From Lachnospiraceae bacterium (GTDB lineage: Bacteria > Bacillota > Clostridia > Lachnospirales > Lachnospiraceae): DNA of 45,974 nucleotides. Location of the stretch: contig BLMC01000018.1 in NCBI GenBank assembly GCA_011959805.1, positions 1-45,974 of the forward strand. Direction: 5' to 3'. Below the pieces are notes generated by a model, which did no database searches, was not told where the DNA came from, and was given only the letters and a program-made list of their open reading frames with translations. The translations under genes were made by a program, and so were the position numbers. This document shows, piece by piece, positions 1 through 45,974 of the stretch (position 1 is its first letter; every line of letters starts with the position of its first letter).

Positions 1-171
1 ACGCCGATCGATTTGACAGAACGTTTTGTGCGCGGTGATGCATCGCGCAATACAGAAGGCAGTGGACTAGGGCTTGCAATTGCCAAGAGCTTTTCAGAAT
101 TGCAAGGAGGTAGGTTCTATGTTGAAATTGACGGAGATTTGTTTAAGGCAGTGTTGGAGTGGGATACATAA
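1..171 (+). CDS. Sensor histidine kinase, C-terminal fragment
   Basis: This is the last 56 codons of a gene that begins before the window. The peptide contains ERFVRGDASRN followed by GSGLGLAIAKS, the F and G2 boxes of the HATPase_c domain that binds ATP in two-component sensor kinases. The conserved EGSGLGL glycine cluster is intact, and the protein ends about 28 residues later, so the kinase domain is at the C-terminus as usual. A strong intrinsic terminator follows at once, so this is the last gene of its transcript. The sensed signal and the partner response regulator lie outside the window. Family assignment is firm; subfamily is unknown. Confidence 0.85.
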   Translation, partial: TPIDLTERFVRGDASRNTEGSGLGLAIAKSFSELQGGRFYVEIDGDLFKAVLEWDT

Positions 172-206
172 TCTTTGATTATATTGTCAATTCTATATAA
201 AAGAGT

Positions 207-251
207 AAAAAAGCTTAGCAATATCTTTTTAAGATATTGCTAAGCTTTTTT
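207..251 (+). terminator. Intrinsic terminator after the histidine kinase
   Basis: A perfect 17-bp stem (AAGCTTAGCAATATCTT at 211-227 against 231-247) closes a TTT loop and is flanked by A-tract and T-tract, so it could terminate both strands. A short hairpin element begins directly at its T-tract. Confidence 0.9.
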
Positions 252-299
252 ATGCACACGGACGTGGAGAGGAACGATTAGCGAAAGCTGTCCGTGCGT
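251..299 (+). repeat. Terminator-abutting hairpin element, short form, copy 1
   Basis: The stretch starts TATGCACACGGAC at the terminator T-tract and ends GTCCGTGCG. CACGGAC (257-263) pairs with GTCCGTG (290-296). The interior AGAGGAAcGA..TAGCgAAAG resembles the element at 45667-45728, which also abuts a terminator. No coding potential is seen. Confidence 0.55.
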
Positions 300-364
300 T
301 TAGTAATTACAATATTCTTTTGTGCAAAGATTTTACTTATACATGTTGAAAAGGAGTAGGGAAA

Positions 365-2296
365 ATGAACATAGAAAAGGATCAGGACAGCAACAAAAAA
401 GAATCAGAGTTTAAGCCATATGTTCCAGCAAAGCAAGCACCTCCCGAACTGACTTTGACATCGGTGGTGATTGGAATCTTGCTGGCAGTTGTATTTGGCG
501 CTGCAAATGCCTATCTGGGACTGCGTGTAGGGATGACAGTATCCGCTTCTATTCCGGCAGCAGTTGTATCGATGGGAGTGCTGCGAATATTGCTGCGCAG
601 AAAATCTATTTTAGAAAGTAATATGGTACAGACCATTGGTTCGGCGGGAGAGTCGCTTGCAGCAGGTGCAATTTTTACAATGCCTGTGTTGTTTTTGTGG
701 GCAAAGGAAGGCGTTAGCAATCGTCCAGGAATGCTTTCTATCTCACTGACAGCTTTGCTTGGTGGGCTACTTGGGGTTCTGTTTATGGTTCCTCTGCGAA
801 ACGCATTGATTGTCAAGGAGCATGGTATACTTCCTTATCCTGAAGGGACAGCATGTGCAGAGGTTTTGCTTGCTGGGGAAAAAGGTGGCACGTCTGCGCG
901 GGCAGTTTTTGTTGGAATGGGTATTGCCGCGTTAATTAAGTTTGTCGTGGATGGCTTGAAGGTGGTTCCAAGTACAATTACAATGCGAATTCAGTCGCTT
1001 AAAACAGAGTTTTCTACGGAGATTTATCCAGCACTTGTGGGGGTAGGGTACATCTGTGGGGCAAAGATTTCCTCTTATCTTTTTGCGGGTGGCATTTTAG
1101 GTTGGTTTGTGTTAATACCAGCGATTGTGGCATTTGGTGAGGAGACAATTCTTTATCCCGGAACAGAACCGATTGTACAAATATTTTTGGAGGGGGGACC
1201 TAATGCGATTTGGAGTAATTATATTCGTTATATTGGTGCAGGTGCGGTCGCTGCAGGTGGCATTATCAGTTTAATAAAATCCCTTCCGTTAATTGCCACA
1301 ACTTTTCGGGATACTATGAAGGGATTAAAAGGTAACAGTGCAGATGGTGAGTCCAGAACAGAGCGCACAGCGCTGGATATTAATATGAAATTTGTTCTTG
1401 GTGCAATTGTATTAATTATCTTAGCAATCGCTATTTTTCCGGATATTCCAGTTTCCTTTTTGGGAGCGCTGTTAATTGCGGTGTTTGGTTTTTTCTTCTC
1501 CGCAGTGTCTTCAAGAATGGTGGGGCTTGTAGGAGGGAGCAACAATCCAGTTTCTGGCATGGCGATTGCGACACTTTTGTTTGCGACAATGGTACTCAAA
1601 TCAGCAGGTGATAGCGGAGTACATGGTATGACAGGCGCAATTGCAATTGGCTCTATTATTTGTATTATCGCTGCAATGTCAGGCGACACATCACAGGATT
1701 TAAAGACAGGGTATATCTTGGGAGCAACTCCAAAACGGCAGCAACTTGGAGAGTTGATTGGAGCATCCGTCTCAGCGGTCACCATTGGAGGTGTGATGCT
1801 TCTTTTGGATTCCGCTTGGGGGTTTGGCTCTACAGAACTTTCCGCGCCACAAGCAACTTTGATGAAAATGATTGTGGAAGGTGTGATGGACGGAAATTTG
1901 CCGTGGACGCTTGTGTGGATAGGGGTTTTTATTGCGGTTGTCATTGAAATATTTGGGGTTCCGGTACTTCCAGTAGCAATTGGATTGTATTTACCATTGA
2001 AGCTTTCTGTTCCTATTATGGCAGGCGGTTTGGTGCGGTATGCAGTAATCAAAAAAACTGCAAATACAGCAAAGGAAAGTGAGGCCGGAAGTGGTATTTT
2101 ATTTTGCTCTGGATTAATTGCAGGAGAAGGGCTTGTTGGGATTTTGTTAGCAGTGCTTTCTGTTGTCGGAGTGGCAGATGTCATTGATTTGTCGACAGTT
2201 TTTAATACAGGGATTGTCGGTGGGTTGATAATGCTCATATTAGCGGTAATTGCTGTATTATACTTTGGAATACTGAAAAACAGTAGCATTTCGTAA
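365..2296 (+). CDS. OPT-family oligopeptide transporter
   Basis: This 643-residue polytopic membrane protein of the oligopeptide transporter (OPT) family probably imports peptides or metal chelates with protons; the substrate cannot be read from sequence. The N-terminus (about residues 1-30) is hydrophilic and cytoplasmic, followed by the typical first helix with GAANAYLGLRVGMTVSASIP. The OPT signature NMVQTIGSAGESLAAGAIFTMP lies at about residues 87-108 and PYPEGTACAEVL at about 157-168. Many hydrophobic segments follow, to the last residues. Length is normal for bacterial members. AAGGAG at about 350-355 is well placed for the ATG at 365. The gene is single, between a terminator and the promoter of the first pullulanase gene. 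Adjacency to extracellular starch enzymes suggests a nutrient-acquisition neighbourhood, but a functional link is only inference. Confidence 0.9.
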   Translation: MNIEKDQDSNKKESEFKPYVPAKQAPPELTLTSVVIGILLAVVFGAANAYLGLRVGMTVSASIPAAVVSMGVLRILLRRKSILESNMVQTIGSAGESLAAGAIFTMPVLFLWAKEGVSNRPGMLSISLTALLGGLLGVLFMVPLRNALIVKEHGILPYPEGTACAEVLLAGEKGGTSARAVFVGMGIAALIKFVVDGLKVVPSTITMRIQSLKTEFSTEIYPALVGVGYICGAKISSYLFAGGILGWFVLIPAIVAFGEETILYPGTEPIVQIFLEGGPNAIWSNYIRYIGAGAVAAGGIISLIKSLPLIATTFRDTMKGLKGNSADGESRTERTALDINMKFVLGAIVLIILAIAIFPDIPVSFLGALLIAVFGFFFSAVSSRMVGLVGGSNNPVSGMAIATLLFATMVLKSAGDSGVHGMTGAIAIGSIICIIAAMSGDTSQDLKTGYILGATPKRQQLGELIGASVSAVTIGGVMLLLDSAWGFGSTELSAPQATLMKMIVEGVMDGNLPWTLVWIGVFIAVVIEIFGVPVLPVAIGLYLPLKLSVPIMAGGLVRYAVIKKTANTAKESEAGSGILFCSGLIAGEGLVGILLAVLSVVGVADVIDLSTVFNTGIVGGLIMLILAVIAVLYFGILKNSSIS

Positions 2297-2395
2297 GAAA
2301 CAAAAGCAGTATGCTCAAAAAATGTGCGTATTTAACCTTAAAAATAGTCAGAAATACTAAAATATAAGAATAAAAAAAGACATATTGCTGAATGT

Positions 2396-2413
2396 TTCGC
2401 GAAAGTTCGCGAA
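2396..2413. promoter_or_regulatory. Two tandem TTCGCGAA palindromes, possible operator
   Basis: The 8-bp palindrome TTCGCGAA occurs at 2396-2403 and again at 2406-2413, ten bases apart, or about one helical turn. It lies directly upstream of the -35 box of the first pullulanase gene. This is a plausible binding site for a dimeric regulator on one face of the DNA. The regulator is unknown. The paralogous gene downstream has only a half-match (TTCGCG near 12279). Confidence 0.4.
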
Positions 2414-2417
2414 TGTA

Positions 2418-2447
2418 TTGACTTTTTGCTATTTTTAACGGTATATT
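2418..2447 (+). promoter_or_regulatory. Probable promoter of the first pullulanase gene
   Basis: TTGACT (2418-2423), an 18-bp spacer and TATATT (2442-2447) form a good sigma-A type promoter about 93 bases upstream of the start codon. The tandem palindromes end five bases upstream of the -35 box, which favours control at this promoter. Confidence 0.6.
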
Positions 2448-2540
2448 TAATTTAATTATATTTTAAGAAATGTAATAAAATTAAACGCAGCTCCAGTTTC
2501 CCATAGAACTAGAGTTTGCAAAAGAAAGGAAGGAAAAATT

Positions 2541-5500
2541 ATGGAAAAAACAAACAAATTCTGTAGAAAGAAACGCAACGTAGCAAAAAGTATTCTCAGT
2601 CTAATCTTAGTTTTTGCTATGGTCATTTCCAATGTACAGATAGCGCCGGAAGCGTTTTCCACTGTATGGGCAGCGGAAAATGAGACAACGGAGACGAGTG
2701 AAGTCAGTGAAAGCAGCACACAAATTGCAGAGACAGATACAGAGCAGGATGAAGCTGGCCAAACGAGTGAGAGCAGTGGAGATGATAAGAATACTGGAAC
2801 AGATGAGACACAAAAATCAACTCAAGAAAGTGAAGTAGAAAGTTCTTCTCAGGATGAATCCGCTACGTCTGAAGAAACTGTTGAGACACAGACCGTCGAG
2901 ACAGAGATAGAAACACAGACAGAGCAGGAAAGCAAAACTGAAGAGACAAGTACAACAGAAATTAGTACAGAAAGCACTGAAACTTTGGAATCTTCAGAAA
3001 GTGTAGAGACAGAACAGACAACTGAAGAAACAGAACAGACAACCGAAGAGACAGGCATTGAAAAGAACGAAGGAGAAAGCGATCCCATCGAGGAACAGGT
3101 GGAGGTGATTCTACATTTTAGGAATTCCCTTGGATGGGATGAGGTTGCGGCATTTTTTGGAAAACACAATGGAACAGATTGGGATGGAGATGCGCTTAGT
3201 GGATCATGGCCAGGAAAAGGTGATCTTGTAGAAGACGAAAATGGATATTATACAATATCGCAAAAGATTTCCAAAACAAGCGGATTTGTAATTATTTTTA
3301 ACAACAATAATAATAAAAAGCAAACTACGGATATTATTATTTCATCAGAAGATTTTCAGAGCGATACCTATGAACGATGGATATGGTTAGTAAATGGAGT
3401 GTCCAAGTGGGAGGGAGATACTGAAAAATATTTTGCTCAAGCAGCTACATCAAAAGATATTGAGGTTGTCAGCCCAGAGATTGATGCTGATAAGAAAGTA
3501 TCCTTTCGCTACTTAAATGATTTTGCAAAATCAGTAAAAGTAGCAATGGGGACAAAGGGACTCGAATCTACTCCTGATGATTGGAAACAATATGAAATGA
3601 GTAAGGATGCAAATGGCGTCTTTACCTATACAACAGATATTACATTAACAGCAGGCGAATATCCATATAAGTTTATCGTAGATGGAAATTGGATTCGTGA
3701 TCCAAACAATGAATCATTTACGGATGATAATGACAAAAATAGTGTCTTTACGATTGAAGGAGAAGACCCAAACAAAATTGTAAGCCCTGAAGTCAACGGA
3801 AATAAAGTAACTTTCCGCTATAAAAACAGCGAGGCAAACAATGTATATGTGCGCGGACTTTTAATAAGTGATTGGGCAATTACAGAAGATTATAAGATGC
3901 AGAAAGACGAGGAAACTGGTGTTCATACACTGGAAGTTGAACTGCCTCATGGAAAACATGAATATAAATTTTTCTACAAAGACGCTGATGGAAAAGATTG
4001 TTGGGTACCTGACCCAAATGGTGTTCAAGTAGGTGGAAGTGACAGCAATAGTTATGTCTTTGTAACAGGAAGCAAAGAGTACGAATATACTATTCACTAC
4101 TACAATCCAGAAGCAGATATCCCAACAACAGCAGAGGGACCAGATTTACATATTTGGGGTAAGTGTTCGGAGGATTTGGTAGGAGATTATAAGTTTACAG
4201 AGATTACAAAGGACCCCAAAGCAGAAGGAAAAACATGGCTGACAATGAAAGTGACACTTCCTTATCCGCATTTGAATGTGATTGCACGACCAAACGGCGA
4301 TTGGGAAGAACAGGATAATGAGTACACATATGAAGTTCAAAGTGGCGATAAAGTAGAATTGTGGTATGTATACAAGAAGGGTATTTATGATAAAAATCCA
4401 TTCCTTGCATCTTATGAATATACGATTCATTATTTTAACCCTGATGTTCCTGATCAGTCCAGCAATCAGTCTGATTTATACATATGGGAACCTGGTACCA
4501 GTAATCCTGGCGGGGTATTTCCATTTGATGGAGGTCTGACTTATGATAACGATAATGATATTACATGGCTGACAGCTAAAGTTGGTGTTCCTTATACAAA
4601 TATAGGCATTATTGGGAAACCATATGCTGGAGAAGAAAATTGGGAAGATAAGGACAATGACAGAACATATCAATTAAGGGGTGAAGCAAAAGAGGCAGAA
4701 CTTTGGTATATTCACGGAGTAGGTGTTTATGACAAGAAGCCAAATCTAAATTTGGAATCAATAGAAGTTTTTTTACAATTGGATTCTATGAATTATACAC
4801 AGAACAATGTACTTACCATCATTGCAAATGGTGTTGAGAATTCTGATGTGTTGATAAAGAGTGCCTATGTGGACGCCTCTGAATTGGGTATTAGCGATAA
4901 ACTTGTGATTTCGCCAGAATTGCTCGCAGTATCGCTGTCAGTAAGAGATACCATAGAAGCAGGAACGTATGAACTGCCAGTTATAGTCACAGATATTCGT
5001 GGAAATCAGTTGGAGGCAACGACTACTGTGACCATTATAGACAAAGCAGAAAATCAGAATGATTTTGACTGGGATGAGGCTGTGATTTACTTTATGGTAA
5101 CAGACCGATTCTTTGACGGCAATGAGGGCAACAATACTGCAAATGGTACAGATGGTAATTATAATACTTATGGAAAAGATAATCAGGGATTATATCACGG
5201 CGGTGATTTTGCTGGTGTGACCGAGAAGTTGGATTACTTAAAAGAATTGGGAGTCAATACCATATGGATTACGCCAATTGTAGAGAATGTAAAGGGTGTT
5301 ACTGTTGGCGGAGAAGGCAAGGATAAGGTGCCATACTATGCCGGATATCACGGCTATTGGGCAAGTGATTTCACTAAGTTAAATCCTGCGCTTGGTACAG
5401 AGAAAGAATTTGAAACGTTAATTAATACTGCCCATAAAAAGGGTATGAAGATTATGGTTGACGTTGTGGTAAATCATGCAGGATATGGCATGGAAGGTAC

Positions 5501-8500
5501 CGATAAGTTTGCCGGTATGCTAAGGGACAGCAAGGACGTGGTGGAATCAGACCATGAACTTGGCGGATATCAGGCGGGATTACCCGACTTTCTCACAGAA
5601 ATTCCTGAAGTTAGAAATCAGATTATTAAATGGCAAGTAGACTGGGCAAAGAAAGGTGTGGATTATTTCCGCGTAGACACAGTACAACATGTAGACAGCA
5701 CGACATGGATGGCATTTAAGAATGCGCTGACAGAAGCCAATCCAAATTTCAAAATGATTGGTGAGTATTTTGGTGCAGGATATAATACTGCAAACGGTGG
5801 CAGGTTGGGAAGTGGACAAATGGATTCCTTACTTGACTTTAATTTTAATGAGTGGGCAACGGATTTTGTAAAAGGTGATATTTCATCAGTAGAAACCAAT
5901 CTAAAAAACCGAAATGAAGCACTCAATAATACCTATCTGACAGGACAGTTTCTAAGCAGCCATGACGAGAATGGATTTAAACAGGAACTAATTAACAAGG
6001 GTTGGAGTGCAGACGCGGCAGCGGCAGCTTCCTACGTAGCAGCAACACTTCAGATTACAGCAAAAGGTCAGCCAGTGATATATTATGGCGAGGAGATTGG
6101 ATTGTCTGGAAATAATGATTATCCCTATCAGACAAACCGATATGATTTTAACTGGAATGAGCTGGAAAAACAAAAATCGCAGGAAAGTAGTATTTATAAT
6201 CACTACAAGAAAATGCTTAAAATCCGAGATGATTATTCTGAAGTATTTGCAAAGGGTGACAGACAGGTTGTAACACAGTCCAACGCAAATGGGTATGATA
6301 TTGTTTCCAGAAGTTATGAGGACACAACACTTTATGTTGGAATGAATATCAAATCAGAGGCACAGACTTTAAAGTTTTCTGTGGACAAGGGCGTTACAGG
6401 CTACAAGGATTTGTACAGCGACAAAGTGTATCCGGTTGCAGCAGATAATACAATTGAGATAACAATTCCGGCAGCAGCAAGTGGCGGTACAGTTGTATTA
6501 GTGGCGGATTCTTATAAGGTAGGTTTGCTTGACCCTGAAATGACAATTGCAAGGGGAAGAGAATCAGCGCTGCCATTACAATTAGCAAAGCTGTCAGAGG
6601 AAGGTGTAAAGACTTTTGTAGATGTAACTTATTCTATGACATCTGTTGAAGGCGTGACACTTGACGACAAAAATAAAACGATAAAAGTTGCAGAAACATT
6701 TACAGGAAAGACAATTGAGTTGACTGCAACCGCAGGCAGTGACACAATAACATTTTTGATTAAGGTGGTAGAAGACAAAAACGAAATCACATTAAGGCTG
6801 CATTACAACAGACCTGACCAAAATTATGCAGGTTGGAATGTTTGGGCATGGGGCCATCAAAAAGATGCAGAAGTGGTTCAATTTACTTCTGATGATGAGG
6901 CTGGCGGAAAAGTAGCGGAAATCAAACTGGTAGAAGGGCGTAAAATCAGTACAATGAACTATATTATTCGCAAGAGTATTGATGGTAACGACTGGGCAGA
7001 AAAAGACCCAGGAATGGATTGCTATATTGATCTTTCCGATGTTCTTTCTGGTACTGTGGATTACTATGCGCAGTCTGGTCAATTCCCTGGAACCAGAGTG
7101 CTGGGGGATGATGTATTGACTGGTGCGAAAATTCGCTCTGCTACATATGACAGCACTAGAAATATAGTTAAGGTTGTCACAGGAGTTCCTATTATAGGCT
7201 CTCTTGATGGAATATTTGTACTAAAAACAAAACCAGAAAATAAAGAGGAAGAAGAAATAATCATTCCCATTACAGAGGTAAAACTTGTCAATGCAGAGAA
7301 AAATATATATGAATTAAGTCTTGAAGTGGATTTATCAAGCGCGGACGCAATGCAGAAAAAATATGTTCTTGCATATGATGGTTATGATTATGAGGTGACA
7401 GTATCGAATGATTATTCTTCTGATGAGTTTGAAAGTCGATACACTTATACAGGAAATGACCTTGGTGCAACATGGACTAGCAGCAAGACAACATTTAAGG
7501 TATGGGCACCTACAGCAGCAAAAGTACAGGTAAATCTGTATGAATCTGGAACAGAAAAAACAGAAGACTTAATTAAGACCTTAGACATGACAAAGGGCGA
7601 ACAAGGTGTGTGGTTCGTGTCAGAAGAAGGAGACTTGAATGGTACGTATTATACGTACAGCGTTACGGTAAATGGAATAACAACTGAAGCTTGTGACCCT
7701 TACGCAAAGACAACAGGTGTAAACGGTAATAGAGCAATGGTTATCAATATGAACGCTACCAATCCAGCAGGATGGGCAGGTGATCGTGGACCAAACGCAG
7801 GTATGAGCTACACCGATTCCATTATTTATGAGTTGCATGTCAGGGACTTCTCAATTGATGAATCTTCGGGAATTTCGGAGAAAAACAAAGGAAAGTTCTT
7901 AGGGCTTACAGAAACAGGAACCAAAAATAAGAATGGACAGACCACAGGTCTGGATTATTTGACAGACTTGGGTGTGACACACATTCATCTGTTGCCTTCA
8001 TATGATTATGCGACGGTGGATGAGACAAAGCTGGATACACCACAGTACAACTGGGGATATGACCCCAAAAATTACAATGTGCCCGAAGGGTCTTATTCGA
8101 CAGATCCTTATAATGGTGCAGTTCGTGTAAAAGAAATGAAACAGATGGTAAAAACACTGCATGACAATAATATTAACGTAATTATGGATGTGGTGTACAA
8201 CCATGTATATGATGCAGATAAATTTAGTTTTAACCAAATTGTACCCAAGTATTTTTCAAGAACGACGGAGAATGGTGGATATTCAAACGGTTCTGGATGC
8301 GGCAATGATACAGCATCTGAGCGCGCAATGGTAAGGAAATACATTGTGGATTCTGTAAATTATTGGGCAGATGAATATCATATCGACGGTTTCCGCTTTG
8401 ACTTAGTAGGATTACTTGATACAGAAACAATTAACGAAGTGGTTAATACTGTACATGAGAAGCATCCTGATGTTGTATTCTATGGCGAAGGTTGGACAAT

Positions 8501-11500
8501 GAATACAGAAGTCAGCAAAGACAACATTACAATGGCAACACAGACAAACTCAGCAAAAACGCCTAAATTTGCGTATTTTAGTGATACCATTCGCAATTTG
8601 TTAAAAGGAGATACTTTTAGTGAGACTTCCGTCGGATTTATTTCTGGTGCAACAGGGAAGGAAGATGACCTAGCCAAATGCTTTACAGCAACTCCTGACT
8701 GGTGTAAGAGTCCAACACAGACAATTAATTATGCGTCTTGTCATGACAATTATTCGCTTATGGATAAGTTGTATGTATCAAGGAACGATGCAAGTCGCGA
8801 AGATTTAGTGCGCATGAACAATCTCGCGGCAGTAATTTACATGACAGCAGAAGGAATTCCTTTGATTCATGCAGGTGAGGAGCTGTTAAGGGAAAAGATA
8901 GATGAGAATGGAAAACGTGTGGAGAACAGTTACAACGCATCTGACCTTGTAAACAGTATTAAATGGAGTAATCTTGACCAAGAGGAGTATCGAAATGTAA
9001 GAGATTACTATAAGGGATTAATTGCATTTCGTAAAAACCATGCTGCACTGCGTCTGACATCAGCGCGTGATGTCAGTGCCAATGTAAAATACAAGAAGAT
9101 TAGCGATCAGGTAGTTCTGTTCACAATTAACGGTAAGGACAGAGTACAAGGAGAAGTTTCTGATGGTATTGTGCTGATTTTTAATGCATCGACTTCTGAA
9201 AAAGAGATTAATTTATACAACAATAGTGGTATTACAAAAGGAGATTGGAATGTCTGCATCGATGATAAGAAAGCCGGCATTGAAACACTTTATACGATTA
9301 AAGATGGCAAAGTAACTGTAGCACCAATCTCTGCAATGGTTCTTGTAAAAGGAGAAGGTACGGATAACGATTCCATTTACGGTGATAATGAACAGCAAAA
9401 AATTGATCATCTCAGAGGCGAACTTCAAGATTTGATTGCTGCATATGAGCAATTGCAGAAGGCAGACTATACAAATGAGAGCTGGGCAGTCTTTACAGGT
9501 GCTCTGGAAGCGGCAAGGAAGGCAACAGCAGACCAGGCAGCAACACTTAGCACCTTGGGAAAAGCAAAAGAAAGTTTAATAACTGCTTATAATGCTTTGA
9601 AAGTGCCAGAAGGCAAAGTGGATAAAGAAAAGCTAAGAGTATTAATAGCGGTATGTCAAGCAGTTGTAAATCAGGACTATACAGTCGAAACTTGGACAGC
9701 ATTTGAAATAGCATTAGAGGCTGCAAAGAAGGCTTTGGAAGCACAGGATGTTAAGCAGGAAGATGTAAACAAGGTATATAACAAGTTGGAATCTGCTTAT
9801 AATGGGCTTACAAAACAGAAACCTGACTTAACAGAATTAAAGAATCTGATTGCAGAATATGAGAAACTGGAAAAAGGCAGTTACACAGACGAGAGCTGGG
9901 CAACGTTTACAGAAGCGTTGAAAACAGCAAAGGCAATTATTATAAAACCAGATGCTGGACAGAGCGAAGTAGACAGCGCAGTAGAAAATTTAGGCACAGC
10001 TTATAAAGAACTGAAAGTAATAGAAGGTGCTGTAGACACTGAAAAGTTAAGAGCACTGGTTTCCAGATGTAAAGAGATTCGTGCAAAAGGACAGGGGAAC
10101 TATACGGACGAAAGTTGGGCAATGTTTACAAGTTTACTGAAGGGAGCTGAAGCTGTTTTATGGAAACAAAATGTCAAGCAGAATGAAATTGACGAGGCAT
10201 ATAAAAAGTTAAATGATGCGCGCAATAACCTTTCAGAGATTCATAAAGGACTTTGGATAAAGTGGGATAAGAAATCTGGATTAAAGCTTGGCCAAGATGG
10301 AGAGTACCATATTACCTATACTGGCAAGGCACTTAAGCCAGCAATTCTGGTATTTGATAGAGAGACACAATTAAAGGAAAAAACAGATTATACAGTAAGT
10401 TATAGAAATAATACAAATGCCAGCAATCAGGCGCAAGTGATTATTAAGGGCAAGGGAAATTATTCATTGTCGCGCACAATAAACTTTACAATCGACAAAG
10501 TGGATATCAAAGACCTTGATATAGCAGACTTGTACACCCCTATAACAGCAACAAATAGTAAACAGATTGTACCAAAACCAGTAGTGAAGTATAATGGCAA
10601 AACGCTGAAACTCAATAAAGACTATACGGCCTCTTATGAAAACGCTGGTGATGGAATAAACATAGGTGCATATACTGTAAACTTGGTTGCAGATCAAAAC
10701 AGTATAAATTTTGAGGGTAAGACTACTATTAAGATGATACTTGTAGATAAGGCAAGTGTAACCTTAATGAGTAAGGCAACAATCAAAAAGATTCCAGCAC
10801 AGAATTACAAAAATGGAGAAGTAATAAAGCCTGACATTATAGTCACTTACAAAGGTCAAACGCTCAAAGAGGGTACACACTATAACGTGGAATATGACAA
10901 AGCTCATACCCAAGCTGGGGAGACGGCAACTATAACAATCAAGGGAATTCTTGGCACAGATTTTAAGAGCGGATTTGCGGGAGAGAAGACAGTTTCGTTT
11001 AAGATTAATGGAACACCGCTAAAAGCAAATATGGTATCTTTCCAGGATGAAAGCGTTGCAAAAGTAGGTCTAGTTTATACAGGAATGCCACAACAACCAG
11101 CAATAAAAGTTAATACACCAGATGCAGGAAAGTATAAAATAGAATATCAGAACAATATTAATGCTGGCAAAGCAACAGTAATTGTAACCGGCAGAAATGG
11201 GTATTCAGGAACGGTAAAGAAAACTTTTAAGATAACACCGTTTGATATTGCTACGAATTTCGAAAATAATTTTACATATGCATCGGAAATATCTATTCCT
11301 TATGCAAAAGGTGGTGCGAAGCTTTCTGACAACGATATAATGGCATGTTTTAATGTAAAAAAAGGCAATGGTTCTTCTGTGAGAGTAGACCAACTAGCGC
11401 AAGGAAAAGACTTTACCTTAACTTATAAGAAGAATACAACAGCAAAGTCACCAGATGCCAAGTTTAGTATTAAAGGCAAAGGTAATTTTAAAGGAACCAT

Positions 11501-12056
11501 TAAGGACATTCCTTTTGAAATCACACAGCAGAATCTGAGTCAATTGCAGATTACAACAGCAGACTTAATAGACACAAAAGCAAAGAACTATAATAAAGTC
11601 ATTCCTGTAATTACGGATTTGAATGGTAAAAAACTTAAAAATAAGACAGATTTTGCAGTGGTTAATTATGCTTACGGAGACAATCAGACTTCTGGAAATC
11701 CAGTTGCAGGAACAACAGTTACCATCACAGTAGAGGGAACAGGTGTTAATTATACGACCGAAAAGATTACAACAGAGTTTAGAGTGATTGCTAAGGATAA
11801 AGATATTGCAAAGGCAACGATAAAGATAAATAATGGTAATCCATATATTTATACTGGAAATGCAATCGAACCCAATAAAAATGATATTGACATTTGTTTT
11901 AATGGAGGATCCCCTCTAAAGGAAAATGATTATGAAATCATTAGTTACACCAACAATATAAAAAAAGGTACTGCAAAACTGACTATACATGGTCTTGGTG
12001 AGTACGGTGGAACAAAAACAGTAACTTATAAAATAATAGCACAACCAATGAGCTGA
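2541..12056 (+). CDS. Giant secreted bifunctional alpha-amylase/pullulanase (amylopullulanase)
   Basis: This 3171-residue extracellular enzyme should cut alpha-1,4 and alpha-1,6 bonds in starch, pullulan or glycogen. Order seen: signal peptide (1 to about 45, ending VWAAE); acidic Ser/Thr/Glu linker (46-185); CBM26-like module (about 187-295, WPG..., FNNN); two CBM48-like folds (about 310-500); two CBM41-like modules (about 510-740); Ig-like domain; GH13 alpha-amylase (841-1324). The amylase has DVVVNH at 974-979, nucleophile D1046 (FRVDT), acid/base E1075 and D1142 (SSHDE). After a linker come a second CBM41 (about 1415-1515) and CBM48 (about 1636), then type I pullulanase (about 1757-2274). 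That domain has YNWGYDP at 1836-1842, D1954 (GFRFDL), E1983 (YGEGW) and D2069 (CHDN). Four FIVAR modules (2287-2567) and seven Ig-like repeats end the protein. There is no LPxTG or SLH motif. AAGGAAGG precedes the ATG. Confidence 0.93.
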   Translation: MEKTNKFCRKKRNVAKSILSLILVFAMVISNVQIAPEAFSTVWAAENETTETSEVSESSTQIAETDTEQDEAGQTSESSGDDKNTGTDETQKSTQESEVESSSQDESATSEETVETQTVETEIETQTEQESKTEETSTTEISTESTETLESSESVETEQTTEETEQTTEETGIEKNEGESDPIEEQVEVILHFRNSLGWDEVAAFFGKHNGTDWDGDALSGSWPGKGDLVEDENGYYTISQKISKTSGFVIIFNNNNNKKQTTDIIISSEDFQSDTYERWIWLVNGVSKWEGDTEKYFAQAATSKDIEVVSPEIDADKKVSFRYLNDFAKSVKVAMGTKGLESTPDDWKQYEMSKDANGVFTYTTDITLTAGEYPYKFIVDGNWIRDPNNESFTDDNDKNSVFTIEGEDPNKIVSPEVNGNKVTFRYKNSEANNVYVRGLLISDWAITEDYKMQKDEETGVHTLEVELPHGKHEYKFFYKDADGKDCWVPDPNGVQVGGSDSNSYVFVTGSKEYEYTIHYYNPEADIPTTAEGPDLHIWGKCSEDLVGDYKFTEITKDPKAEGKTWLTMKVTLPYPHLNVIARPNGDWEEQDNEYTYEVQSGDKVELWYVYKKGIYDKNPFLASYEYTIHYFNPDVPDQSSNQSDLYIWEPGTSNPGGVFPFDGGLTYDNDNDITWLTAKVGVPYTNIGIIGKPYAGEENWEDKDNDRTYQLRGEAKEAELWYIHGVGVYDKKPNLNLESIEVFLQLDSMNYTQNNVLTIIANGVENSDVLIKSAYVDASELGISDKLVISPELLAVSLSVRDTIEAGTYELPVIVTDIRGNQLEATTTVTIIDKAENQNDFDWDEAVIYFMVTDRFFDGNEGNNTANGTDGNYNTYGKDNQGLYHGGDFAGVTEKLDYLKELGVNTIWITPIVENVKGVTVGGEGKDKVPYYAGYHGYWASDFTKLNPALGTEKEFETLINTAHKKGMKIMVDVVVNHAGYGMEGTDKFAGMLRDSKDVVESDHELGGYQAGLPDFLTEIPEVRNQIIKWQVDWAKKGVDYFRVDTVQHVDSTTWMAFKNALTEANPNFKMIGEYFGAGYNTANGGRLGSGQMDSLLDFNFNEWATDFVKGDISSVETNLKNRNEALNNTYLTGQFLSSHDENGFKQELINKGWSADAAAAASYVAATLQITAKGQPVIYYGEEIGLSGNNDYPYQTNRYDFNWNELEKQKSQESSIYNHYKKMLKIRDDYSEVFAKGDRQVVTQSNANGYDIVSRSYEDTTLYVGMNIKSEAQTLKFSVDKGVTGYKDLYSDKVYPVAADNTIEITIPAAASGGTVVLVADSYKVGLLDPEMTIARGRESALPLQLAKLSEEGVKTFVDVTYSMTSVEGVTLDDKNKTIKVAETFTGKTIELTATAGSDTITFLIKVVEDKNEITLRLHYNRPDQNYAGWNVWAWGHQKDAEVVQFTSDDEAGGKVAEIKLVEGRKISTMNYIIRKSIDGNDWAEKDPGMDCYIDLSDVLSGTVDYYAQSGQFPGTRVLGDDVLTGAKIRSATYDSTRNIVKVVTGVPIIGSLDGIFVLKTKPENKEEEEIIIPITEVKLVNAEKNIYELSLEVDLSSADAMQKKYVLAYDGYDYEVTVSNDYSSDEFESRYTYTGNDLGATWTSSKTTFKVWAPTAAKVQVNLYESGTEKTEDLIKTLDMTKGEQGVWFVSEEGDLNGTYYTYSVTVNGITTEACDPYAKTTGVNGNRAMVINMNATNPAGWAGDRGPNAGMSYTDSIIYELHVRDFSIDESSGISEKNKGKFLGLTETGTKNKNGQTTGLDYLTDLGVTHIHLLPSYDYATVDETKLDTPQYNWGYDPKNYNVPEGSYSTDPYNGAVRVKEMKQMVKTLHDNNINVIMDVVYNHVYDADKFSFNQIVPKYFSRTTENGGYSNGSGCGNDTASERAMVRKYIVDSVNYWADEYHIDGFRFDLVGLLDTETINEVVNTVHEKHPDVVFYGEGWTMNTEVSKDNITMATQTNSAKTPKFAYFSDTIRNLLKGDTFSETSVGFISGATGKEDDLAKCFTATPDWCKSPTQTINYASCHDNYSLMDKLYVSRNDASREDLVRMNNLAAVIYMTAEGIPLIHAGEELLREKIDENGKRVENSYNASDLVNSIKWSNLDQEEYRNVRDYYKGLIAFRKNHAALRLTSARDVSANVKYKKISDQVVLFTINGKDRVQGEVSDGIVLIFNASTSEKEINLYNNSGITKGDWNVCIDDKKAGIETLYTIKDGKVTVAPISAMVLVKGEGTDNDSIYGDNEQQKIDHLRGELQDLIAAYEQLQKADYTNESWAVFTGALEAARKATADQAATLSTLGKAKESLITAYNALKVPEGKVDKEKLRVLIAVCQAVVNQDYTVETWTAFEIALEAAKKALEAQDVKQEDVNKVYNKLESAYNGLTKQKPDLTELKNLIAEYEKLEKGSYTDESWATFTEALKTAKAIIIKPDAGQSEVDSAVENLGTAYKELKVIEGAVDTEKLRALVSRCKEIRAKGQGNYTDESWAMFTSLLKGAEAVLWKQNVKQNEIDEAYKKLNDARNNLSEIHKGLWIKWDKKSGLKLGQDGEYHITYTGKALKPAILVFDRETQLKEKTDYTVSYRNNTNASNQAQVIIKGKGNYSLSRTINFTIDKVDIKDLDIADLYTPITATNSKQIVPKPVVKYNGKTLKLNKDYTASYENAGDGINIGAYTVNLVADQNSINFEGKTTIKMILVDKASVTLMSKATIKKIPAQNYKNGEVIKPDIIVTYKGQTLKEGTHYNVEYDKAHTQAGETATITIKGILGTDFKSGFAGEKTVSFKINGTPLKANMVSFQDESVAKVGLVYTGMPQQPAIKVNTPDAGKYKIEYQNNINAGKATVIVTGRNGYSGTVKKTFKITPFDIATNFENNFTYASEISIPYAKGGAKLSDNDIMACFNVKKGNGSSVRVDQLAQGKDFTLTYKKNTTAKSPDAKFSIKGKGNFKGTIKDIPFEITQQNLSQLQITTADLIDTKAKNYNKVIPVITDLNGKKLKNKTDFAVVNYAYGDNQTSGNPVAGTTVTITVEGTGVNYTTEKITTEFRVIAKDKDIAKATIKINNGNPYIYTGNAIEPNKNDIDICFNGGSPLKENDYEIISYTNNIKKGTAKLTIHGLGEYGGTKTVTYKIIAQPMS

Positions 12057-12060
12057 CAAC

Positions 12061-12147
12061 CGAGTAGGGAAGATTTTCCCTACTTGCGCGCCGGGCATCC
12101 GTCAGCTTCTGCTGGCAAATTTCACTTAGACACCCGTGTGCATAATA
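12061..12147 (-). repeat. Terminator-abutting hairpin element, long form, copy A
   Basis: Read on the minus strand this begins TTATGCACACGG and ends with a stem-loop. AGTAGGGAA (12063-12071) pairs perfectly with TTCCCTACT (12076-12084), and GTCAGC (12101-12106) pairs with GCTGGC (12111-12116). It aligns end to end with 32190-32277 and, less well, with 20056-20139. It lies between the pullulanase stop codon and its terminator. Confidence 0.65.
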
Positions 12148-12183
12148 AGCCCCATACCAGATTTCTTTCCGGTATGGGGTTTA
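12148..12183 (+). terminator. Intrinsic terminator after the first pullulanase gene
   Basis: GCCCCATACC pairs with GGTATGGGGT around a 12-base loop and is followed by TT and preceded by AA. The T-tract is short, but the stem is strong. It separates the two giant genes, so each is probably transcribed on its own. Confidence 0.7.
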
Positions 12184-12407
12184 CTACAAAATGTTTCCAC
12201 TTGTGTAGCTACATTGTAATACAGGTTTATGTGCAATTTATTGTACTGTGAATAAATTGGTTAGTAGAAAATGGCTGCATTCGCGGACTTAAAAATGCAA
12301 TAACACGATTTTGGCAAATGAAAAAGTCGGTTGTAAAGTAATTTAACTGTATAAGTAGAAAATTTTTTCTGCTAAGTGTATTTTGGCGAAAAAGAAAGGA
12401 GAACAAT

Positions 12408-15400
12408 ATGGAACAGCGAAGAAACAGAAAGCGTAAAATAGGAAACCGTTTGTTTAGCCTAATGCTGGCACTTGCCTTGGCTATGTCCAACATACAAATT
12501 ACGTCAGGTATAAATTCGACTGTATGGGCGGCAGAAAATTCTGTGACTGAAACAGCAGAACAAAGAAAGGACAAGTCTACAGACACCTTTGATGAGCCTG
12601 AGACATCTGAAAGGGAACCAAGTAAAATTGCGCAGAGCAGTGAAATAGATTCTAATAACGAATCAGAAGAAACAGAAGATACGGCTTCTGAAACAAGTGA
12701 GCACAAAGAAACAGAAAGTTCCGAGACAAAAGAGAACAACACACAAGGAACAATAGAAACAGATGAAGACGAACAGACAGAGAAAACTACAGAATCTAAC
12801 AGTAGCGAGGAGATAGAAGAAGACAGTCAAATAGAGGAAACAACAGAGACTCTTGAAGCAAACACAACAGAAGAGGAAGAGACTACAGAGGAAGTAGACA
12901 GCAAACTACTAAATGAAGACGACGAGAGCAATTCAGAAGATAGTAATGTCAGTGAACAGGTAACGATAATAGTTCACTTTAAGAAACCGGATAGTTGGTC
13001 ACAAGTAGCAGCATTTTATGGAAATAAGGATGATAACCCAGATTGGGAATTGCTTTGTGAGAATAAAAATTGGCCTGGAGATGAGATTACAAAAGATAAT
13101 GACGGGTATTATACATTAGAAGTAAAAAAGAATGCAGGTAAAGATTTTGCACTTGTTTTGAATAATAATGATACAGAAAATGAATTAAAAACAACAGATA
13201 TTATAGTTGATACATCCTATTTTAAAGGATTTGATACATATGACTTCTGGGTATGGATGGACAATAATAATACGATAACTTATAAAAGTCCAGAAGTTAT
13301 AGGTAATACAGTAACTTTTCGCTATAAAAATGAGAATGCAAGTGATGTTCATGTATTAGGTTTGGAGGGTGACTGGGCTGCTTCTGACACTAATTTAATG
13401 CAAAAGAATGAAGAAACAGGTATCCATACACTTACGATTGATTTACCACAAAACATACATGAATATAGATTTAAGTGGGGAGACAATAATTGGGATGGAG
13501 ATTCCGGGAATCCATTTCCGCGTTCGGGAGATAATAATGTTTTTTATGTGCCAGGTGCAAATAATTACAAATATACAATCCACTATTATAATCCAAAAGA
13601 AGAATCTGGAAAAACTCCTGACTTACATCTATGGGATAAAAGTATAGAGAAAGCATATATATATCCAGCAGCAAATAAGGACCGTACTTTTGATAGTTCT
13701 AAGACAGATGCGGAGGGCAGAAAATGGTATACAACTACATTTTCAGTTCCTTATCAACATCTTGGATTTATGGGTAGAGTGAACACAGGTTCATATACAG
13801 ACGGACAAGATGATGAAGATAGAGAATACACAATTGAAAATGGTAATGAAGTAGAACTTTGGTATGTTCATGGAGATGGCATCTACGAGGAAAATCCCTA
13901 TGCAGTTCCTGAAGGTTTAAATCCACCCAAACTTACCGTTGTAAAAGGCACAACTGCAACGTTACCATCAAAACTGACAAAAGGCTCAGAGGATGGGACA
14001 ACCACAGATGTAGATGTTACCTACACAATGGCAGAAGTTGCTGGAGTAACCTTAGATGATACCAAAAAACAAATTACAGTCACAAAGAATTTTACTGGAA
14101 CATCTGTTGAACTGACAGCGACAGAAACAAATGGAACTGCAACAGTAACTTTTGAAATCAAGGTCGTTGAAGACAAAAACCAAATCACAATAAAACTGCA
14201 CTATTCCAGACCAAATGGAGATTATGAGAACTGGAATGTTTGGGCATGGTCCGAAGGAGCAGAAGGGCAGGATGGCGCACGATACGATTTTAAAGAAGTA
14301 AACGGTGAAAAGGTAGCTACAATTACTTTAGATGGTCGCAAGAATAGCAAACTTGGTTATATTGTCCGCAAAAGTGAAGATGAGAATGACTGGGTAGAAA
14401 AAGATCCAAATAAAGAGTTAGATCGTTTTATCGATTTGTCAGAAATCTTGTCAGGTACAGTTGATTGTTATATAGAATCAGGCAAAGATGCCGTTCGCGA
14501 AGAATTGGCGGAGGATATTTTAAAGGGCATTAAAATCTGTTCTATAGAACTTGACAAGGAAAATAATCGTATTAAAGTTGTTACCGGAAATCCGATTGAC
14601 GGAGCTGATTTACAAAAGGCATTTGCGATAAAGCTTGCAGATGGCACTGAAGTTGCCATCAACAAAGTAACAGCAGAATCAAACCAAAATGAATATACAC
14701 TTGAACCAACAGAAAATTTAGCAGCAATTGACATGCTATTAACCAACAAGTTCTATACAATTTCCTTTGATGGATATGATTATAAATTACCAGTTGGAGA
14801 AGCGCGTATCTTATATTCTTCCAAAGAATTTGAAGATGCATTTACCTATACAGGAAATGACCTTGGCGCAACATGGACAAAGGAAAAGACCACATTTAAG
14901 GTATGGGCGCCTACTGCAAACAAAGTGGAAGTAAAATTATATACTGACGGAGAAGTCGACAAAGGATCTTTAAAACAGACAATTCCTATGACAAAAGGTG
15001 ATAAAGGAGTCTGGTTAGCAGAACAGACAGGCGACTTAAATGGTACTTACTATACTTACGCAGTAACAATTGATGGAGAAACAACAGAAGCTTGTGACCC
15101 GTATGCCAGAACCACCGGCGTAAATGGAAACCGCGCAATGGTACTAGATTTGGATGCAACTGATCCTGAAGGCTGGGCAGAGGATGTTGGTCCTAATCAG
15201 GGAATGGATTATACGGATTCAGTTATTTATGAATTGCATGTAAGAGATTTTTCTATCGATGCATCTTCTGGTATTTCTGACAAAAATAAAGGAAAATTCT
15301 TAGGATTGACAGAAAAAGGCACAACGAATGCAACTGGACAGACAACGGGATTGGACTATCTAAAAGATTTAGGCGTGACACATATCCATCTGCTGCCTTC

Positions 15401-18400
15401 CTATGATTATGCGACAGTTGATGAGACAAAGTTGGATACACCACAGTATAATTGGGGATATGACCCTAAAAATTACAATGTGCCCGAAGGTTCCTATTCG
15501 ACAGACCCTTATCGTGGCGATGTGCGTGTAAAAGAAATGAAACAGATGGTAAAGGTATTACATGATAACAATATTAATGTGATTATGGACGTTGTATATA
15601 ACCATGTATACGATGCAGATAAATTCTGTTTTAACCAGATTGTGCCACAGTATTTTTCAAGAACAAAAAAAGATGGAAGTTATTCTAACGGTTCTGGATG
15701 TGGTAACGATACAGCTTCCGAACGCGCAATGGTAAAGAAATATATTGTGGATTCTGTAAATTATTGGGCGGACGAGTATCATATAGACGGATTCCGATTT
15801 GATTTGGTAGGTCTTCTCGATACAGAAACGATTAACGAAGTGGTAGAGACTGTTCATAAAAAGCACCCCAATGCAGTATTTTATGGGGAAGGCTGGGATA
15901 TGAGCACAGAGATGAGTAAAGATGGATATACGATGGCAACACAGGGAAATGCATCTAAAACACCACAGTTTGCTTATTTTAGTGACACCATTCGCGATTT
16001 GTTAAAAGGAGGCAATAATGAAACAGACTTAGGTTTTGTCTCTGGTCTGACAGGACAGGAAGAACCTATGGCAAACTGCTTCCGCGCGCTTGCATGGTGG
16101 AGTTCTAATCCTACCCAAATTGTGAACTATGCTTCTTGCCATGATAATTATACATTAAAAGATAAATTAGATGCGACGGCAGGTAAAACAAATTCACAGG
16201 CAGATGTTATTAAGATGAATAACCTTGCGGCAGCAATTTATCTGACAGCGGAAGGAATTCCCTTAATTCATGCTGGCGAGGAAATTTTAAGGGAGAAAAA
16301 AGATCAAGATGGAAAGATTGATCATAACAGCTACAAGTCATCTGATGCAATCAATAGTATTAAGTGGGCAAATCTCAACAAAGAAGAATATCGACAGACA
16401 AGAGATTACTATAAGGGATTGATTGCATTTAGAAAAAATCATGCCGCACTCCGCTTGACAACGGCGGAAGCTGTAGCAGAAAATGTTCAATATCATTGGA
16501 TTACAAATGAAGTGATTATGTTTGTAATCAATGGAAAAGAATCGGTTGCCGGAGAGATTTCAGATGGAATTGTTATTATCTTTAATGCAACAAATTCTAA
16601 GAAATCTGTTGACTTGTTCTTAAAAGATAAAAACGGAAATAATGTTTATGGCATTGCACAAGGGACATGGAATGTCTGCGTAAACGACGAAAAAGCGGGT
16701 ACAGAAATATTAGATACGATAACGGATGGCAAAGTCGAAGTTGCGCCGATATCAGCGATGATATTGGTTAAAGGAGAAGTGGAAGATATCCTGATTCAGA
16801 GACAGAAACTACAAAGCTTGATTGAAAACTGCCAGATAATATTAAATCAGGGACAGGGTACTTACACAGACGAAAGATGGAAAGCATTTACAGATGCATT
16901 AAAGGATGCAAAAGCAGTTTTAAACAATACAGAGGCATCTTTGACAGATATTAACAATGCATATGACAAATTAGAAAAAGCGCAGAAAGGACTTGAAGAA
17001 TCAGGCAGTATACCTGTTGACAAGCAGAAACTACAACTTTTAATTAAAGATTGCCAGGCAGTGCTAAGTCAGGGACAAAATAATTACACAGATGAGAGCT
17101 GGCAAGCCTTTCAGACAATATTAGAATTAGCGAATGCTGTTCTAAATAAAACAGATGCAACACAGGATGAAGTGAACATAGCAATTGCCGATTTGCAAAA
17201 GGCTTTGGATGGTTTAACAGTCCCAGAAGGTGTTGTTGACACTGGAAAATTAAAAGCCTTGATTGACACCTGCAAAACAATATTTGCACAAGGGCAGGCA
17301 AATTACACAGATGAGAGCTGGCAAGCCTTTACAGATGCATTGAACGAAGCACAAGCAGTTCTTGAAAATGCAAATGCAACACAGACAGAGATTGACAATG
17401 TACGCAAAAAATTGGAGACAGCACGCGATACACTCACCAACAAAAAGCCTAATACAGAAGCGTTAGAAGCACTGATATTAGAGTGTGACAAGGTGGAGAA
17501 AGGGAATTACACCGATGAAAGTTGGAAAGTATTTGCGGATGCATTCAATGCTGCAAAAGCAGTGGCAGAAAATCCAGATGCGACACAGGAAGAAATTGAT
17601 AATGCAGAGCAGAAGTTAAGAACGGCTTACGATGGTCTAAAAGTTCCAGAAGGAATGATTGATAAAGGAAAGTTGAAGGCACTTGTTGACACTTGCAAAG
17701 AACTACTAAATAAGGGGCAGGGTAGCTTTACAGAGGAAAGCTGGAAAGTGTTCACTGTTGCGTTAGAAGAAGCAGAAGCAGTTTTGGCAGACCAAAATGC
17801 AACCCAGATAATGGTTGATGATGCAAGAAACAAACTAGAATCTGCACAGGACAATCTTACCAGTGTAGCATTAGAAGTAGAAGCTTTAAAATCACTGATA
17901 AAAGAGTACGAAAAACTGACAGAAGAAACCTATACAAAAGAAAGCTGGAACGTATTTGCCGATGCGTTAGATGTAGCAAAAGCAATAACAAGCAAACCAG
18001 ATGTAACGCTGGATGAGGTAAGGAAAGCGACAGATGATCTTCGCAAAGCTTTCAAGGGATTGACGAAAGTAAAAGAAGGACTTTGGAGCATATGGGCAGC
18101 AGATACAGGTTTAACACTGGATGAACAAGGAAACTATCATATTCCGTACACTGGGAAGGCAATAAAACCTGCAATATTGGTTTACGATGGAAATACCTTG
18201 CTGCGAGAAAAGACAGACTACACGATAACTTACCAGAATAATACAAACGCAGGACCAGCGTCAGTTCTCATTAAGGGAAAAGGAAATTATTCCAAGGAGC
18301 ACAGAAAGAACTTTATTATTGATGCAATTGATTTCGATTCACTGGATATTGCTGATTTGTATGCGGCTGTCGCTTCTAATAATGTAAAGCAGATCGCGCC

Positions 18401-19958
18401 CAAACCAGTGGTAAAATATAACGGAAAGACATTAAGGTTAAACAAGGATTATGCAGTAAAATATGAGAATCCGCAAACAGATGGTAAGGAACTGGGTGCT
18501 TATAATGTAATTGTCACAGCAAAATCTTCAAACTTTATAAATAGCAAGACAATTCGCATGACGCTTGTCGATAAGAATAGCGTGCGCCTGATGAGTAAGA
18601 CAAGTATTGGTAAAATTGCAAAAGAGGATACCCAATATGAGTTCGATGAAACAACGCGCAAGGGTAAAGTGCTTATGCCAATACTTACAGTCAAATATGG
18701 GAAAGATACATTAAAACTGCAAACAGATAAAAAGGATCCAACAACCGGAGATTATACTGTTATATATGATGAAGTGCACACCGAAGCAGGCGAGACTGCG
18801 ACAATTACAGTCCGTGGAAATGGAGTGGACTATGTTGGAGAAAAAACAATTTCCTTTAAGATTACAGGTATTTCATTAAAGGCAAATCAAGTGTCCTTGA
18901 ATAATGTTCCTAAAGCTGGTCTTGTATATACAGGAACCAAACAAGAGCCAGAAATCAGTATTGTAGGTATGAGTCCAGAAGAAGTGGAGCATTATACAGT
19001 CAAAACCTACCAAAAGAATATAAATGTCGGCACAGCGACAGTGGTTGTAACTGGTAGAAATGGCTATATTGGAACAGTAAAGAAAACCTTTAAGATAACT
19101 GCTTATGATATTTTTGCAGATGCAGAGCAAAAATTTGTATACAATAAGGATACCGACAATACCATACCGACCAAGATACCTTACACAAAAGGTGGCAGCA
19201 AACTGAGTGACGAACAACTTGGTGCAAGATTTTTAGCAGGTACAGCAAGTGCCGCGATTTACTTAGAGCAAGGAAAAGACTATACGCTTTCCTATAAAAA
19301 TAACAAAAAAATCGGTACAGCAAGCGTTACAATCAAAGGAAAAGGCAATTATAAAGGAACCATCAAAAATATTCCATTTACAATTGTAGAGCAGGAGCTT
19401 GCCGCGTTAGAGTGCAACATAACTGCCGCGGATATCCTAGAAAAAAATGCGGCCAAGTACAATAAAGTGATACCAGTCCTTACGGATTTCAATGGCAAAA
19501 CGCTCAAAAATAAGACAGATTTTATAATTGATACAGACACCGCATATACGGATGAAGTTGACAACAAGATTACAGAGACTCCAAAAGTAGGCGATACCAT
19601 TAAAGTGACTGTAAAGGCAAAGGAAGGTGGCAACTATAAAGGAATGGTCTCCACAACATTTCGTGTGATAGGTAATGACAAGAGTCTTTCTAAGGCAGTG
19701 ATAACAGTGACGAATCAGATATACACTGGGTTAGAGTTAAAACCAACCAGCGCAGACGAAGCAGTTACAGTGACAATAAAAGTGAAGGAGAATGGAACTA
19801 CCATCACAAAAACGTTGAAAGAGCATGAAGATTATGAAATTATAGGATATGCCAAGAATATCAATAAGGGTACCGCGAAAATAACCATACATGGTATTGG
19901 TACCTATGGCGGAACTAAGACAGGGACCTTTAAAATTGTTGCGCAGGAAATGAAGTAA
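12408..19958 (+). CDS. Giant secreted type I pullulanase, paralogue of the preceding gene
   Basis: This 2516-residue extracellular debranching enzyme cleaves alpha-1,6 bonds in pullulan or branched starch. Order seen: signal peptide (1 to about 45, again ending TVWAAEN); acidic Ser/Thr/Glu linker; CBM26-like module (about 183-290); one CBM48-like fold (about 295-385); one CBM41-like module (about 386-505); linker; canonical CBM41 (about 593-690); CBM48 (about 814-910). The GH13 pullulanase domain (about 935-1460) has YNWGYDP at 1014-1020, nucleophile D1132 (GFRFDL), acid/base E1161 (YGEGW) and D1246 (CHDN). Six FIVAR modules (about 1462-1888) and seven Ig-like repeats to the end follow. It matches the upstream enzyme throughout but lacks its alpha-amylase domain and one copy each of CBM48-like and CBM41-like. 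No sortase or SLH signal is present. GAAAGGAG precedes the ATG. Confidence 0.93.
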   Translation: MEQRRNRKRKIGNRLFSLMLALALAMSNIQITSGINSTVWAAENSVTETAEQRKDKSTDTFDEPETSEREPSKIAQSSEIDSNNESEETEDTASETSEHKETESSETKENNTQGTIETDEDEQTEKTTESNSSEEIEEDSQIEETTETLEANTTEEEETTEEVDSKLLNEDDESNSEDSNVSEQVTIIVHFKKPDSWSQVAAFYGNKDDNPDWELLCENKNWPGDEITKDNDGYYTLEVKKNAGKDFALVLNNNDTENELKTTDIIVDTSYFKGFDTYDFWVWMDNNNTITYKSPEVIGNTVTFRYKNENASDVHVLGLEGDWAASDTNLMQKNEETGIHTLTIDLPQNIHEYRFKWGDNNWDGDSGNPFPRSGDNNVFYVPGANNYKYTIHYYNPKEESGKTPDLHLWDKSIEKAYIYPAANKDRTFDSSKTDAEGRKWYTTTFSVPYQHLGFMGRVNTGSYTDGQDDEDREYTIENGNEVELWYVHGDGIYEENPYAVPEGLNPPKLTVVKGTTATLPSKLTKGSEDGTTTDVDVTYTMAEVAGVTLDDTKKQITVTKNFTGTSVELTATETNGTATVTFEIKVVEDKNQITIKLHYSRPNGDYENWNVWAWSEGAEGQDGARYDFKEVNGEKVATITLDGRKNSKLGYIVRKSEDENDWVEKDPNKELDRFIDLSEILSGTVDCYIESGKDAVREELAEDILKGIKICSIELDKENNRIKVVTGNPIDGADLQKAFAIKLADGTEVAINKVTAESNQNEYTLEPTENLAAIDMLLTNKFYTISFDGYDYKLPVGEARILYSSKEFEDAFTYTGNDLGATWTKEKTTFKVWAPTANKVEVKLYTDGEVDKGSLKQTIPMTKGDKGVWLAEQTGDLNGTYYTYAVTIDGETTEACDPYARTTGVNGNRAMVLDLDATDPEGWAEDVGPNQGMDYTDSVIYELHVRDFSIDASSGISDKNKGKFLGLTEKGTTNATGQTTGLDYLKDLGVTHIHLLPSYDYATVDETKLDTPQYNWGYDPKNYNVPEGSYSTDPYRGDVRVKEMKQMVKVLHDNNINVIMDVVYNHVYDADKFCFNQIVPQYFSRTKKDGSYSNGSGCGNDTASERAMVKKYIVDSVNYWADEYHIDGFRFDLVGLLDTETINEVVETVHKKHPNAVFYGEGWDMSTEMSKDGYTMATQGNASKTPQFAYFSDTIRDLLKGGNNETDLGFVSGLTGQEEPMANCFRALAWWSSNPTQIVNYASCHDNYTLKDKLDATAGKTNSQADVIKMNNLAAAIYLTAEGIPLIHAGEEILREKKDQDGKIDHNSYKSSDAINSIKWANLNKEEYRQTRDYYKGLIAFRKNHAALRLTTAEAVAENVQYHWITNEVIMFVINGKESVAGEISDGIVIIFNATNSKKSVDLFLKDKNGNNVYGIAQGTWNVCVNDEKAGTEILDTITDGKVEVAPISAMILVKGEVEDILIQRQKLQSLIENCQIILNQGQGTYTDERWKAFTDALKDAKAVLNNTEASLTDINNAYDKLEKAQKGLEESGSIPVDKQKLQLLIKDCQAVLSQGQNNYTDESWQAFQTILELANAVLNKTDATQDEVNIAIADLQKALDGLTVPEGVVDTGKLKALIDTCKTIFAQGQANYTDESWQAFTDALNEAQAVLENANATQTEIDNVRKKLETARDTLTNKKPNTEALEALILECDKVEKGNYTDESWKVFADAFNAAKAVAENPDATQEEIDNAEQKLRTAYDGLKVPEGMIDKGKLKALVDTCKELLNKGQGSFTEESWKVFTVALEEAEAVLADQNATQIMVDDARNKLESAQDNLTSVALEVEALKSLIKEYEKLTEETYTKESWNVFADALDVAKAITSKPDVTLDEVRKATDDLRKAFKGLTKVKEGLWSIWAADTGLTLDEQGNYHIPYTGKAIKPAILVYDGNTLLREKTDYTITYQNNTNAGPASVLIKGKGNYSKEHRKNFIIDAIDFDSLDIADLYAAVASNNVKQIAPKPVVKYNGKTLRLNKDYAVKYENPQTDGKELGAYNVIVTAKSSNFINSKTIRMTLVDKNSVRLMSKTSIGKIAKEDTQYEFDETTRKGKVLMPILTVKYGKDTLKLQTDKKDPTTGDYTVIYDEVHTEAGETATITVRGNGVDYVGEKTISFKITGISLKANQVSLNNVPKAGLVYTGTKQEPEISIVGMSPEEVEHYTVKTYQKNINVGTATVVVTGRNGYIGTVKKTFKITAYDIFADAEQKFVYNKDTDNTIPTKIPYTKGGSKLSDEQLGARFLAGTASAAIYLEQGKDYTLSYKNNKKIGTASVTIKGKGNYKGTIKNIPFTIVEQELAALECNITAADILEKNAAKYNKVIPVLTDFNGKTLKNKTDFIIDTDTAYTDEVDNKITETPKVGDTIKVTVKAKEGGNYKGMVSTTFRVIGNDKSLSKAVITVTNQIYTGLELKPTSADEAVTVTIKVKENGTTITKTLKEHEDYEIIGYAKNINKGTAKITIHGIGTYGGTKTGTFKIVAQEMK
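17082..17330 (+). repeat. Exact 30-bp direct repeat in adjacent FIVAR modules
   Basis: The 30 bases at 17082-17111 recur exactly at 17301-17330, encoding NYTDESWQAF in FIVAR modules 2 and 3 of the second pullulanase. Surrounding DNA differs, so this suggests recent conversion or expansion of the module array. Confidence 0.7.
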
Positions 19959-20055
19959 TTTCCATTTGTCGGATGTCCTACTTTATATAAGCAGAAAACA
20001 GCTACATTAGCAAAGAATAGATAATTCGACTGCATGGTGAGAATAATTTCTAAAT

Positions 20056-20139
20056 CGAGTAGAGAAGATTTTATTCTATTTATGTATTGGATTTTCGTCA
20101 GCTTGCTGACATATTTTATTTGGACATCTATATGCGTAA
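20056..20139 (-). repeat. Terminator-abutting hairpin element, long form, degenerate copy B
   Basis: On the minus strand this reads TTACGCATATAGATGTCC..., keeping the GTCAGC/GCTGAC stem (around 20098-20111) and a terminal AGTAGAGAA motif in register with copies A and C. It lies between the stop of the second pullulanase gene and its terminator, the same position as copy A after the first. Confidence 0.55.
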
Positions 20140-20181
20140 AATAAATTCCTCTAGGTGGATATGCCTAGGGGAATTTATTTT
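20138..20181 (+). terminator. Bidirectional intrinsic terminator after the second pullulanase gene
   Basis: An 18-bp stem (20138-20155 against 20164-20181, one G-U type mismatch, CTCTAGG/CCTAGGGG core) has an 8-base loop, with A-rich and T-rich flanks in the stem itself. Confidence 0.85.
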
Positions 20182-20255
20182 ATGTGCACGCCACAACAAG
20201 CCAATGGTATTCTTGAAATGTTGTTAGAACAGCGTAAATTTACAGAGAGAAATAG

Positions 20256-20285
20256 TTGACAAGAAATATATATCCTATATATAAT
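20256..20285 (+). promoter_or_regulatory. Promoter of the tetR-flavodoxin-vanZ operon
   Basis: TTGACA (20256-20261), 18-bp spacer and TATAAT (20280-20285) match consensus exactly. The start codon chosen for the regulator is 39 bases downstream. Confidence 0.75.
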
Positions 20286-20289
20286 TATA

Positions 20290-20310
20290 TTATATAAATG
20301 ATTTATATAA
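20290..20310. promoter_or_regulatory. Perfect palindrome, probable TetR operator
   Basis: TTATATAAAT (20290-20299) and ATTTATATAA (20301-20310) are exact reverse complements around one G. The site starts just downstream of the -10 box and ends just before the ribosome binding site of the TetR-family gene, where an autorepressor would block transcription. Confidence 0.6.
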
Positions 20311-20324
20311 GAAAGGAACAAACA

Positions 20325-20912
20325 ATGCCAAAACAAAGAATTACCAAAGAAATGGTGGTGGATGCTGCTTTTGAAATTGCAAGGCGCAACGGAATGGACC
20401 AAGTTCTGGTCAAAAATATTGCGGATAGGATTGGTTGTTCTGTACAGCCAATTTATAGTTATTGCAAAAATATGGAAGGGTTGCGCCAAGAAGTAATAGC
20501 GCGGACAGGTAGTTTCATTCAACACTTTATTGCAACGCACCTTAATAAAAACGATTTGTTTCAAAGCACAGGGCAGGCTTATATACAACTTGCAGAGGAA
20601 GAACCCCATCTGTTTAAAATTTTTATATTGCGTCAAAGGGAAGGCATTACTTCTTTAGAGGAGTTGTATCAGGCAGAAGCAGGGGAACATATTGCAGAAT
20701 TTATTGCAAATCAGTTGCAGATTAGTGTTAGAGAGGCTAGACAATTGCACTTACATATGCTTATTTATACAATTGGCATCGGGACAATCTTTGCGGTAAC
20801 ATCGCCTGGAATTGCACCAAAAGAGATATTCTCGCAACAAGAAAACGCATACAAAGCATTTTTAAGCCAATCTTTAGCGCGCGATAAAAAAAGAGAGGAA
20901 TCTGAATTATGA
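20325..20912 (+). CDS. TetR/AcrR-family transcriptional regulator
   Basis: A 195-residue protein starting MPKQRITKEM has an N-terminal helix-turn-helix of the TetR type (about residues 5-50: ITKEMVVDAAFEIARRNG ... VKNIADRIGCSVQPIYSYCKN) and a helical C-terminal ligand-sensing domain. The start at 20325 is preferred over an in-frame ATG at 20298, because GAAAGGAA at 20311-20318 is correctly spaced for 20325 and the upstream ATG lies inside the palindrome. The stop overlaps the next start (ATGA), so the gene is translationally coupled to a flavodoxin-like protein. Autorepression through the upstream palindrome is inferred. The ligand is unknown. Confidence 0.88.
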   Translation: MPKQRITKEMVVDAAFEIARRNGMDQVLVKNIADRIGCSVQPIYSYCKNMEGLRQEVIARTGSFIQHFIATHLNKNDLFQSTGQAYIQLAEEEPHLFKIFILRQREGITSLEELYQAEAGEHIAEFIANQLQISVREARQLHLHMLIYTIGIGTIFAVTSPGIAPKEIFSQQENAYKAFLSQSLARDKKREESEL

Positions 20913-21460
20913 ATTCAAATGACAGGATTGTTATTTACAGGAGTAAAACAGGATTTACAAAAAGATATGCAAAGATGATTGCAGCGGAATTGCAATGTGC
21001 ATTTGTAGATTATAAGGAAGTAAAAGCAAAAACACTGTCTCAATACCATACAATAATCTTTGGCACTCATGCGCATGCAGGAATGATAGATGGATATCAG
21101 AAATTAAAGAAGTTATTTGGACAGCATACTTCGAGCAGAATAATTTTGTTTGTGACAGGGGCGACACCCAATGCGGATACAGATGTGATAAAGAGTTTTT
21201 GGAGCCAAAATCTTACTGCGCAGGAGTTGGTTGAAATTCCACATTTTTATATGCAGAGTGGGTTGTGTTACGAAGAGATGTCCTTGATGGATCGAATGAT
21301 GATGAAAGTGGTTGCCAGAATGATTAAAAATAAGAAAGATAAAAGTCCTCAAGATATTGCTTTTGAGCAGGCAATCAAAAGTTCTTATGATATTTCTTCT
21401 AAGATTTATATAGAACCATTAATTACTTATCTAAAGACAATAGAATCAAAGAAAGGATAA
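20909..21460 (+). CDS. Flavodoxin-domain protein (flavodoxin_5/HemG-like)
   Basis: This 183-residue soluble protein has an N-terminal flavodoxin fold: IVIYRSKTGFTKRYAKMIA (about residues 7-25) is the phosphate-binding loop and first helix. IIFGTHAHAGMIDGYQKL follows at about 49-66 and ILFVTGATPNADTDV at about 79-93. These features match the flavodoxin_5 group related to HemG protoporphyrinogen oxidase, expected to bind FMN and carry electrons. True heme-biosynthetic function is unlikely to be the only option; many Firmicutes use such proteins with unknown partners. It overlaps the TetR gene by four bases and is followed after six bases by a VanZ-like gene, so the three form one operon. Confidence 0.8.
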   Translation: MNSNDRIVIYRSKTGFTKRYAKMIAAELQCAFVDYKEVKAKTLSQYHTIIFGTHAHAGMIDGYQKLKKLFGQHTSSRIILFVTGATPNADTDVIKSFWSQNLTAQELVEIPHFYMQSGLCYEEMSLMDRMMMKVVARMIKNKKDKSPQDIAFEQAIKSSYDISSKIYIEPLITYLKTIESKKG

Positions 21461-21466
21461 CAATAG

Positions 21467-21883
21467 ATGAAGTCACATAGGCATAAAAGCTGGATTCCAT
21501 TTTTATTTTTTGTTTATCTTGCAGTTGTTCTGCGAATAACAGTATTTCGCTCGACATTTACATTGCAGCATTTATGTCAAAATGGAAAGCTAACATTGAC
21601 GCTTTTTGAGGGATATTTTGCCTTGATTAGACAAGGGAATTGGTTTTCCTTTACCTACCTATTTTTTGGAAATATTATTTGGTTTATTCCTTTTGGCATG
21701 TATCTACAATATACAAAGAAGTCAAAAACACTACTGCAAGCAGCAATCTATGGTTTTTTATTTTCTCTTTTAATAGAAACTATGCAATATGTGTTTGGAA
21801 CAGGGTATTCTGAATTGGATGATTTGATTTTAAATACATTTGGTGCATGGATTGGTGCTGCTATAATTCTGACGTTTAGGTAG
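21467..21883 (+). CDS. VanZ-family membrane protein, C-terminus possibly trimmed
   Basis: This 138-residue protein has four likely membrane helices. The VanZ-like core is clear: GNIIWFIPFGMYLQ (about residues 68-81), then IETMQYVFGTGYSELDDLILNTFGAWIGA (about 104-132). In the enterococcal van cluster VanZ lowers teicoplanin susceptibility; most chromosomal relatives have no known function. AAAGGATAA precedes the ATG. The coding region ends exactly where a decayed IS3 transposase reading on the other strand begins, and the final codons (TFR) lie in sequence that also encodes LNV of that remnant. The native C-terminus was therefore probably lost to the insertion. The GAWIGA helix is largely retained, so the protein may still work. 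Confidence 0.8.
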   Translation: MKSHRHKSWIPFLFFVYLAVVLRITVFRSTFTLQHLCQNGKLTLTLFEGYFALIRQGNWFSFTYLFFGNIIWFIPFGMYLQYTKKSKTLLQAAIYGFLFSLLIETMQYVFGTGYSELDDLILNTFGAWIGAAIILTFR

Positions 21884-22275
21884 GCATTCTCTACCGCTTT
21901 TACTGCCAGTTCCGGTGTCATAGATGTGCCATAGGCATATCCAATGATTTTACAGTTGCACAGGTCCATAGCAGATTTTTACAGCCCCATATCTTTATTT
22001 TGAGTCCTCATATGTCCGTTTGACCTCCTGGCCAAATTTTTTGTACTCTTTCTGTCTATTTGAAGGTACACAAATCAGGACTTTGTAATAGATGCTCCTT
22101 GGAAATTTCAAGGTACTGCAAAGCTAGGTTATAGTGTAGCTGTTTAAATTATGCTGGATAAAAGTGACAATCTCAGCGATTGTTCTTTTGCAAATAGGGT
22201 GGTCGCTTTTTTAATATTTCGTTCTCGGTCTTAAGGCGCTGGTTCTCTTTCTTAAAAGTTGAAACATTTTTCTTT
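21884..22275 (-). pseudogene. Decayed IS3-family transposase (orfA tail plus broken orfB)
   Basis: On the minus strand, about 22275 to 22206 encodes WLKKNVSTFKKENQRLKTEN then EILKK, the end of an IS3-type OrfA. It is followed by an A6G run (22212-22206) where IS3 elements shift frame. The -1 frame continues KKATTLFAKEQ. Further on, TLKFPRSIYYK, SNRQKEYKKFGQEVK and YEDSK*RYGAVKI are the start of OrfB with an in-frame stop. An internal deletion then joins DLCNCKIIGYAYGTS and TPELAVKAVENAYLNV from the integrase core, where homology stops against the vanZ-like gene. DDE residues are incomplete. No terminal inverted repeats were identified. Not functional. Confidence 0.75.
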
Positions 22276-22373
22276 AACCACATTTTAACTGAGGGCAGAC
22301 TGGAACTCGTACACGATAACCCCTTCTAAGCAGACCGTTCACCAGAGCTGTTTGTTTTGTAAATGGCTCTTTT

Positions 22374-23243
22374 TTAATTTTGTAGCCAAAATCCCCAGTC
22401 AGTGCCAAATCCTTCATCGATCTCGGCACTGTCATCATATAATTCGCTCCGCGATCTTTTCGTATAGTTCCATATCTCTGGATGATCGTCATATTGCGAT
22501 GTGGTAGCTCGGACTTCGTTCGCAAAAATATCGACACTCATTTCATAACCCCAATTTTCAAAATAAATATATCCGTCTGTTGAACTCCATGAGAGATAAC
22601 AGCTTTCTAAGATACCGCTCTTCATCAGATCTACGGACAGATTTTTCAACATTTGATCTAAGGTATTTCTCTCTTCTTTGGTTCTTGGATATTGTGTGAA
22701 ATTTAATGTTTCTCCGTTGATTTCTGCCCCTACTCCTTTTTCTGAGATCATCTGTATAATCTCATTCTTTATCGCTTGGTATCTGGGATCTTCTGACCAG
22801 TCACTTCTGACAAAATCTGCTGCAGGGTCGGATATCCTCGGCGTTTCCAGTGGTTCCCTGTGCTCTACCACCCCTCCGTTTTCAAAAGTATAATATACGT
22901 TTTCCGTTATTGGCGTTAATCTATAACCAAAGCCTGCCATAAGATATCCCATTCTAAGATAATTTTCATCGCCTGCTTCGATCAGGACAGAGCTTGCTGA
23001 GATAGTAGTGTTGTCTATCTCTTCGTATGCTTGACGGCCTTCTGCCTTCCCGCACGTTGCGTAATGCTGATACAGGGCATTCTTATCTGTTCCCAATACC
23101 GCTGTTACGTCAGGATTGGTTTGTGCATAGTATTCTGCGTCAAAGATTGTTCCGTCCGGCATGGTCTCAGGTGCTGCAAATACTGTTGGACTGCTGCTGA
23201 GTACCATTGTCGCAGTCATGATCGCAAATAATGTTTTCTTCAT
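22374..23243 (-). CDS. Secreted protein of unknown function
   Basis: A 289-residue protein starts with a clear signal peptide (MKKTLFAIMTATMVLSSSPTVFAAP, cleavage after about residue 23-24). Residues about 33-71 (FDAEYYAQTNPDVTAVLGTD...LYQHYATCGKAEGR) match a short motif recurrent in secreted Firmicutes proteins (YY..NPDV...G.D...L..HY...G..EGR), whose function is not established. The remainder is acidic and Tyr/Trp-rich with no domain I recognise and no membrane anchor. AAAGGAGAA precedes the ATG, and a plausible promoter (minus strand TTGCTA, 17 bp, TATAAT) lies at 23286-23314. The gene is monocistronic. It reads toward the IS3 remnant, so its 3' neighbourhood is rearranged, but the reading frame looks intact. 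Confidence 0.7.
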   Translation of the reverse strand: MKKTLFAIMTATMVLSSSPTVFAAPETMPDGTIFDAEYYAQTNPDVTAVLGTDKNALYQHYATCGKAEGRQAYEEIDNTTISASSVLIEAGDENYLRMGYLMAGFGYRLTPITENVYYTFENGGVVEHREPLETPRISDPAADFVRSDWSEDPRYQAIKNEIIQMISEKGVGAEINGETLNFTQYPRTKEERNTLDQMLKNLSVDLMKSGILESCYLSWSSTDGYIYFENWGYEMSVDIFANEVRATTSQYDDHPEIWNYTKRSRSELYDDSAEIDEGFGTDWGFWLQN

Positions 23244-23285
23244 GTTGTTTTTCTCCTTTTTCTCATATGGCTCAGTCTATTGTTG

Positions 23286-23314
23286 ATTATATCATCTCCT
23301 GTCTCATTTAGCAA
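23286..23314 (-). promoter_or_regulatory. Probable promoter of the secreted-protein gene
   Basis: Minus-strand TTGCTA (23314-23309), 17-bp spacer and TATAAT (23291-23286) lie about 43 bases upstream of the start codon. Confidence 0.5.
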
Positions 23315-23646
23315 CTTAGGAAACATGCTTCTAAAAAACAAAAATTGAAAATGCTCTCCTTATTATGATAAGCAGTCATCTGCGGGAATTGAGCAGCCAC
23401 TTACGATGCCGTTCCTGTTTGGTGGCCATGCCAACCTATATTTCCGCTCACCGCTGCCCCTCGATATTACCCTTAAAACCATATCCCAATATTCTATACA
23501 GTAATTTTCTACAGACCCCCTTAAAAAACCTCTGGCATACATTACCTTAAATTTTGTTGAAATGCACCCTTTTCCAATCCTTGGCAGACTTCTTTTTTTA
23601 GTCAAAAATCTTCCCTACGTCTAAATCTTTATCAAAAAAATGACAA
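23315..23646. other. Intergenic stretch without a supported gene
   Basis: About 330 bases between the secreted-protein promoter and the tRNA terminator. An 80-codon minus-strand frame crosses it, but it has no convincing start signal or recognisable motif. A second frame reads MATKQERHRKW before a stop. It may contain decayed coding DNA, but I cannot identify it. Confidence 0.4.
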
Positions 23647-23678
23647 CAAAAAAACACGGGCTTTCAAAAGCCCGTATT
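23647..23678 (-). terminator. Intrinsic terminator of tRNA-Pro
   Basis: ACGGGCTTT (23656-23664) pairs with AAAGCCCGT (23667-23675). On the minus strand it is followed by GT and a run of Ts, just downstream of the tRNA. Confidence 0.85.
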
Positions 23679-23690
23679 TTCAAGGAAAAA

Positions 23691-23764
23691 TCGGCGCGAC
23701 AGGATTCGAACCTGCGGCCTCAGCGTCCCGAACGCTGCGCTCTACCAAACTGAGCCACGCGCCG
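23691..23764 (-). tRNA. tRNA-Pro (anticodon CGG)
   Basis: The minus strand folds as a complete cloverleaf. The 7-bp acceptor stem is CGGCGCG/CGCGCCG with discriminator A. The D arm contains GCTCAGTTTGGTAGAGC, and the anticodon stem CAGCG/CGCTG encloses TTCGGGA, giving anticodon CGG (reads CCG). The T arm contains GGTTCGAATCC. The CCA end is not encoded, so it must be added. A promoter-like TTGATT-16-TATAAT lies upstream (minus strand, 23822-23795). Confidence 0.95.
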
Positions 23765-23794
23765 AAGCAACCTAGTTTCAACTATTACGTATTT

Positions 23795-23822
23795 ATTATA
23801 ATGGATTTAATAAAAAAATCAA
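23795..23822 (-). promoter_or_regulatory. Probable promoter of tRNA-Pro
   Basis: Minus-strand TTGATT (23822-23817), 16-bp spacer and TATAAT (23800-23795) end 30 bases before the mature tRNA. Confidence 0.45.
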
Positions 23823-23986
23823 GTCTTTTTTTACTTTTTCTATTATTGTTACAGTTCATTTATCAATCAATATTATTTGCAGAATCGATACGTGATGTGA
23901 CGCTATAAATTATTGGAATTATCTATCGCGACTTATGTTCCATTTATGTATAATCATTGTAGTAACCAAGTGTCATAATCTAATGA

Positions 23987-24178
23987 TAGTGTGAAATTAA
24001 GATTTCACCCATCCTGATTAGTACGCCCGCCAAAGCGGGCAGATGGGAGTTAGTGTGAAATTAAGATTTCACCCATCCTGATTAGTATGCCCGCCAAAGC
24101 GGGCAGATGGGAGTTAGTGTGAAATTAAGATTTCACCCCTCCTGATTAGTACGCCCGTCAAAGCGGGCAGATGGGAGT
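23987..24178. repeat. Three 64-bp tandem repeats, each with two nested hairpins
   Basis: Units begin at 23987, 24051 and 24115, with a 7-base partial fourth (TAGCGTG) at 24179. Each unit has GTGAAAT-taag-ATTTCAC followed by CCCATC...GCCCGC-caaa-GCGGGC-a-GATGGG, a nested stem. Units 1 and 2 differ by one base in 64 (24024/24088). Unit 3 has changes in the outer stem (CCCCTC) and inner stem (GCCCGT). No reading frame or known element explains it. It lies between the tRNA promoter and the promoter of the next gene. Confidence 0.85.
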
Positions 24179-24318
24179 TAGCGTGCTCAAATAAAAATAT
24201 AGCATAAATGGATTGAATGTTTGATTAATGGATTTGGGAGGTTTATTGTATTGAAAACTTTAAAAATCTAGTGCCAATATAATTATATTTTATATAGAAA
24301 ATACAATTCAAGAATTAC

Positions 24319-24348
24319 TTGACAGCATTTTTATGGGTAGGCTATGAT
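24319..24348 (+). promoter_or_regulatory. Promoter of the 134-residue unknown gene
   Basis: TTGACA (24319-24324), 18-bp spacer and TATGAT (24343-24348) lie 45 bases upstream of the ATG. Confidence 0.65.
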
Positions 24349-24393
24349 AATTGAGAAGAACAATCCGCTTTAATTATAGAAAAGGGACAAAAT

Positions 24394-24798
24394 ATGAAAG
24401 AAGAAAAGCAGTTTTTAGTGGAAAAATATGGACTAAAACATGAAAATTGTGCGTGGTATTCAGAGAAGGAAAATGCACACAAGCATCTAATCTTTAAAGA
24501 TGCTTTTTTTGAGCGAACTGATATTATTGGTTTATTATTTCGCATCAATAAATTGTGTATGGCAAAGGTAAAATATTTCCGCGCAAATATCGATAAATAT
24601 GAACCGATGAAATATGATTATAAAAAGGGATTTGTGGTTGTGCCATTGTGGGATGCGGACTTTTTAAGACATTGTAGTTCTGGATGGATACTTGATTTTC
24701 GCTATTTACAGACAATTACAATCTATGATGATTTTGTGGCGTTGTGCAAGGAATTAGAAGCTTTTGAGGGAATAAAAGCTGTTTCCAAAGACCTGTGA
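24394..24798 (+). CDS. Unknown protein, 134 residues
   Basis: A soluble protein with no recognised domain. It is rich in Lys, Asp and aromatic residues (KYFRANIDKYEPMKYDYKKGFVVVPLWDADF at about 61-91) and has no signal peptide or membrane helix. AAAAGGGA is well spaced for the ATG and a good promoter precedes it, so I regard it as a real gene. Codons 30-38 contain a stem-loop followed by seven Ts that resembles an intrinsic terminator. It converges on the MocR-type gene, with 68 bases between stops. Function is not predictable from sequence alone. Confidence 0.6.
   Translation: MKEEKQFLVEKYGLKHENCAWYSEKENAHKHLIFKDAFFERTDIIGLLFRINKLCMAKVKYFRANIDKYEPMKYDYKKGFVVVPLWDADFLRHCSSGWILDFRYLQTITIYDDFVALCKELEAFEGIKAVSKDL
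24481..24510 (+). terminator. Terminator-like hairpin inside a coding region
   Basis: AAGCATCT (24481-24488) pairs perfectly with AGATGCTT (24498-24505) over a 9-base loop and runs into a T7 tract. It lies 87 bases into the 134-residue gene. It could attenuate transcription when translation lags; codons there read KHLIFKDAFFE. Confidence 0.45.
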
Positions 24799-24866
24799 CA
24801 ATCGTTGTGCAGTAAATAGTAGCAATAATCTATGTGGAAATTTGTGTACAAGCACAAAGATAGGAC

Positions 24867-26201
24867 TTATAATATAATTTCGCGCAATATTCGCACTGCA
24901 TCTGGAAACTTTTCCGCAGGAACTTCACAGCAGGACAGTGCAATATGTGCATAACCGTCCGCTTTTTTTTCTTCTTTGTGGAAAGGAAAGACCAAAATTC
25001 CATTTGCAGCAGCCATATCGCACAGTTCTTCGCTGGTCAGTGCGCATTTTATTTTCAAGTGCACTAAAAAGACAGACTCGCCCATATAGACATCCGCTTG
25101 CGTGCCAAATGTTTCCTCTAACAACAAAGACAATGCTTTTGCCTTGCTGGAATACAGGCGTTTTAACTTGCGAATTTGGCTTTCTAAGTGTCCATCGCGC
25201 AAGAATTGGCATAATGCAAGTTGCTCTGACTTGGAGGCAGTCTGGTTATAAAGTGCTTTTTTTTCCTCATATAAAGGTAACAAGGAATCCGGTAAAATCA
25301 TAAAACTTAGACGAATGGAGGGCAGAAGTAATTTGGAAAATGTACTTAAATAGACTACGTTTTCGCCTCCAGAAAGCCCTTGCAAACAAGGGATTGGTTT
25401 ACTAAAGTATCGAAATTCATTGTCGTAGTCGTCCTCAATAATCAGGCGGTCATAGACTGCGCACTCTTTTAAAAGTGCGAGTCGTCTCTCGACACTCATC
25501 ACATCGCCAAGCGAGGTCATATGAGATGGAGTCATATAGAGTACACTTGCGTTTTGTTTGTCCTTTTCAATATCAAAACCGTAGTCTTCAAAGATGACCA
25601 TACCTTGTGCAAAGCGTGTGTCATAAAAACAGACTGTGTGGCGTTTCTTGATCAGCGGACATAAAATATTCAACAACGCTTGAGAACCAGCACCAATCAC
25701 AATGTTTTCGGGACGGCAGACAGCGTTGCGCTTGGCTACTACATATCGGCAGAGAACCTCGCGCAGCTCGTACTCACCTTGTGGTTCGCCGTAGGTTAGC
25801 ATACGGCCATCTTGCCGCAACGTACTTTTAATGTAGCGCCGCCACAGATTAAAGTCAAAACTGTCTGCATCAACATTGTTTGAGGTAAAATTATATTGAA
25901 TTTTACTTTTGCGTGCTATGGTAGTTTTTGTGTCCTGCGTATTCTGTTTAGAAAATATATTTACAGTGCGGTCTGTGACATAATATCCACTTTGCGGTCT
26001 GGAAATAATATAACCGTCTGCCGCAAGACATAGATAGGCAGTTTCAATTGTTGTGCGACTTAAACCTAGTTGTACTGCGCCGCGCCGAATAGATGGCATC
26101 TTTGTTCCTGGCATTAAACGACCTGTGACAATCAGATTTTTATAGTAGTCATACACTTGTAGATAACGTGTGGATTGTGTCGAATTGAAATCAAGATTCA
26201 T
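24867..26201 (-). CDS. MocR-type GntR/aminotransferase transcriptional regulator
   Basis: A 444-residue fusion has an N-terminal GntR winged helix (about residues 10-72: YLQVYDYYKNLIVTGRLMPG, LGLSRTTIETAYLCLAADGY). The rest is a class I/II aminotransferase-like domain: YGEPQGEYELREVL at about 138-151, VIGAGSQALLNIL at about 168-180, IIEDDYDNEFRY at about 254-265. STFSKLLLPS carries the PLP-binding lysine, K290. Such proteins (PdxR, GabR, TauR types) sense PLP or an amine and activate a divergent gene. GGAAGGCGG precedes the ATG. The divergent neighbour at 26374 encodes an unknown protein, not a PLP-biosynthesis enzyme, so the regulon is unclear. Length is slightly short of the usual 460-500. 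Confidence 0.88.
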   Translation of the reverse strand: MNLDFNSTQSTRYLQVYDYYKNLIVTGRLMPGTKMPSIRRGAVQLGLSRTTIETAYLCLAADGYIISRPQSGYYVTDRTVNIFSKQNTQDTKTTIARKSKIQYNFTSNNVDADSFDFNLWRRYIKSTLRQDGRMLTYGEPQGEYELREVLCRYVVAKRNAVCRPENIVIGAGSQALLNILCPLIKKRHTVCFYDTRFAQGMVIFEDYGFDIEKDKQNASVLYMTPSHMTSLGDVMSVERRLALLKECAVYDRLIIEDDYDNEFRYFSKPIPCLQGLSGGENVVYLSTFSKLLLPSIRLSFMILPDSLLPLYEEKKALYNQTASKSEQLALCQFLRDGHLESQIRKLKRLYSSKAKALSLLLEETFGTQADVYMGESVFLVHLKIKCALTSEELCDMAAANGILVFPFHKEEKKADGYAHIALSCCEVPAEKFPDAVRILREIIL

Positions 26202-26281
26202 AGGTTGTCCGCCTTCCTTGTTTGTGCTATGATATTAGTATATTTCACGGAAATTTTCTTCTGTCACTGTGTGCATTTTCT

Positions 26282-26313
26282 GTCCTTTAGTGTAACATGA
26301 GAGGATAAAGGAC
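26282..26313. promoter_or_regulatory. Inverted repeat in the mocR divergent region
   Basis: GTCCTTTA (26282-26289) and TAAAGGAC (26306-26313) are exact reverse complements separated by 16 bases. They lie midway between the MocR-type gene and the divergent unknown gene, so they may be the regulator's binding site. Confidence 0.4.
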
Positions 26314-26373
26314 GCAAGTTAAAGCAATATAGAATTTATAGATGGAACTTTTATATGGGAGGTAGAATAAACA

Positions 26374-27069
26374 ATGATGGAGATAAAATATCAAGATGAG
26401 AAGTTCCTTGCAAAAGGAACCTTTTCGATTGGTATTGCAGGCGTCTATGAAAACAAAGACTTCGGCGAGGGAAACATCGAGATTAATATAGAATTAGAGG
26501 ATATTTTAGAGGATTTGCAAAAAGGAAATTCTTCTTTATATGAACCGTTGTTCCCTTATTTAAAAGATAAAGGGGAGGCTGGCGCTGCGATTGCAAAAGG
26601 GATTGCGGATTATTATAATCAGAAAGAGAGAGAAATTAAGGAAAATGTAAAGCAGATTAATGACTACATTCTTTATCGCCTGTTTGACAATCTCGAGGAT
26701 TGTGGATATCCCTTTTGGGAGATTGAGGAGGCAGTGCTTCCGGGTTCATTGGATGGTTACGATATGGATCATCTGACAGAAGAAATTTACAGTGCAGAGG
26801 AGAGCATTGGCAGTTGGGGATTTAACCTGTTTGCAGAACAGCCAAACAATGGAACGGTTGCGAAACCTGATTTGGAAAGTAGGTTGCGAAAACAGTATCC
26901 AATGTTTAATTTTGATGGTTTATATGAATCTATGGAACAGGATTGTCTTTATTTGAGTGGAAGGTTTATGAGCTTTCAGTTTTCTGATGGCTGGGGAGCG
27001 CAACTATTGTGTGCAGCATATGACGAATTTGATGAAAATTTGGCTTCCTGTGATTGGCATAATCACTAA
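26374..27069 (+). CDS. Unknown protein, 231 residues
   Basis: A soluble acidic protein with no signal peptide, no membrane helix and no domain I recognise. Features visible are ELEDILEDLQKGN (about 41-53), a Lys/Glu-rich helix (YYNQKEREIKENVKQINDYI, about 79-98), and a Trp/Gly-rich C-terminus (FSDGWGAQLLCAAYDEF). The start is ATG ATG at 26374/26377 with GGGAGGT about 12 bases upstream. It diverges from the MocR-type regulator and is the most likely target of that protein by position. About 300 bases of non-coding DNA separate it from the ABC genes. Confidence 0.6.
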   Translation: MMEIKYQDEKFLAKGTFSIGIAGVYENKDFGEGNIEINIELEDILEDLQKGNSSLYEPLFPYLKDKGEAGAAIAKGIADYYNQKEREIKENVKQINDYILYRLFDNLEDCGYPFWEIEEAVLPGSLDGYDMDHLTEEIYSAEESIGSWGFNLFAEQPNNGTVAKPDLESRLRKQYPMFNFDGLYESMEQDCLYLSGRFMSFQFSDGWGAQLLCAAYDEFDENLASCDWHNH

Positions 27070-27376
27070 GGCAGATTTATTATTCTTTAAGGGTATATAT
27101 TTTGGCAAGTAGTTTTGCATTTATATTATCGAAAACAATAATTGAGTTTAAAGTAGTACCTGTTTATAATTGCAAGTATTACTGGGGAGTTGAAAAGAAG
27201 AATCAAAAGAATAAAATATCGAACAAACAAAAGGCAGAGCGCTCTGTGGGAGGTTAAGTATACTTTTTAGAGTGATGAAGAAATCAACAGATAAAATAGA
27301 ATCGAAAAATTGTTTCTAAAAACAGATGTAATAGAGACTTTGAAAGACTATTAATAGTAGAAGGGGGAAAACTTTT
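27070..27376. other. Intergenic stretch before the ABC exporter genes
   Basis: About 300 bases without a credible gene. It holds a weak promoter candidate (TTGAAA at 27190, 16-bp spacer, TAAAAT at 27212). It also has a perfect 12-bp palindrome CAGAGCGCTCTG at 27235-27246, just downstream, that could be an operator for the ABC genes. No adjacent regulator gene was seen. Confidence 0.4.
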
Positions 27377-29131
27377 ATGAAAAGCTTGTTAAAGTACATA
27401 AAAGATTACAAAAAGGAAAGCATTCTGGCGCCTTTGTTTAAAATGTTGGAGGCTTCCTTTGAATTGATGGTGCCACTTGTTATGGCAGCAATTATTGACA
27501 ACGGTATTGCAAACAGTGATACTTCGTATATTTTTCAGATGGGGGCTGTATTGGTGCTGCTGGCAGCAGTGGGGCTTGCCAGTTCTGTCACAGCACAGTA
27601 TTTTAGCGCAAAGGCAGCAGTTGGTTTTGCTACTAAATTGCGAAATGCCTTATTCTCGCATATACAGGGGCTGTCCTACACAGAGCTTGATACTGTTGGA
27701 ACCAGCACGCTTATCACGCGCATGACCAGCGATGTCAACCAGATTCAAAACGGTGTCAACTTGACATTACGTCTGTTGTTGCGCTCTCCATTTATTGTAT
27801 TTGGTGCAATGGTGATGGCGTTCACTGTGGATGTGCAGGCAGCACTTATTTTTGTGGTAACAATTCCGCTGCTTGCAGTTGTTGTGTTTGGAATTATGCT
27901 TGTCAGTATGCCATTATATAAAAAAGTGCAGGCAGCGCTTGACAAAATCCTTGGCCGGACACGCGAAAACCTTGCAGGTGCCCGTGTAATTCGCGCATTC
28001 TGCAATGAGGAGTCAGAGACCGCGGATTTTGAACAGGAAAACGAGCTTCTACTCAACACACAAGTCTTTGTCGGAAAGATTTCTGCTGCAATGAATCCTG
28101 TGACATATATTATTATCAATATTGCGCTTGTGGTGTTACTGTGGACAGGAGCAGTGCGTGTGGACAATGGTATCATTACACAGGGGGCGGTGGTTGCGCT
28201 GGTAAATTATATGTCCCAAATTTTGGTAGAGCTTGTCAAGATGGCAAATCTTATCATACAACTTACAAAGGCGCTCGCTTGCGCAAAGCGTGTTGAGAGT
28301 ATCTTTGACATCACGTCGAGCATGGAAAACGGTACACTTGGCAAAAATGACATAAAAGCTATCAAGGGCAATGACAAAAATGCAGCGATTATTTTTGACC
28401 ATGTAAGCCTCACTTATAGCGGTGGCGGTGACGAATCTCTGACGGACATTGATTTTGTTGTGAAAAGAGGCGAGACAGTTGGTATTATCGGCGGCACTGG
28501 TTCTGGTAAGACTTCCGTAGTGAATTTAATTCCGCGCTTTTACGATGCCACAAAAGGGGCTGTGATTGTGAATGGAGTTTCCGTAAAAGATTATGATATT
28601 TCTGCGCTGCGGGCAAAAATCGGTGTTGTTCCGCAAAAAGCTGTATTGTTTAAGGGGACAATTCGTGAAAATCTTTTGTGGGGAAATGAGAATGCGTCGG
28701 AGCAGGATATCGAAGATGCACTGCGTATCTCGCAAGCCAAAGAGTTTGTGGATACCAAAGATGGCAGGCTTGACTTTATGATTGCGCAGGGCGGTAAAAA
28801 TCTTTCTGGTGGTCAGAAACAGCGTCTTACAATTGCACGTGCCATAGTGCGAAAACCTGAGATTTTGATTCTCGATGACAGTGCTTCGGCACTTGATTTT
28901 GCCACGGATGCAAAGCTCCGCGCAGCAGTGAAAGATATGGAAAATGACATGACGGTCATTATTGTCTCACAGCGCGCCGCTTCAATACAGTATGCTGACA
29001 AAATAGTTGTGATGGATGACGGTGCAGTGGCAGGAGTCGGTACACATGAACAATTGCTTGCTGACAATGTGATTTATCAGGAAATCTACTATTCACAATT
29101 TCCTGATAGGAAAGCAAAAGCTGTGGATTAA
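27377..29131 (+). CDS. ABC exporter half-transporter with degenerate nucleotide site
   Basis: This 584-residue protein has an N-terminal six-helix exporter domain (about 1-310) and a C-terminal ATPase domain. Walker A is GGTGSGKTS (372-380, K378) and the signature is LSGGQ (476-480). Walker B ILILDDSAS has Asp501 where the catalytic Glu is expected, and the switch residue is Gln532 (VSQR) instead of His. Loss of both catalytic residues in one partner is the hallmark of heterodimeric exporters such as BmrCD, LmrCD or TmrAB. The second half is encoded 20 bases downstream. Likely substrate is a drug, lipid or peptide; this cannot be resolved. AGAAGGGGG precedes the ATG. Confidence 0.92.
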   Translation: MKSLLKYIKDYKKESILAPLFKMLEASFELMVPLVMAAIIDNGIANSDTSYIFQMGAVLVLLAAVGLASSVTAQYFSAKAAVGFATKLRNALFSHIQGLSYTELDTVGTSTLITRMTSDVNQIQNGVNLTLRLLLRSPFIVFGAMVMAFTVDVQAALIFVVTIPLLAVVVFGIMLVSMPLYKKVQAALDKILGRTRENLAGARVIRAFCNEESETADFEQENELLLNTQVFVGKISAAMNPVTYIIINIALVVLLWTGAVRVDNGIITQGAVVALVNYMSQILVELVKMANLIIQLTKALACAKRVESIFDITSSMENGTLGKNDIKAIKGNDKNAAIIFDHVSLTYSGGGDESLTDIDFVVKRGETVGIIGGTGSGKTSVVNLIPRFYDATKGAVIVNGVSVKDYDISALRAKIGVVPQKAVLFKGTIRENLLWGNENASEQDIEDALRISQAKEFVDTKDGRLDFMIAQGGKNLSGGQKQRLTIARAIVRKPEILILDDSASALDFATDAKLRAAVKDMENDMTVIIVSQRAASIQYADKIVVMDDGAVAGVGTHEQLLADNVIYQEIYYSQFPDRKAKAVD

Positions 29132-29151
29132 CAAGCGCGGAGGGTATTGGA

Positions 29152-30939
29152 ATGAAAGATATTGCATCAAAAAGAAATAATATAAATAAAGAAATATTAA
29201 GTAAAGTGTTAGACCACATTGGAAAATATAAAATATTTCTGTTTTTTTCGATTGTGTTAGCAGCAATTTCGGTAATACTTACCTTATATATACCTATTTT
29301 AACGGGTGAGGCGGTAGACTGTATTCTTGGTCCGGGTGCTGTAGATTTTGACGGGATTTGGGATATACTAAAGAAGATGGTAGTTATTATTGTACTGACA
29401 GCAGTAGTGCAGTGGGTTATGAACACTTGCAATAATAAAATAGCCTATCAAGTTGTGCGCGATGTGCGCGATGAGGCATTTCATAAATTGCAGATTTTGC
29501 CACTCAAGTATATCGATGGACATTCTCACGGTGATATTGTGAGCCGTGTGATTGCGGATGTAGACCAATTTTCTGATGGCCTGTTGATGGGATTCACCCA
29601 GCTTTTTACGGGTGTTGTGACAATTATCGGCACGTTAATTTTTATGTTTTCTATTAATGTGTCAACGACCATCGTCGTTGTGATTTTAACACCATTATCA
29701 TTTTTTATCGCAGGATTTATTGCCAAAAGAACATTTAGCATGTCCAAACTTCAATCGGAGACACGCGGTGAGCAAACAGCGTTGATTGATGAAATGATTG
29801 GCAATGAAAAGGTCGTGAAGGCGTTTGGACATGAGCCGCAGGTAATGGAACAGTTCACAGAAATCAATGCCCGACTACAAAAGGCAAGTGTCAAAGCAAT
29901 TTTTTTCTCTTCTTTGACTAATCCATGTACACGTTTTGTCAATAGCCTTGTTTATGCAGGGGTTGGAATTCTCGGCGCATTTCTTGCGATAAGAGGTTAT
30001 ATTAGTGTGGGGCAGCTCACAAGTTTTCTAAGTTATGCAAATCAGTATACGAAGCCATTTAATGAAATATCGGGTGTTGTGACAGAGTTGCAGACTGCAT
30101 TGGCATGCGCGGGGAGAGTATTTGAGTTTATCGAGGAAGAGCCGCAGATACCAGAACCAGATAATGCAGCAGTTTTGCAGGCGCCAAAGGGTAATATTAC
30201 AATGCAAAATGTTCACTTTTCATACAATCCCGATCAAAAGTTAATACAAGATTTTAACCTTGAAGTGAAGTCAGGTCAGCGCGTAGCAATCGTGGGTCCG
30301 ACTGGATGTGGAAAAACAACTGTCATAAATTTGCTGATGCGGTTCTATGATGTTAATAGTGGAAGAATTTTGATTGATGGCGTTGATATTAGGGATATGA
30401 CAAGAAAAAGCTTGCGGGAAAGTTTTGGAATGGTTTTGCAGGAGACTTGGCTTCACGCAGGTACAATCCGAGAAAATATTGTGATGGGAAAACCAAATGC
30501 TACACAAGATGAGGTGATTGCTGCGGCGAAAGCGGCACATGCACACAGCTTTATCAAACGTCTACCAATGGGTTATGACACAGTGATTACAGAAGACGGA
30601 GGCAGTCTCTCACAAGGACAAAAACAACTTTTGTGTATTACCCGCGTAATGCTCTGCTTGCCTCCAATGTTGATTCTTGACGAGGCGACTTCCTCCATCG
30701 ATACGCGCACCGAAATTAAAATTTCGCAGGCATTTAACACTATGATGAAAGGAAGAACAAGTTTCATTGTGGCGCATAGACTTTCGACAATTCGGGAGGC
30801 AGATATTATTCTTGTTATGAAGGATGGAAATATTATTGAGCAGGGTAATCATGAGACGCTCTTGAACAAAAAAGACGGATTTTATGCGAAGTTGTACAAC
30901 AGTCAATTTGAAGGTAATAGTTCGGCCATGCACAATTAA
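29152..30939 (+). CDS. ABC exporter half-transporter with catalytic nucleotide site
   Basis: This 595-residue partner of the preceding protein has the same exporter fold: membrane domain about 1-320, then ATPase. Walker A is GPTGCGKTT (382-390, K388), the signature is altered to LSQGQ (486-490), and Walker B LILDEATSS has catalytic Glu511. The H-loop His542 (AHRLST) is intact. The pair forms one hydrolysing site from this Walker B/H-loop with the LSGGQ of the first protein, and one degenerate site with LSQGQ, as in known asymmetric exporters. The start has GCGGAGGG upstream. No clear terminator follows; the stop codon already lies within the first bases of a long repeat whose internal stem may serve. 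Confidence 0.92.
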   Translation: MKDIASKRNNINKEILSKVLDHIGKYKIFLFFSIVLAAISVILTLYIPILTGEAVDCILGPGAVDFDGIWDILKKMVVIIVLTAVVQWVMNTCNNKIAYQVVRDVRDEAFHKLQILPLKYIDGHSHGDIVSRVIADVDQFSDGLLMGFTQLFTGVVTIIGTLIFMFSINVSTTIVVVILTPLSFFIAGFIAKRTFSMSKLQSETRGEQTALIDEMIGNEKVVKAFGHEPQVMEQFTEINARLQKASVKAIFFSSLTNPCTRFVNSLVYAGVGILGAFLAIRGYISVGQLTSFLSYANQYTKPFNEISGVVTELQTALACAGRVFEFIEEEPQIPEPDNAAVLQAPKGNITMQNVHFSYNPDQKLIQDFNLEVKSGQRVAIVGPTGCGKTTVINLLMRFYDVNSGRILIDGVDIRDMTRKSLRESFGMVLQETWLHAGTIRENIVMGKPNATQDEVIAAAKAAHAHSFIKRLPMGYDTVITEDGGSLSQGQKQLLCITRVMLCLPPMLILDEATSSIDTRTEIKISQAFNTMMKGRTSFIVAHRLSTIREADIILVMKDGNIIEQGNHETLLNKKDGFYAKLYNSQFEGNSSAMHN

Positions 30940-31048
30940 TTCTATAAGGCGGACGTTCATCATCAAAGAAGTCGCCAGCGAAGACTTCATATTATTGGTG
31001 AAAATGTACATTCTGGCGGTTTATGAATGACGTGGCTGGACTGTAACA
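30932..31048 (+). repeat. Left arm of a ~115-bp inverted repeat around the mraY-like gene
   Basis: The sequence from ACAATTAATTCTATA to GGACTGTAACA aligns with the reverse complement of 32347-32462 over its whole length. I judge about three quarters of bases identical by eye, with AATTAATTCTATA, GCGGACG, AAGTCGCCAGC and TGGTnAAAATG shared. An internal stem (GTCGCCAG with CTGGCGG) is preserved. It overlaps the last codons of the ABC gene. Confidence 0.75.
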
Positions 31049-31109
31049 TTTGAAGCGATATCGAGCAGTGTAAATTAATGAAGAGCAGATAATACGATTT
31101 ACGATGCAG

Positions 31110-31159
31110 TTATACTAGATACAATAAATATACCTTGTAAGAGATTGTATCTAGTATAA
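31110..31159. promoter_or_regulatory. Perfect 16-bp inverted repeat upstream of the mraY-like gene
   Basis: TTATACTAGATACAAT (31110-31125) is the exact reverse complement of 31144-31159, with an 18-base spacer. The right arm contains a TATAAT-like box (31155-31160). It may be an operator over a promoter or an RNA hairpin in the leader; no good -35 box could be fixed. Confidence 0.5.
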
Positions 31160-31197
31160 TAGATTGATGCAGTAGTGCAAAAAAGGAGATTGGAAAA

Positions 31198-32163
31198 ATG
31201 ATAAATAAAATTCTGGATGTATCAGATTATGCGATTTTGGGTTTTGTGGGTGTAGCCTTCGCATATCTGCTGACCAGCTATCTGTTGGCGGTTGGAATGA
31301 ATAAACTCCCTAGAGATCATGGGCGGGAATTTGCCCATGACGGTGGTCTTTCCGCAGGCAAACCACGCGGTGCAGGATTTGTCTTTATCCTTGTCTTTGT
31401 ATTGGCTGCATTTATATTTGGCAATGTGGATAGAGAGATGGTAATTTATTTGATATTGACTGTTTCTGCAATGATGACAGGGTATCTGGACGATTGTGCA
31501 AAGGTGTCTTGGGGAGAATTGCGCAAAGGGCTTTTGGATCTTGTAATTGCAGTTATGACAGCAATTACAATGGTCAATTTTAATGGAAGTAATGTTACAA
31601 TTGCGTTGACTGGGCAGGTGATTGCACTTCCGCCTTTGTTATATGGTGCGCTTGCTGTTATTTTAGTATGGGGTTCTATCAATGTGACAAATTGTGCGGA
31701 CGGTGTGGATGGTTTGTCGGGCACATTGACAAGTATCACACTGTTTACAATCTATATGATTATGAGTAGGACAGGAGCAGCACCAGAATTTTCTTATATG
31801 ATTTTGTTGTTTATTGCATGTATTTTAGGATATCTGTGGTTTAATGCGACACCAAGTCGTCTTTTAATGGGGGATGCTGGTTCGCGGGCGATGGGACTTT
31901 TTATAGCAGTCTCTATTATGAAGACAGGAAGACCATTTTTGTATTTGCTAGTGGCGTTAGTGCTTATGGTAGATGGTGGAATTGGTCTTGTGAAAGTTTC
32001 GTTGCTGCGCTTTTTGAAAATTAAAATTCTTACCAAAATACGTACACCGCTACACGACCATGTGCGCAAAAATCTGGGTTGGTCCAATGCGCAGACAGTA
32101 TTTAAGTTTGCAATTATTCAGATTATGATATCGGTGGCAGTGGTATGGCTTACTGTGTTTTAG
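31198..32163 (+). CDS. MraY/WecA-like phosphosugar-lipid transferase, divergent
   Basis: This 321-residue polytopic enzyme of the glycosyltransferase 4 family transfers a phospho-sugar from a UDP-sugar to undecaprenyl phosphate. MraY landmarks: GYLDDCAKV with D98-D99; NVTNCADGVDGLSG (about 161-174, corresponding to N..N.TDG.DGL but with Ala for Thr); LLMGDAGSRAMG with D226; and PLHDHVRKNLGW with H286-D287-H288 where MraY has HHH. The C-terminal GWSNAQTVFKF also resembles MraY (KGW.E..VV.RF). It is not in a dcw cluster, so it is probably a second, non-essential MraY-like enzyme for another wall polymer, or an alternative peptidoglycan route. AAAAGGAG precedes the ATG. It stands alone between long inverted repeats. 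Confidence 0.8.
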   Translation: MINKILDVSDYAILGFVGVAFAYLLTSYLLAVGMNKLPRDHGREFAHDGGLSAGKPRGAGFVFILVFVLAAFIFGNVDREMVIYLILTVSAMMTGYLDDCAKVSWGELRKGLLDLVIAVMTAITMVNFNGSNVTIALTGQVIALPPLLYGALAVILVWGSINVTNCADGVDGLSGTLTSITLFTIYMIMSRTGAAPEFSYMILLFIACILGYLWFNATPSRLLMGDAGSRAMGLFIAVSIMKTGRPFLYLLVALVLMVDGGIGLVKVSLLRFLKIKILTKIRTPLHDHVRKNLGWSNAQTVFKFAIIQIMISVAVVWLTVF

Positions 32164-32187
32164 AGCTGTTGTTGACAGCTCTTTTTC
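32162..32187 (+). terminator. Intrinsic terminator of the mraY-like gene
   Basis: AGAGCTGT (32162-32169) pairs with ACAGCTCT (32175-32182) over TGTTG and is followed by TTTTTCTTT. Confidence 0.85.
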
Positions 32188-32189
32188 TT

Positions 32190-32277
32190 TATGCACACGG
32201 ACACCCAAGTGCAATTTGTCAGTAGAAGCTGACGGGTACCCAGCGCGCAAATAGGGGAAGATAAATCTTCTCTACTT
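32190..32277 (+). repeat. Terminator-abutting hairpin element, long form, copy C
   Basis: This reads TATGCACACGGACACCC from the terminator T-tract, then GTCAGtagaaGCTGAC, GCGCGCAA and an AGATaaATCT-type stem ending CTCTACTT. It is colinear with the reverse complement of copy A. A further related stretch (TTGCACACAGAAAAG..., with CCCGCG/CGCGGG stem) continues to about 32346. Confidence 0.65.
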
Positions 32278-32346
32278 AATTGCACACAGAAAAGTAATAT
32301 GCAGAAAAGAGCAGCCCGCGTCCAGCGCGGGAGTAGGGAGAATTGT

Positions 32347-32462
32347 GTAACAGTTCAGTCATATCATTTATAAGTCACCAGAGTGTGCATTTTGACCAAT
32401 GATATTTGATTTTTGCTGGCGACTTATTTCATGAAGGGCGTCCGCTCTATAGAATTAATTGT
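32347..32462 (-). repeat. Right arm of the ~115-bp inverted repeat
   Basis: This is the reverse-complement partner of 30932-31048. An internal 12-bp stem, ATAAGTCACCAG (32370-32381) against CTGGCGACTTAT, has one G-U type pair; the left arm keeps the stem despite base changes. It lies between the hairpin elements and the trmB promoter. Confidence 0.75.
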
Positions 32463-32634
32463 ACAAATTGTCTTTCGTGAGCAAACTTACACGTACAATT
32501 TACAAAATTGTATACAATTGTGCAAAAAAATTGAATTTTATAAAAATTTGGTGAAATTTATATGTGACAAATATAAACAATAGGTGTACAATAATATCGG
32601 ACAATATGGTAAAAATTAGAAGGGAAATATAGAA
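32463..32634 (+). promoter_or_regulatory. AT-rich leader and probable promoter of trmB-mrp operon
   Basis: Several overlapping TACAATT/AATTGTA palindromic motifs lie at about 32460-32525 (for example ACAATT...AATTGTATACAATTGT). A plausible promoter follows: GTGACA near 32563 and TACAAT near 32587. Exact transcription start is uncertain. Confidence 0.35.
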
Positions 32635-33273
32635 GTGAGACTAAGAAATGTAACTGGTTCGCGAGAAGTCATTGCAGAAAGCCGTTTTGTGGTTCAGGAA
32701 CCTACAATGTACAAAGGCAGGTGGAACGAAGTTTTTGACAATGAGAATCCAATACAGATTGAAATTGGAATGGGAAAAGGGCAGTTTTTAATGGAGCTTG
32801 CAACAAGAAATCCAGAGATTAATTTTATTGGAATAGAGAAATATTCTACTGTGTTGTTGCGCGCAATTCAAAAGATGGAGGTGCAGGAACTGACGAATCT
32901 GCGCTTTATTCGTATGGATGCGGAGGAAATTTGTGCGGTGTTTAACTGTGGCGAGATTGCAAAAATTTATCTGAATTTTTCAGACCCTTGGCCGAAGGAC
33001 AGACATGCGAAAAGGCGTCTTCCATCGCGGCAGTTTCTTGCGCGTTATAATCAAATTCTTGCGGCTGACGGACGGATTGCGTTCAAGACAGATAATGCTG
33101 CTTTGTTTGATTTTGCACTTGTAGAACAGGAAGCGGCAGGTTGGAAAATCGAGGCAATGACAAGAGATCTCCATCACGACAAGAAGATGTTAGCTGGGAA
33201 CATTATGACAGAATACGAGGAAAAATTTTCTGGATTGGGGAATCCTATTTATAAGTATATTATTTATCGGTAA
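32635..33273 (+). CDS. trmB: tRNA (guanine-N7-)-methyltransferase
   Basis: This 212-residue SAM-dependent enzyme makes m7G46 in the variable loop of tRNA. The start is GTG with GAAGGGA eight to ten bases upstream. The SAM-binding motif EIGMGKGQFLMELA lies at about 42-55, and IGIEKYSTVLLRAI follows. The TrmB signature YLNFSDPWPKDRHAKRRL is at about 112-129, and FKTDNAALFDFAL is near 149. Length is standard. It is followed after 14 bases by mrpE, so the housekeeping tRNA gene appears to share a transcript with the antiporter genes. Confidence 0.95.
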   Translation: MRLRNVTGSREVIAESRFVVQEPTMYKGRWNEVFDNENPIQIEIGMGKGQFLMELATRNPEINFIGIEKYSTVLLRAIQKMEVQELTNLRFIRMDAEEICAVFNCGEIAKIYLNFSDPWPKDRHAKRRLPSRQFLARYNQILAADGRIAFKTDNAALFDFALVEQEAAGWKIEAMTRDLHHDKKMLAGNIMTEYEEKFSGLGNPIYKYIIYR

Positions 33274-33287
33274 AGGGAGGCGGAGAA

Positions 33288-33746
33288 ATGTTTGTCTTGT
33301 TTTTTTTGCTGTGGATTGTATTTAATGGGCAGATTACGATAGAAATTGTGCTGTTTGGTGTGGGTATTTCAGCGGCGCTGTATTGGTTTATCTGTAAATT
33401 TATGGACTACAGCTTAGAGCGGGAGCTTGCTTACCTAAAAAAGAGTGGTTATTTAATACAATATTTGTACCATTTAGTCAAAGAAATTGTCAAAGCCAAC
33501 TTTGCAACAATAAAATTAACTTGTTCTGCAGGCAGGGTTGTAGAGCCAACAATAGTGGTGTTTAACATTCCATTTAAGACAGATACCGCAAGATTTTTGC
33601 TTGCAAATTCTATTACACTCACGCCAGGAACGATTACTGTTGCAGTGGAGGGGGACAAGTTTATTGTACATTGTCTGGACAAGACGTTGGCGAAGGGGAT
33701 AGAATCTTCGGTTTTTGTCAAGCTTTTGAAAAAGATTGAGAACTAG
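33288..33746 (+). CDS. mrpE: Mrp/Mnh antiporter subunit E (MbhA-like)
   Basis: A 152-residue small membrane protein has two N-terminal helices (LFFLLWIVFNGQI..., VLFGVGISAALYWF) and the MrpE core. That core is YLIQYLYHLVKEIVKANFATIKL (about 61-83) and LLANSITLTPGTITVAVEGDKFIVHCLD (about 104-131). It is a peripheral/assembly subunit of Na+/H+ antiporter complexes and of archaeal membrane-bound hydrogenase (MbhA). GGGAGGCGG precedes the ATG. It is first of ten colinear complex genes, whereas in Bacillus MrpE is fifth. Confidence 0.9.
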   Translation: MFVLFFLLWIVFNGQITIEIVLFGVGISAALYWFICKFMDYSLERELAYLKKSGYLIQYLYHLVKEIVKANFATIKLTCSAGRVVEPTIVVFNIPFKTDTARFLLANSITLTPGTITVAVEGDKFIVHCLDKTLAKGIESSVFVKLLKKIEN

Positions 33747-33781
33747 TATGATATTAAAAAATGTAGAAAGGATAAGAACAT

Positions 33782-34123
33782 ATGAACAGTGGAGGTATTG
33801 CACTTGAGACAGCGTTTGAGATTGTTATGACTGTTTTTCCAGTTATCTTGGCTTTGATGGTGTTTCTGTGTCTAATACGGGCGATTAAGGGACCGCGGAT
33901 TGCGGACCGCATTGTGGCAATCAATATGATGGGTACGCTCACAATGGTTATTATTGCCATTCTTGCAGTGAAGATGAATGAGGGATATCTTGTGGATATC
34001 TGTATTATTTATGCGATGATCTCATTTCTTGCAGTGACGCTTTTGACAAAGGTTTATATGGGCGTGTATGCCGAGCGCAAAAAGAAGGAGGCGGAAAGAA
34101 GTGACAATACTAATTTGGATTAG
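33782..34123 (+). CDS. mrpF: Mrp/Mnh antiporter subunit F (MbhB-like)
   Basis: This 113-residue protein has three membrane helices and the conserved MrpF core LCLIRAIKGPRIADRIVAINMMGTL (about 29-53) and DICIIYAMISFLAVTLLTKVY (about 72-92). AAAGGATAAG precedes the ATG. It overlaps the next gene by 23 bases, with the mrpG ribosome binding site (GGAGGCGG, 34087-34094) inside this gene. Confidence 0.92.
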   Translation: MNSGGIALETAFEIVMTVFPVILALMVFLCLIRAIKGPRIADRIVAINMMGTLTMVIIAILAVKMNEGYLVDICIIYAMISFLAVTLLTKVYMGVYAERKKKEAERSDNTNLD

Positions 34124-34457
34124 GTTTTTAATAGGGACTGTATTGTTGTTGTGCGGGATTGTAGTGTTTGGAATTGAGTTATTTGGGGTGTTTCGATTTG
34201 GTTATGTTCTAAATAGAATGCATGCGGCGGCAATGGGAGATACCCTTGGGATTGCATTGAGTATGGGGGGATTAATTATTCTGTGTGGTCTAAATTTTAT
34301 CGCACTCAAGATGATTCTGGTCGTGGTTTTTTTGTGGTTTGCATCTCCTGTATCGTCCCATGTTCTTGCGCGTTTTGAAGTGGCGACGAACGAGGAACTT
34401 GCAAAAGAATGTGATATAAAAGCACTGTCAGAGGAAGAGCAGGAGGGGATAAAATAA
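34101..34457 (+). CDS. mrpG: Mrp/Mnh antiporter subunit G (MbhC-like)
   Basis: A 118-residue protein has three membrane helices and the MrpG core FGVFRFGYVLNRMHAAAMGDTLG (about 29-51). The start is the GTG at 34101, chosen because GGAGGCGG is at the right distance. An in-frame ATG at 34068 lies inside mrpF without a matching ribosome site and would add a charged non-native N-terminus. The C-terminus is a hydrophilic tail (EVATNEELAKECDIKAL...). The stop overlaps the next start by one base. Confidence 0.88.
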   Translation: MTILIWIRFLIGTVLLLCGIVVFGIELFGVFRFGYVLNRMHAAAMGDTLGIALSMGGLIILCGLNFIALKMILVVVFLWFASPVSSHVLARFEVATNEELAKECDIKALSEEEQEGIK

Positions 34458-34744
34458 TGCAAGTATTTCAGATGGTATTGTTTTTATTTTTGATTGTATG
34501 TGCGATATCCGTTAGTTTTTCCAAAAATTTGTTGAATTCAATTATTATCTTTATGTCCTACAGCTTAATTATGTCGATTATATGGATTTTGCTGGAATCG
34601 CCAGATCTTGCAATTACGGAGGCGGCAGTTGGTGCAGGAATTACAAGTATTTTGTTTTTTGTCACACTCAAAAAAATTCATGCGATTGTGGCGATTGACG
34701 AGGACAAGGAGGATGTTATGGAGAAGAAAGGGGGAACAAAATGA
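34457..34744 (+). CDS. MbhD-like (DUF4040) subunit
   Basis: A 95-residue protein has three helices. SFSKNLLNSIIIFMSYSLIMSIIW (about 20-43) and ESPDLAITEAAVGAGITSILFFVTLKK (about 47-73) match the DUF4040 domain. In Bacillus this is part of the MrpA C-terminus; in archaeal Mbh it is the separate protein MbhD. A conserved Glu (EAAVGAG) in the membrane is a recognised feature of this domain. AGGAGGGG precedes the ATG. The stop overlaps the next start by four bases (ATGA). Confidence 0.88.
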   Translation: MQVFQMVLFLFLIVCAISVSFSKNLLNSIIIFMSYSLIMSIIWILLESPDLAITEAAVGAGITSILFFVTLKKIHAIVAIDEDKEDVMEKKGGTK

Positions 34745-35703
34745 GTCGTCTATTATCTGAGGAAGAGTATCGCAAGACGAAGGCATTTCAAATTAGGCGT
34801 TGGTATCGCGGTGAAAAAGACCCTTATCTTGGAACAGTTGAATTAAAGCCCCAGAAGCCTTTTGCCGAAGATATCAATACTATGAAGCAGCGCATTCATG
34901 ACGAGGCAATCTTAAAAAGAAAGATTTATGATATTGAGCACAATCGAAAAATTCAGATTTTTTTAAAGTTTTACAAATTTATTTCTATACTGTTTGTGTT
35001 TACATTAATTGGAATTCTCCTATATATGGTGTCGTATTTGCCACCTGTGGGAAATGCAGCAAACCCTGACAATAATGAGGTTGCCACCAAGTATATTGAA
35101 GATGCCATGAAGGATACAGGAGCAGTCAATATTGTCACTGGTATGATTCTGGATTATCGTGCGTTTGACACGCTTGGCGAGTCAAATGTGCTGTTTATCG
35201 CGACCTGTACTGTGTTGATTTTGCTTCGGGTTGACAATAATTCCAAGAAAGAGAAAGAGGAAGCAAATGATCGTCTCTATGAACCCAAGAATGATATTAT
35301 TTTGCAGAAGGTTGCATTTTTTCTGGTTCCAATGATAATTATTTTTGGAATTTATGTGATTTTAAATGGGCATTTGTCTCCTGGAGGAGGCTTTTCTGGC
35401 GGCGCAATCATTGGTTCGGGACTAATTTTATATGTCAATGCTTTTGGGTTTCGGAAGATAGAGCGCTTTTTCACTCAGAAGACTTACAAGTGGATTTGCT
35501 TTGTGGCTCTGCTATTTTACTGTCTTGCAAAGACATATTCTTTTTACTGTGGAGCACATCATCTTGAGACAGGAATTCCGCTTGGCACACCGGGGGCTAT
35601 TTTAAGTTCTGGTCTGATTTTGCCGCTCAATATTTGTGTTGGTATGGTGGTTGCTTGTACCATGTATGCATTCTATGCCATGTTTCGCAAAGGAGGTTTT
35701 TAA
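34741..35703 (+). CDS. MbhE-MrpB fusion subunit with cytoplasmic extension
   Basis: This 320-residue protein joins parts normally encoded separately. Residues 1 to about 72 are a hydrophilic, charged extension. One helix follows (FISILFVFTLIGILLYMVSYLPP, about 80-102), then the MbhE-type motif VTGMILDYRAFDTLGESNVL (about 132-151), equivalent to the second half of the MrpA C-terminus. After a linker comes an MrpB domain with NGHLSPGGGFSGGAIIGSGLILY (about 209-231) and ETGIPLGTPGAILSSGLILPLNI. It is translationally coupled to the upstream gene. The N-terminal extension resembles no domain I know. Confidence 0.85.
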   Translation: MSRLLSEEEYRKTKAFQIRRWYRGEKDPYLGTVELKPQKPFAEDINTMKQRIHDEAILKRKIYDIEHNRKIQIFLKFYKFISILFVFTLIGILLYMVSYLPPVGNAANPDNNEVATKYIEDAMKDTGAVNIVTGMILDYRAFDTLGESNVLFIATCTVLILLRVDNNSKKEKEEANDRLYEPKNDIILQKVAFFLVPMIIIFGIYVILNGHLSPGGGFSGGAIIGSGLILYVNAFGFRKIERFFTQKTYKWICFVALLFYCLAKTYSFYCGAHHLETGIPLGTPGAILSSGLILPLNICVGMVVACTMYAFYAMFRKGGF

Positions 35704-35704
35704 T

Positions 35705-36079
35705 ATGGGAGGAAATCTATTTGCAAACTATGGGGAAGCAGTTGCCATGATTTTGTTTGGGATTGGATTTTCTAATCTTCTGCTACAGAAAAATTTAATT
35801 AAGAAAATAATCGGTTTGAACATAATGGATACGGCAATATATCTATTTCTTGCAGAAAAAGGTTTTATTGCTGGAAGAGTGGCACCCATTGTTGTAGATG
35901 GAAATACCAGTGTGGAAAACTATATCAATCCTGTTCCAAGTGGACTGGTATTGACAGGGATTGTCGTGTCGGTTTCTGTGACAGCACTAATGCTTTCCCT
36001 TACAATTCGACTTTATAGAAGATATCATACACTGGATATGGATGAAATCTCTACTATGCTCAAAAAGGAGGACCAGTGA
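35705..36079 (+). CDS. mrpC: Mrp/Mnh antiporter subunit C (MbhG/NuoK-like)
   Basis: A 124-residue NuoK homologue has three helices. Core motifs are GIGFSNLLLQKNLIKKIIGLNIMDTAIYLFL (about 18-48) and DGNTSVENYINPVPSGLVLTGIVVSVSVTALML (about 63-95, the PxPxALVLTxIVI motif with Ser for Ala). The start is the ATG at 35705, directly behind AAAGGAGG (35690-35697). A longer frame upstream would overlap the preceding gene by over 60 bases. Confidence 0.92.
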   Translation: MGGNLFANYGEAVAMILFGIGFSNLLLQKNLIKKIIGLNIMDTAIYLFLAEKGFIAGRVAPIVVDGNTSVENYINPVPSGLVLTGIVVSVSVTALMLSLTIRLYRRYHTLDMDEISTMLKKEDQ

Positions 36080-37596
36080 TGGATTTTGTACAAAATTTTC
36101 CATTTTTTAGCATTTTACTGTCGCTTGGTTCTGGTGTACTGACATCAATAATGAGCAAGCGGGTGGCACGTTTATGGAACACGTTGATTTTGCTTGTAAT
36201 TACATTGATGTCAGCGGTATTGTTTGTATATATGTTAGATGTGCAAGAACCCTATACATTTATGATGGGACATTTTCCAGCGCCTTGGGGAAATGAGATT
36301 AGAGCAGGAGTGCTTGAGGCGGGTATGGCACTTTTTTTCTGCCTGATTATGTTGTTTTCGTTGGTTGGAGGACAGGAACATCTGGATGCGGAGATTGAGG
36401 ATACCAAAATTAATCTGTATTATATTATGATTAATTTGCTTCTAAGTTCATTGTTGGCATTAATATATACAAATGACCTTTTTACGGCCTATGTCTTTGT
36501 GGAAATTAATACCATTAGCGCATGTGGTCTAATTATGATTACACAGAGTGGACGGACAATTGAAGCGGCGACACGCTATATGATAATGGCTTCGCTCGGT
36601 TCTGGTCTGCTTTTGATGGGACTTTGTGTTTTGTATGACATTACAGGGCATCTATTGATGAGCAATATTAAAACTAGTATTGCATATGTCTATGCGCAGG
36701 GGACTTATAATATTCCGCTAATTGCTTCGATTGGTATGGTGGTGGTTGGTCTTGCGATTAAGAGTGCACTTTATCCGTTTCATACATGGCTTCCCGATGC
36801 ATATGGCTATTCGACAGTATCCAGCGCGGCGATTTTGTCAAGTCTTGTGTCAAAAGGATATATTTTTCTGTTAATCAAAATCTTTTTTCGTGTGGTTGGG
36901 TTTGAAATTATTGTGGACACGAGAATTGTTAATATTTTGTTTGTGTTTGGACTTCTGGGTATGATTATGGGGTCAATCAATGCAATATTGGAAAATGATA
37001 TTCGTCGTATGATTGCTTTCTCATCAGTTGCCCAGATAGGATATATCTATATGGGTTTTGGCCTTGGAACAACAATAGGCATTGTGGCAAGCATCTTTCA
37101 TATTTTATCGCACGCTTCCACAAAATCACTCTTGTTTGTCGCGGGAGTGGGGCTTACAGACGCTTCTGGAGGGAGTCGGAAATTTGCTGATTTGACAGGT
37201 AGCGGTTTTCGCAATCCTATGGCGGGGGTTGCATTTACAATCGGTGCATGCTCTATGGTAGGAATTCCATTGTTTTCTGGATTTATCAGCAAGATGCAGT
37301 TTGCGGAAGCAGCAGTACAAAATAGCCTACAAAAAATGCTTCCAACGCTGATTTGTCTGGCGATTAGCACTGTGCTCAACGCTATTTACTTTATGAAAAC
37401 GGTAATACGGATCTATACGCCAGCGAGCAAAAAGGTAAAGAATACACAGGCAGGAGAGGCGGCAATAATCGGCATTCGAGAACATCCACTGTACAATATA
37501 GCACTGGTGTTTATGATTTTGCTCAATGTAGTGCTTGGGTGTTGTTCTCAACCAATTGTAGACTGGATTACAAATGGTCTGATGATGTTTGGATAA
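36079..37596 (+). CDS. Antiporter subunit 1 (MrpD/MbhH, NuoN-like)
   Basis: This 505-residue polytopic protein of the proton-translocating NuoL/M/N family is likely the MrpD/MbhH position. Two intramembrane charges are kept: Glu142 in VFVEINTISACGL (helix 5) and Lys228 in GLAIKSALYPFHTWLPDAY (helix 7). A lysine in SSLVSKGYIFLLIK (helix 8) and AFSSVAQIGYIYMG (amphipathic region) are also kept. AAGGAGGA sits seven bases upstream of the ATG at 36079; a GTG three bases earlier is possible. The stop of mrpC overlaps this start by one base (TGATG). Confidence 0.9.
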   Translation: MDFVQNFPFFSILLSLGSGVLTSIMSKRVARLWNTLILLVITLMSAVLFVYMLDVQEPYTFMMGHFPAPWGNEIRAGVLEAGMALFFCLIMLFSLVGGQEHLDAEIEDTKINLYYIMINLLLSSLLALIYTNDLFTAYVFVEINTISACGLIMITQSGRTIEAATRYMIMASLGSGLLLMGLCVLYDITGHLLMSNIKTSIAYVYAQGTYNIPLIASIGMVVVGLAIKSALYPFHTWLPDAYGYSTVSSAAILSSLVSKGYIFLLIKIFFRVVGFEIIVDTRIVNILFVFGLLGMIMGSINAILENDIRRMIAFSSVAQIGYIYMGFGLGTTIGIVASIFHILSHASTKSLLFVAGVGLTDASGGSRKFADLTGSGFRNPMAGVAFTIGACSMVGIPLFSGFISKMQFAEAAVQNSLQKMLPTLICLAISTVLNAIYFMKTVIRIYTPASKKVKNTQAGEAAIIGIREHPLYNIALVFMILLNVVLGCCSQPIVDWITNGLMMFG

Positions 37597-37611
37597 AAAG
37601 GGAGGATTGTG

Positions 37612-39153
37612 ATGAACTACATGATTTTATTTTCGATGGTCCTGCCGGTCCTTGCGGGATTTATCCTGCTTTTTTTGCCAGACAATCTATTTGTGAATAG
37701 ACAATATCTTATAAGGGTTACTGGAGTAGCATTTGTGATATGTGCGCTTGTTGCTATTTTGGTAATCAGCGGTGCAGTTGGACAAAGATTGCTTTTGTTT
37801 TTTCTGATTGACGAGATTCCAGTATATTTTGCAGTTGATAATCTAGGCCGACTTTTTGCCGGGATTGTAATTCTAGTCTTTTTGCTGGCAGGTTTTTTCT
37901 CGTTTGTATATATGTCTCACGAGAAGAATGAGAAACGATATTACAGTTTTTATCTAATTACTTTTGGTGTGTTGATGGGATTGTGTTTTGCTGGAAATCT
38001 TGTGACACTATATCTTTTTTATGAGTTCATGACGCTTGCATCAATGCCGCTTGTGCTTCACTCTGGTTCAAAAGAGGCGGTTATGGCTGGACTAAAATAT
38101 ATGTTTTATTCCTTCTGCGGTGCCTATATGGCACTGTTTGGAATTTATTTTCTATATCAGTACGCCTGTGTTTTTGAAACGACAGGGGCAGAGTTTTCAG
38201 CTTCTAGCGATATGACGCGCATGATGGGTTTTGTGGCGGGCGGTTGGCTTGATACACACGCTGTTGCGCAGTCGGGAAATATTGAGATGTGTCTGATTGC
38301 AGTATTTTTGATGATTGTGGGATTTGGGGTGAAAGCAGGATGTTTTCCATTTCATGCATGGCTTCCCACGGCACATCCTGTTGCACCGGCACCGGCCTCT
38401 GCGTTTTTGTCTGGAATTATTGTAAAAGGTGGGGTTCTGGCACTTGTTCGGACAGTGTATTATTGTGTCGGTGCGGATTTTCTGCGCGGAACATGGGTGC
38501 AGATGATTTGGGGCATTCTTGCAGTAGTAACGCTTGTGATGGGATCAACACTTGCATTTAAGGAAAAAGTATTAAAAAAAAGGCTTGCCTACTCGACAGT
38601 ATCCAATCTTTCTTATATATTGTTGGGGTTGTCTATGTTAAATATGACTGCGTTTACAGGGAGCTTATTGCATGTGATATTTCATGCGGTAATCAAAAGT
38701 GCATTGTTTCTGTCAGCGGGTGCATTAATATTTATTACAGGACGCACAAAGGTCAATGAGTATATGGGACTTGGCAAAAGAATGCCAGTTCTCTTCTGGA
38801 GTTATACCATTGTATCATTAGGACTAATTGGTATTCCGCCGACAAGTGGCGTGGTGAGCAAGTGGTATTTGGCGATAGGTTGCCTTGAAAATGATTTAGT
38901 TGGCCTTTCTTGGATTGGACCGGCTGCATTGTTGGTTTCTGCACTTTTGACAGCAGGGTATCTGCTTCCAATCAGTGTGCGCGGATTTTTGAAAGAGCCT
39001 GACTATGAGGCGGTACGCAATGATTACAAAGAGCCACATCTAATGATGCTAATTCCAATTGGATTGCTTGCAGTCATTACATTTGTGCTTGGATTGTATC
39101 CGACACCTTTGATTCAATGGATACAAAACGAGATTGCTGTTGGATTATTTTAG
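37612..39153 (+). CDS. Antiporter subunit 2 (NuoM/MrpD-like)
   Basis: A 513-residue polytopic protein of the NuoL/M/N family retains Glu138 (FYEFMTLASMPLV) and Lys241 (GFGVKAGCFPFHAWLP). It also has SGIIVKGG (helix 8 lysine) and the AYSTVSNLSYILLG motif. GGGAGG is placed for the ATG at 37612; GTG at 37609 is an alternative. It is not needed in a standard Mrp complex, which already has MrpD, so it is an additional ion channel unit. Confidence 0.9.
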   Translation: MNYMILFSMVLPVLAGFILLFLPDNLFVNRQYLIRVTGVAFVICALVAILVISGAVGQRLLLFFLIDEIPVYFAVDNLGRLFAGIVILVFLLAGFFSFVYMSHEKNEKRYYSFYLITFGVLMGLCFAGNLVTLYLFYEFMTLASMPLVLHSGSKEAVMAGLKYMFYSFCGAYMALFGIYFLYQYACVFETTGAEFSASSDMTRMMGFVAGGWLDTHAVAQSGNIEMCLIAVFLMIVGFGVKAGCFPFHAWLPTAHPVAPAPASAFLSGIIVKGGVLALVRTVYYCVGADFLRGTWVQMIWGILAVVTLVMGSTLAFKEKVLKKRLAYSTVSNLSYILLGLSMLNMTAFTGSLLHVIFHAVIKSALFLSAGALIFITGRTKVNEYMGLGKRMPVLFWSYTIVSLGLIGIPPTSGVVSKWYLAIGCLENDLVGLSWIGPAALLVSALLTAGYLLPISVRGFLKEPDYEAVRNDYKEPHLMMLIPIGLLAVITFVLGLYPTPLIQWIQNEIAVGLF

Positions 39154-39169
39154 GAGGGGGTAGAATCTC

Positions 39170-40663
39170 ATGATTTTTGGTTTGATGCTCACGGTGATAC
39201 TGCTTCCCTTTGTGGGTGGAGTGCTGTTGCAGCTTATAAAGTTTAAGAATAAGCGAAACAAAGAGAGTTATATCTTTTTGTATGTGTTGCTCAATACCTT
39301 GTTGACTTATGTGCTGTTGTCACACGGTCCAACGGAGCTAATTCAGGTTATTAATTTTGCCGGAGCAAAGCTTGATTTTTCTTTTAAAATTGATGGTATG
39401 AGTATAGTATTTGCAGGACTGGTTTCGACACTTTGGCCACTCGCAACGCTATATTCCTTTCCCTATATGGAACACGAGCATAATGGGCGCGTTCATGAAA
39501 ATATATTTTATTTGTTTTATACAACAACATATGGGGTGACTCTTGGGGTTGCAATGTCAGGAAATCTGTTGACAATGTACTGTTTCTATGAACTTTTGAC
39601 GCTTGTGACAGTTCCGCTTGTAATGCATACATTGACCAAGGAAGCAGTACACGCAAGTCGCAAATACTTTTATTATTCGCTGGGCGGCGCTGCATTTGCT
39701 TTTATCGGTTTGATTTTTCTTGTCGTTTATGGAGATAGTCTTGCGTTTACCTACGGTGGTGTGTTGAATTTGTCACAGATAGGTGATAAGAAGGATTTAC
39801 TGTTATTGATATATGTATTGGCATTTATGGGTTTTGGCGTCAAGGCCGCTGTCTGTCCATTTAATGCGTGGCTTCCGCAAGCAGGAGTGGCACCAACGCC
39901 TGTCACAGCGCTTTTACATGCGGTGGCAGTTGTAAAATCTGGCGCCTTTGCAATTATGCGTCTGACATATTATGGTTTTGGCATGGAATTTCTGCGGGGT
40001 TCGTGGGCACAATACTTGCTTTTGTGTATTGTAATTTTTACAATTGTGTATGGCTGTAGTATGGCTGTTAAGGAGACGCATATTAAGCGTAGACTTGCAT
40101 TCTCAACAATATCTAATCTATCCTATATTTTATTTGGCGTTTTAATAATGAGTCCTCTTGGCCTTGTCGGAGCACTGTGTCATATGGTATTTCATGGTGT
40201 GATGAAAATTTGTTCTTTTTTCTGTGCAGGTGCAATGATTACGCAGGCACACGTAAATTATGTGCATGAAACGGATGGACTAGCAAAAAAAATGCCAAAA
40301 ATATTTGTAATTTTTACAATATCTTCGTTTGCGTTAATGGGAGTGCCTGGGCTTTGCGGTTTTGCGTCAAAATGGCATCTTGCAAAAGCGGCATTTGCGA
40401 GTGGGAATATGTTGGCGATTGTAGGAGTTGGAGGGCTTTTGATTTCGGCGCTTCTCACAGCAATTTATATGCTTAGCATTGTAGTTCGCGCATATTTTCC
40501 GGGAAATGAGTTCGATTATGAAAAGTTGTCTGATGATATCCATGACCCGGACTGGCGTATGGTGTTTCCACTGTTTTTGTTTGTGATTGCAATGGTGGTG
40601 ATTGGGGTGTACAATGCACCGCTTGTAAACTTTTTTACAAGCGTGGCAAGTGGACGAATCTAG
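39170..40663 (+). CDS. Antiporter subunit 3 (NuoM/MrpD-like)
   Basis: This 497-residue polytopic protein retains Glu141 (CFYELLTLVTVPLV) and Lys225 (GFGVKAAVCPFNAWLP, with Asn in place of the usual His). VVKSGAFAIMRL and AFSTISNLSYILFG are also present. It is closely similar to subunit 2 in layout (both have LLTL/MTLA.VPLVxH after the Glu), which suggests duplication. AGGAGGGGG lies about ten bases upstream of the ATG. Confidence 0.9.
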   Translation: MIFGLMLTVILLPFVGGVLLQLIKFKNKRNKESYIFLYVLLNTLLTYVLLSHGPTELIQVINFAGAKLDFSFKIDGMSIVFAGLVSTLWPLATLYSFPYMEHEHNGRVHENIFYLFYTTTYGVTLGVAMSGNLLTMYCFYELLTLVTVPLVMHTLTKEAVHASRKYFYYSLGGAAFAFIGLIFLVVYGDSLAFTYGGVLNLSQIGDKKDLLLLIYVLAFMGFGVKAAVCPFNAWLPQAGVAPTPVTALLHAVAVVKSGAFAIMRLTYYGFGMEFLRGSWAQYLLLCIVIFTIVYGCSMAVKETHIKRRLAFSTISNLSYILFGVLIMSPLGLVGALCHMVFHGVMKICSFFCAGAMITQAHVNYVHETDGLAKKMPKIFVIFTISSFALMGVPGLCGFASKWHLAKAAFASGNMLAIVGVGGLLISALLTAIYMLSIVVRAYFPGNEFDYEKLSDDIHDPDWRMVFPLFLFVIAMVVIGVYNAPLVNFFTSVASGRI

Positions 40664-40679
40664 GGAGGAGTGTTGCAAA

Positions 40680-42869
40680 ATGAGAAATACTTTTGGGACA
40701 GTAATTTTCCCTTTTGTAATGTGTGTAGTGTTTTGGCTGCTATACCGTTCTAAGTCAAAAGGGAAAAAAGCCGCGGCGCTCATTATGATTTTTGCCACTG
40801 CGGTTGAGTTAATCGCTGCTTTAAGCCTTATGTATTTTGATGTGCGAGGCATGTTGTCCGATATCTGTGAAGTCGCAGGGGTCGGTGGTCTTGGGCTTCA
40901 TTTTATATATACTGGTTTTCGCGGTGTATTTGGGGTGGTGACTGCTTTTGCTTGGTTTGTGATAGCACTGTTTTCATATACATTTATGAAAAATGACACC
41001 AATATTATAAGGTATGATATTTTTAATTTGCTAACGCTTGGAGCGACAATGGGTATTTTTTATGCTGCGGACTTATTTACACTGTTTTTTTTCTTTGAGA
41101 TTATGTCATTCACCTCATTTATGTGGGTGGCTCATAGGCAGACACGCACTTCCCTGTATGCGGCTGGGACGTATCTTGGCATTGCAATTGCGGGCGGTAT
41201 GGCAATTTTAATGGGACTTTTTATTGTATATAACCGTTTGGGAACGCTCTATTTTGATACAATGTATGATCATGCCGTGGAAATGATGGAACGGGGAGAG
41301 GAGCTTACATGGCTTTTTACAGCGGCAGGCTGCATGTTTGTAGGATTTGGCGCAAAGGCAGGAGCCTTTCCAGTACATGTGTGGCTTCCTGATTCCTACA
41401 CAGAAGCACCGACGCCAGCAACAGCATTGCTCTCAGCGGTACTAAGCAAGACAGGTATCTTTGGAATCTTGTTATTGACGTTGGATGTCTTGCCAACTCA
41501 GGGCGGCTGGGGTGCATTTTTACTGCTGATTGGTGTGGTTACAATGGCTATCGGTGGTATTCGCGGAGTGATGAGCAGTAATCTTAAAACAACTCTTGCG
41601 TATTCTTCTATGTCGCAGATTGGATTTATTCTCACAGGAGTTGGAATGCAATCGCTTTTGGCAGAATTTTTGATAGTTTCTGCCAATGCTGGATATGCGG
41701 ATAGTGCAGAGGTTGCAGAGATTGTGACTGTGTTTGGCATGGCGGTGAATGGAACATTTCTTCACATGTTCAATCATTCTCTTGTAAAATTAGTTTTGTT
41801 TATGGCGGCAGGTGTGATTTTTATTCATGTAGGTAGTTATGATTTGAATCAAGTGCGTGGTTTTGGGCGCAAAAAGCCTTTTTTGTTGATAACATTTGTG
41901 CTTGCGGCAGCAGGTGTGGGAGGGATTCCACTTCTAAATGGGTATGTAAGCAAGACACTTTTGCATGAAAGCATTGTAGAGTATGGAGCGCTGATTGCAA
42001 ACGGTGCGGTGATGGCTGTTACCCCGGCAATGATTAAGACTTCAGAAGCCTTGTTTTTGTTTTCTGGCGGATTGACAGTTGCCTATATGACGAAACTTTT
42101 TGTGGTATTATTTATTGAAAAAAATAGTGACAAAAAAGTGCAAGAGTCTTATGATGCCAAGAAAAATTATATTTCGCCGCTGACAAAAGTGGCAATCGGT
42201 GTCTGTGCATTGCCAATTCCACTAATTGGAATCTTACCCAATATGGTTGCAAAGCCAATTGCTGAATATGGACTGGTACAGTTTGGACTAAGCGTTCTGT
42301 TAGAACATCATCAAGAGAATATGCACTATTATACCCTTAAAAATCTTTCTGGAGCATTGATTTCGATTGTTGTGGGAGTGATAGTATATCTGCTTGTAGT
42401 GCGACTCTGGATGTTAGGTAGGTGGTTTTCTAATTGGCATGAAAAGGGATATCGTGAACTATTTCCAACATGGATGAATCTGGAAAAGTATGTGTACCGA
42501 GCAGTATTTTACACAGCGGTACCATTTGTTTTGGGGATTATTGCAAGGATTTTGGATAGTATTGTGGATGTAGTAGTTGTACTGCTTCGGAAGACCGTTT
42601 ATCGTGAGCGAGCGCTGCCTTATGAACTGCCGGAAGGGAATTATATTACACATAGCATTGGATTGAGCATGGAGCGTGTGCGGTTGATATACTATGCAGT
42701 GATGCGAAAGGAAGGATACACTCCTAAAAATTATGCGCATAAGTTTGCACTAAAAAGGATTGAACTTTTTGAAAATTTTCATATTATTGAGCGCAGCTTA
42801 TCGTTTGGATTGTTTATGTTTTGTGTGGGTCTTATACTGACAATGATTTATTTGTTGGTAGTGAATTAA
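40680..42869 (+). CDS. Antiporter subunit 4 (NuoL/HyfB-like, long C-terminus)
   Basis: A 729-residue protein has an antiporter core with Glu140 (FFFFEIMSFTSFMWVAHRQ) and Lys226 (GFGAKAGAFPVHVWLPDSY), plus AYSSMSQIGFILTG. After about residue 490 there is an extra region of more than 200 residues. It has further helices, a charged amphipathic stretch (NWHEKGYRELFPTW), and a final helix near the end, comparable in position to the lateral helix of NuoL or to extended MrpA forms. The ATG at 40680 with GGGAGGAG upstream is preferred to one at 40650, which lies inside the previous gene. It ends the operon and is followed by a terminator. Confidence 0.88.
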   Translation: MRNTFGTVIFPFVMCVVFWLLYRSKSKGKKAAALIMIFATAVELIAALSLMYFDVRGMLSDICEVAGVGGLGLHFIYTGFRGVFGVVTAFAWFVIALFSYTFMKNDTNIIRYDIFNLLTLGATMGIFYAADLFTLFFFFEIMSFTSFMWVAHRQTRTSLYAAGTYLGIAIAGGMAILMGLFIVYNRLGTLYFDTMYDHAVEMMERGEELTWLFTAAGCMFVGFGAKAGAFPVHVWLPDSYTEAPTPATALLSAVLSKTGIFGILLLTLDVLPTQGGWGAFLLLIGVVTMAIGGIRGVMSSNLKTTLAYSSMSQIGFILTGVGMQSLLAEFLIVSANAGYADSAEVAEIVTVFGMAVNGTFLHMFNHSLVKLVLFMAAGVIFIHVGSYDLNQVRGFGRKKPFLLITFVLAAAGVGGIPLLNGYVSKTLLHESIVEYGALIANGAVMAVTPAMIKTSEALFLFSGGLTVAYMTKLFVVLFIEKNSDKKVQESYDAKKNYISPLTKVAIGVCALPIPLIGILPNMVAKPIAEYGLVQFGLSVLLEHHQENMHYYTLKNLSGALISIVVGVIVYLLVVRLWMLGRWFSNWHEKGYRELFPTWMNLEKYVYRAVFYTAVPFVLGIIARILDSIVDVVVVLLRKTVYRERALPYELPEGNYITHSIGLSMERVRLIYYAVMRKEGYTPKNYAHKFALKRIELFENFHIIERSLSFGLFMFCVGLILTMIYLLVVN

Positions 42870-42883
42870 TATTTTTAACTTCT

Positions 42884-42938
42884 AAAGTTACCAGATTATT
42901 CGAGAGAAATTATCTTTGGAATTGTCTGGTAATTTTTT
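42884..42938 (+). terminator. Intrinsic terminator of the trmB-mrp operon
   Basis: TTACCAGA (42888-42895) pairs with TCTGGTAA (42925-42932) enclosing a long A/T-rich loop with possible extra pairing, followed by six Ts. Confidence 0.7.
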
Positions 42939-43052
42939 GTGCACAGAAAATAGCATTATATAGCGCTGCGGCGGGAAGCTTTCCCTATTAGATTGCAAAC
43001 AGTATCTACAGGAAGACTGCGATAGATGTTCGTCGCGCAAGTAGGTTTTTTT
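42936..43052 (+). repeat. Terminator-abutting hairpin element, divergent copy D
   Basis: This begins TTTGTGCACAGAAAATAGC at the terminator T-tract and ends CTGCGATAGATGTTCGTCGCGCAAGTAGG, similar to the GACGG.TGCCCGGCGCGCAAGTAGGG end of copy A. The start also matches TTGCACACAGAAAAG at about 32281. Weaker than copies A to C. Confidence 0.4.
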
Positions 43053-43074
43053 GGTTGGATTACGAATTAAAAAC

Positions 43075-43103
43075 TTGACATATATAGATAGTCGATATAT
43101 AAT
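43075..43103 (+). promoter_or_regulatory. Consensus promoter of the padR operon
   Basis: TTGACA (43075-43080), 17-bp spacer and TATAAT (43098-43103) match the sigma-A consensus exactly. The operator-like repeat overlaps it. Confidence 0.85.
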
Positions 43104-43133
43104 CAAAAATATAATATATCGATTATCTATATA
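43081..43133. promoter_or_regulatory. Large inverted repeat, probable PadR operator
   Basis: The 20 bases at 43081-43100 (TATATAGATAGTCGATATAT) match the reverse complement of 43114-43133 with a single mismatch, spaced by 13 bases. The left half fills the promoter spacer, so binding would block RNA polymerase. Confidence 0.65.
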
Positions 43134-43196
43134 TAGAATCGATGGTGGGAAACCTTAGAAAATTTATTTAACGATTCTAAAAGAAAGGAGTTTCAA

Positions 43197-43523
43197 ATGG
43201 CAGTTGACAAATCATTAATATCAGGGAGTACATCCATGTTAATTCTGCGTCTATTGGAGGACAGAGATATGTATGGTTATGAGATGATTGAGACGCTCGA
43301 GGCAAAGTCAAACAATGTGTTTACCCTGAAGGCGGGAACGCTCTATCCGCTTCTGCATACCCTTGAGGAGAAAAATTATCTAACTTCGTATGAGTGCGAG
43401 GCAAATGGAAAGGTGCGCAAATATTACAGCATTACAAAAGGAGGCAAAAAGTATCTCAAATCAAAAAAAGAGGAGTGGAACGAATACCAGACAGCGGTTT
43501 TAAATGTGTTAGGTATGGCATAA
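43197..43523 (+). CDS. PadR-family transcriptional regulator
   Basis: A 108-residue winged-helix protein has the PadR core MLILRLLEDRDMYGYEMIETLEAKS (about 14-38), LKAGTLYPLLHTLEEKNYL (about 44-62) and RKYYSITKGGKKYL (about 75-88), with a short C-terminal dimerisation helix (subfamily 2 size). AAAGGAG precedes the ATG. It should repress its own promoter through the overlapping inverted repeat. The next gene, 33 bases on, has a HAAS-type N-terminus, the usual genetic partner of PadR regulators. Confidence 0.92.
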   Translation: MAVDKSLISGSTSMLILRLLEDRDMYGYEMIETLEAKSNNVFTLKAGTLYPLLHTLEEKNYLTSYECEANGKVRKYYSITKGGKKYLKSKKEEWNEYQTAVLNVLGMA

Positions 43524-43556
43524 AACATAAATTCAAATGGAAAGGAGAAGTATGAT

Positions 43557-44840
43557 ATGGAAGAATTTATCAAAATATTAACGGAACAAATCCGTTGTGT
43601 TAGAGCGCGAGAAGGTGTAGCACGTGAGCTTTCCAATCATATTATCGATCAGACGGAAGCGTATGAGCGAACGGGTATGACGCATGATCAGGCGCTTGAG
43701 CGAGCGGTGCATGAAATGGGAGACCCTGTGGAAATTGGTATTTCTATGGATAGAATCCATCGGCCACAGACTGACTGGAAAATGCTGATACTTACAGTGC
43801 TTTTAAGTGCCGCAGGACTTGTGTGTATGACACCAGTTTTTGGAATAAATTATATAATTTCCAGACAATTGATTTTTACGCTTGCTGGATTTGGGGTTAT
43901 CATCGCAGTCTATTTTTTAGACTATAGTTTTTTGGGACGAATTGGGATTGCAGCAGGTATTATATTAACAGGGATATTTTTGTTAGGGAAACGTTATTAT
44001 TTTCAGACTATCAATGGACGGATACCAGCGATGTCAATTCTAGTATATCTGTATGTACCTATATTTGCAGGAGTCTTGTATCAGTTGCGCAAAAAAGGAG
44101 TTAAAGGGGTAATTTTGGCAATAGGGACTATTGGAATAATTTGTATGTTGACATTCTATTTTTCACACAGTTTAACGGTGGCAGGCAATATTTTTTTGTG
44201 CATGATAGTTTTATTTATTGTTTCAGTTGCAAAAGGAATGTTTGTCAAAGGTAAAAAGTATATCGCTAGATGCATTGGTTTTGTGGTAATTTTACCAACT
44301 GTGTTTTTGGGCTGGCTATTTTGGTCAAATAGAGATTCACTTCACGTTCTGCGCCTTGTCGCATTTTTTAATCGAAATCAGTATCAGGAGGCAGAAGGAT
44401 ATTTTTACAAAATAATTCGAGATGTTTTGCACAGTTCTAAATTGATAGGAACTGGCAATAATGCATATTTTGAGGACTATTATTTTCCGGGGCTTAAAGA
44501 GGGAGAATTGCTGCCACTAGTGATTATCTACCATTTTGGTTTTATTGTGGGAATTGTACTTTTGCTTTTGTTAGCGGGATTTATTTTGCGCGCAATCCAT
44601 ATTGTATATCGTCAGAAAAATCAGCTTGGTGTTTTGGTGTCCTTGGCATGTTTTCTTGTGCTTGGTGTCAATTGTGTTGAGGGAGTTTTGATCAGTGTTG
44701 GCTTGTTTCCAGTCACAACAGCCGCAATTCCGTTTTTGACACGCGGAGGTAGCACAATACTTGTCTATGCAGTGCTGATTGGATTGCTTTTCAGTGTTCA
44801 TCGCCATGAAAAGATACTTACACAGGAGGCAATGGAATAA
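43557..44840 (+). CDS. HAAS-domain fused to FtsW/RodA-like membrane protein
   Basis: This 427-residue protein has an N-terminal cytoplasmic HAAS-type helical domain (about 1-70: EFIKILTEQIRCVRAREGVARELSNHI, YERTGMTHDQALERAVHEMGDP), usual beside PadR genes. About ten membrane helices follow. The C-terminus GLFPVTTAAIPFLTRGGSTILVYAVLIGLLFSVHRH matches the FtsW/RodA/SpoVE (SEDS) end (LPVTGIPLPFISYGGSS...LLLSI.RH). SEDS proteins polymerise glycan strands. In the loop where they have a catalytic Asp (TDFIFAVIGEELGF), this protein reads GELLPLVIIYHFGF, with Glu317 aligned by eye to the Asp. Activity is therefore uncertain. AAAGGAGAAG precedes the ATG. Confidence 0.82.
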   Translation: MEEFIKILTEQIRCVRAREGVARELSNHIIDQTEAYERTGMTHDQALERAVHEMGDPVEIGISMDRIHRPQTDWKMLILTVLLSAAGLVCMTPVFGINYIISRQLIFTLAGFGVIIAVYFLDYSFLGRIGIAAGIILTGIFLLGKRYYFQTINGRIPAMSILVYLYVPIFAGVLYQLRKKGVKGVILAIGTIGIICMLTFYFSHSLTVAGNIFLCMIVLFIVSVAKGMFVKGKKYIARCIGFVVILPTVFLGWLFWSNRDSLHVLRLVAFFNRNQYQEAEGYFYKIIRDVLHSSKLIGTGNNAYFEDYYFPGLKEGELLPLVIIYHFGFIVGIVLLLLLAGFILRAIHIVYRQKNQLGVLVSLACFLVLGVNCVEGVLISVGLFPVTTAAIPFLTRGGSTILVYAVLIGLLFSVHRHEKILTQEAME

Positions 44841-44985
44841 GTTGTCTATGTAATTTTTGCCAATGAGTGACTTTTGTTTGACGTTAAAAAGTTTTAACCG
44901 TATAATTGGAAACGGAAAAGATTGATATAATAAAAGATTAAATGACAAAAAACTTTTTAGGTTACAAAAGGAAGGAGTTTGCAAA

Positions 44986-45621
44986 ATGTTAAAAAAGATT
45001 TTGGGGGGAATCTGTTGTTTTTTGGCGATTGGAGGAGTTCTTGCAATTGCTTCTGATACAAGTACAGAATCTGCAACTGTGAACATAGGAATTAGTATTT
45101 TCTTCATTATTATCGCTATTCTTTTCTTTACGAGTGATAAACGTAAGGAGAAACGCCAAAGAAGGAAAGAAGATTGGTATGCCAGCTATAACGAAGCAAT
45201 AAAAACATGCACAATGAAACATATAAATGGTCTGCCTATTGCTGAAAATATGGATTGTAAAATTACTGCAATGGATGATAAATTTATGTTTTCGTCTGGC
45301 ACTATGAATTTTGAGTTGGAAAAATCAAAGATAACAGATATGTGTATTCGTACAGACCAGGAAATAGAAGAGCAATATGTTTCCTCTATTGGCGGTGCTG
45401 TTGGTGGCGCTGTTTTATTCGGGCCTTTAGGAGCAATGATAGGAGGAAGAGCCAAAAAGAAGACTGTTAAGAATGAAATTCACAATTACTTAATTATTAC
45501 TTACCAATCACCGGACATAAAATATATTGGTTTTGAGATAGACCGTAGCTTAGCATCTGCGGAGGCATATGTAAATGATTTTAAGAATAGAAATGTTATA
45601 GCAGGAACTTACCAACTATAG
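44986..45621 (+). CDS. Membrane protein of unknown function with glycine-zipper segment
   Basis: A 211-residue protein has two N-terminal membrane helices (ILGGICCFLAIGGVLAIA, about 5-22; NIGISIFFIIIAILFF, about 33-48). A basic stretch (KRKEKRQRRKEDW) follows, then a beta-rich domain. Near residues 133-155 the segment SSIGGAVGGAVLFGPLGAMIGGRAKKK is glycine-zipper-like. The layout resembles small proteins with a PH-like domain interrupted by a glycine-rich hairpin, but I cannot name the family. GAAGGAG precedes the ATG. It is monocistronic, closed by a strong terminator. Confidence 0.7.
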   Translation: MLKKILGGICCFLAIGGVLAIASDTSTESATVNIGISIFFIIIAILFFTSDKRKEKRQRRKEDWYASYNEAIKTCTMKHINGLPIAENMDCKITAMDDKFMFSSGTMNFELEKSKITDMCIRTDQEIEEQYVSSIGGAVGGAVLFGPLGAMIGGRAKKKTVKNEIHNYLIITYQSPDIKYIGFEIDRSLASAEAYVNDFKNRNVIAGTYQL

Positions 45622-45634
45622 AATGCTAATAATT

Positions 45635-45668
45635 AACCCCCTAACAGTTATAATTGTTAGGGGGTTTT
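45635..45668 (+). terminator. Intrinsic terminator, bidirectional
   Basis: AACCCCCTAACA (45635-45646) pairs perfectly with TGTTAGGGGGTT (45655-45666), followed by TT and preceded by AATT. Confidence 0.92.
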
Positions 45669-45728
45669 ATGCGCAGACCCGTGTAGAGGAAAGAAGTCGC
45701 TAAAGTGACACACAGGTCGCGCGCATAA
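45667..45728 (+). repeat. Terminator-abutting hairpin element, short form, copy 2
   Basis: The element is bounded by TTATGCGC (45667-45674) and its exact complement GCGCATAA (45721-45728). Inner pairs are GACC/GGTC and GTGT/ACAC, and the loop AGAGGAAAGAAGTCGCTAAAG resembles that of 251-299. It starts on the terminator T-tract. Confidence 0.6.
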
Positions 45729-45974
45729 GAAGATTATTCTCTAATTGATTTGTATTAATAATGTTCTAAAATGTTTAGAATCGTATCAATAATAAGAAAG
45801 TAATATCTTGTAGGTTAAGTACAATATAATTTAAAGAGACAATCCCAATTGAAGTGTGTTTGGTTTCATGTTATAATAATCTCTATATATCATGATGTTG
45901 GGGTCAAAAGGTATTTTGCCCCCCTATGATACCACGGATTGCTCCGCATTTCATGCTCCCGCAATCCTAAAACA
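45729..45974. other. Terminal non-coding stretch
   Basis: AT-rich DNA with no credible gene. GGGGtCAAAA (45900-45909) and TTTTGCCCC (45914-45922) form a hairpin without a T-tract. The rest may be the leader of a gene beyond the window. Confidence 0.4.

Follow-up and report, generated by a model that had tools for sequence, protein, structure and literature searches.

Some eukaryotic SINEs carry a 3' tail that copies the tail of a LINE, and many short, palindromic, intergenic and non-autonomous copies are formed by REP, BIME and REPIN sequences with RAYT and by the miniature elements derived from IS200/IS605. Group IIC (class C) introns have been described as inserting at intrinsic terminators (PMC4424553; PMC3898094), and a stem-loop followed by TTTTTTAT is given as a IIC mobility substrate (PMC7161350). 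Group II introns without an ORF are portrayed as rare in bacteria, where introns have been identified via the reverse transcriptase (RT) gene or domain V (PMC4424553), and elements without RT and domain V would therefore be missed by identification of the kind described there. The group III introns of Euglena chloroplasts, about 90-120 nt long and described as having a domain-VI motif without domain V, are believed to need factors supplied in trans (PMC4424553).

The window, i.e., the whole stretch of 45,974 nt from a Lachnospiraceae bacterium that was analysed, contains several units of a folded repeat. We regard these units as probably non-autonomous, SINE-like elements and infer that group IIC introns mobilize them in trans, a reading to which a probability of roughly 0.57 is assigned. 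Like group IIC introns, the units lie behind intrinsic terminators and end in a 3' domain-VI hairpin with CCTACTCGATT, and in two genomes of the genus (G007 and G034) intron and unit share a slot; the units differ in their length of about 90 nt, in lacking the D1-D5 core and the reverse transcriptase, in a branch-point position that is paired instead of bulged, and in a hairpin with an 11-nt bulge that replaces the core. With the Euglena group III introns, as far as that source describes them, they share a size of about 90 nt (some units are shorter, 79 nt) and a domain-VI motif without domain V, whereas those introns lie within genes and are removed from the mRNA, the units lie behind terminators, and hairpin 1 of the unit corresponds to no known DI. 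The likeness to eukaryotic SINEs lies in short, non-autonomous copies that join an unrelated head to the tail of a resident retroelement and have a common target preference, the difference being that the units are bacterial and would have a group II intron as their partner. The REP/BIME/REPIN and IS200/IS605-derived miniature elements are likewise numerous, short, palindromic, intergenic and non-autonomous, but the units have no consistently linked Y1 gene and show terminator targeting, a group II intron tail and array polarity. No title naming such elements has been found by word searches of the open-licence literature.

A full unit consists of GCACAC, a bulged hairpin 1 that carries the 11-nt bulge, GCGCGC, and hairpin 2 with the end CCTACTCGATT, and its length is about 79-106 nt (86-106 in A1, 79-106 in A2). 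The family of structured intergenic elements proposed in the preliminary description has proved to be real, as the covariance model R1, built from 27 copies, matches 137 units in the genome to which the window belongs and recognizes units in 33 of 38 genomes of the genus (0 to 106 copies each among the matches listed). Many copies are decayed. Across the family the stems covary strongly, with 96.3% of cells paired and changes on both sides in 17 of 26 pairs, a level reached in 0 of 500 shuffles. GCACAC and GATT, at the two ends of the family, do not form an inverted repeat, and a classical DDE-type MITE has been rejected for want of terminal inverted repeats. No recurrent target-site duplication has been seen by eye among 134 flanks, where T-tracts blur the count (e.g., at C196), and the flanks inspected hold no clear case of a 5'-truncated copy. 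A gene that travels with the units or is linked to them has been looked for by an all-against-all comparison of 830 flanking ORFs, which has revealed no recurrent transposase; its largest cluster, from 10 loci, is on our reading the translated repeat itself. Among known RNA families, only a T-box and a weak RAGATH-18 match have been obtained in eight loci at E<=1. Several copies sit at contig ends, so that the repeat family may help to fragment metagenome assemblies.

The window holds the following features, with scores from R1, whose alignment already contained units 2 and 4 (94.0 and 90.8 bits) and their kin.

206..252, plus strand: terminator hairpin with T-tract 5' of unit 1, a 22-nt perfect inverted repeat read from the sequence
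250..299, plus strand: unit 1, by eye a remnant with hairpin 1 only (exact 12-mer; R1 13.5 bits, E 0.19, span 250-332)
12150..12179, minus strand: terminator-like hairpin 5' of unit 2, stem of 12 pairs, listed as terminator-like on the minus strand
12058..12145, minus strand: unit 2, two hairpins (R1 94.0 bits)
20140..20182, minus strand: terminator-like hairpin 5' of unit 3, read from the sequence by eye
20053..20139, minus strand: unit 3, decayed, first bases TTAC (R1 58.1 bits; fold z 0.12)
32163..32188, plus strand: terminator-like hairpin with T-tract 5' of unit 4, by eye; the G060 ortholog is a hairpin without a unit
32189..32281, plus strand: unit 4, two hairpins (R1 90.8 bits)
32282..32341, plus strand: follow-on remnant left by an older unit, in one array with unit 4, by eye, without a model match
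42936..43052, plus strand: probable decayed array of two units, by eye only
45638..45669, plus strand: terminator hairpin with T-tract 5' of unit 5, by eye
45667..45750, plus strand: unit 5, intact hairpin 1 and decayed hairpin 2 (R1 48.5 bits; fold z of 45667-45728 is -4.88)

Six copies had been named in the preliminary description, and a T-tract is indeed visible beside all six. Four of them score strongly in R1, while the copy at 250 reaches only 13.5 bits (E 0.19) and that at 42936-43052 gives no match at E<=1, its fold not exceeding shuffles (z +0.96). The claim that pairing is mostly kept holds family-wide but not for the copy at 20056 (z 0.12), nor clearly for that at 251 (z -1.08), and the short form, previously set apart as a class, is most plausibly a unit that retains hairpin 1 and whose hairpin 2 has decayed or disappeared. 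In the remnant at 32282..32341, GCACACAG... follows immediately 3' of AATT, and CAGCCCGCGTCC and GGGAGTAGGGAG are also present. The exact 12-mer TTATGCACACGG occurs three times in the window (250 plus, 12134 minus, 32189 plus); with up to 3 mismatches it is found 42 times in the window against 36.15 expected, no excess over chance, and therefore the 12-mer alone is no proof inside the window. Across the whole genome, TTATGCACACGG with at most 1 mismatch is found at 88 places, compared with 4 for the reversed pattern. A search of the window for known RNA families at gathering level has returned only a tRNA.

The position of the units has been assessed from a flank table of 134 of the 137 matches (C21, C44 and C70 left out), from which 7 whose upstream sequence was too short and 15 follow-on units were subtracted to give 112 leading units; removal of two partial 26.1-bit matches left the 110 used for the TTAT count and the final terminator counts. 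By a home-made terminator detector, a hairpin and T-tract lie directly 5' of 88 of the 110 leading units with loops of up to 14 (78 of 112 with loops of up to 9), compared with 62 of 2000 random positions; 483 of 2200 shuffles with the tail kept also pass, as do 18 of the 110 TTTTAT sites of the window. The opposite unit end adjoins such a structure in 0 of 106 cases. The units lie on the terminator's strand, the T-tract before them usually ends in TTAT, and TTAT stands immediately 5' of 80 of the 110 leading units. One unit follows the terminator of a T-box leader. Where units stand in tandem, the higher-scoring one adjoins the terminator in 11 of 12 pairs; better upkeep beside the terminator could be an alternative cause of the falling score along arrays.

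Orthologous terminators in related species are either empty or occupied by a different unit, from which it follows that the units are insertions. This comparison is based on 26 sites of the own genome (4 + 22), of which nine were used and 17 set aside because of no match, no comparable terminator or difficult reading. The window's own site has no unit in G060 and another unit in G016. TTAC or TTAT is already present at two empty orthologous sites (L169 and L174/L175) and absent at the more distant empty site L307. Between the close relatives G016 and G060, 19 G016 sites were queried, two of them without a match in G060; the same unit is present at 11 of the 17 compared sites and at least one site differs. 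At L182 the G060 match reaches a contig end and a model match lies at the expected place on another G060 contig, L189 is occupied by a divergent unit, and L180, L183, L186 and L192 match poorly. Faster evolution of the units than of their flanks was considered and rejected, identity at the 11 sites being 98.4% compared with 98.6% upstream and 97.0% downstream. The earlier suggestion of miniature mobile elements that target terminator T-tracts thus gains support from the empty and refilled orthologous terminators, from the T-box leader case and from the array polarity.

Hairpin 2 and its tail CCTACTCGATT correspond to domain VI and the 3' terminus of IIC-type group II introns that lie behind terminators in this genus. 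All six introns located by one type of domain V end in CCTACTCGATT with at most 1 mismatch, and four introns with another domain V contain it with 3-5 mismatches at best. At the same tolerance of 1 mismatch, the 11-mer CCTACTCGATT occurs in 74 of 130 units, and among the 91,926 positions of the window it has only 2 matches, both in units. The 5' strand of domain VI differs, being GAGTAGG in units and GAGAGG in introns. All 10 genus introns leave the A at position -8, counted from the 3' end, without a pairing partner, compared with 1 of 32 units, so the bulged branch-point A of domain VI is not a property of the units, and position -8 is G in 7 of these 32. In G007 and G034 an intron lies between terminator and unit, i.e., in an array slot, and G034 also has introns with a deleted RT and kept 3' ends; strict TTAT is not common to the genus introns. 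A link to group II introns was absent from the preliminary description.

The core and the protein of such introns are missing from the units themselves. The window contains no group II family, and hence no D1-D5 ribozyme core, at gathering level; the unit-bearing loci L004, L013, L028, L032, L033 and L061 contain none at E<=1, and no intron-encoded reverse transcriptase is present in units of about 90 nt. The RF02001 core has not been found in the own genome and is absent from 9 of the 21 genomes with at least 10 units, including G010 with 49 units and G060, which is 98% complete and has 100. The other 12 of these 21 genomes have a core, as do 6 of the 17 with fewer units (one core is below cut-off; Fisher p 0.21), and core presence tracks unit load weakly (Spearman 0.25, p 0.12); the cores of G016 and G032 are fragments within the sequence examined. 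The single RVT_1 match of the own genome, next to a DNA methyltransferase, looks by eye like that of a retron and has been set aside as a mobiliser, and RVT_1 has been dropped as a correlate of unit load (16/21 compared with 10/17, p 0.31). Hairpin 1 has no demonstrated homology to any intron domain; its derivation from the RT-binding domain IVa has been rejected, as three folds near the RT start are no better than shuffles. No intermediate between an intron remnant of about 500 nt and a unit of about 90 nt has been found.

According to the proposed mechanism, unit RNA would be made through read-through of the terminator and would enter the ribonucleoprotein of a group IIC intron via the domain-VI-like tail, with hairpin 1 perhaps binding the intron protein. 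Reverse splicing and reverse transcription would then bring the RNA into terminator DNA, with the ribozyme core and the reverse transcriptase provided in trans by the intron. Each unit would behave as a SINE does when its tail is a copy of its LINE's. A linear pathway is more likely than a lariat pathway, because almost every unit has its branch-point position paired and some have G there.

Since unit load tracks introns weakly and Y1 at least as well, the main rival is an HUH (Y1) transposase that moves the units as DNA, which we consider unlikely. The units would then be non-autonomous IS200/IS605 derivatives or REP-like elements with hairpins at both termini, which would insert in single-stranded form 3' of TTAY without target duplication, their intron-like tail being due to convergence or borrowing. 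Hairpins at both ends and the oriented insertion beside TTAT/TTAC agree with this, the latter fitting the target habits of IS200/IS605, as does the TTAC or TTAT that pre-exists at two empty orthologous sites. Y1_Tnp is found in 20 of 38 genus genomes and at three places in the own genome; with 14 of 21 unit-rich genomes (at least 10 units) positive compared with 6 of 17 others (p 0.10; Spearman 0.36, p 0.026), it is a slightly closer correlate of unit load than the intron core. However, no Y1 (Pfam) is detected in G006, G013, G015, G034, G061, G030 and G005, which have 53, 47, 39, 33, 33, 26 and 24 units, a unit lies near only 1 of 31 Y1 loci (L061) within the stretch examined, and both the terminator preference and the domain-VI-like tail are left unexplained.

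A still less probable reading sees in the units mere fossils, which arose from group IIC introns by internal deletion, spread in the past and are now decaying and immobile. The decay of many copies, the shared units at 11 of 17 sites in G016 and G060 and the RT-deleted introns of G034 with kept 3' ends speak for it; the site or sites that differ between these two relatives, the missing intermediate and the stem covariation over many classes, which requires selection while spreading, speak against it. Host RNA structures at transcript 3' ends, retained for stability or termination, are the least credible explanation and a very improbable one. Strong covariation and the adjoining terminators would suit them, but the units are located past the T-tract, one stands behind a T-box leader terminator, orthologous genes have no unit or one of another class, and the genomes of the genus range from 0 to 106 copies among the matches listed. 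The conserved host 3'-end structures offered as the other option in the preliminary description are therefore not needed, because occupancy varies by species and distal copies score lower.

Returning to mobilization by group IIC introns, its most specific form, held tentatively and at slightly less than even odds, describes bacterial SINE-like parasites of group II introns: RNAs of about 90 nt in which a domain-VI tail is joined to a folded head unrelated to it, which would use the IIC ribozyme and RT in trans, invade terminators by dozens, form time-ordered arrays, and be a counterpart of the Euglena group III introns. However the units move, repeats that mark terminators are of use in annotation. 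If the trans-mobilization is true, a SINE/LINE relationship would exist in bacteria, with a group II intron derivative reduced below the ribozyme core and yet present in more than 100 copies, and bacteria would offer a test of group II ribozymes acting in trans, which is presumed to have been a stage on the way to spliceosomal introns.

The intergenic repeats of this contig belong, with near certainty, to a mobile family that invades transcription terminators. Alignment of 27 unit copies from the own genome (4.25 Mb, 431 contigs, 86.5% complete, in which the window is contig C18) has revealed a common architecture of TTAT, GCACAC, hairpin 1, GCGCGC, hairpin 2 and GATT. Hairpin 1 consists of an outer stem (~9 pairs) and an inner stem (5-6 pairs), parted on the 5' side by a bulge of ~11 nt, and a small loop, and hairpin 2 reads GAGTAGG...CCTACTC. 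The shape of hairpin 1 is constant while its sequence falls into varying classes, namely (a) GGGCACCC/GTCAGC, (b) GGACGCGG/GCAGC and (c) GACCCGTG/GCCGC. The preliminary description had claimed that stem pairing is mostly kept despite base changes, and covariation backs this pairing both within the own genome (92.8% of cells paired, both-side changes in 13 of 24 pairs) and, more strongly, across species (96.3%, 17 of 26 pairs; 32 sequences, 29 of them from other genomes and 3 own). The cross-species covariation score of 0.380 compares with 0.146 for shuffles and ≤0.117 for slid structures, the latter comparison being flattered as the structures were derived from the same sequences.

The exact 12-mer TTATGCACACGG, present at three of the places in the window named in the preliminary description, occurs genome-wide at 30 exact and 58 one-mismatch places, and its reversed pattern at 4. 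BLAST with one unit copy as query has returned 47 matches at E≤10, and the covariance model R1, built from the 27 copies, at least 137 places in the own genome at E≤0.01, from 150 scored candidates. Extended to the genus, R1 matches 33 of 38 genomes at E≤1e-4, with 0 to at least 106 matches per genome (112 candidates scored in each); in other families of the same order, a single match has been obtained in one of 24 genomes. The exact 20-nt repeat core has been found on two contigs of a named-genome collection from which own-genome records are possibly excluded, both titled Lachnospiraceae, and has no match among viral contigs.

Abutment on terminators, likewise claimed beforehand, is borne out by counting: a hairpin plus T-tract precedes 88 of 110 own-genome units that head an array and have upstream sequence (flanks from 134 places), vs 62 of 2000 random positions and 483 of 2200 shuffles retaining the last nine bases. 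A stricter detector has found a terminator before 78 of 112 leading units (47 of 2000 random positions) and at the 3' end of 0 of 106 units. Across 29 other genomes, a hairpin plus T-tract precedes 22 of 29 units vs 79 of 2900 random positions. TTAT lies directly before 80 of 110 leading units, and 96 of the 110 continue with G. Because one unit stands behind a T-box leader terminator (87.4 bits, below Rfam's 93, E 4e-18) and others follow tRNA-like sequence, recognized by eye at loci L048 and L073, it is terminators as such, not gene ends, that are preferred. At L092 and L093 (genomes G023 and G021), a unit at 1501-1579 occupies apparently the same place in two species, has no T-tract and lies upstream of a gene reading like an ATP synthase subunit.

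Units also form arrays, a second one starting directly after the 3' end of 38 of 108 leading units, whereas other offsets average 1.2. Follow-on units have no TTAT, the junction being GATT|GCACAC, and the terminator-proximal unit has the higher R1 score in all adjacent pairs but the one at C117 (11 of 12). Repeated insertion into one TTAT slot, each newer unit displacing the older outward, would produce this pattern. By eye, the terminator at L291 (G060), downstream of a matched gene, reads as bidirectional and has a unit on each side, in forward orientation at the T-tract and in reverse at the A-tract.

Mobility, also proposed in the preliminary description, is upheld by orthologous terminators that are empty or carry another unit. 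The window unit at 32189 sits behind a Glycos_transf_4 gene; at the orthologous site, G060 has a terminator without a unit and G016 a different unit. The site at a U32-like gene is empty in both genomes, where the terminator sequence differs and the right flank matches. Different unit classes occupy orthologous terminators behind an Rqc2-like gene and at C127, C5:16735 and C196, and unit-free sites occur in G015, G007 or G016/G060 for an ldh-like gene, C127, C9:45295 and C16 (the U32-, Rqc2- and ldh-like names are what we take these genes to be from their sequence alone). The close relatives G016 and G060 share the same unit at 11 of 17 compared G016 sites, and therefore most such insertions are older than their split. 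In both (L263/L264), the ortholog of C16:27227 has TTATGCAC between the terminator and unrelated sequence, perhaps a scar left where a unit was lost. Further features of the window are as follows.

2541-12056 and 12408-19958: adjacent giant proteins, both with alpha-amylase, CBM48, pullulanase-associated and FIVAR domains; each gene has a minus-strand unit just past its 3' end
23987-24185: three tandem copies of a unit spaced at 64 nt, with the topology of hairpin 1
30929-31048 and 32346-32465: 120-nt inverted pair (78%) on both sides of the Glycos_transf_4 gene

The 23987-24185 repeat has an outer stem CCCATC/GATGGG, a 5' bulge, an inner GCCCGC-CAAA-GCGGGC and a GTGAAATT/AATTTCAC hairpin; it scores 16.4 bits with R1 (E 0.03), similar sequence adjoins units at C57, C15 and C5:19598 by eye, and it is possibly a second, related family. 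The inverted pair appears by eye to be part of another repeat family (GTAACAGTTCAG...), with similar sequence in L167, L294, L297 and L311.

Among 51 loci with Y1 transposases or reverse transcriptases (RT), R1 matches four, the Y1 locus L061 and the RT loci L244, L245 and L246, and in L244 and L246 the match is the 3' end of a group II intron itself. These introns match group-II-D1D4-3, D1D4-1 or Intron_gpII in Rfam, and we have named them group IIC because they lie at terminators and resemble the literature description of class C. A terminator has been detected before 9 of 12 intron 5' junctions examined, and the literature describes IIC insertion at intrinsic terminators (PMC4424553), a DNA hairpin, for example that of a terminator, substituting for IBS2 alongside short IBS1 and IBS3 (PMC3898094), and a mobility-assay target of stem-loop, TTTTTTAT and poly-dT (PMC7161350). 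All six introns found via one domain V type end in CCTACTCGATT with ≤1 mismatch, and four with another domain V differ from it by 3-5 mismatches at best. A list of ten introns that was gathered in part by means of this tail is not independent. The 11-mer is exact in 34 of 130 own units and within one mismatch in 74; in the window, two of 91,926 positions match at ≤1 mismatch, both of them units. The pattern GTGTGAGAGG...CCTACTCGATT has matched 50 viral contigs, with group II families in 7 of 9 loci scanned. In G007, two units (68.4 and 44.1 bits) come after an intron whose start lies at the T-tract of a terminator and whose end reads CCCCTACTTGATT|GCGCAGACCCG; in G034, the intron is RT-deleted, stands behind a tRNA terminator and ends CCTATTCGATT|GCAGACCTG, the unit after it being weaker (21.7 bits); and in G032, a hairpin-2-like stem ending CTCGAT precedes an intron fragment. 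These observations argue strongly for a relationship between the unit tail and group IIC introns. Also in G034, the introns at L315 and L333 stand behind terminators and lack much of the RT region while keeping the 3' end, and are intermediate-size and non-autonomous.

Units as group II introns in their own right have been rejected, ribozyme core, RT and bulged A each having been tested and not found. Eight bases from the 3' end, all 10 genus introns carry an unpaired A, whereas in the units this position is unpaired in 1 of 32 and G in 7 of 32, which makes lariat formation by the units improbable. Euglena group III introns, according to PMC4424553, measure about 90-120 nt, have no domain V and sometimes only DI and DVI motifs.

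Mobilization in trans by IIC introns is the best explanation of the units, at somewhat better than even odds (about 0.57). The presence data single out neither this mobilizer nor a Y1 (HUH) transposase: in those of the 38 genomes with ≥10 units and with fewer, respectively, the core occurs in 12/21 and 6/17 (Fisher p 0.21), Y1_Tnp in 14/21 and 6/17 (p 0.10) and RVT_1 in 16/21 and 10/17 (p 0.31). Rank correlation with unit load is stronger for Y1_Tnp (0.36, p 0.026) than for the core (0.25, p 0.12), but Y1_Tnp is unmatched in seven genomes holding 24 to 53 units, and mobilization by Y1 accounts for neither the terminator preference nor the intron-like tail. No intron core has been found in G060 (100 units, 98% complete) or in the own genome, whose sole RVT_1 match reads as retron-like; that fragmented assemblies readily lose introns, and that units may persist longer than introns do, is an excuse for such genomes, not evidence. 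By eye, a retron-like reverse transcriptase adjoins an adenine-type DNA methyltransferase at C12:17940-18479 (L387) of the own genome. The units look like a SINE partnered with a group II intron.
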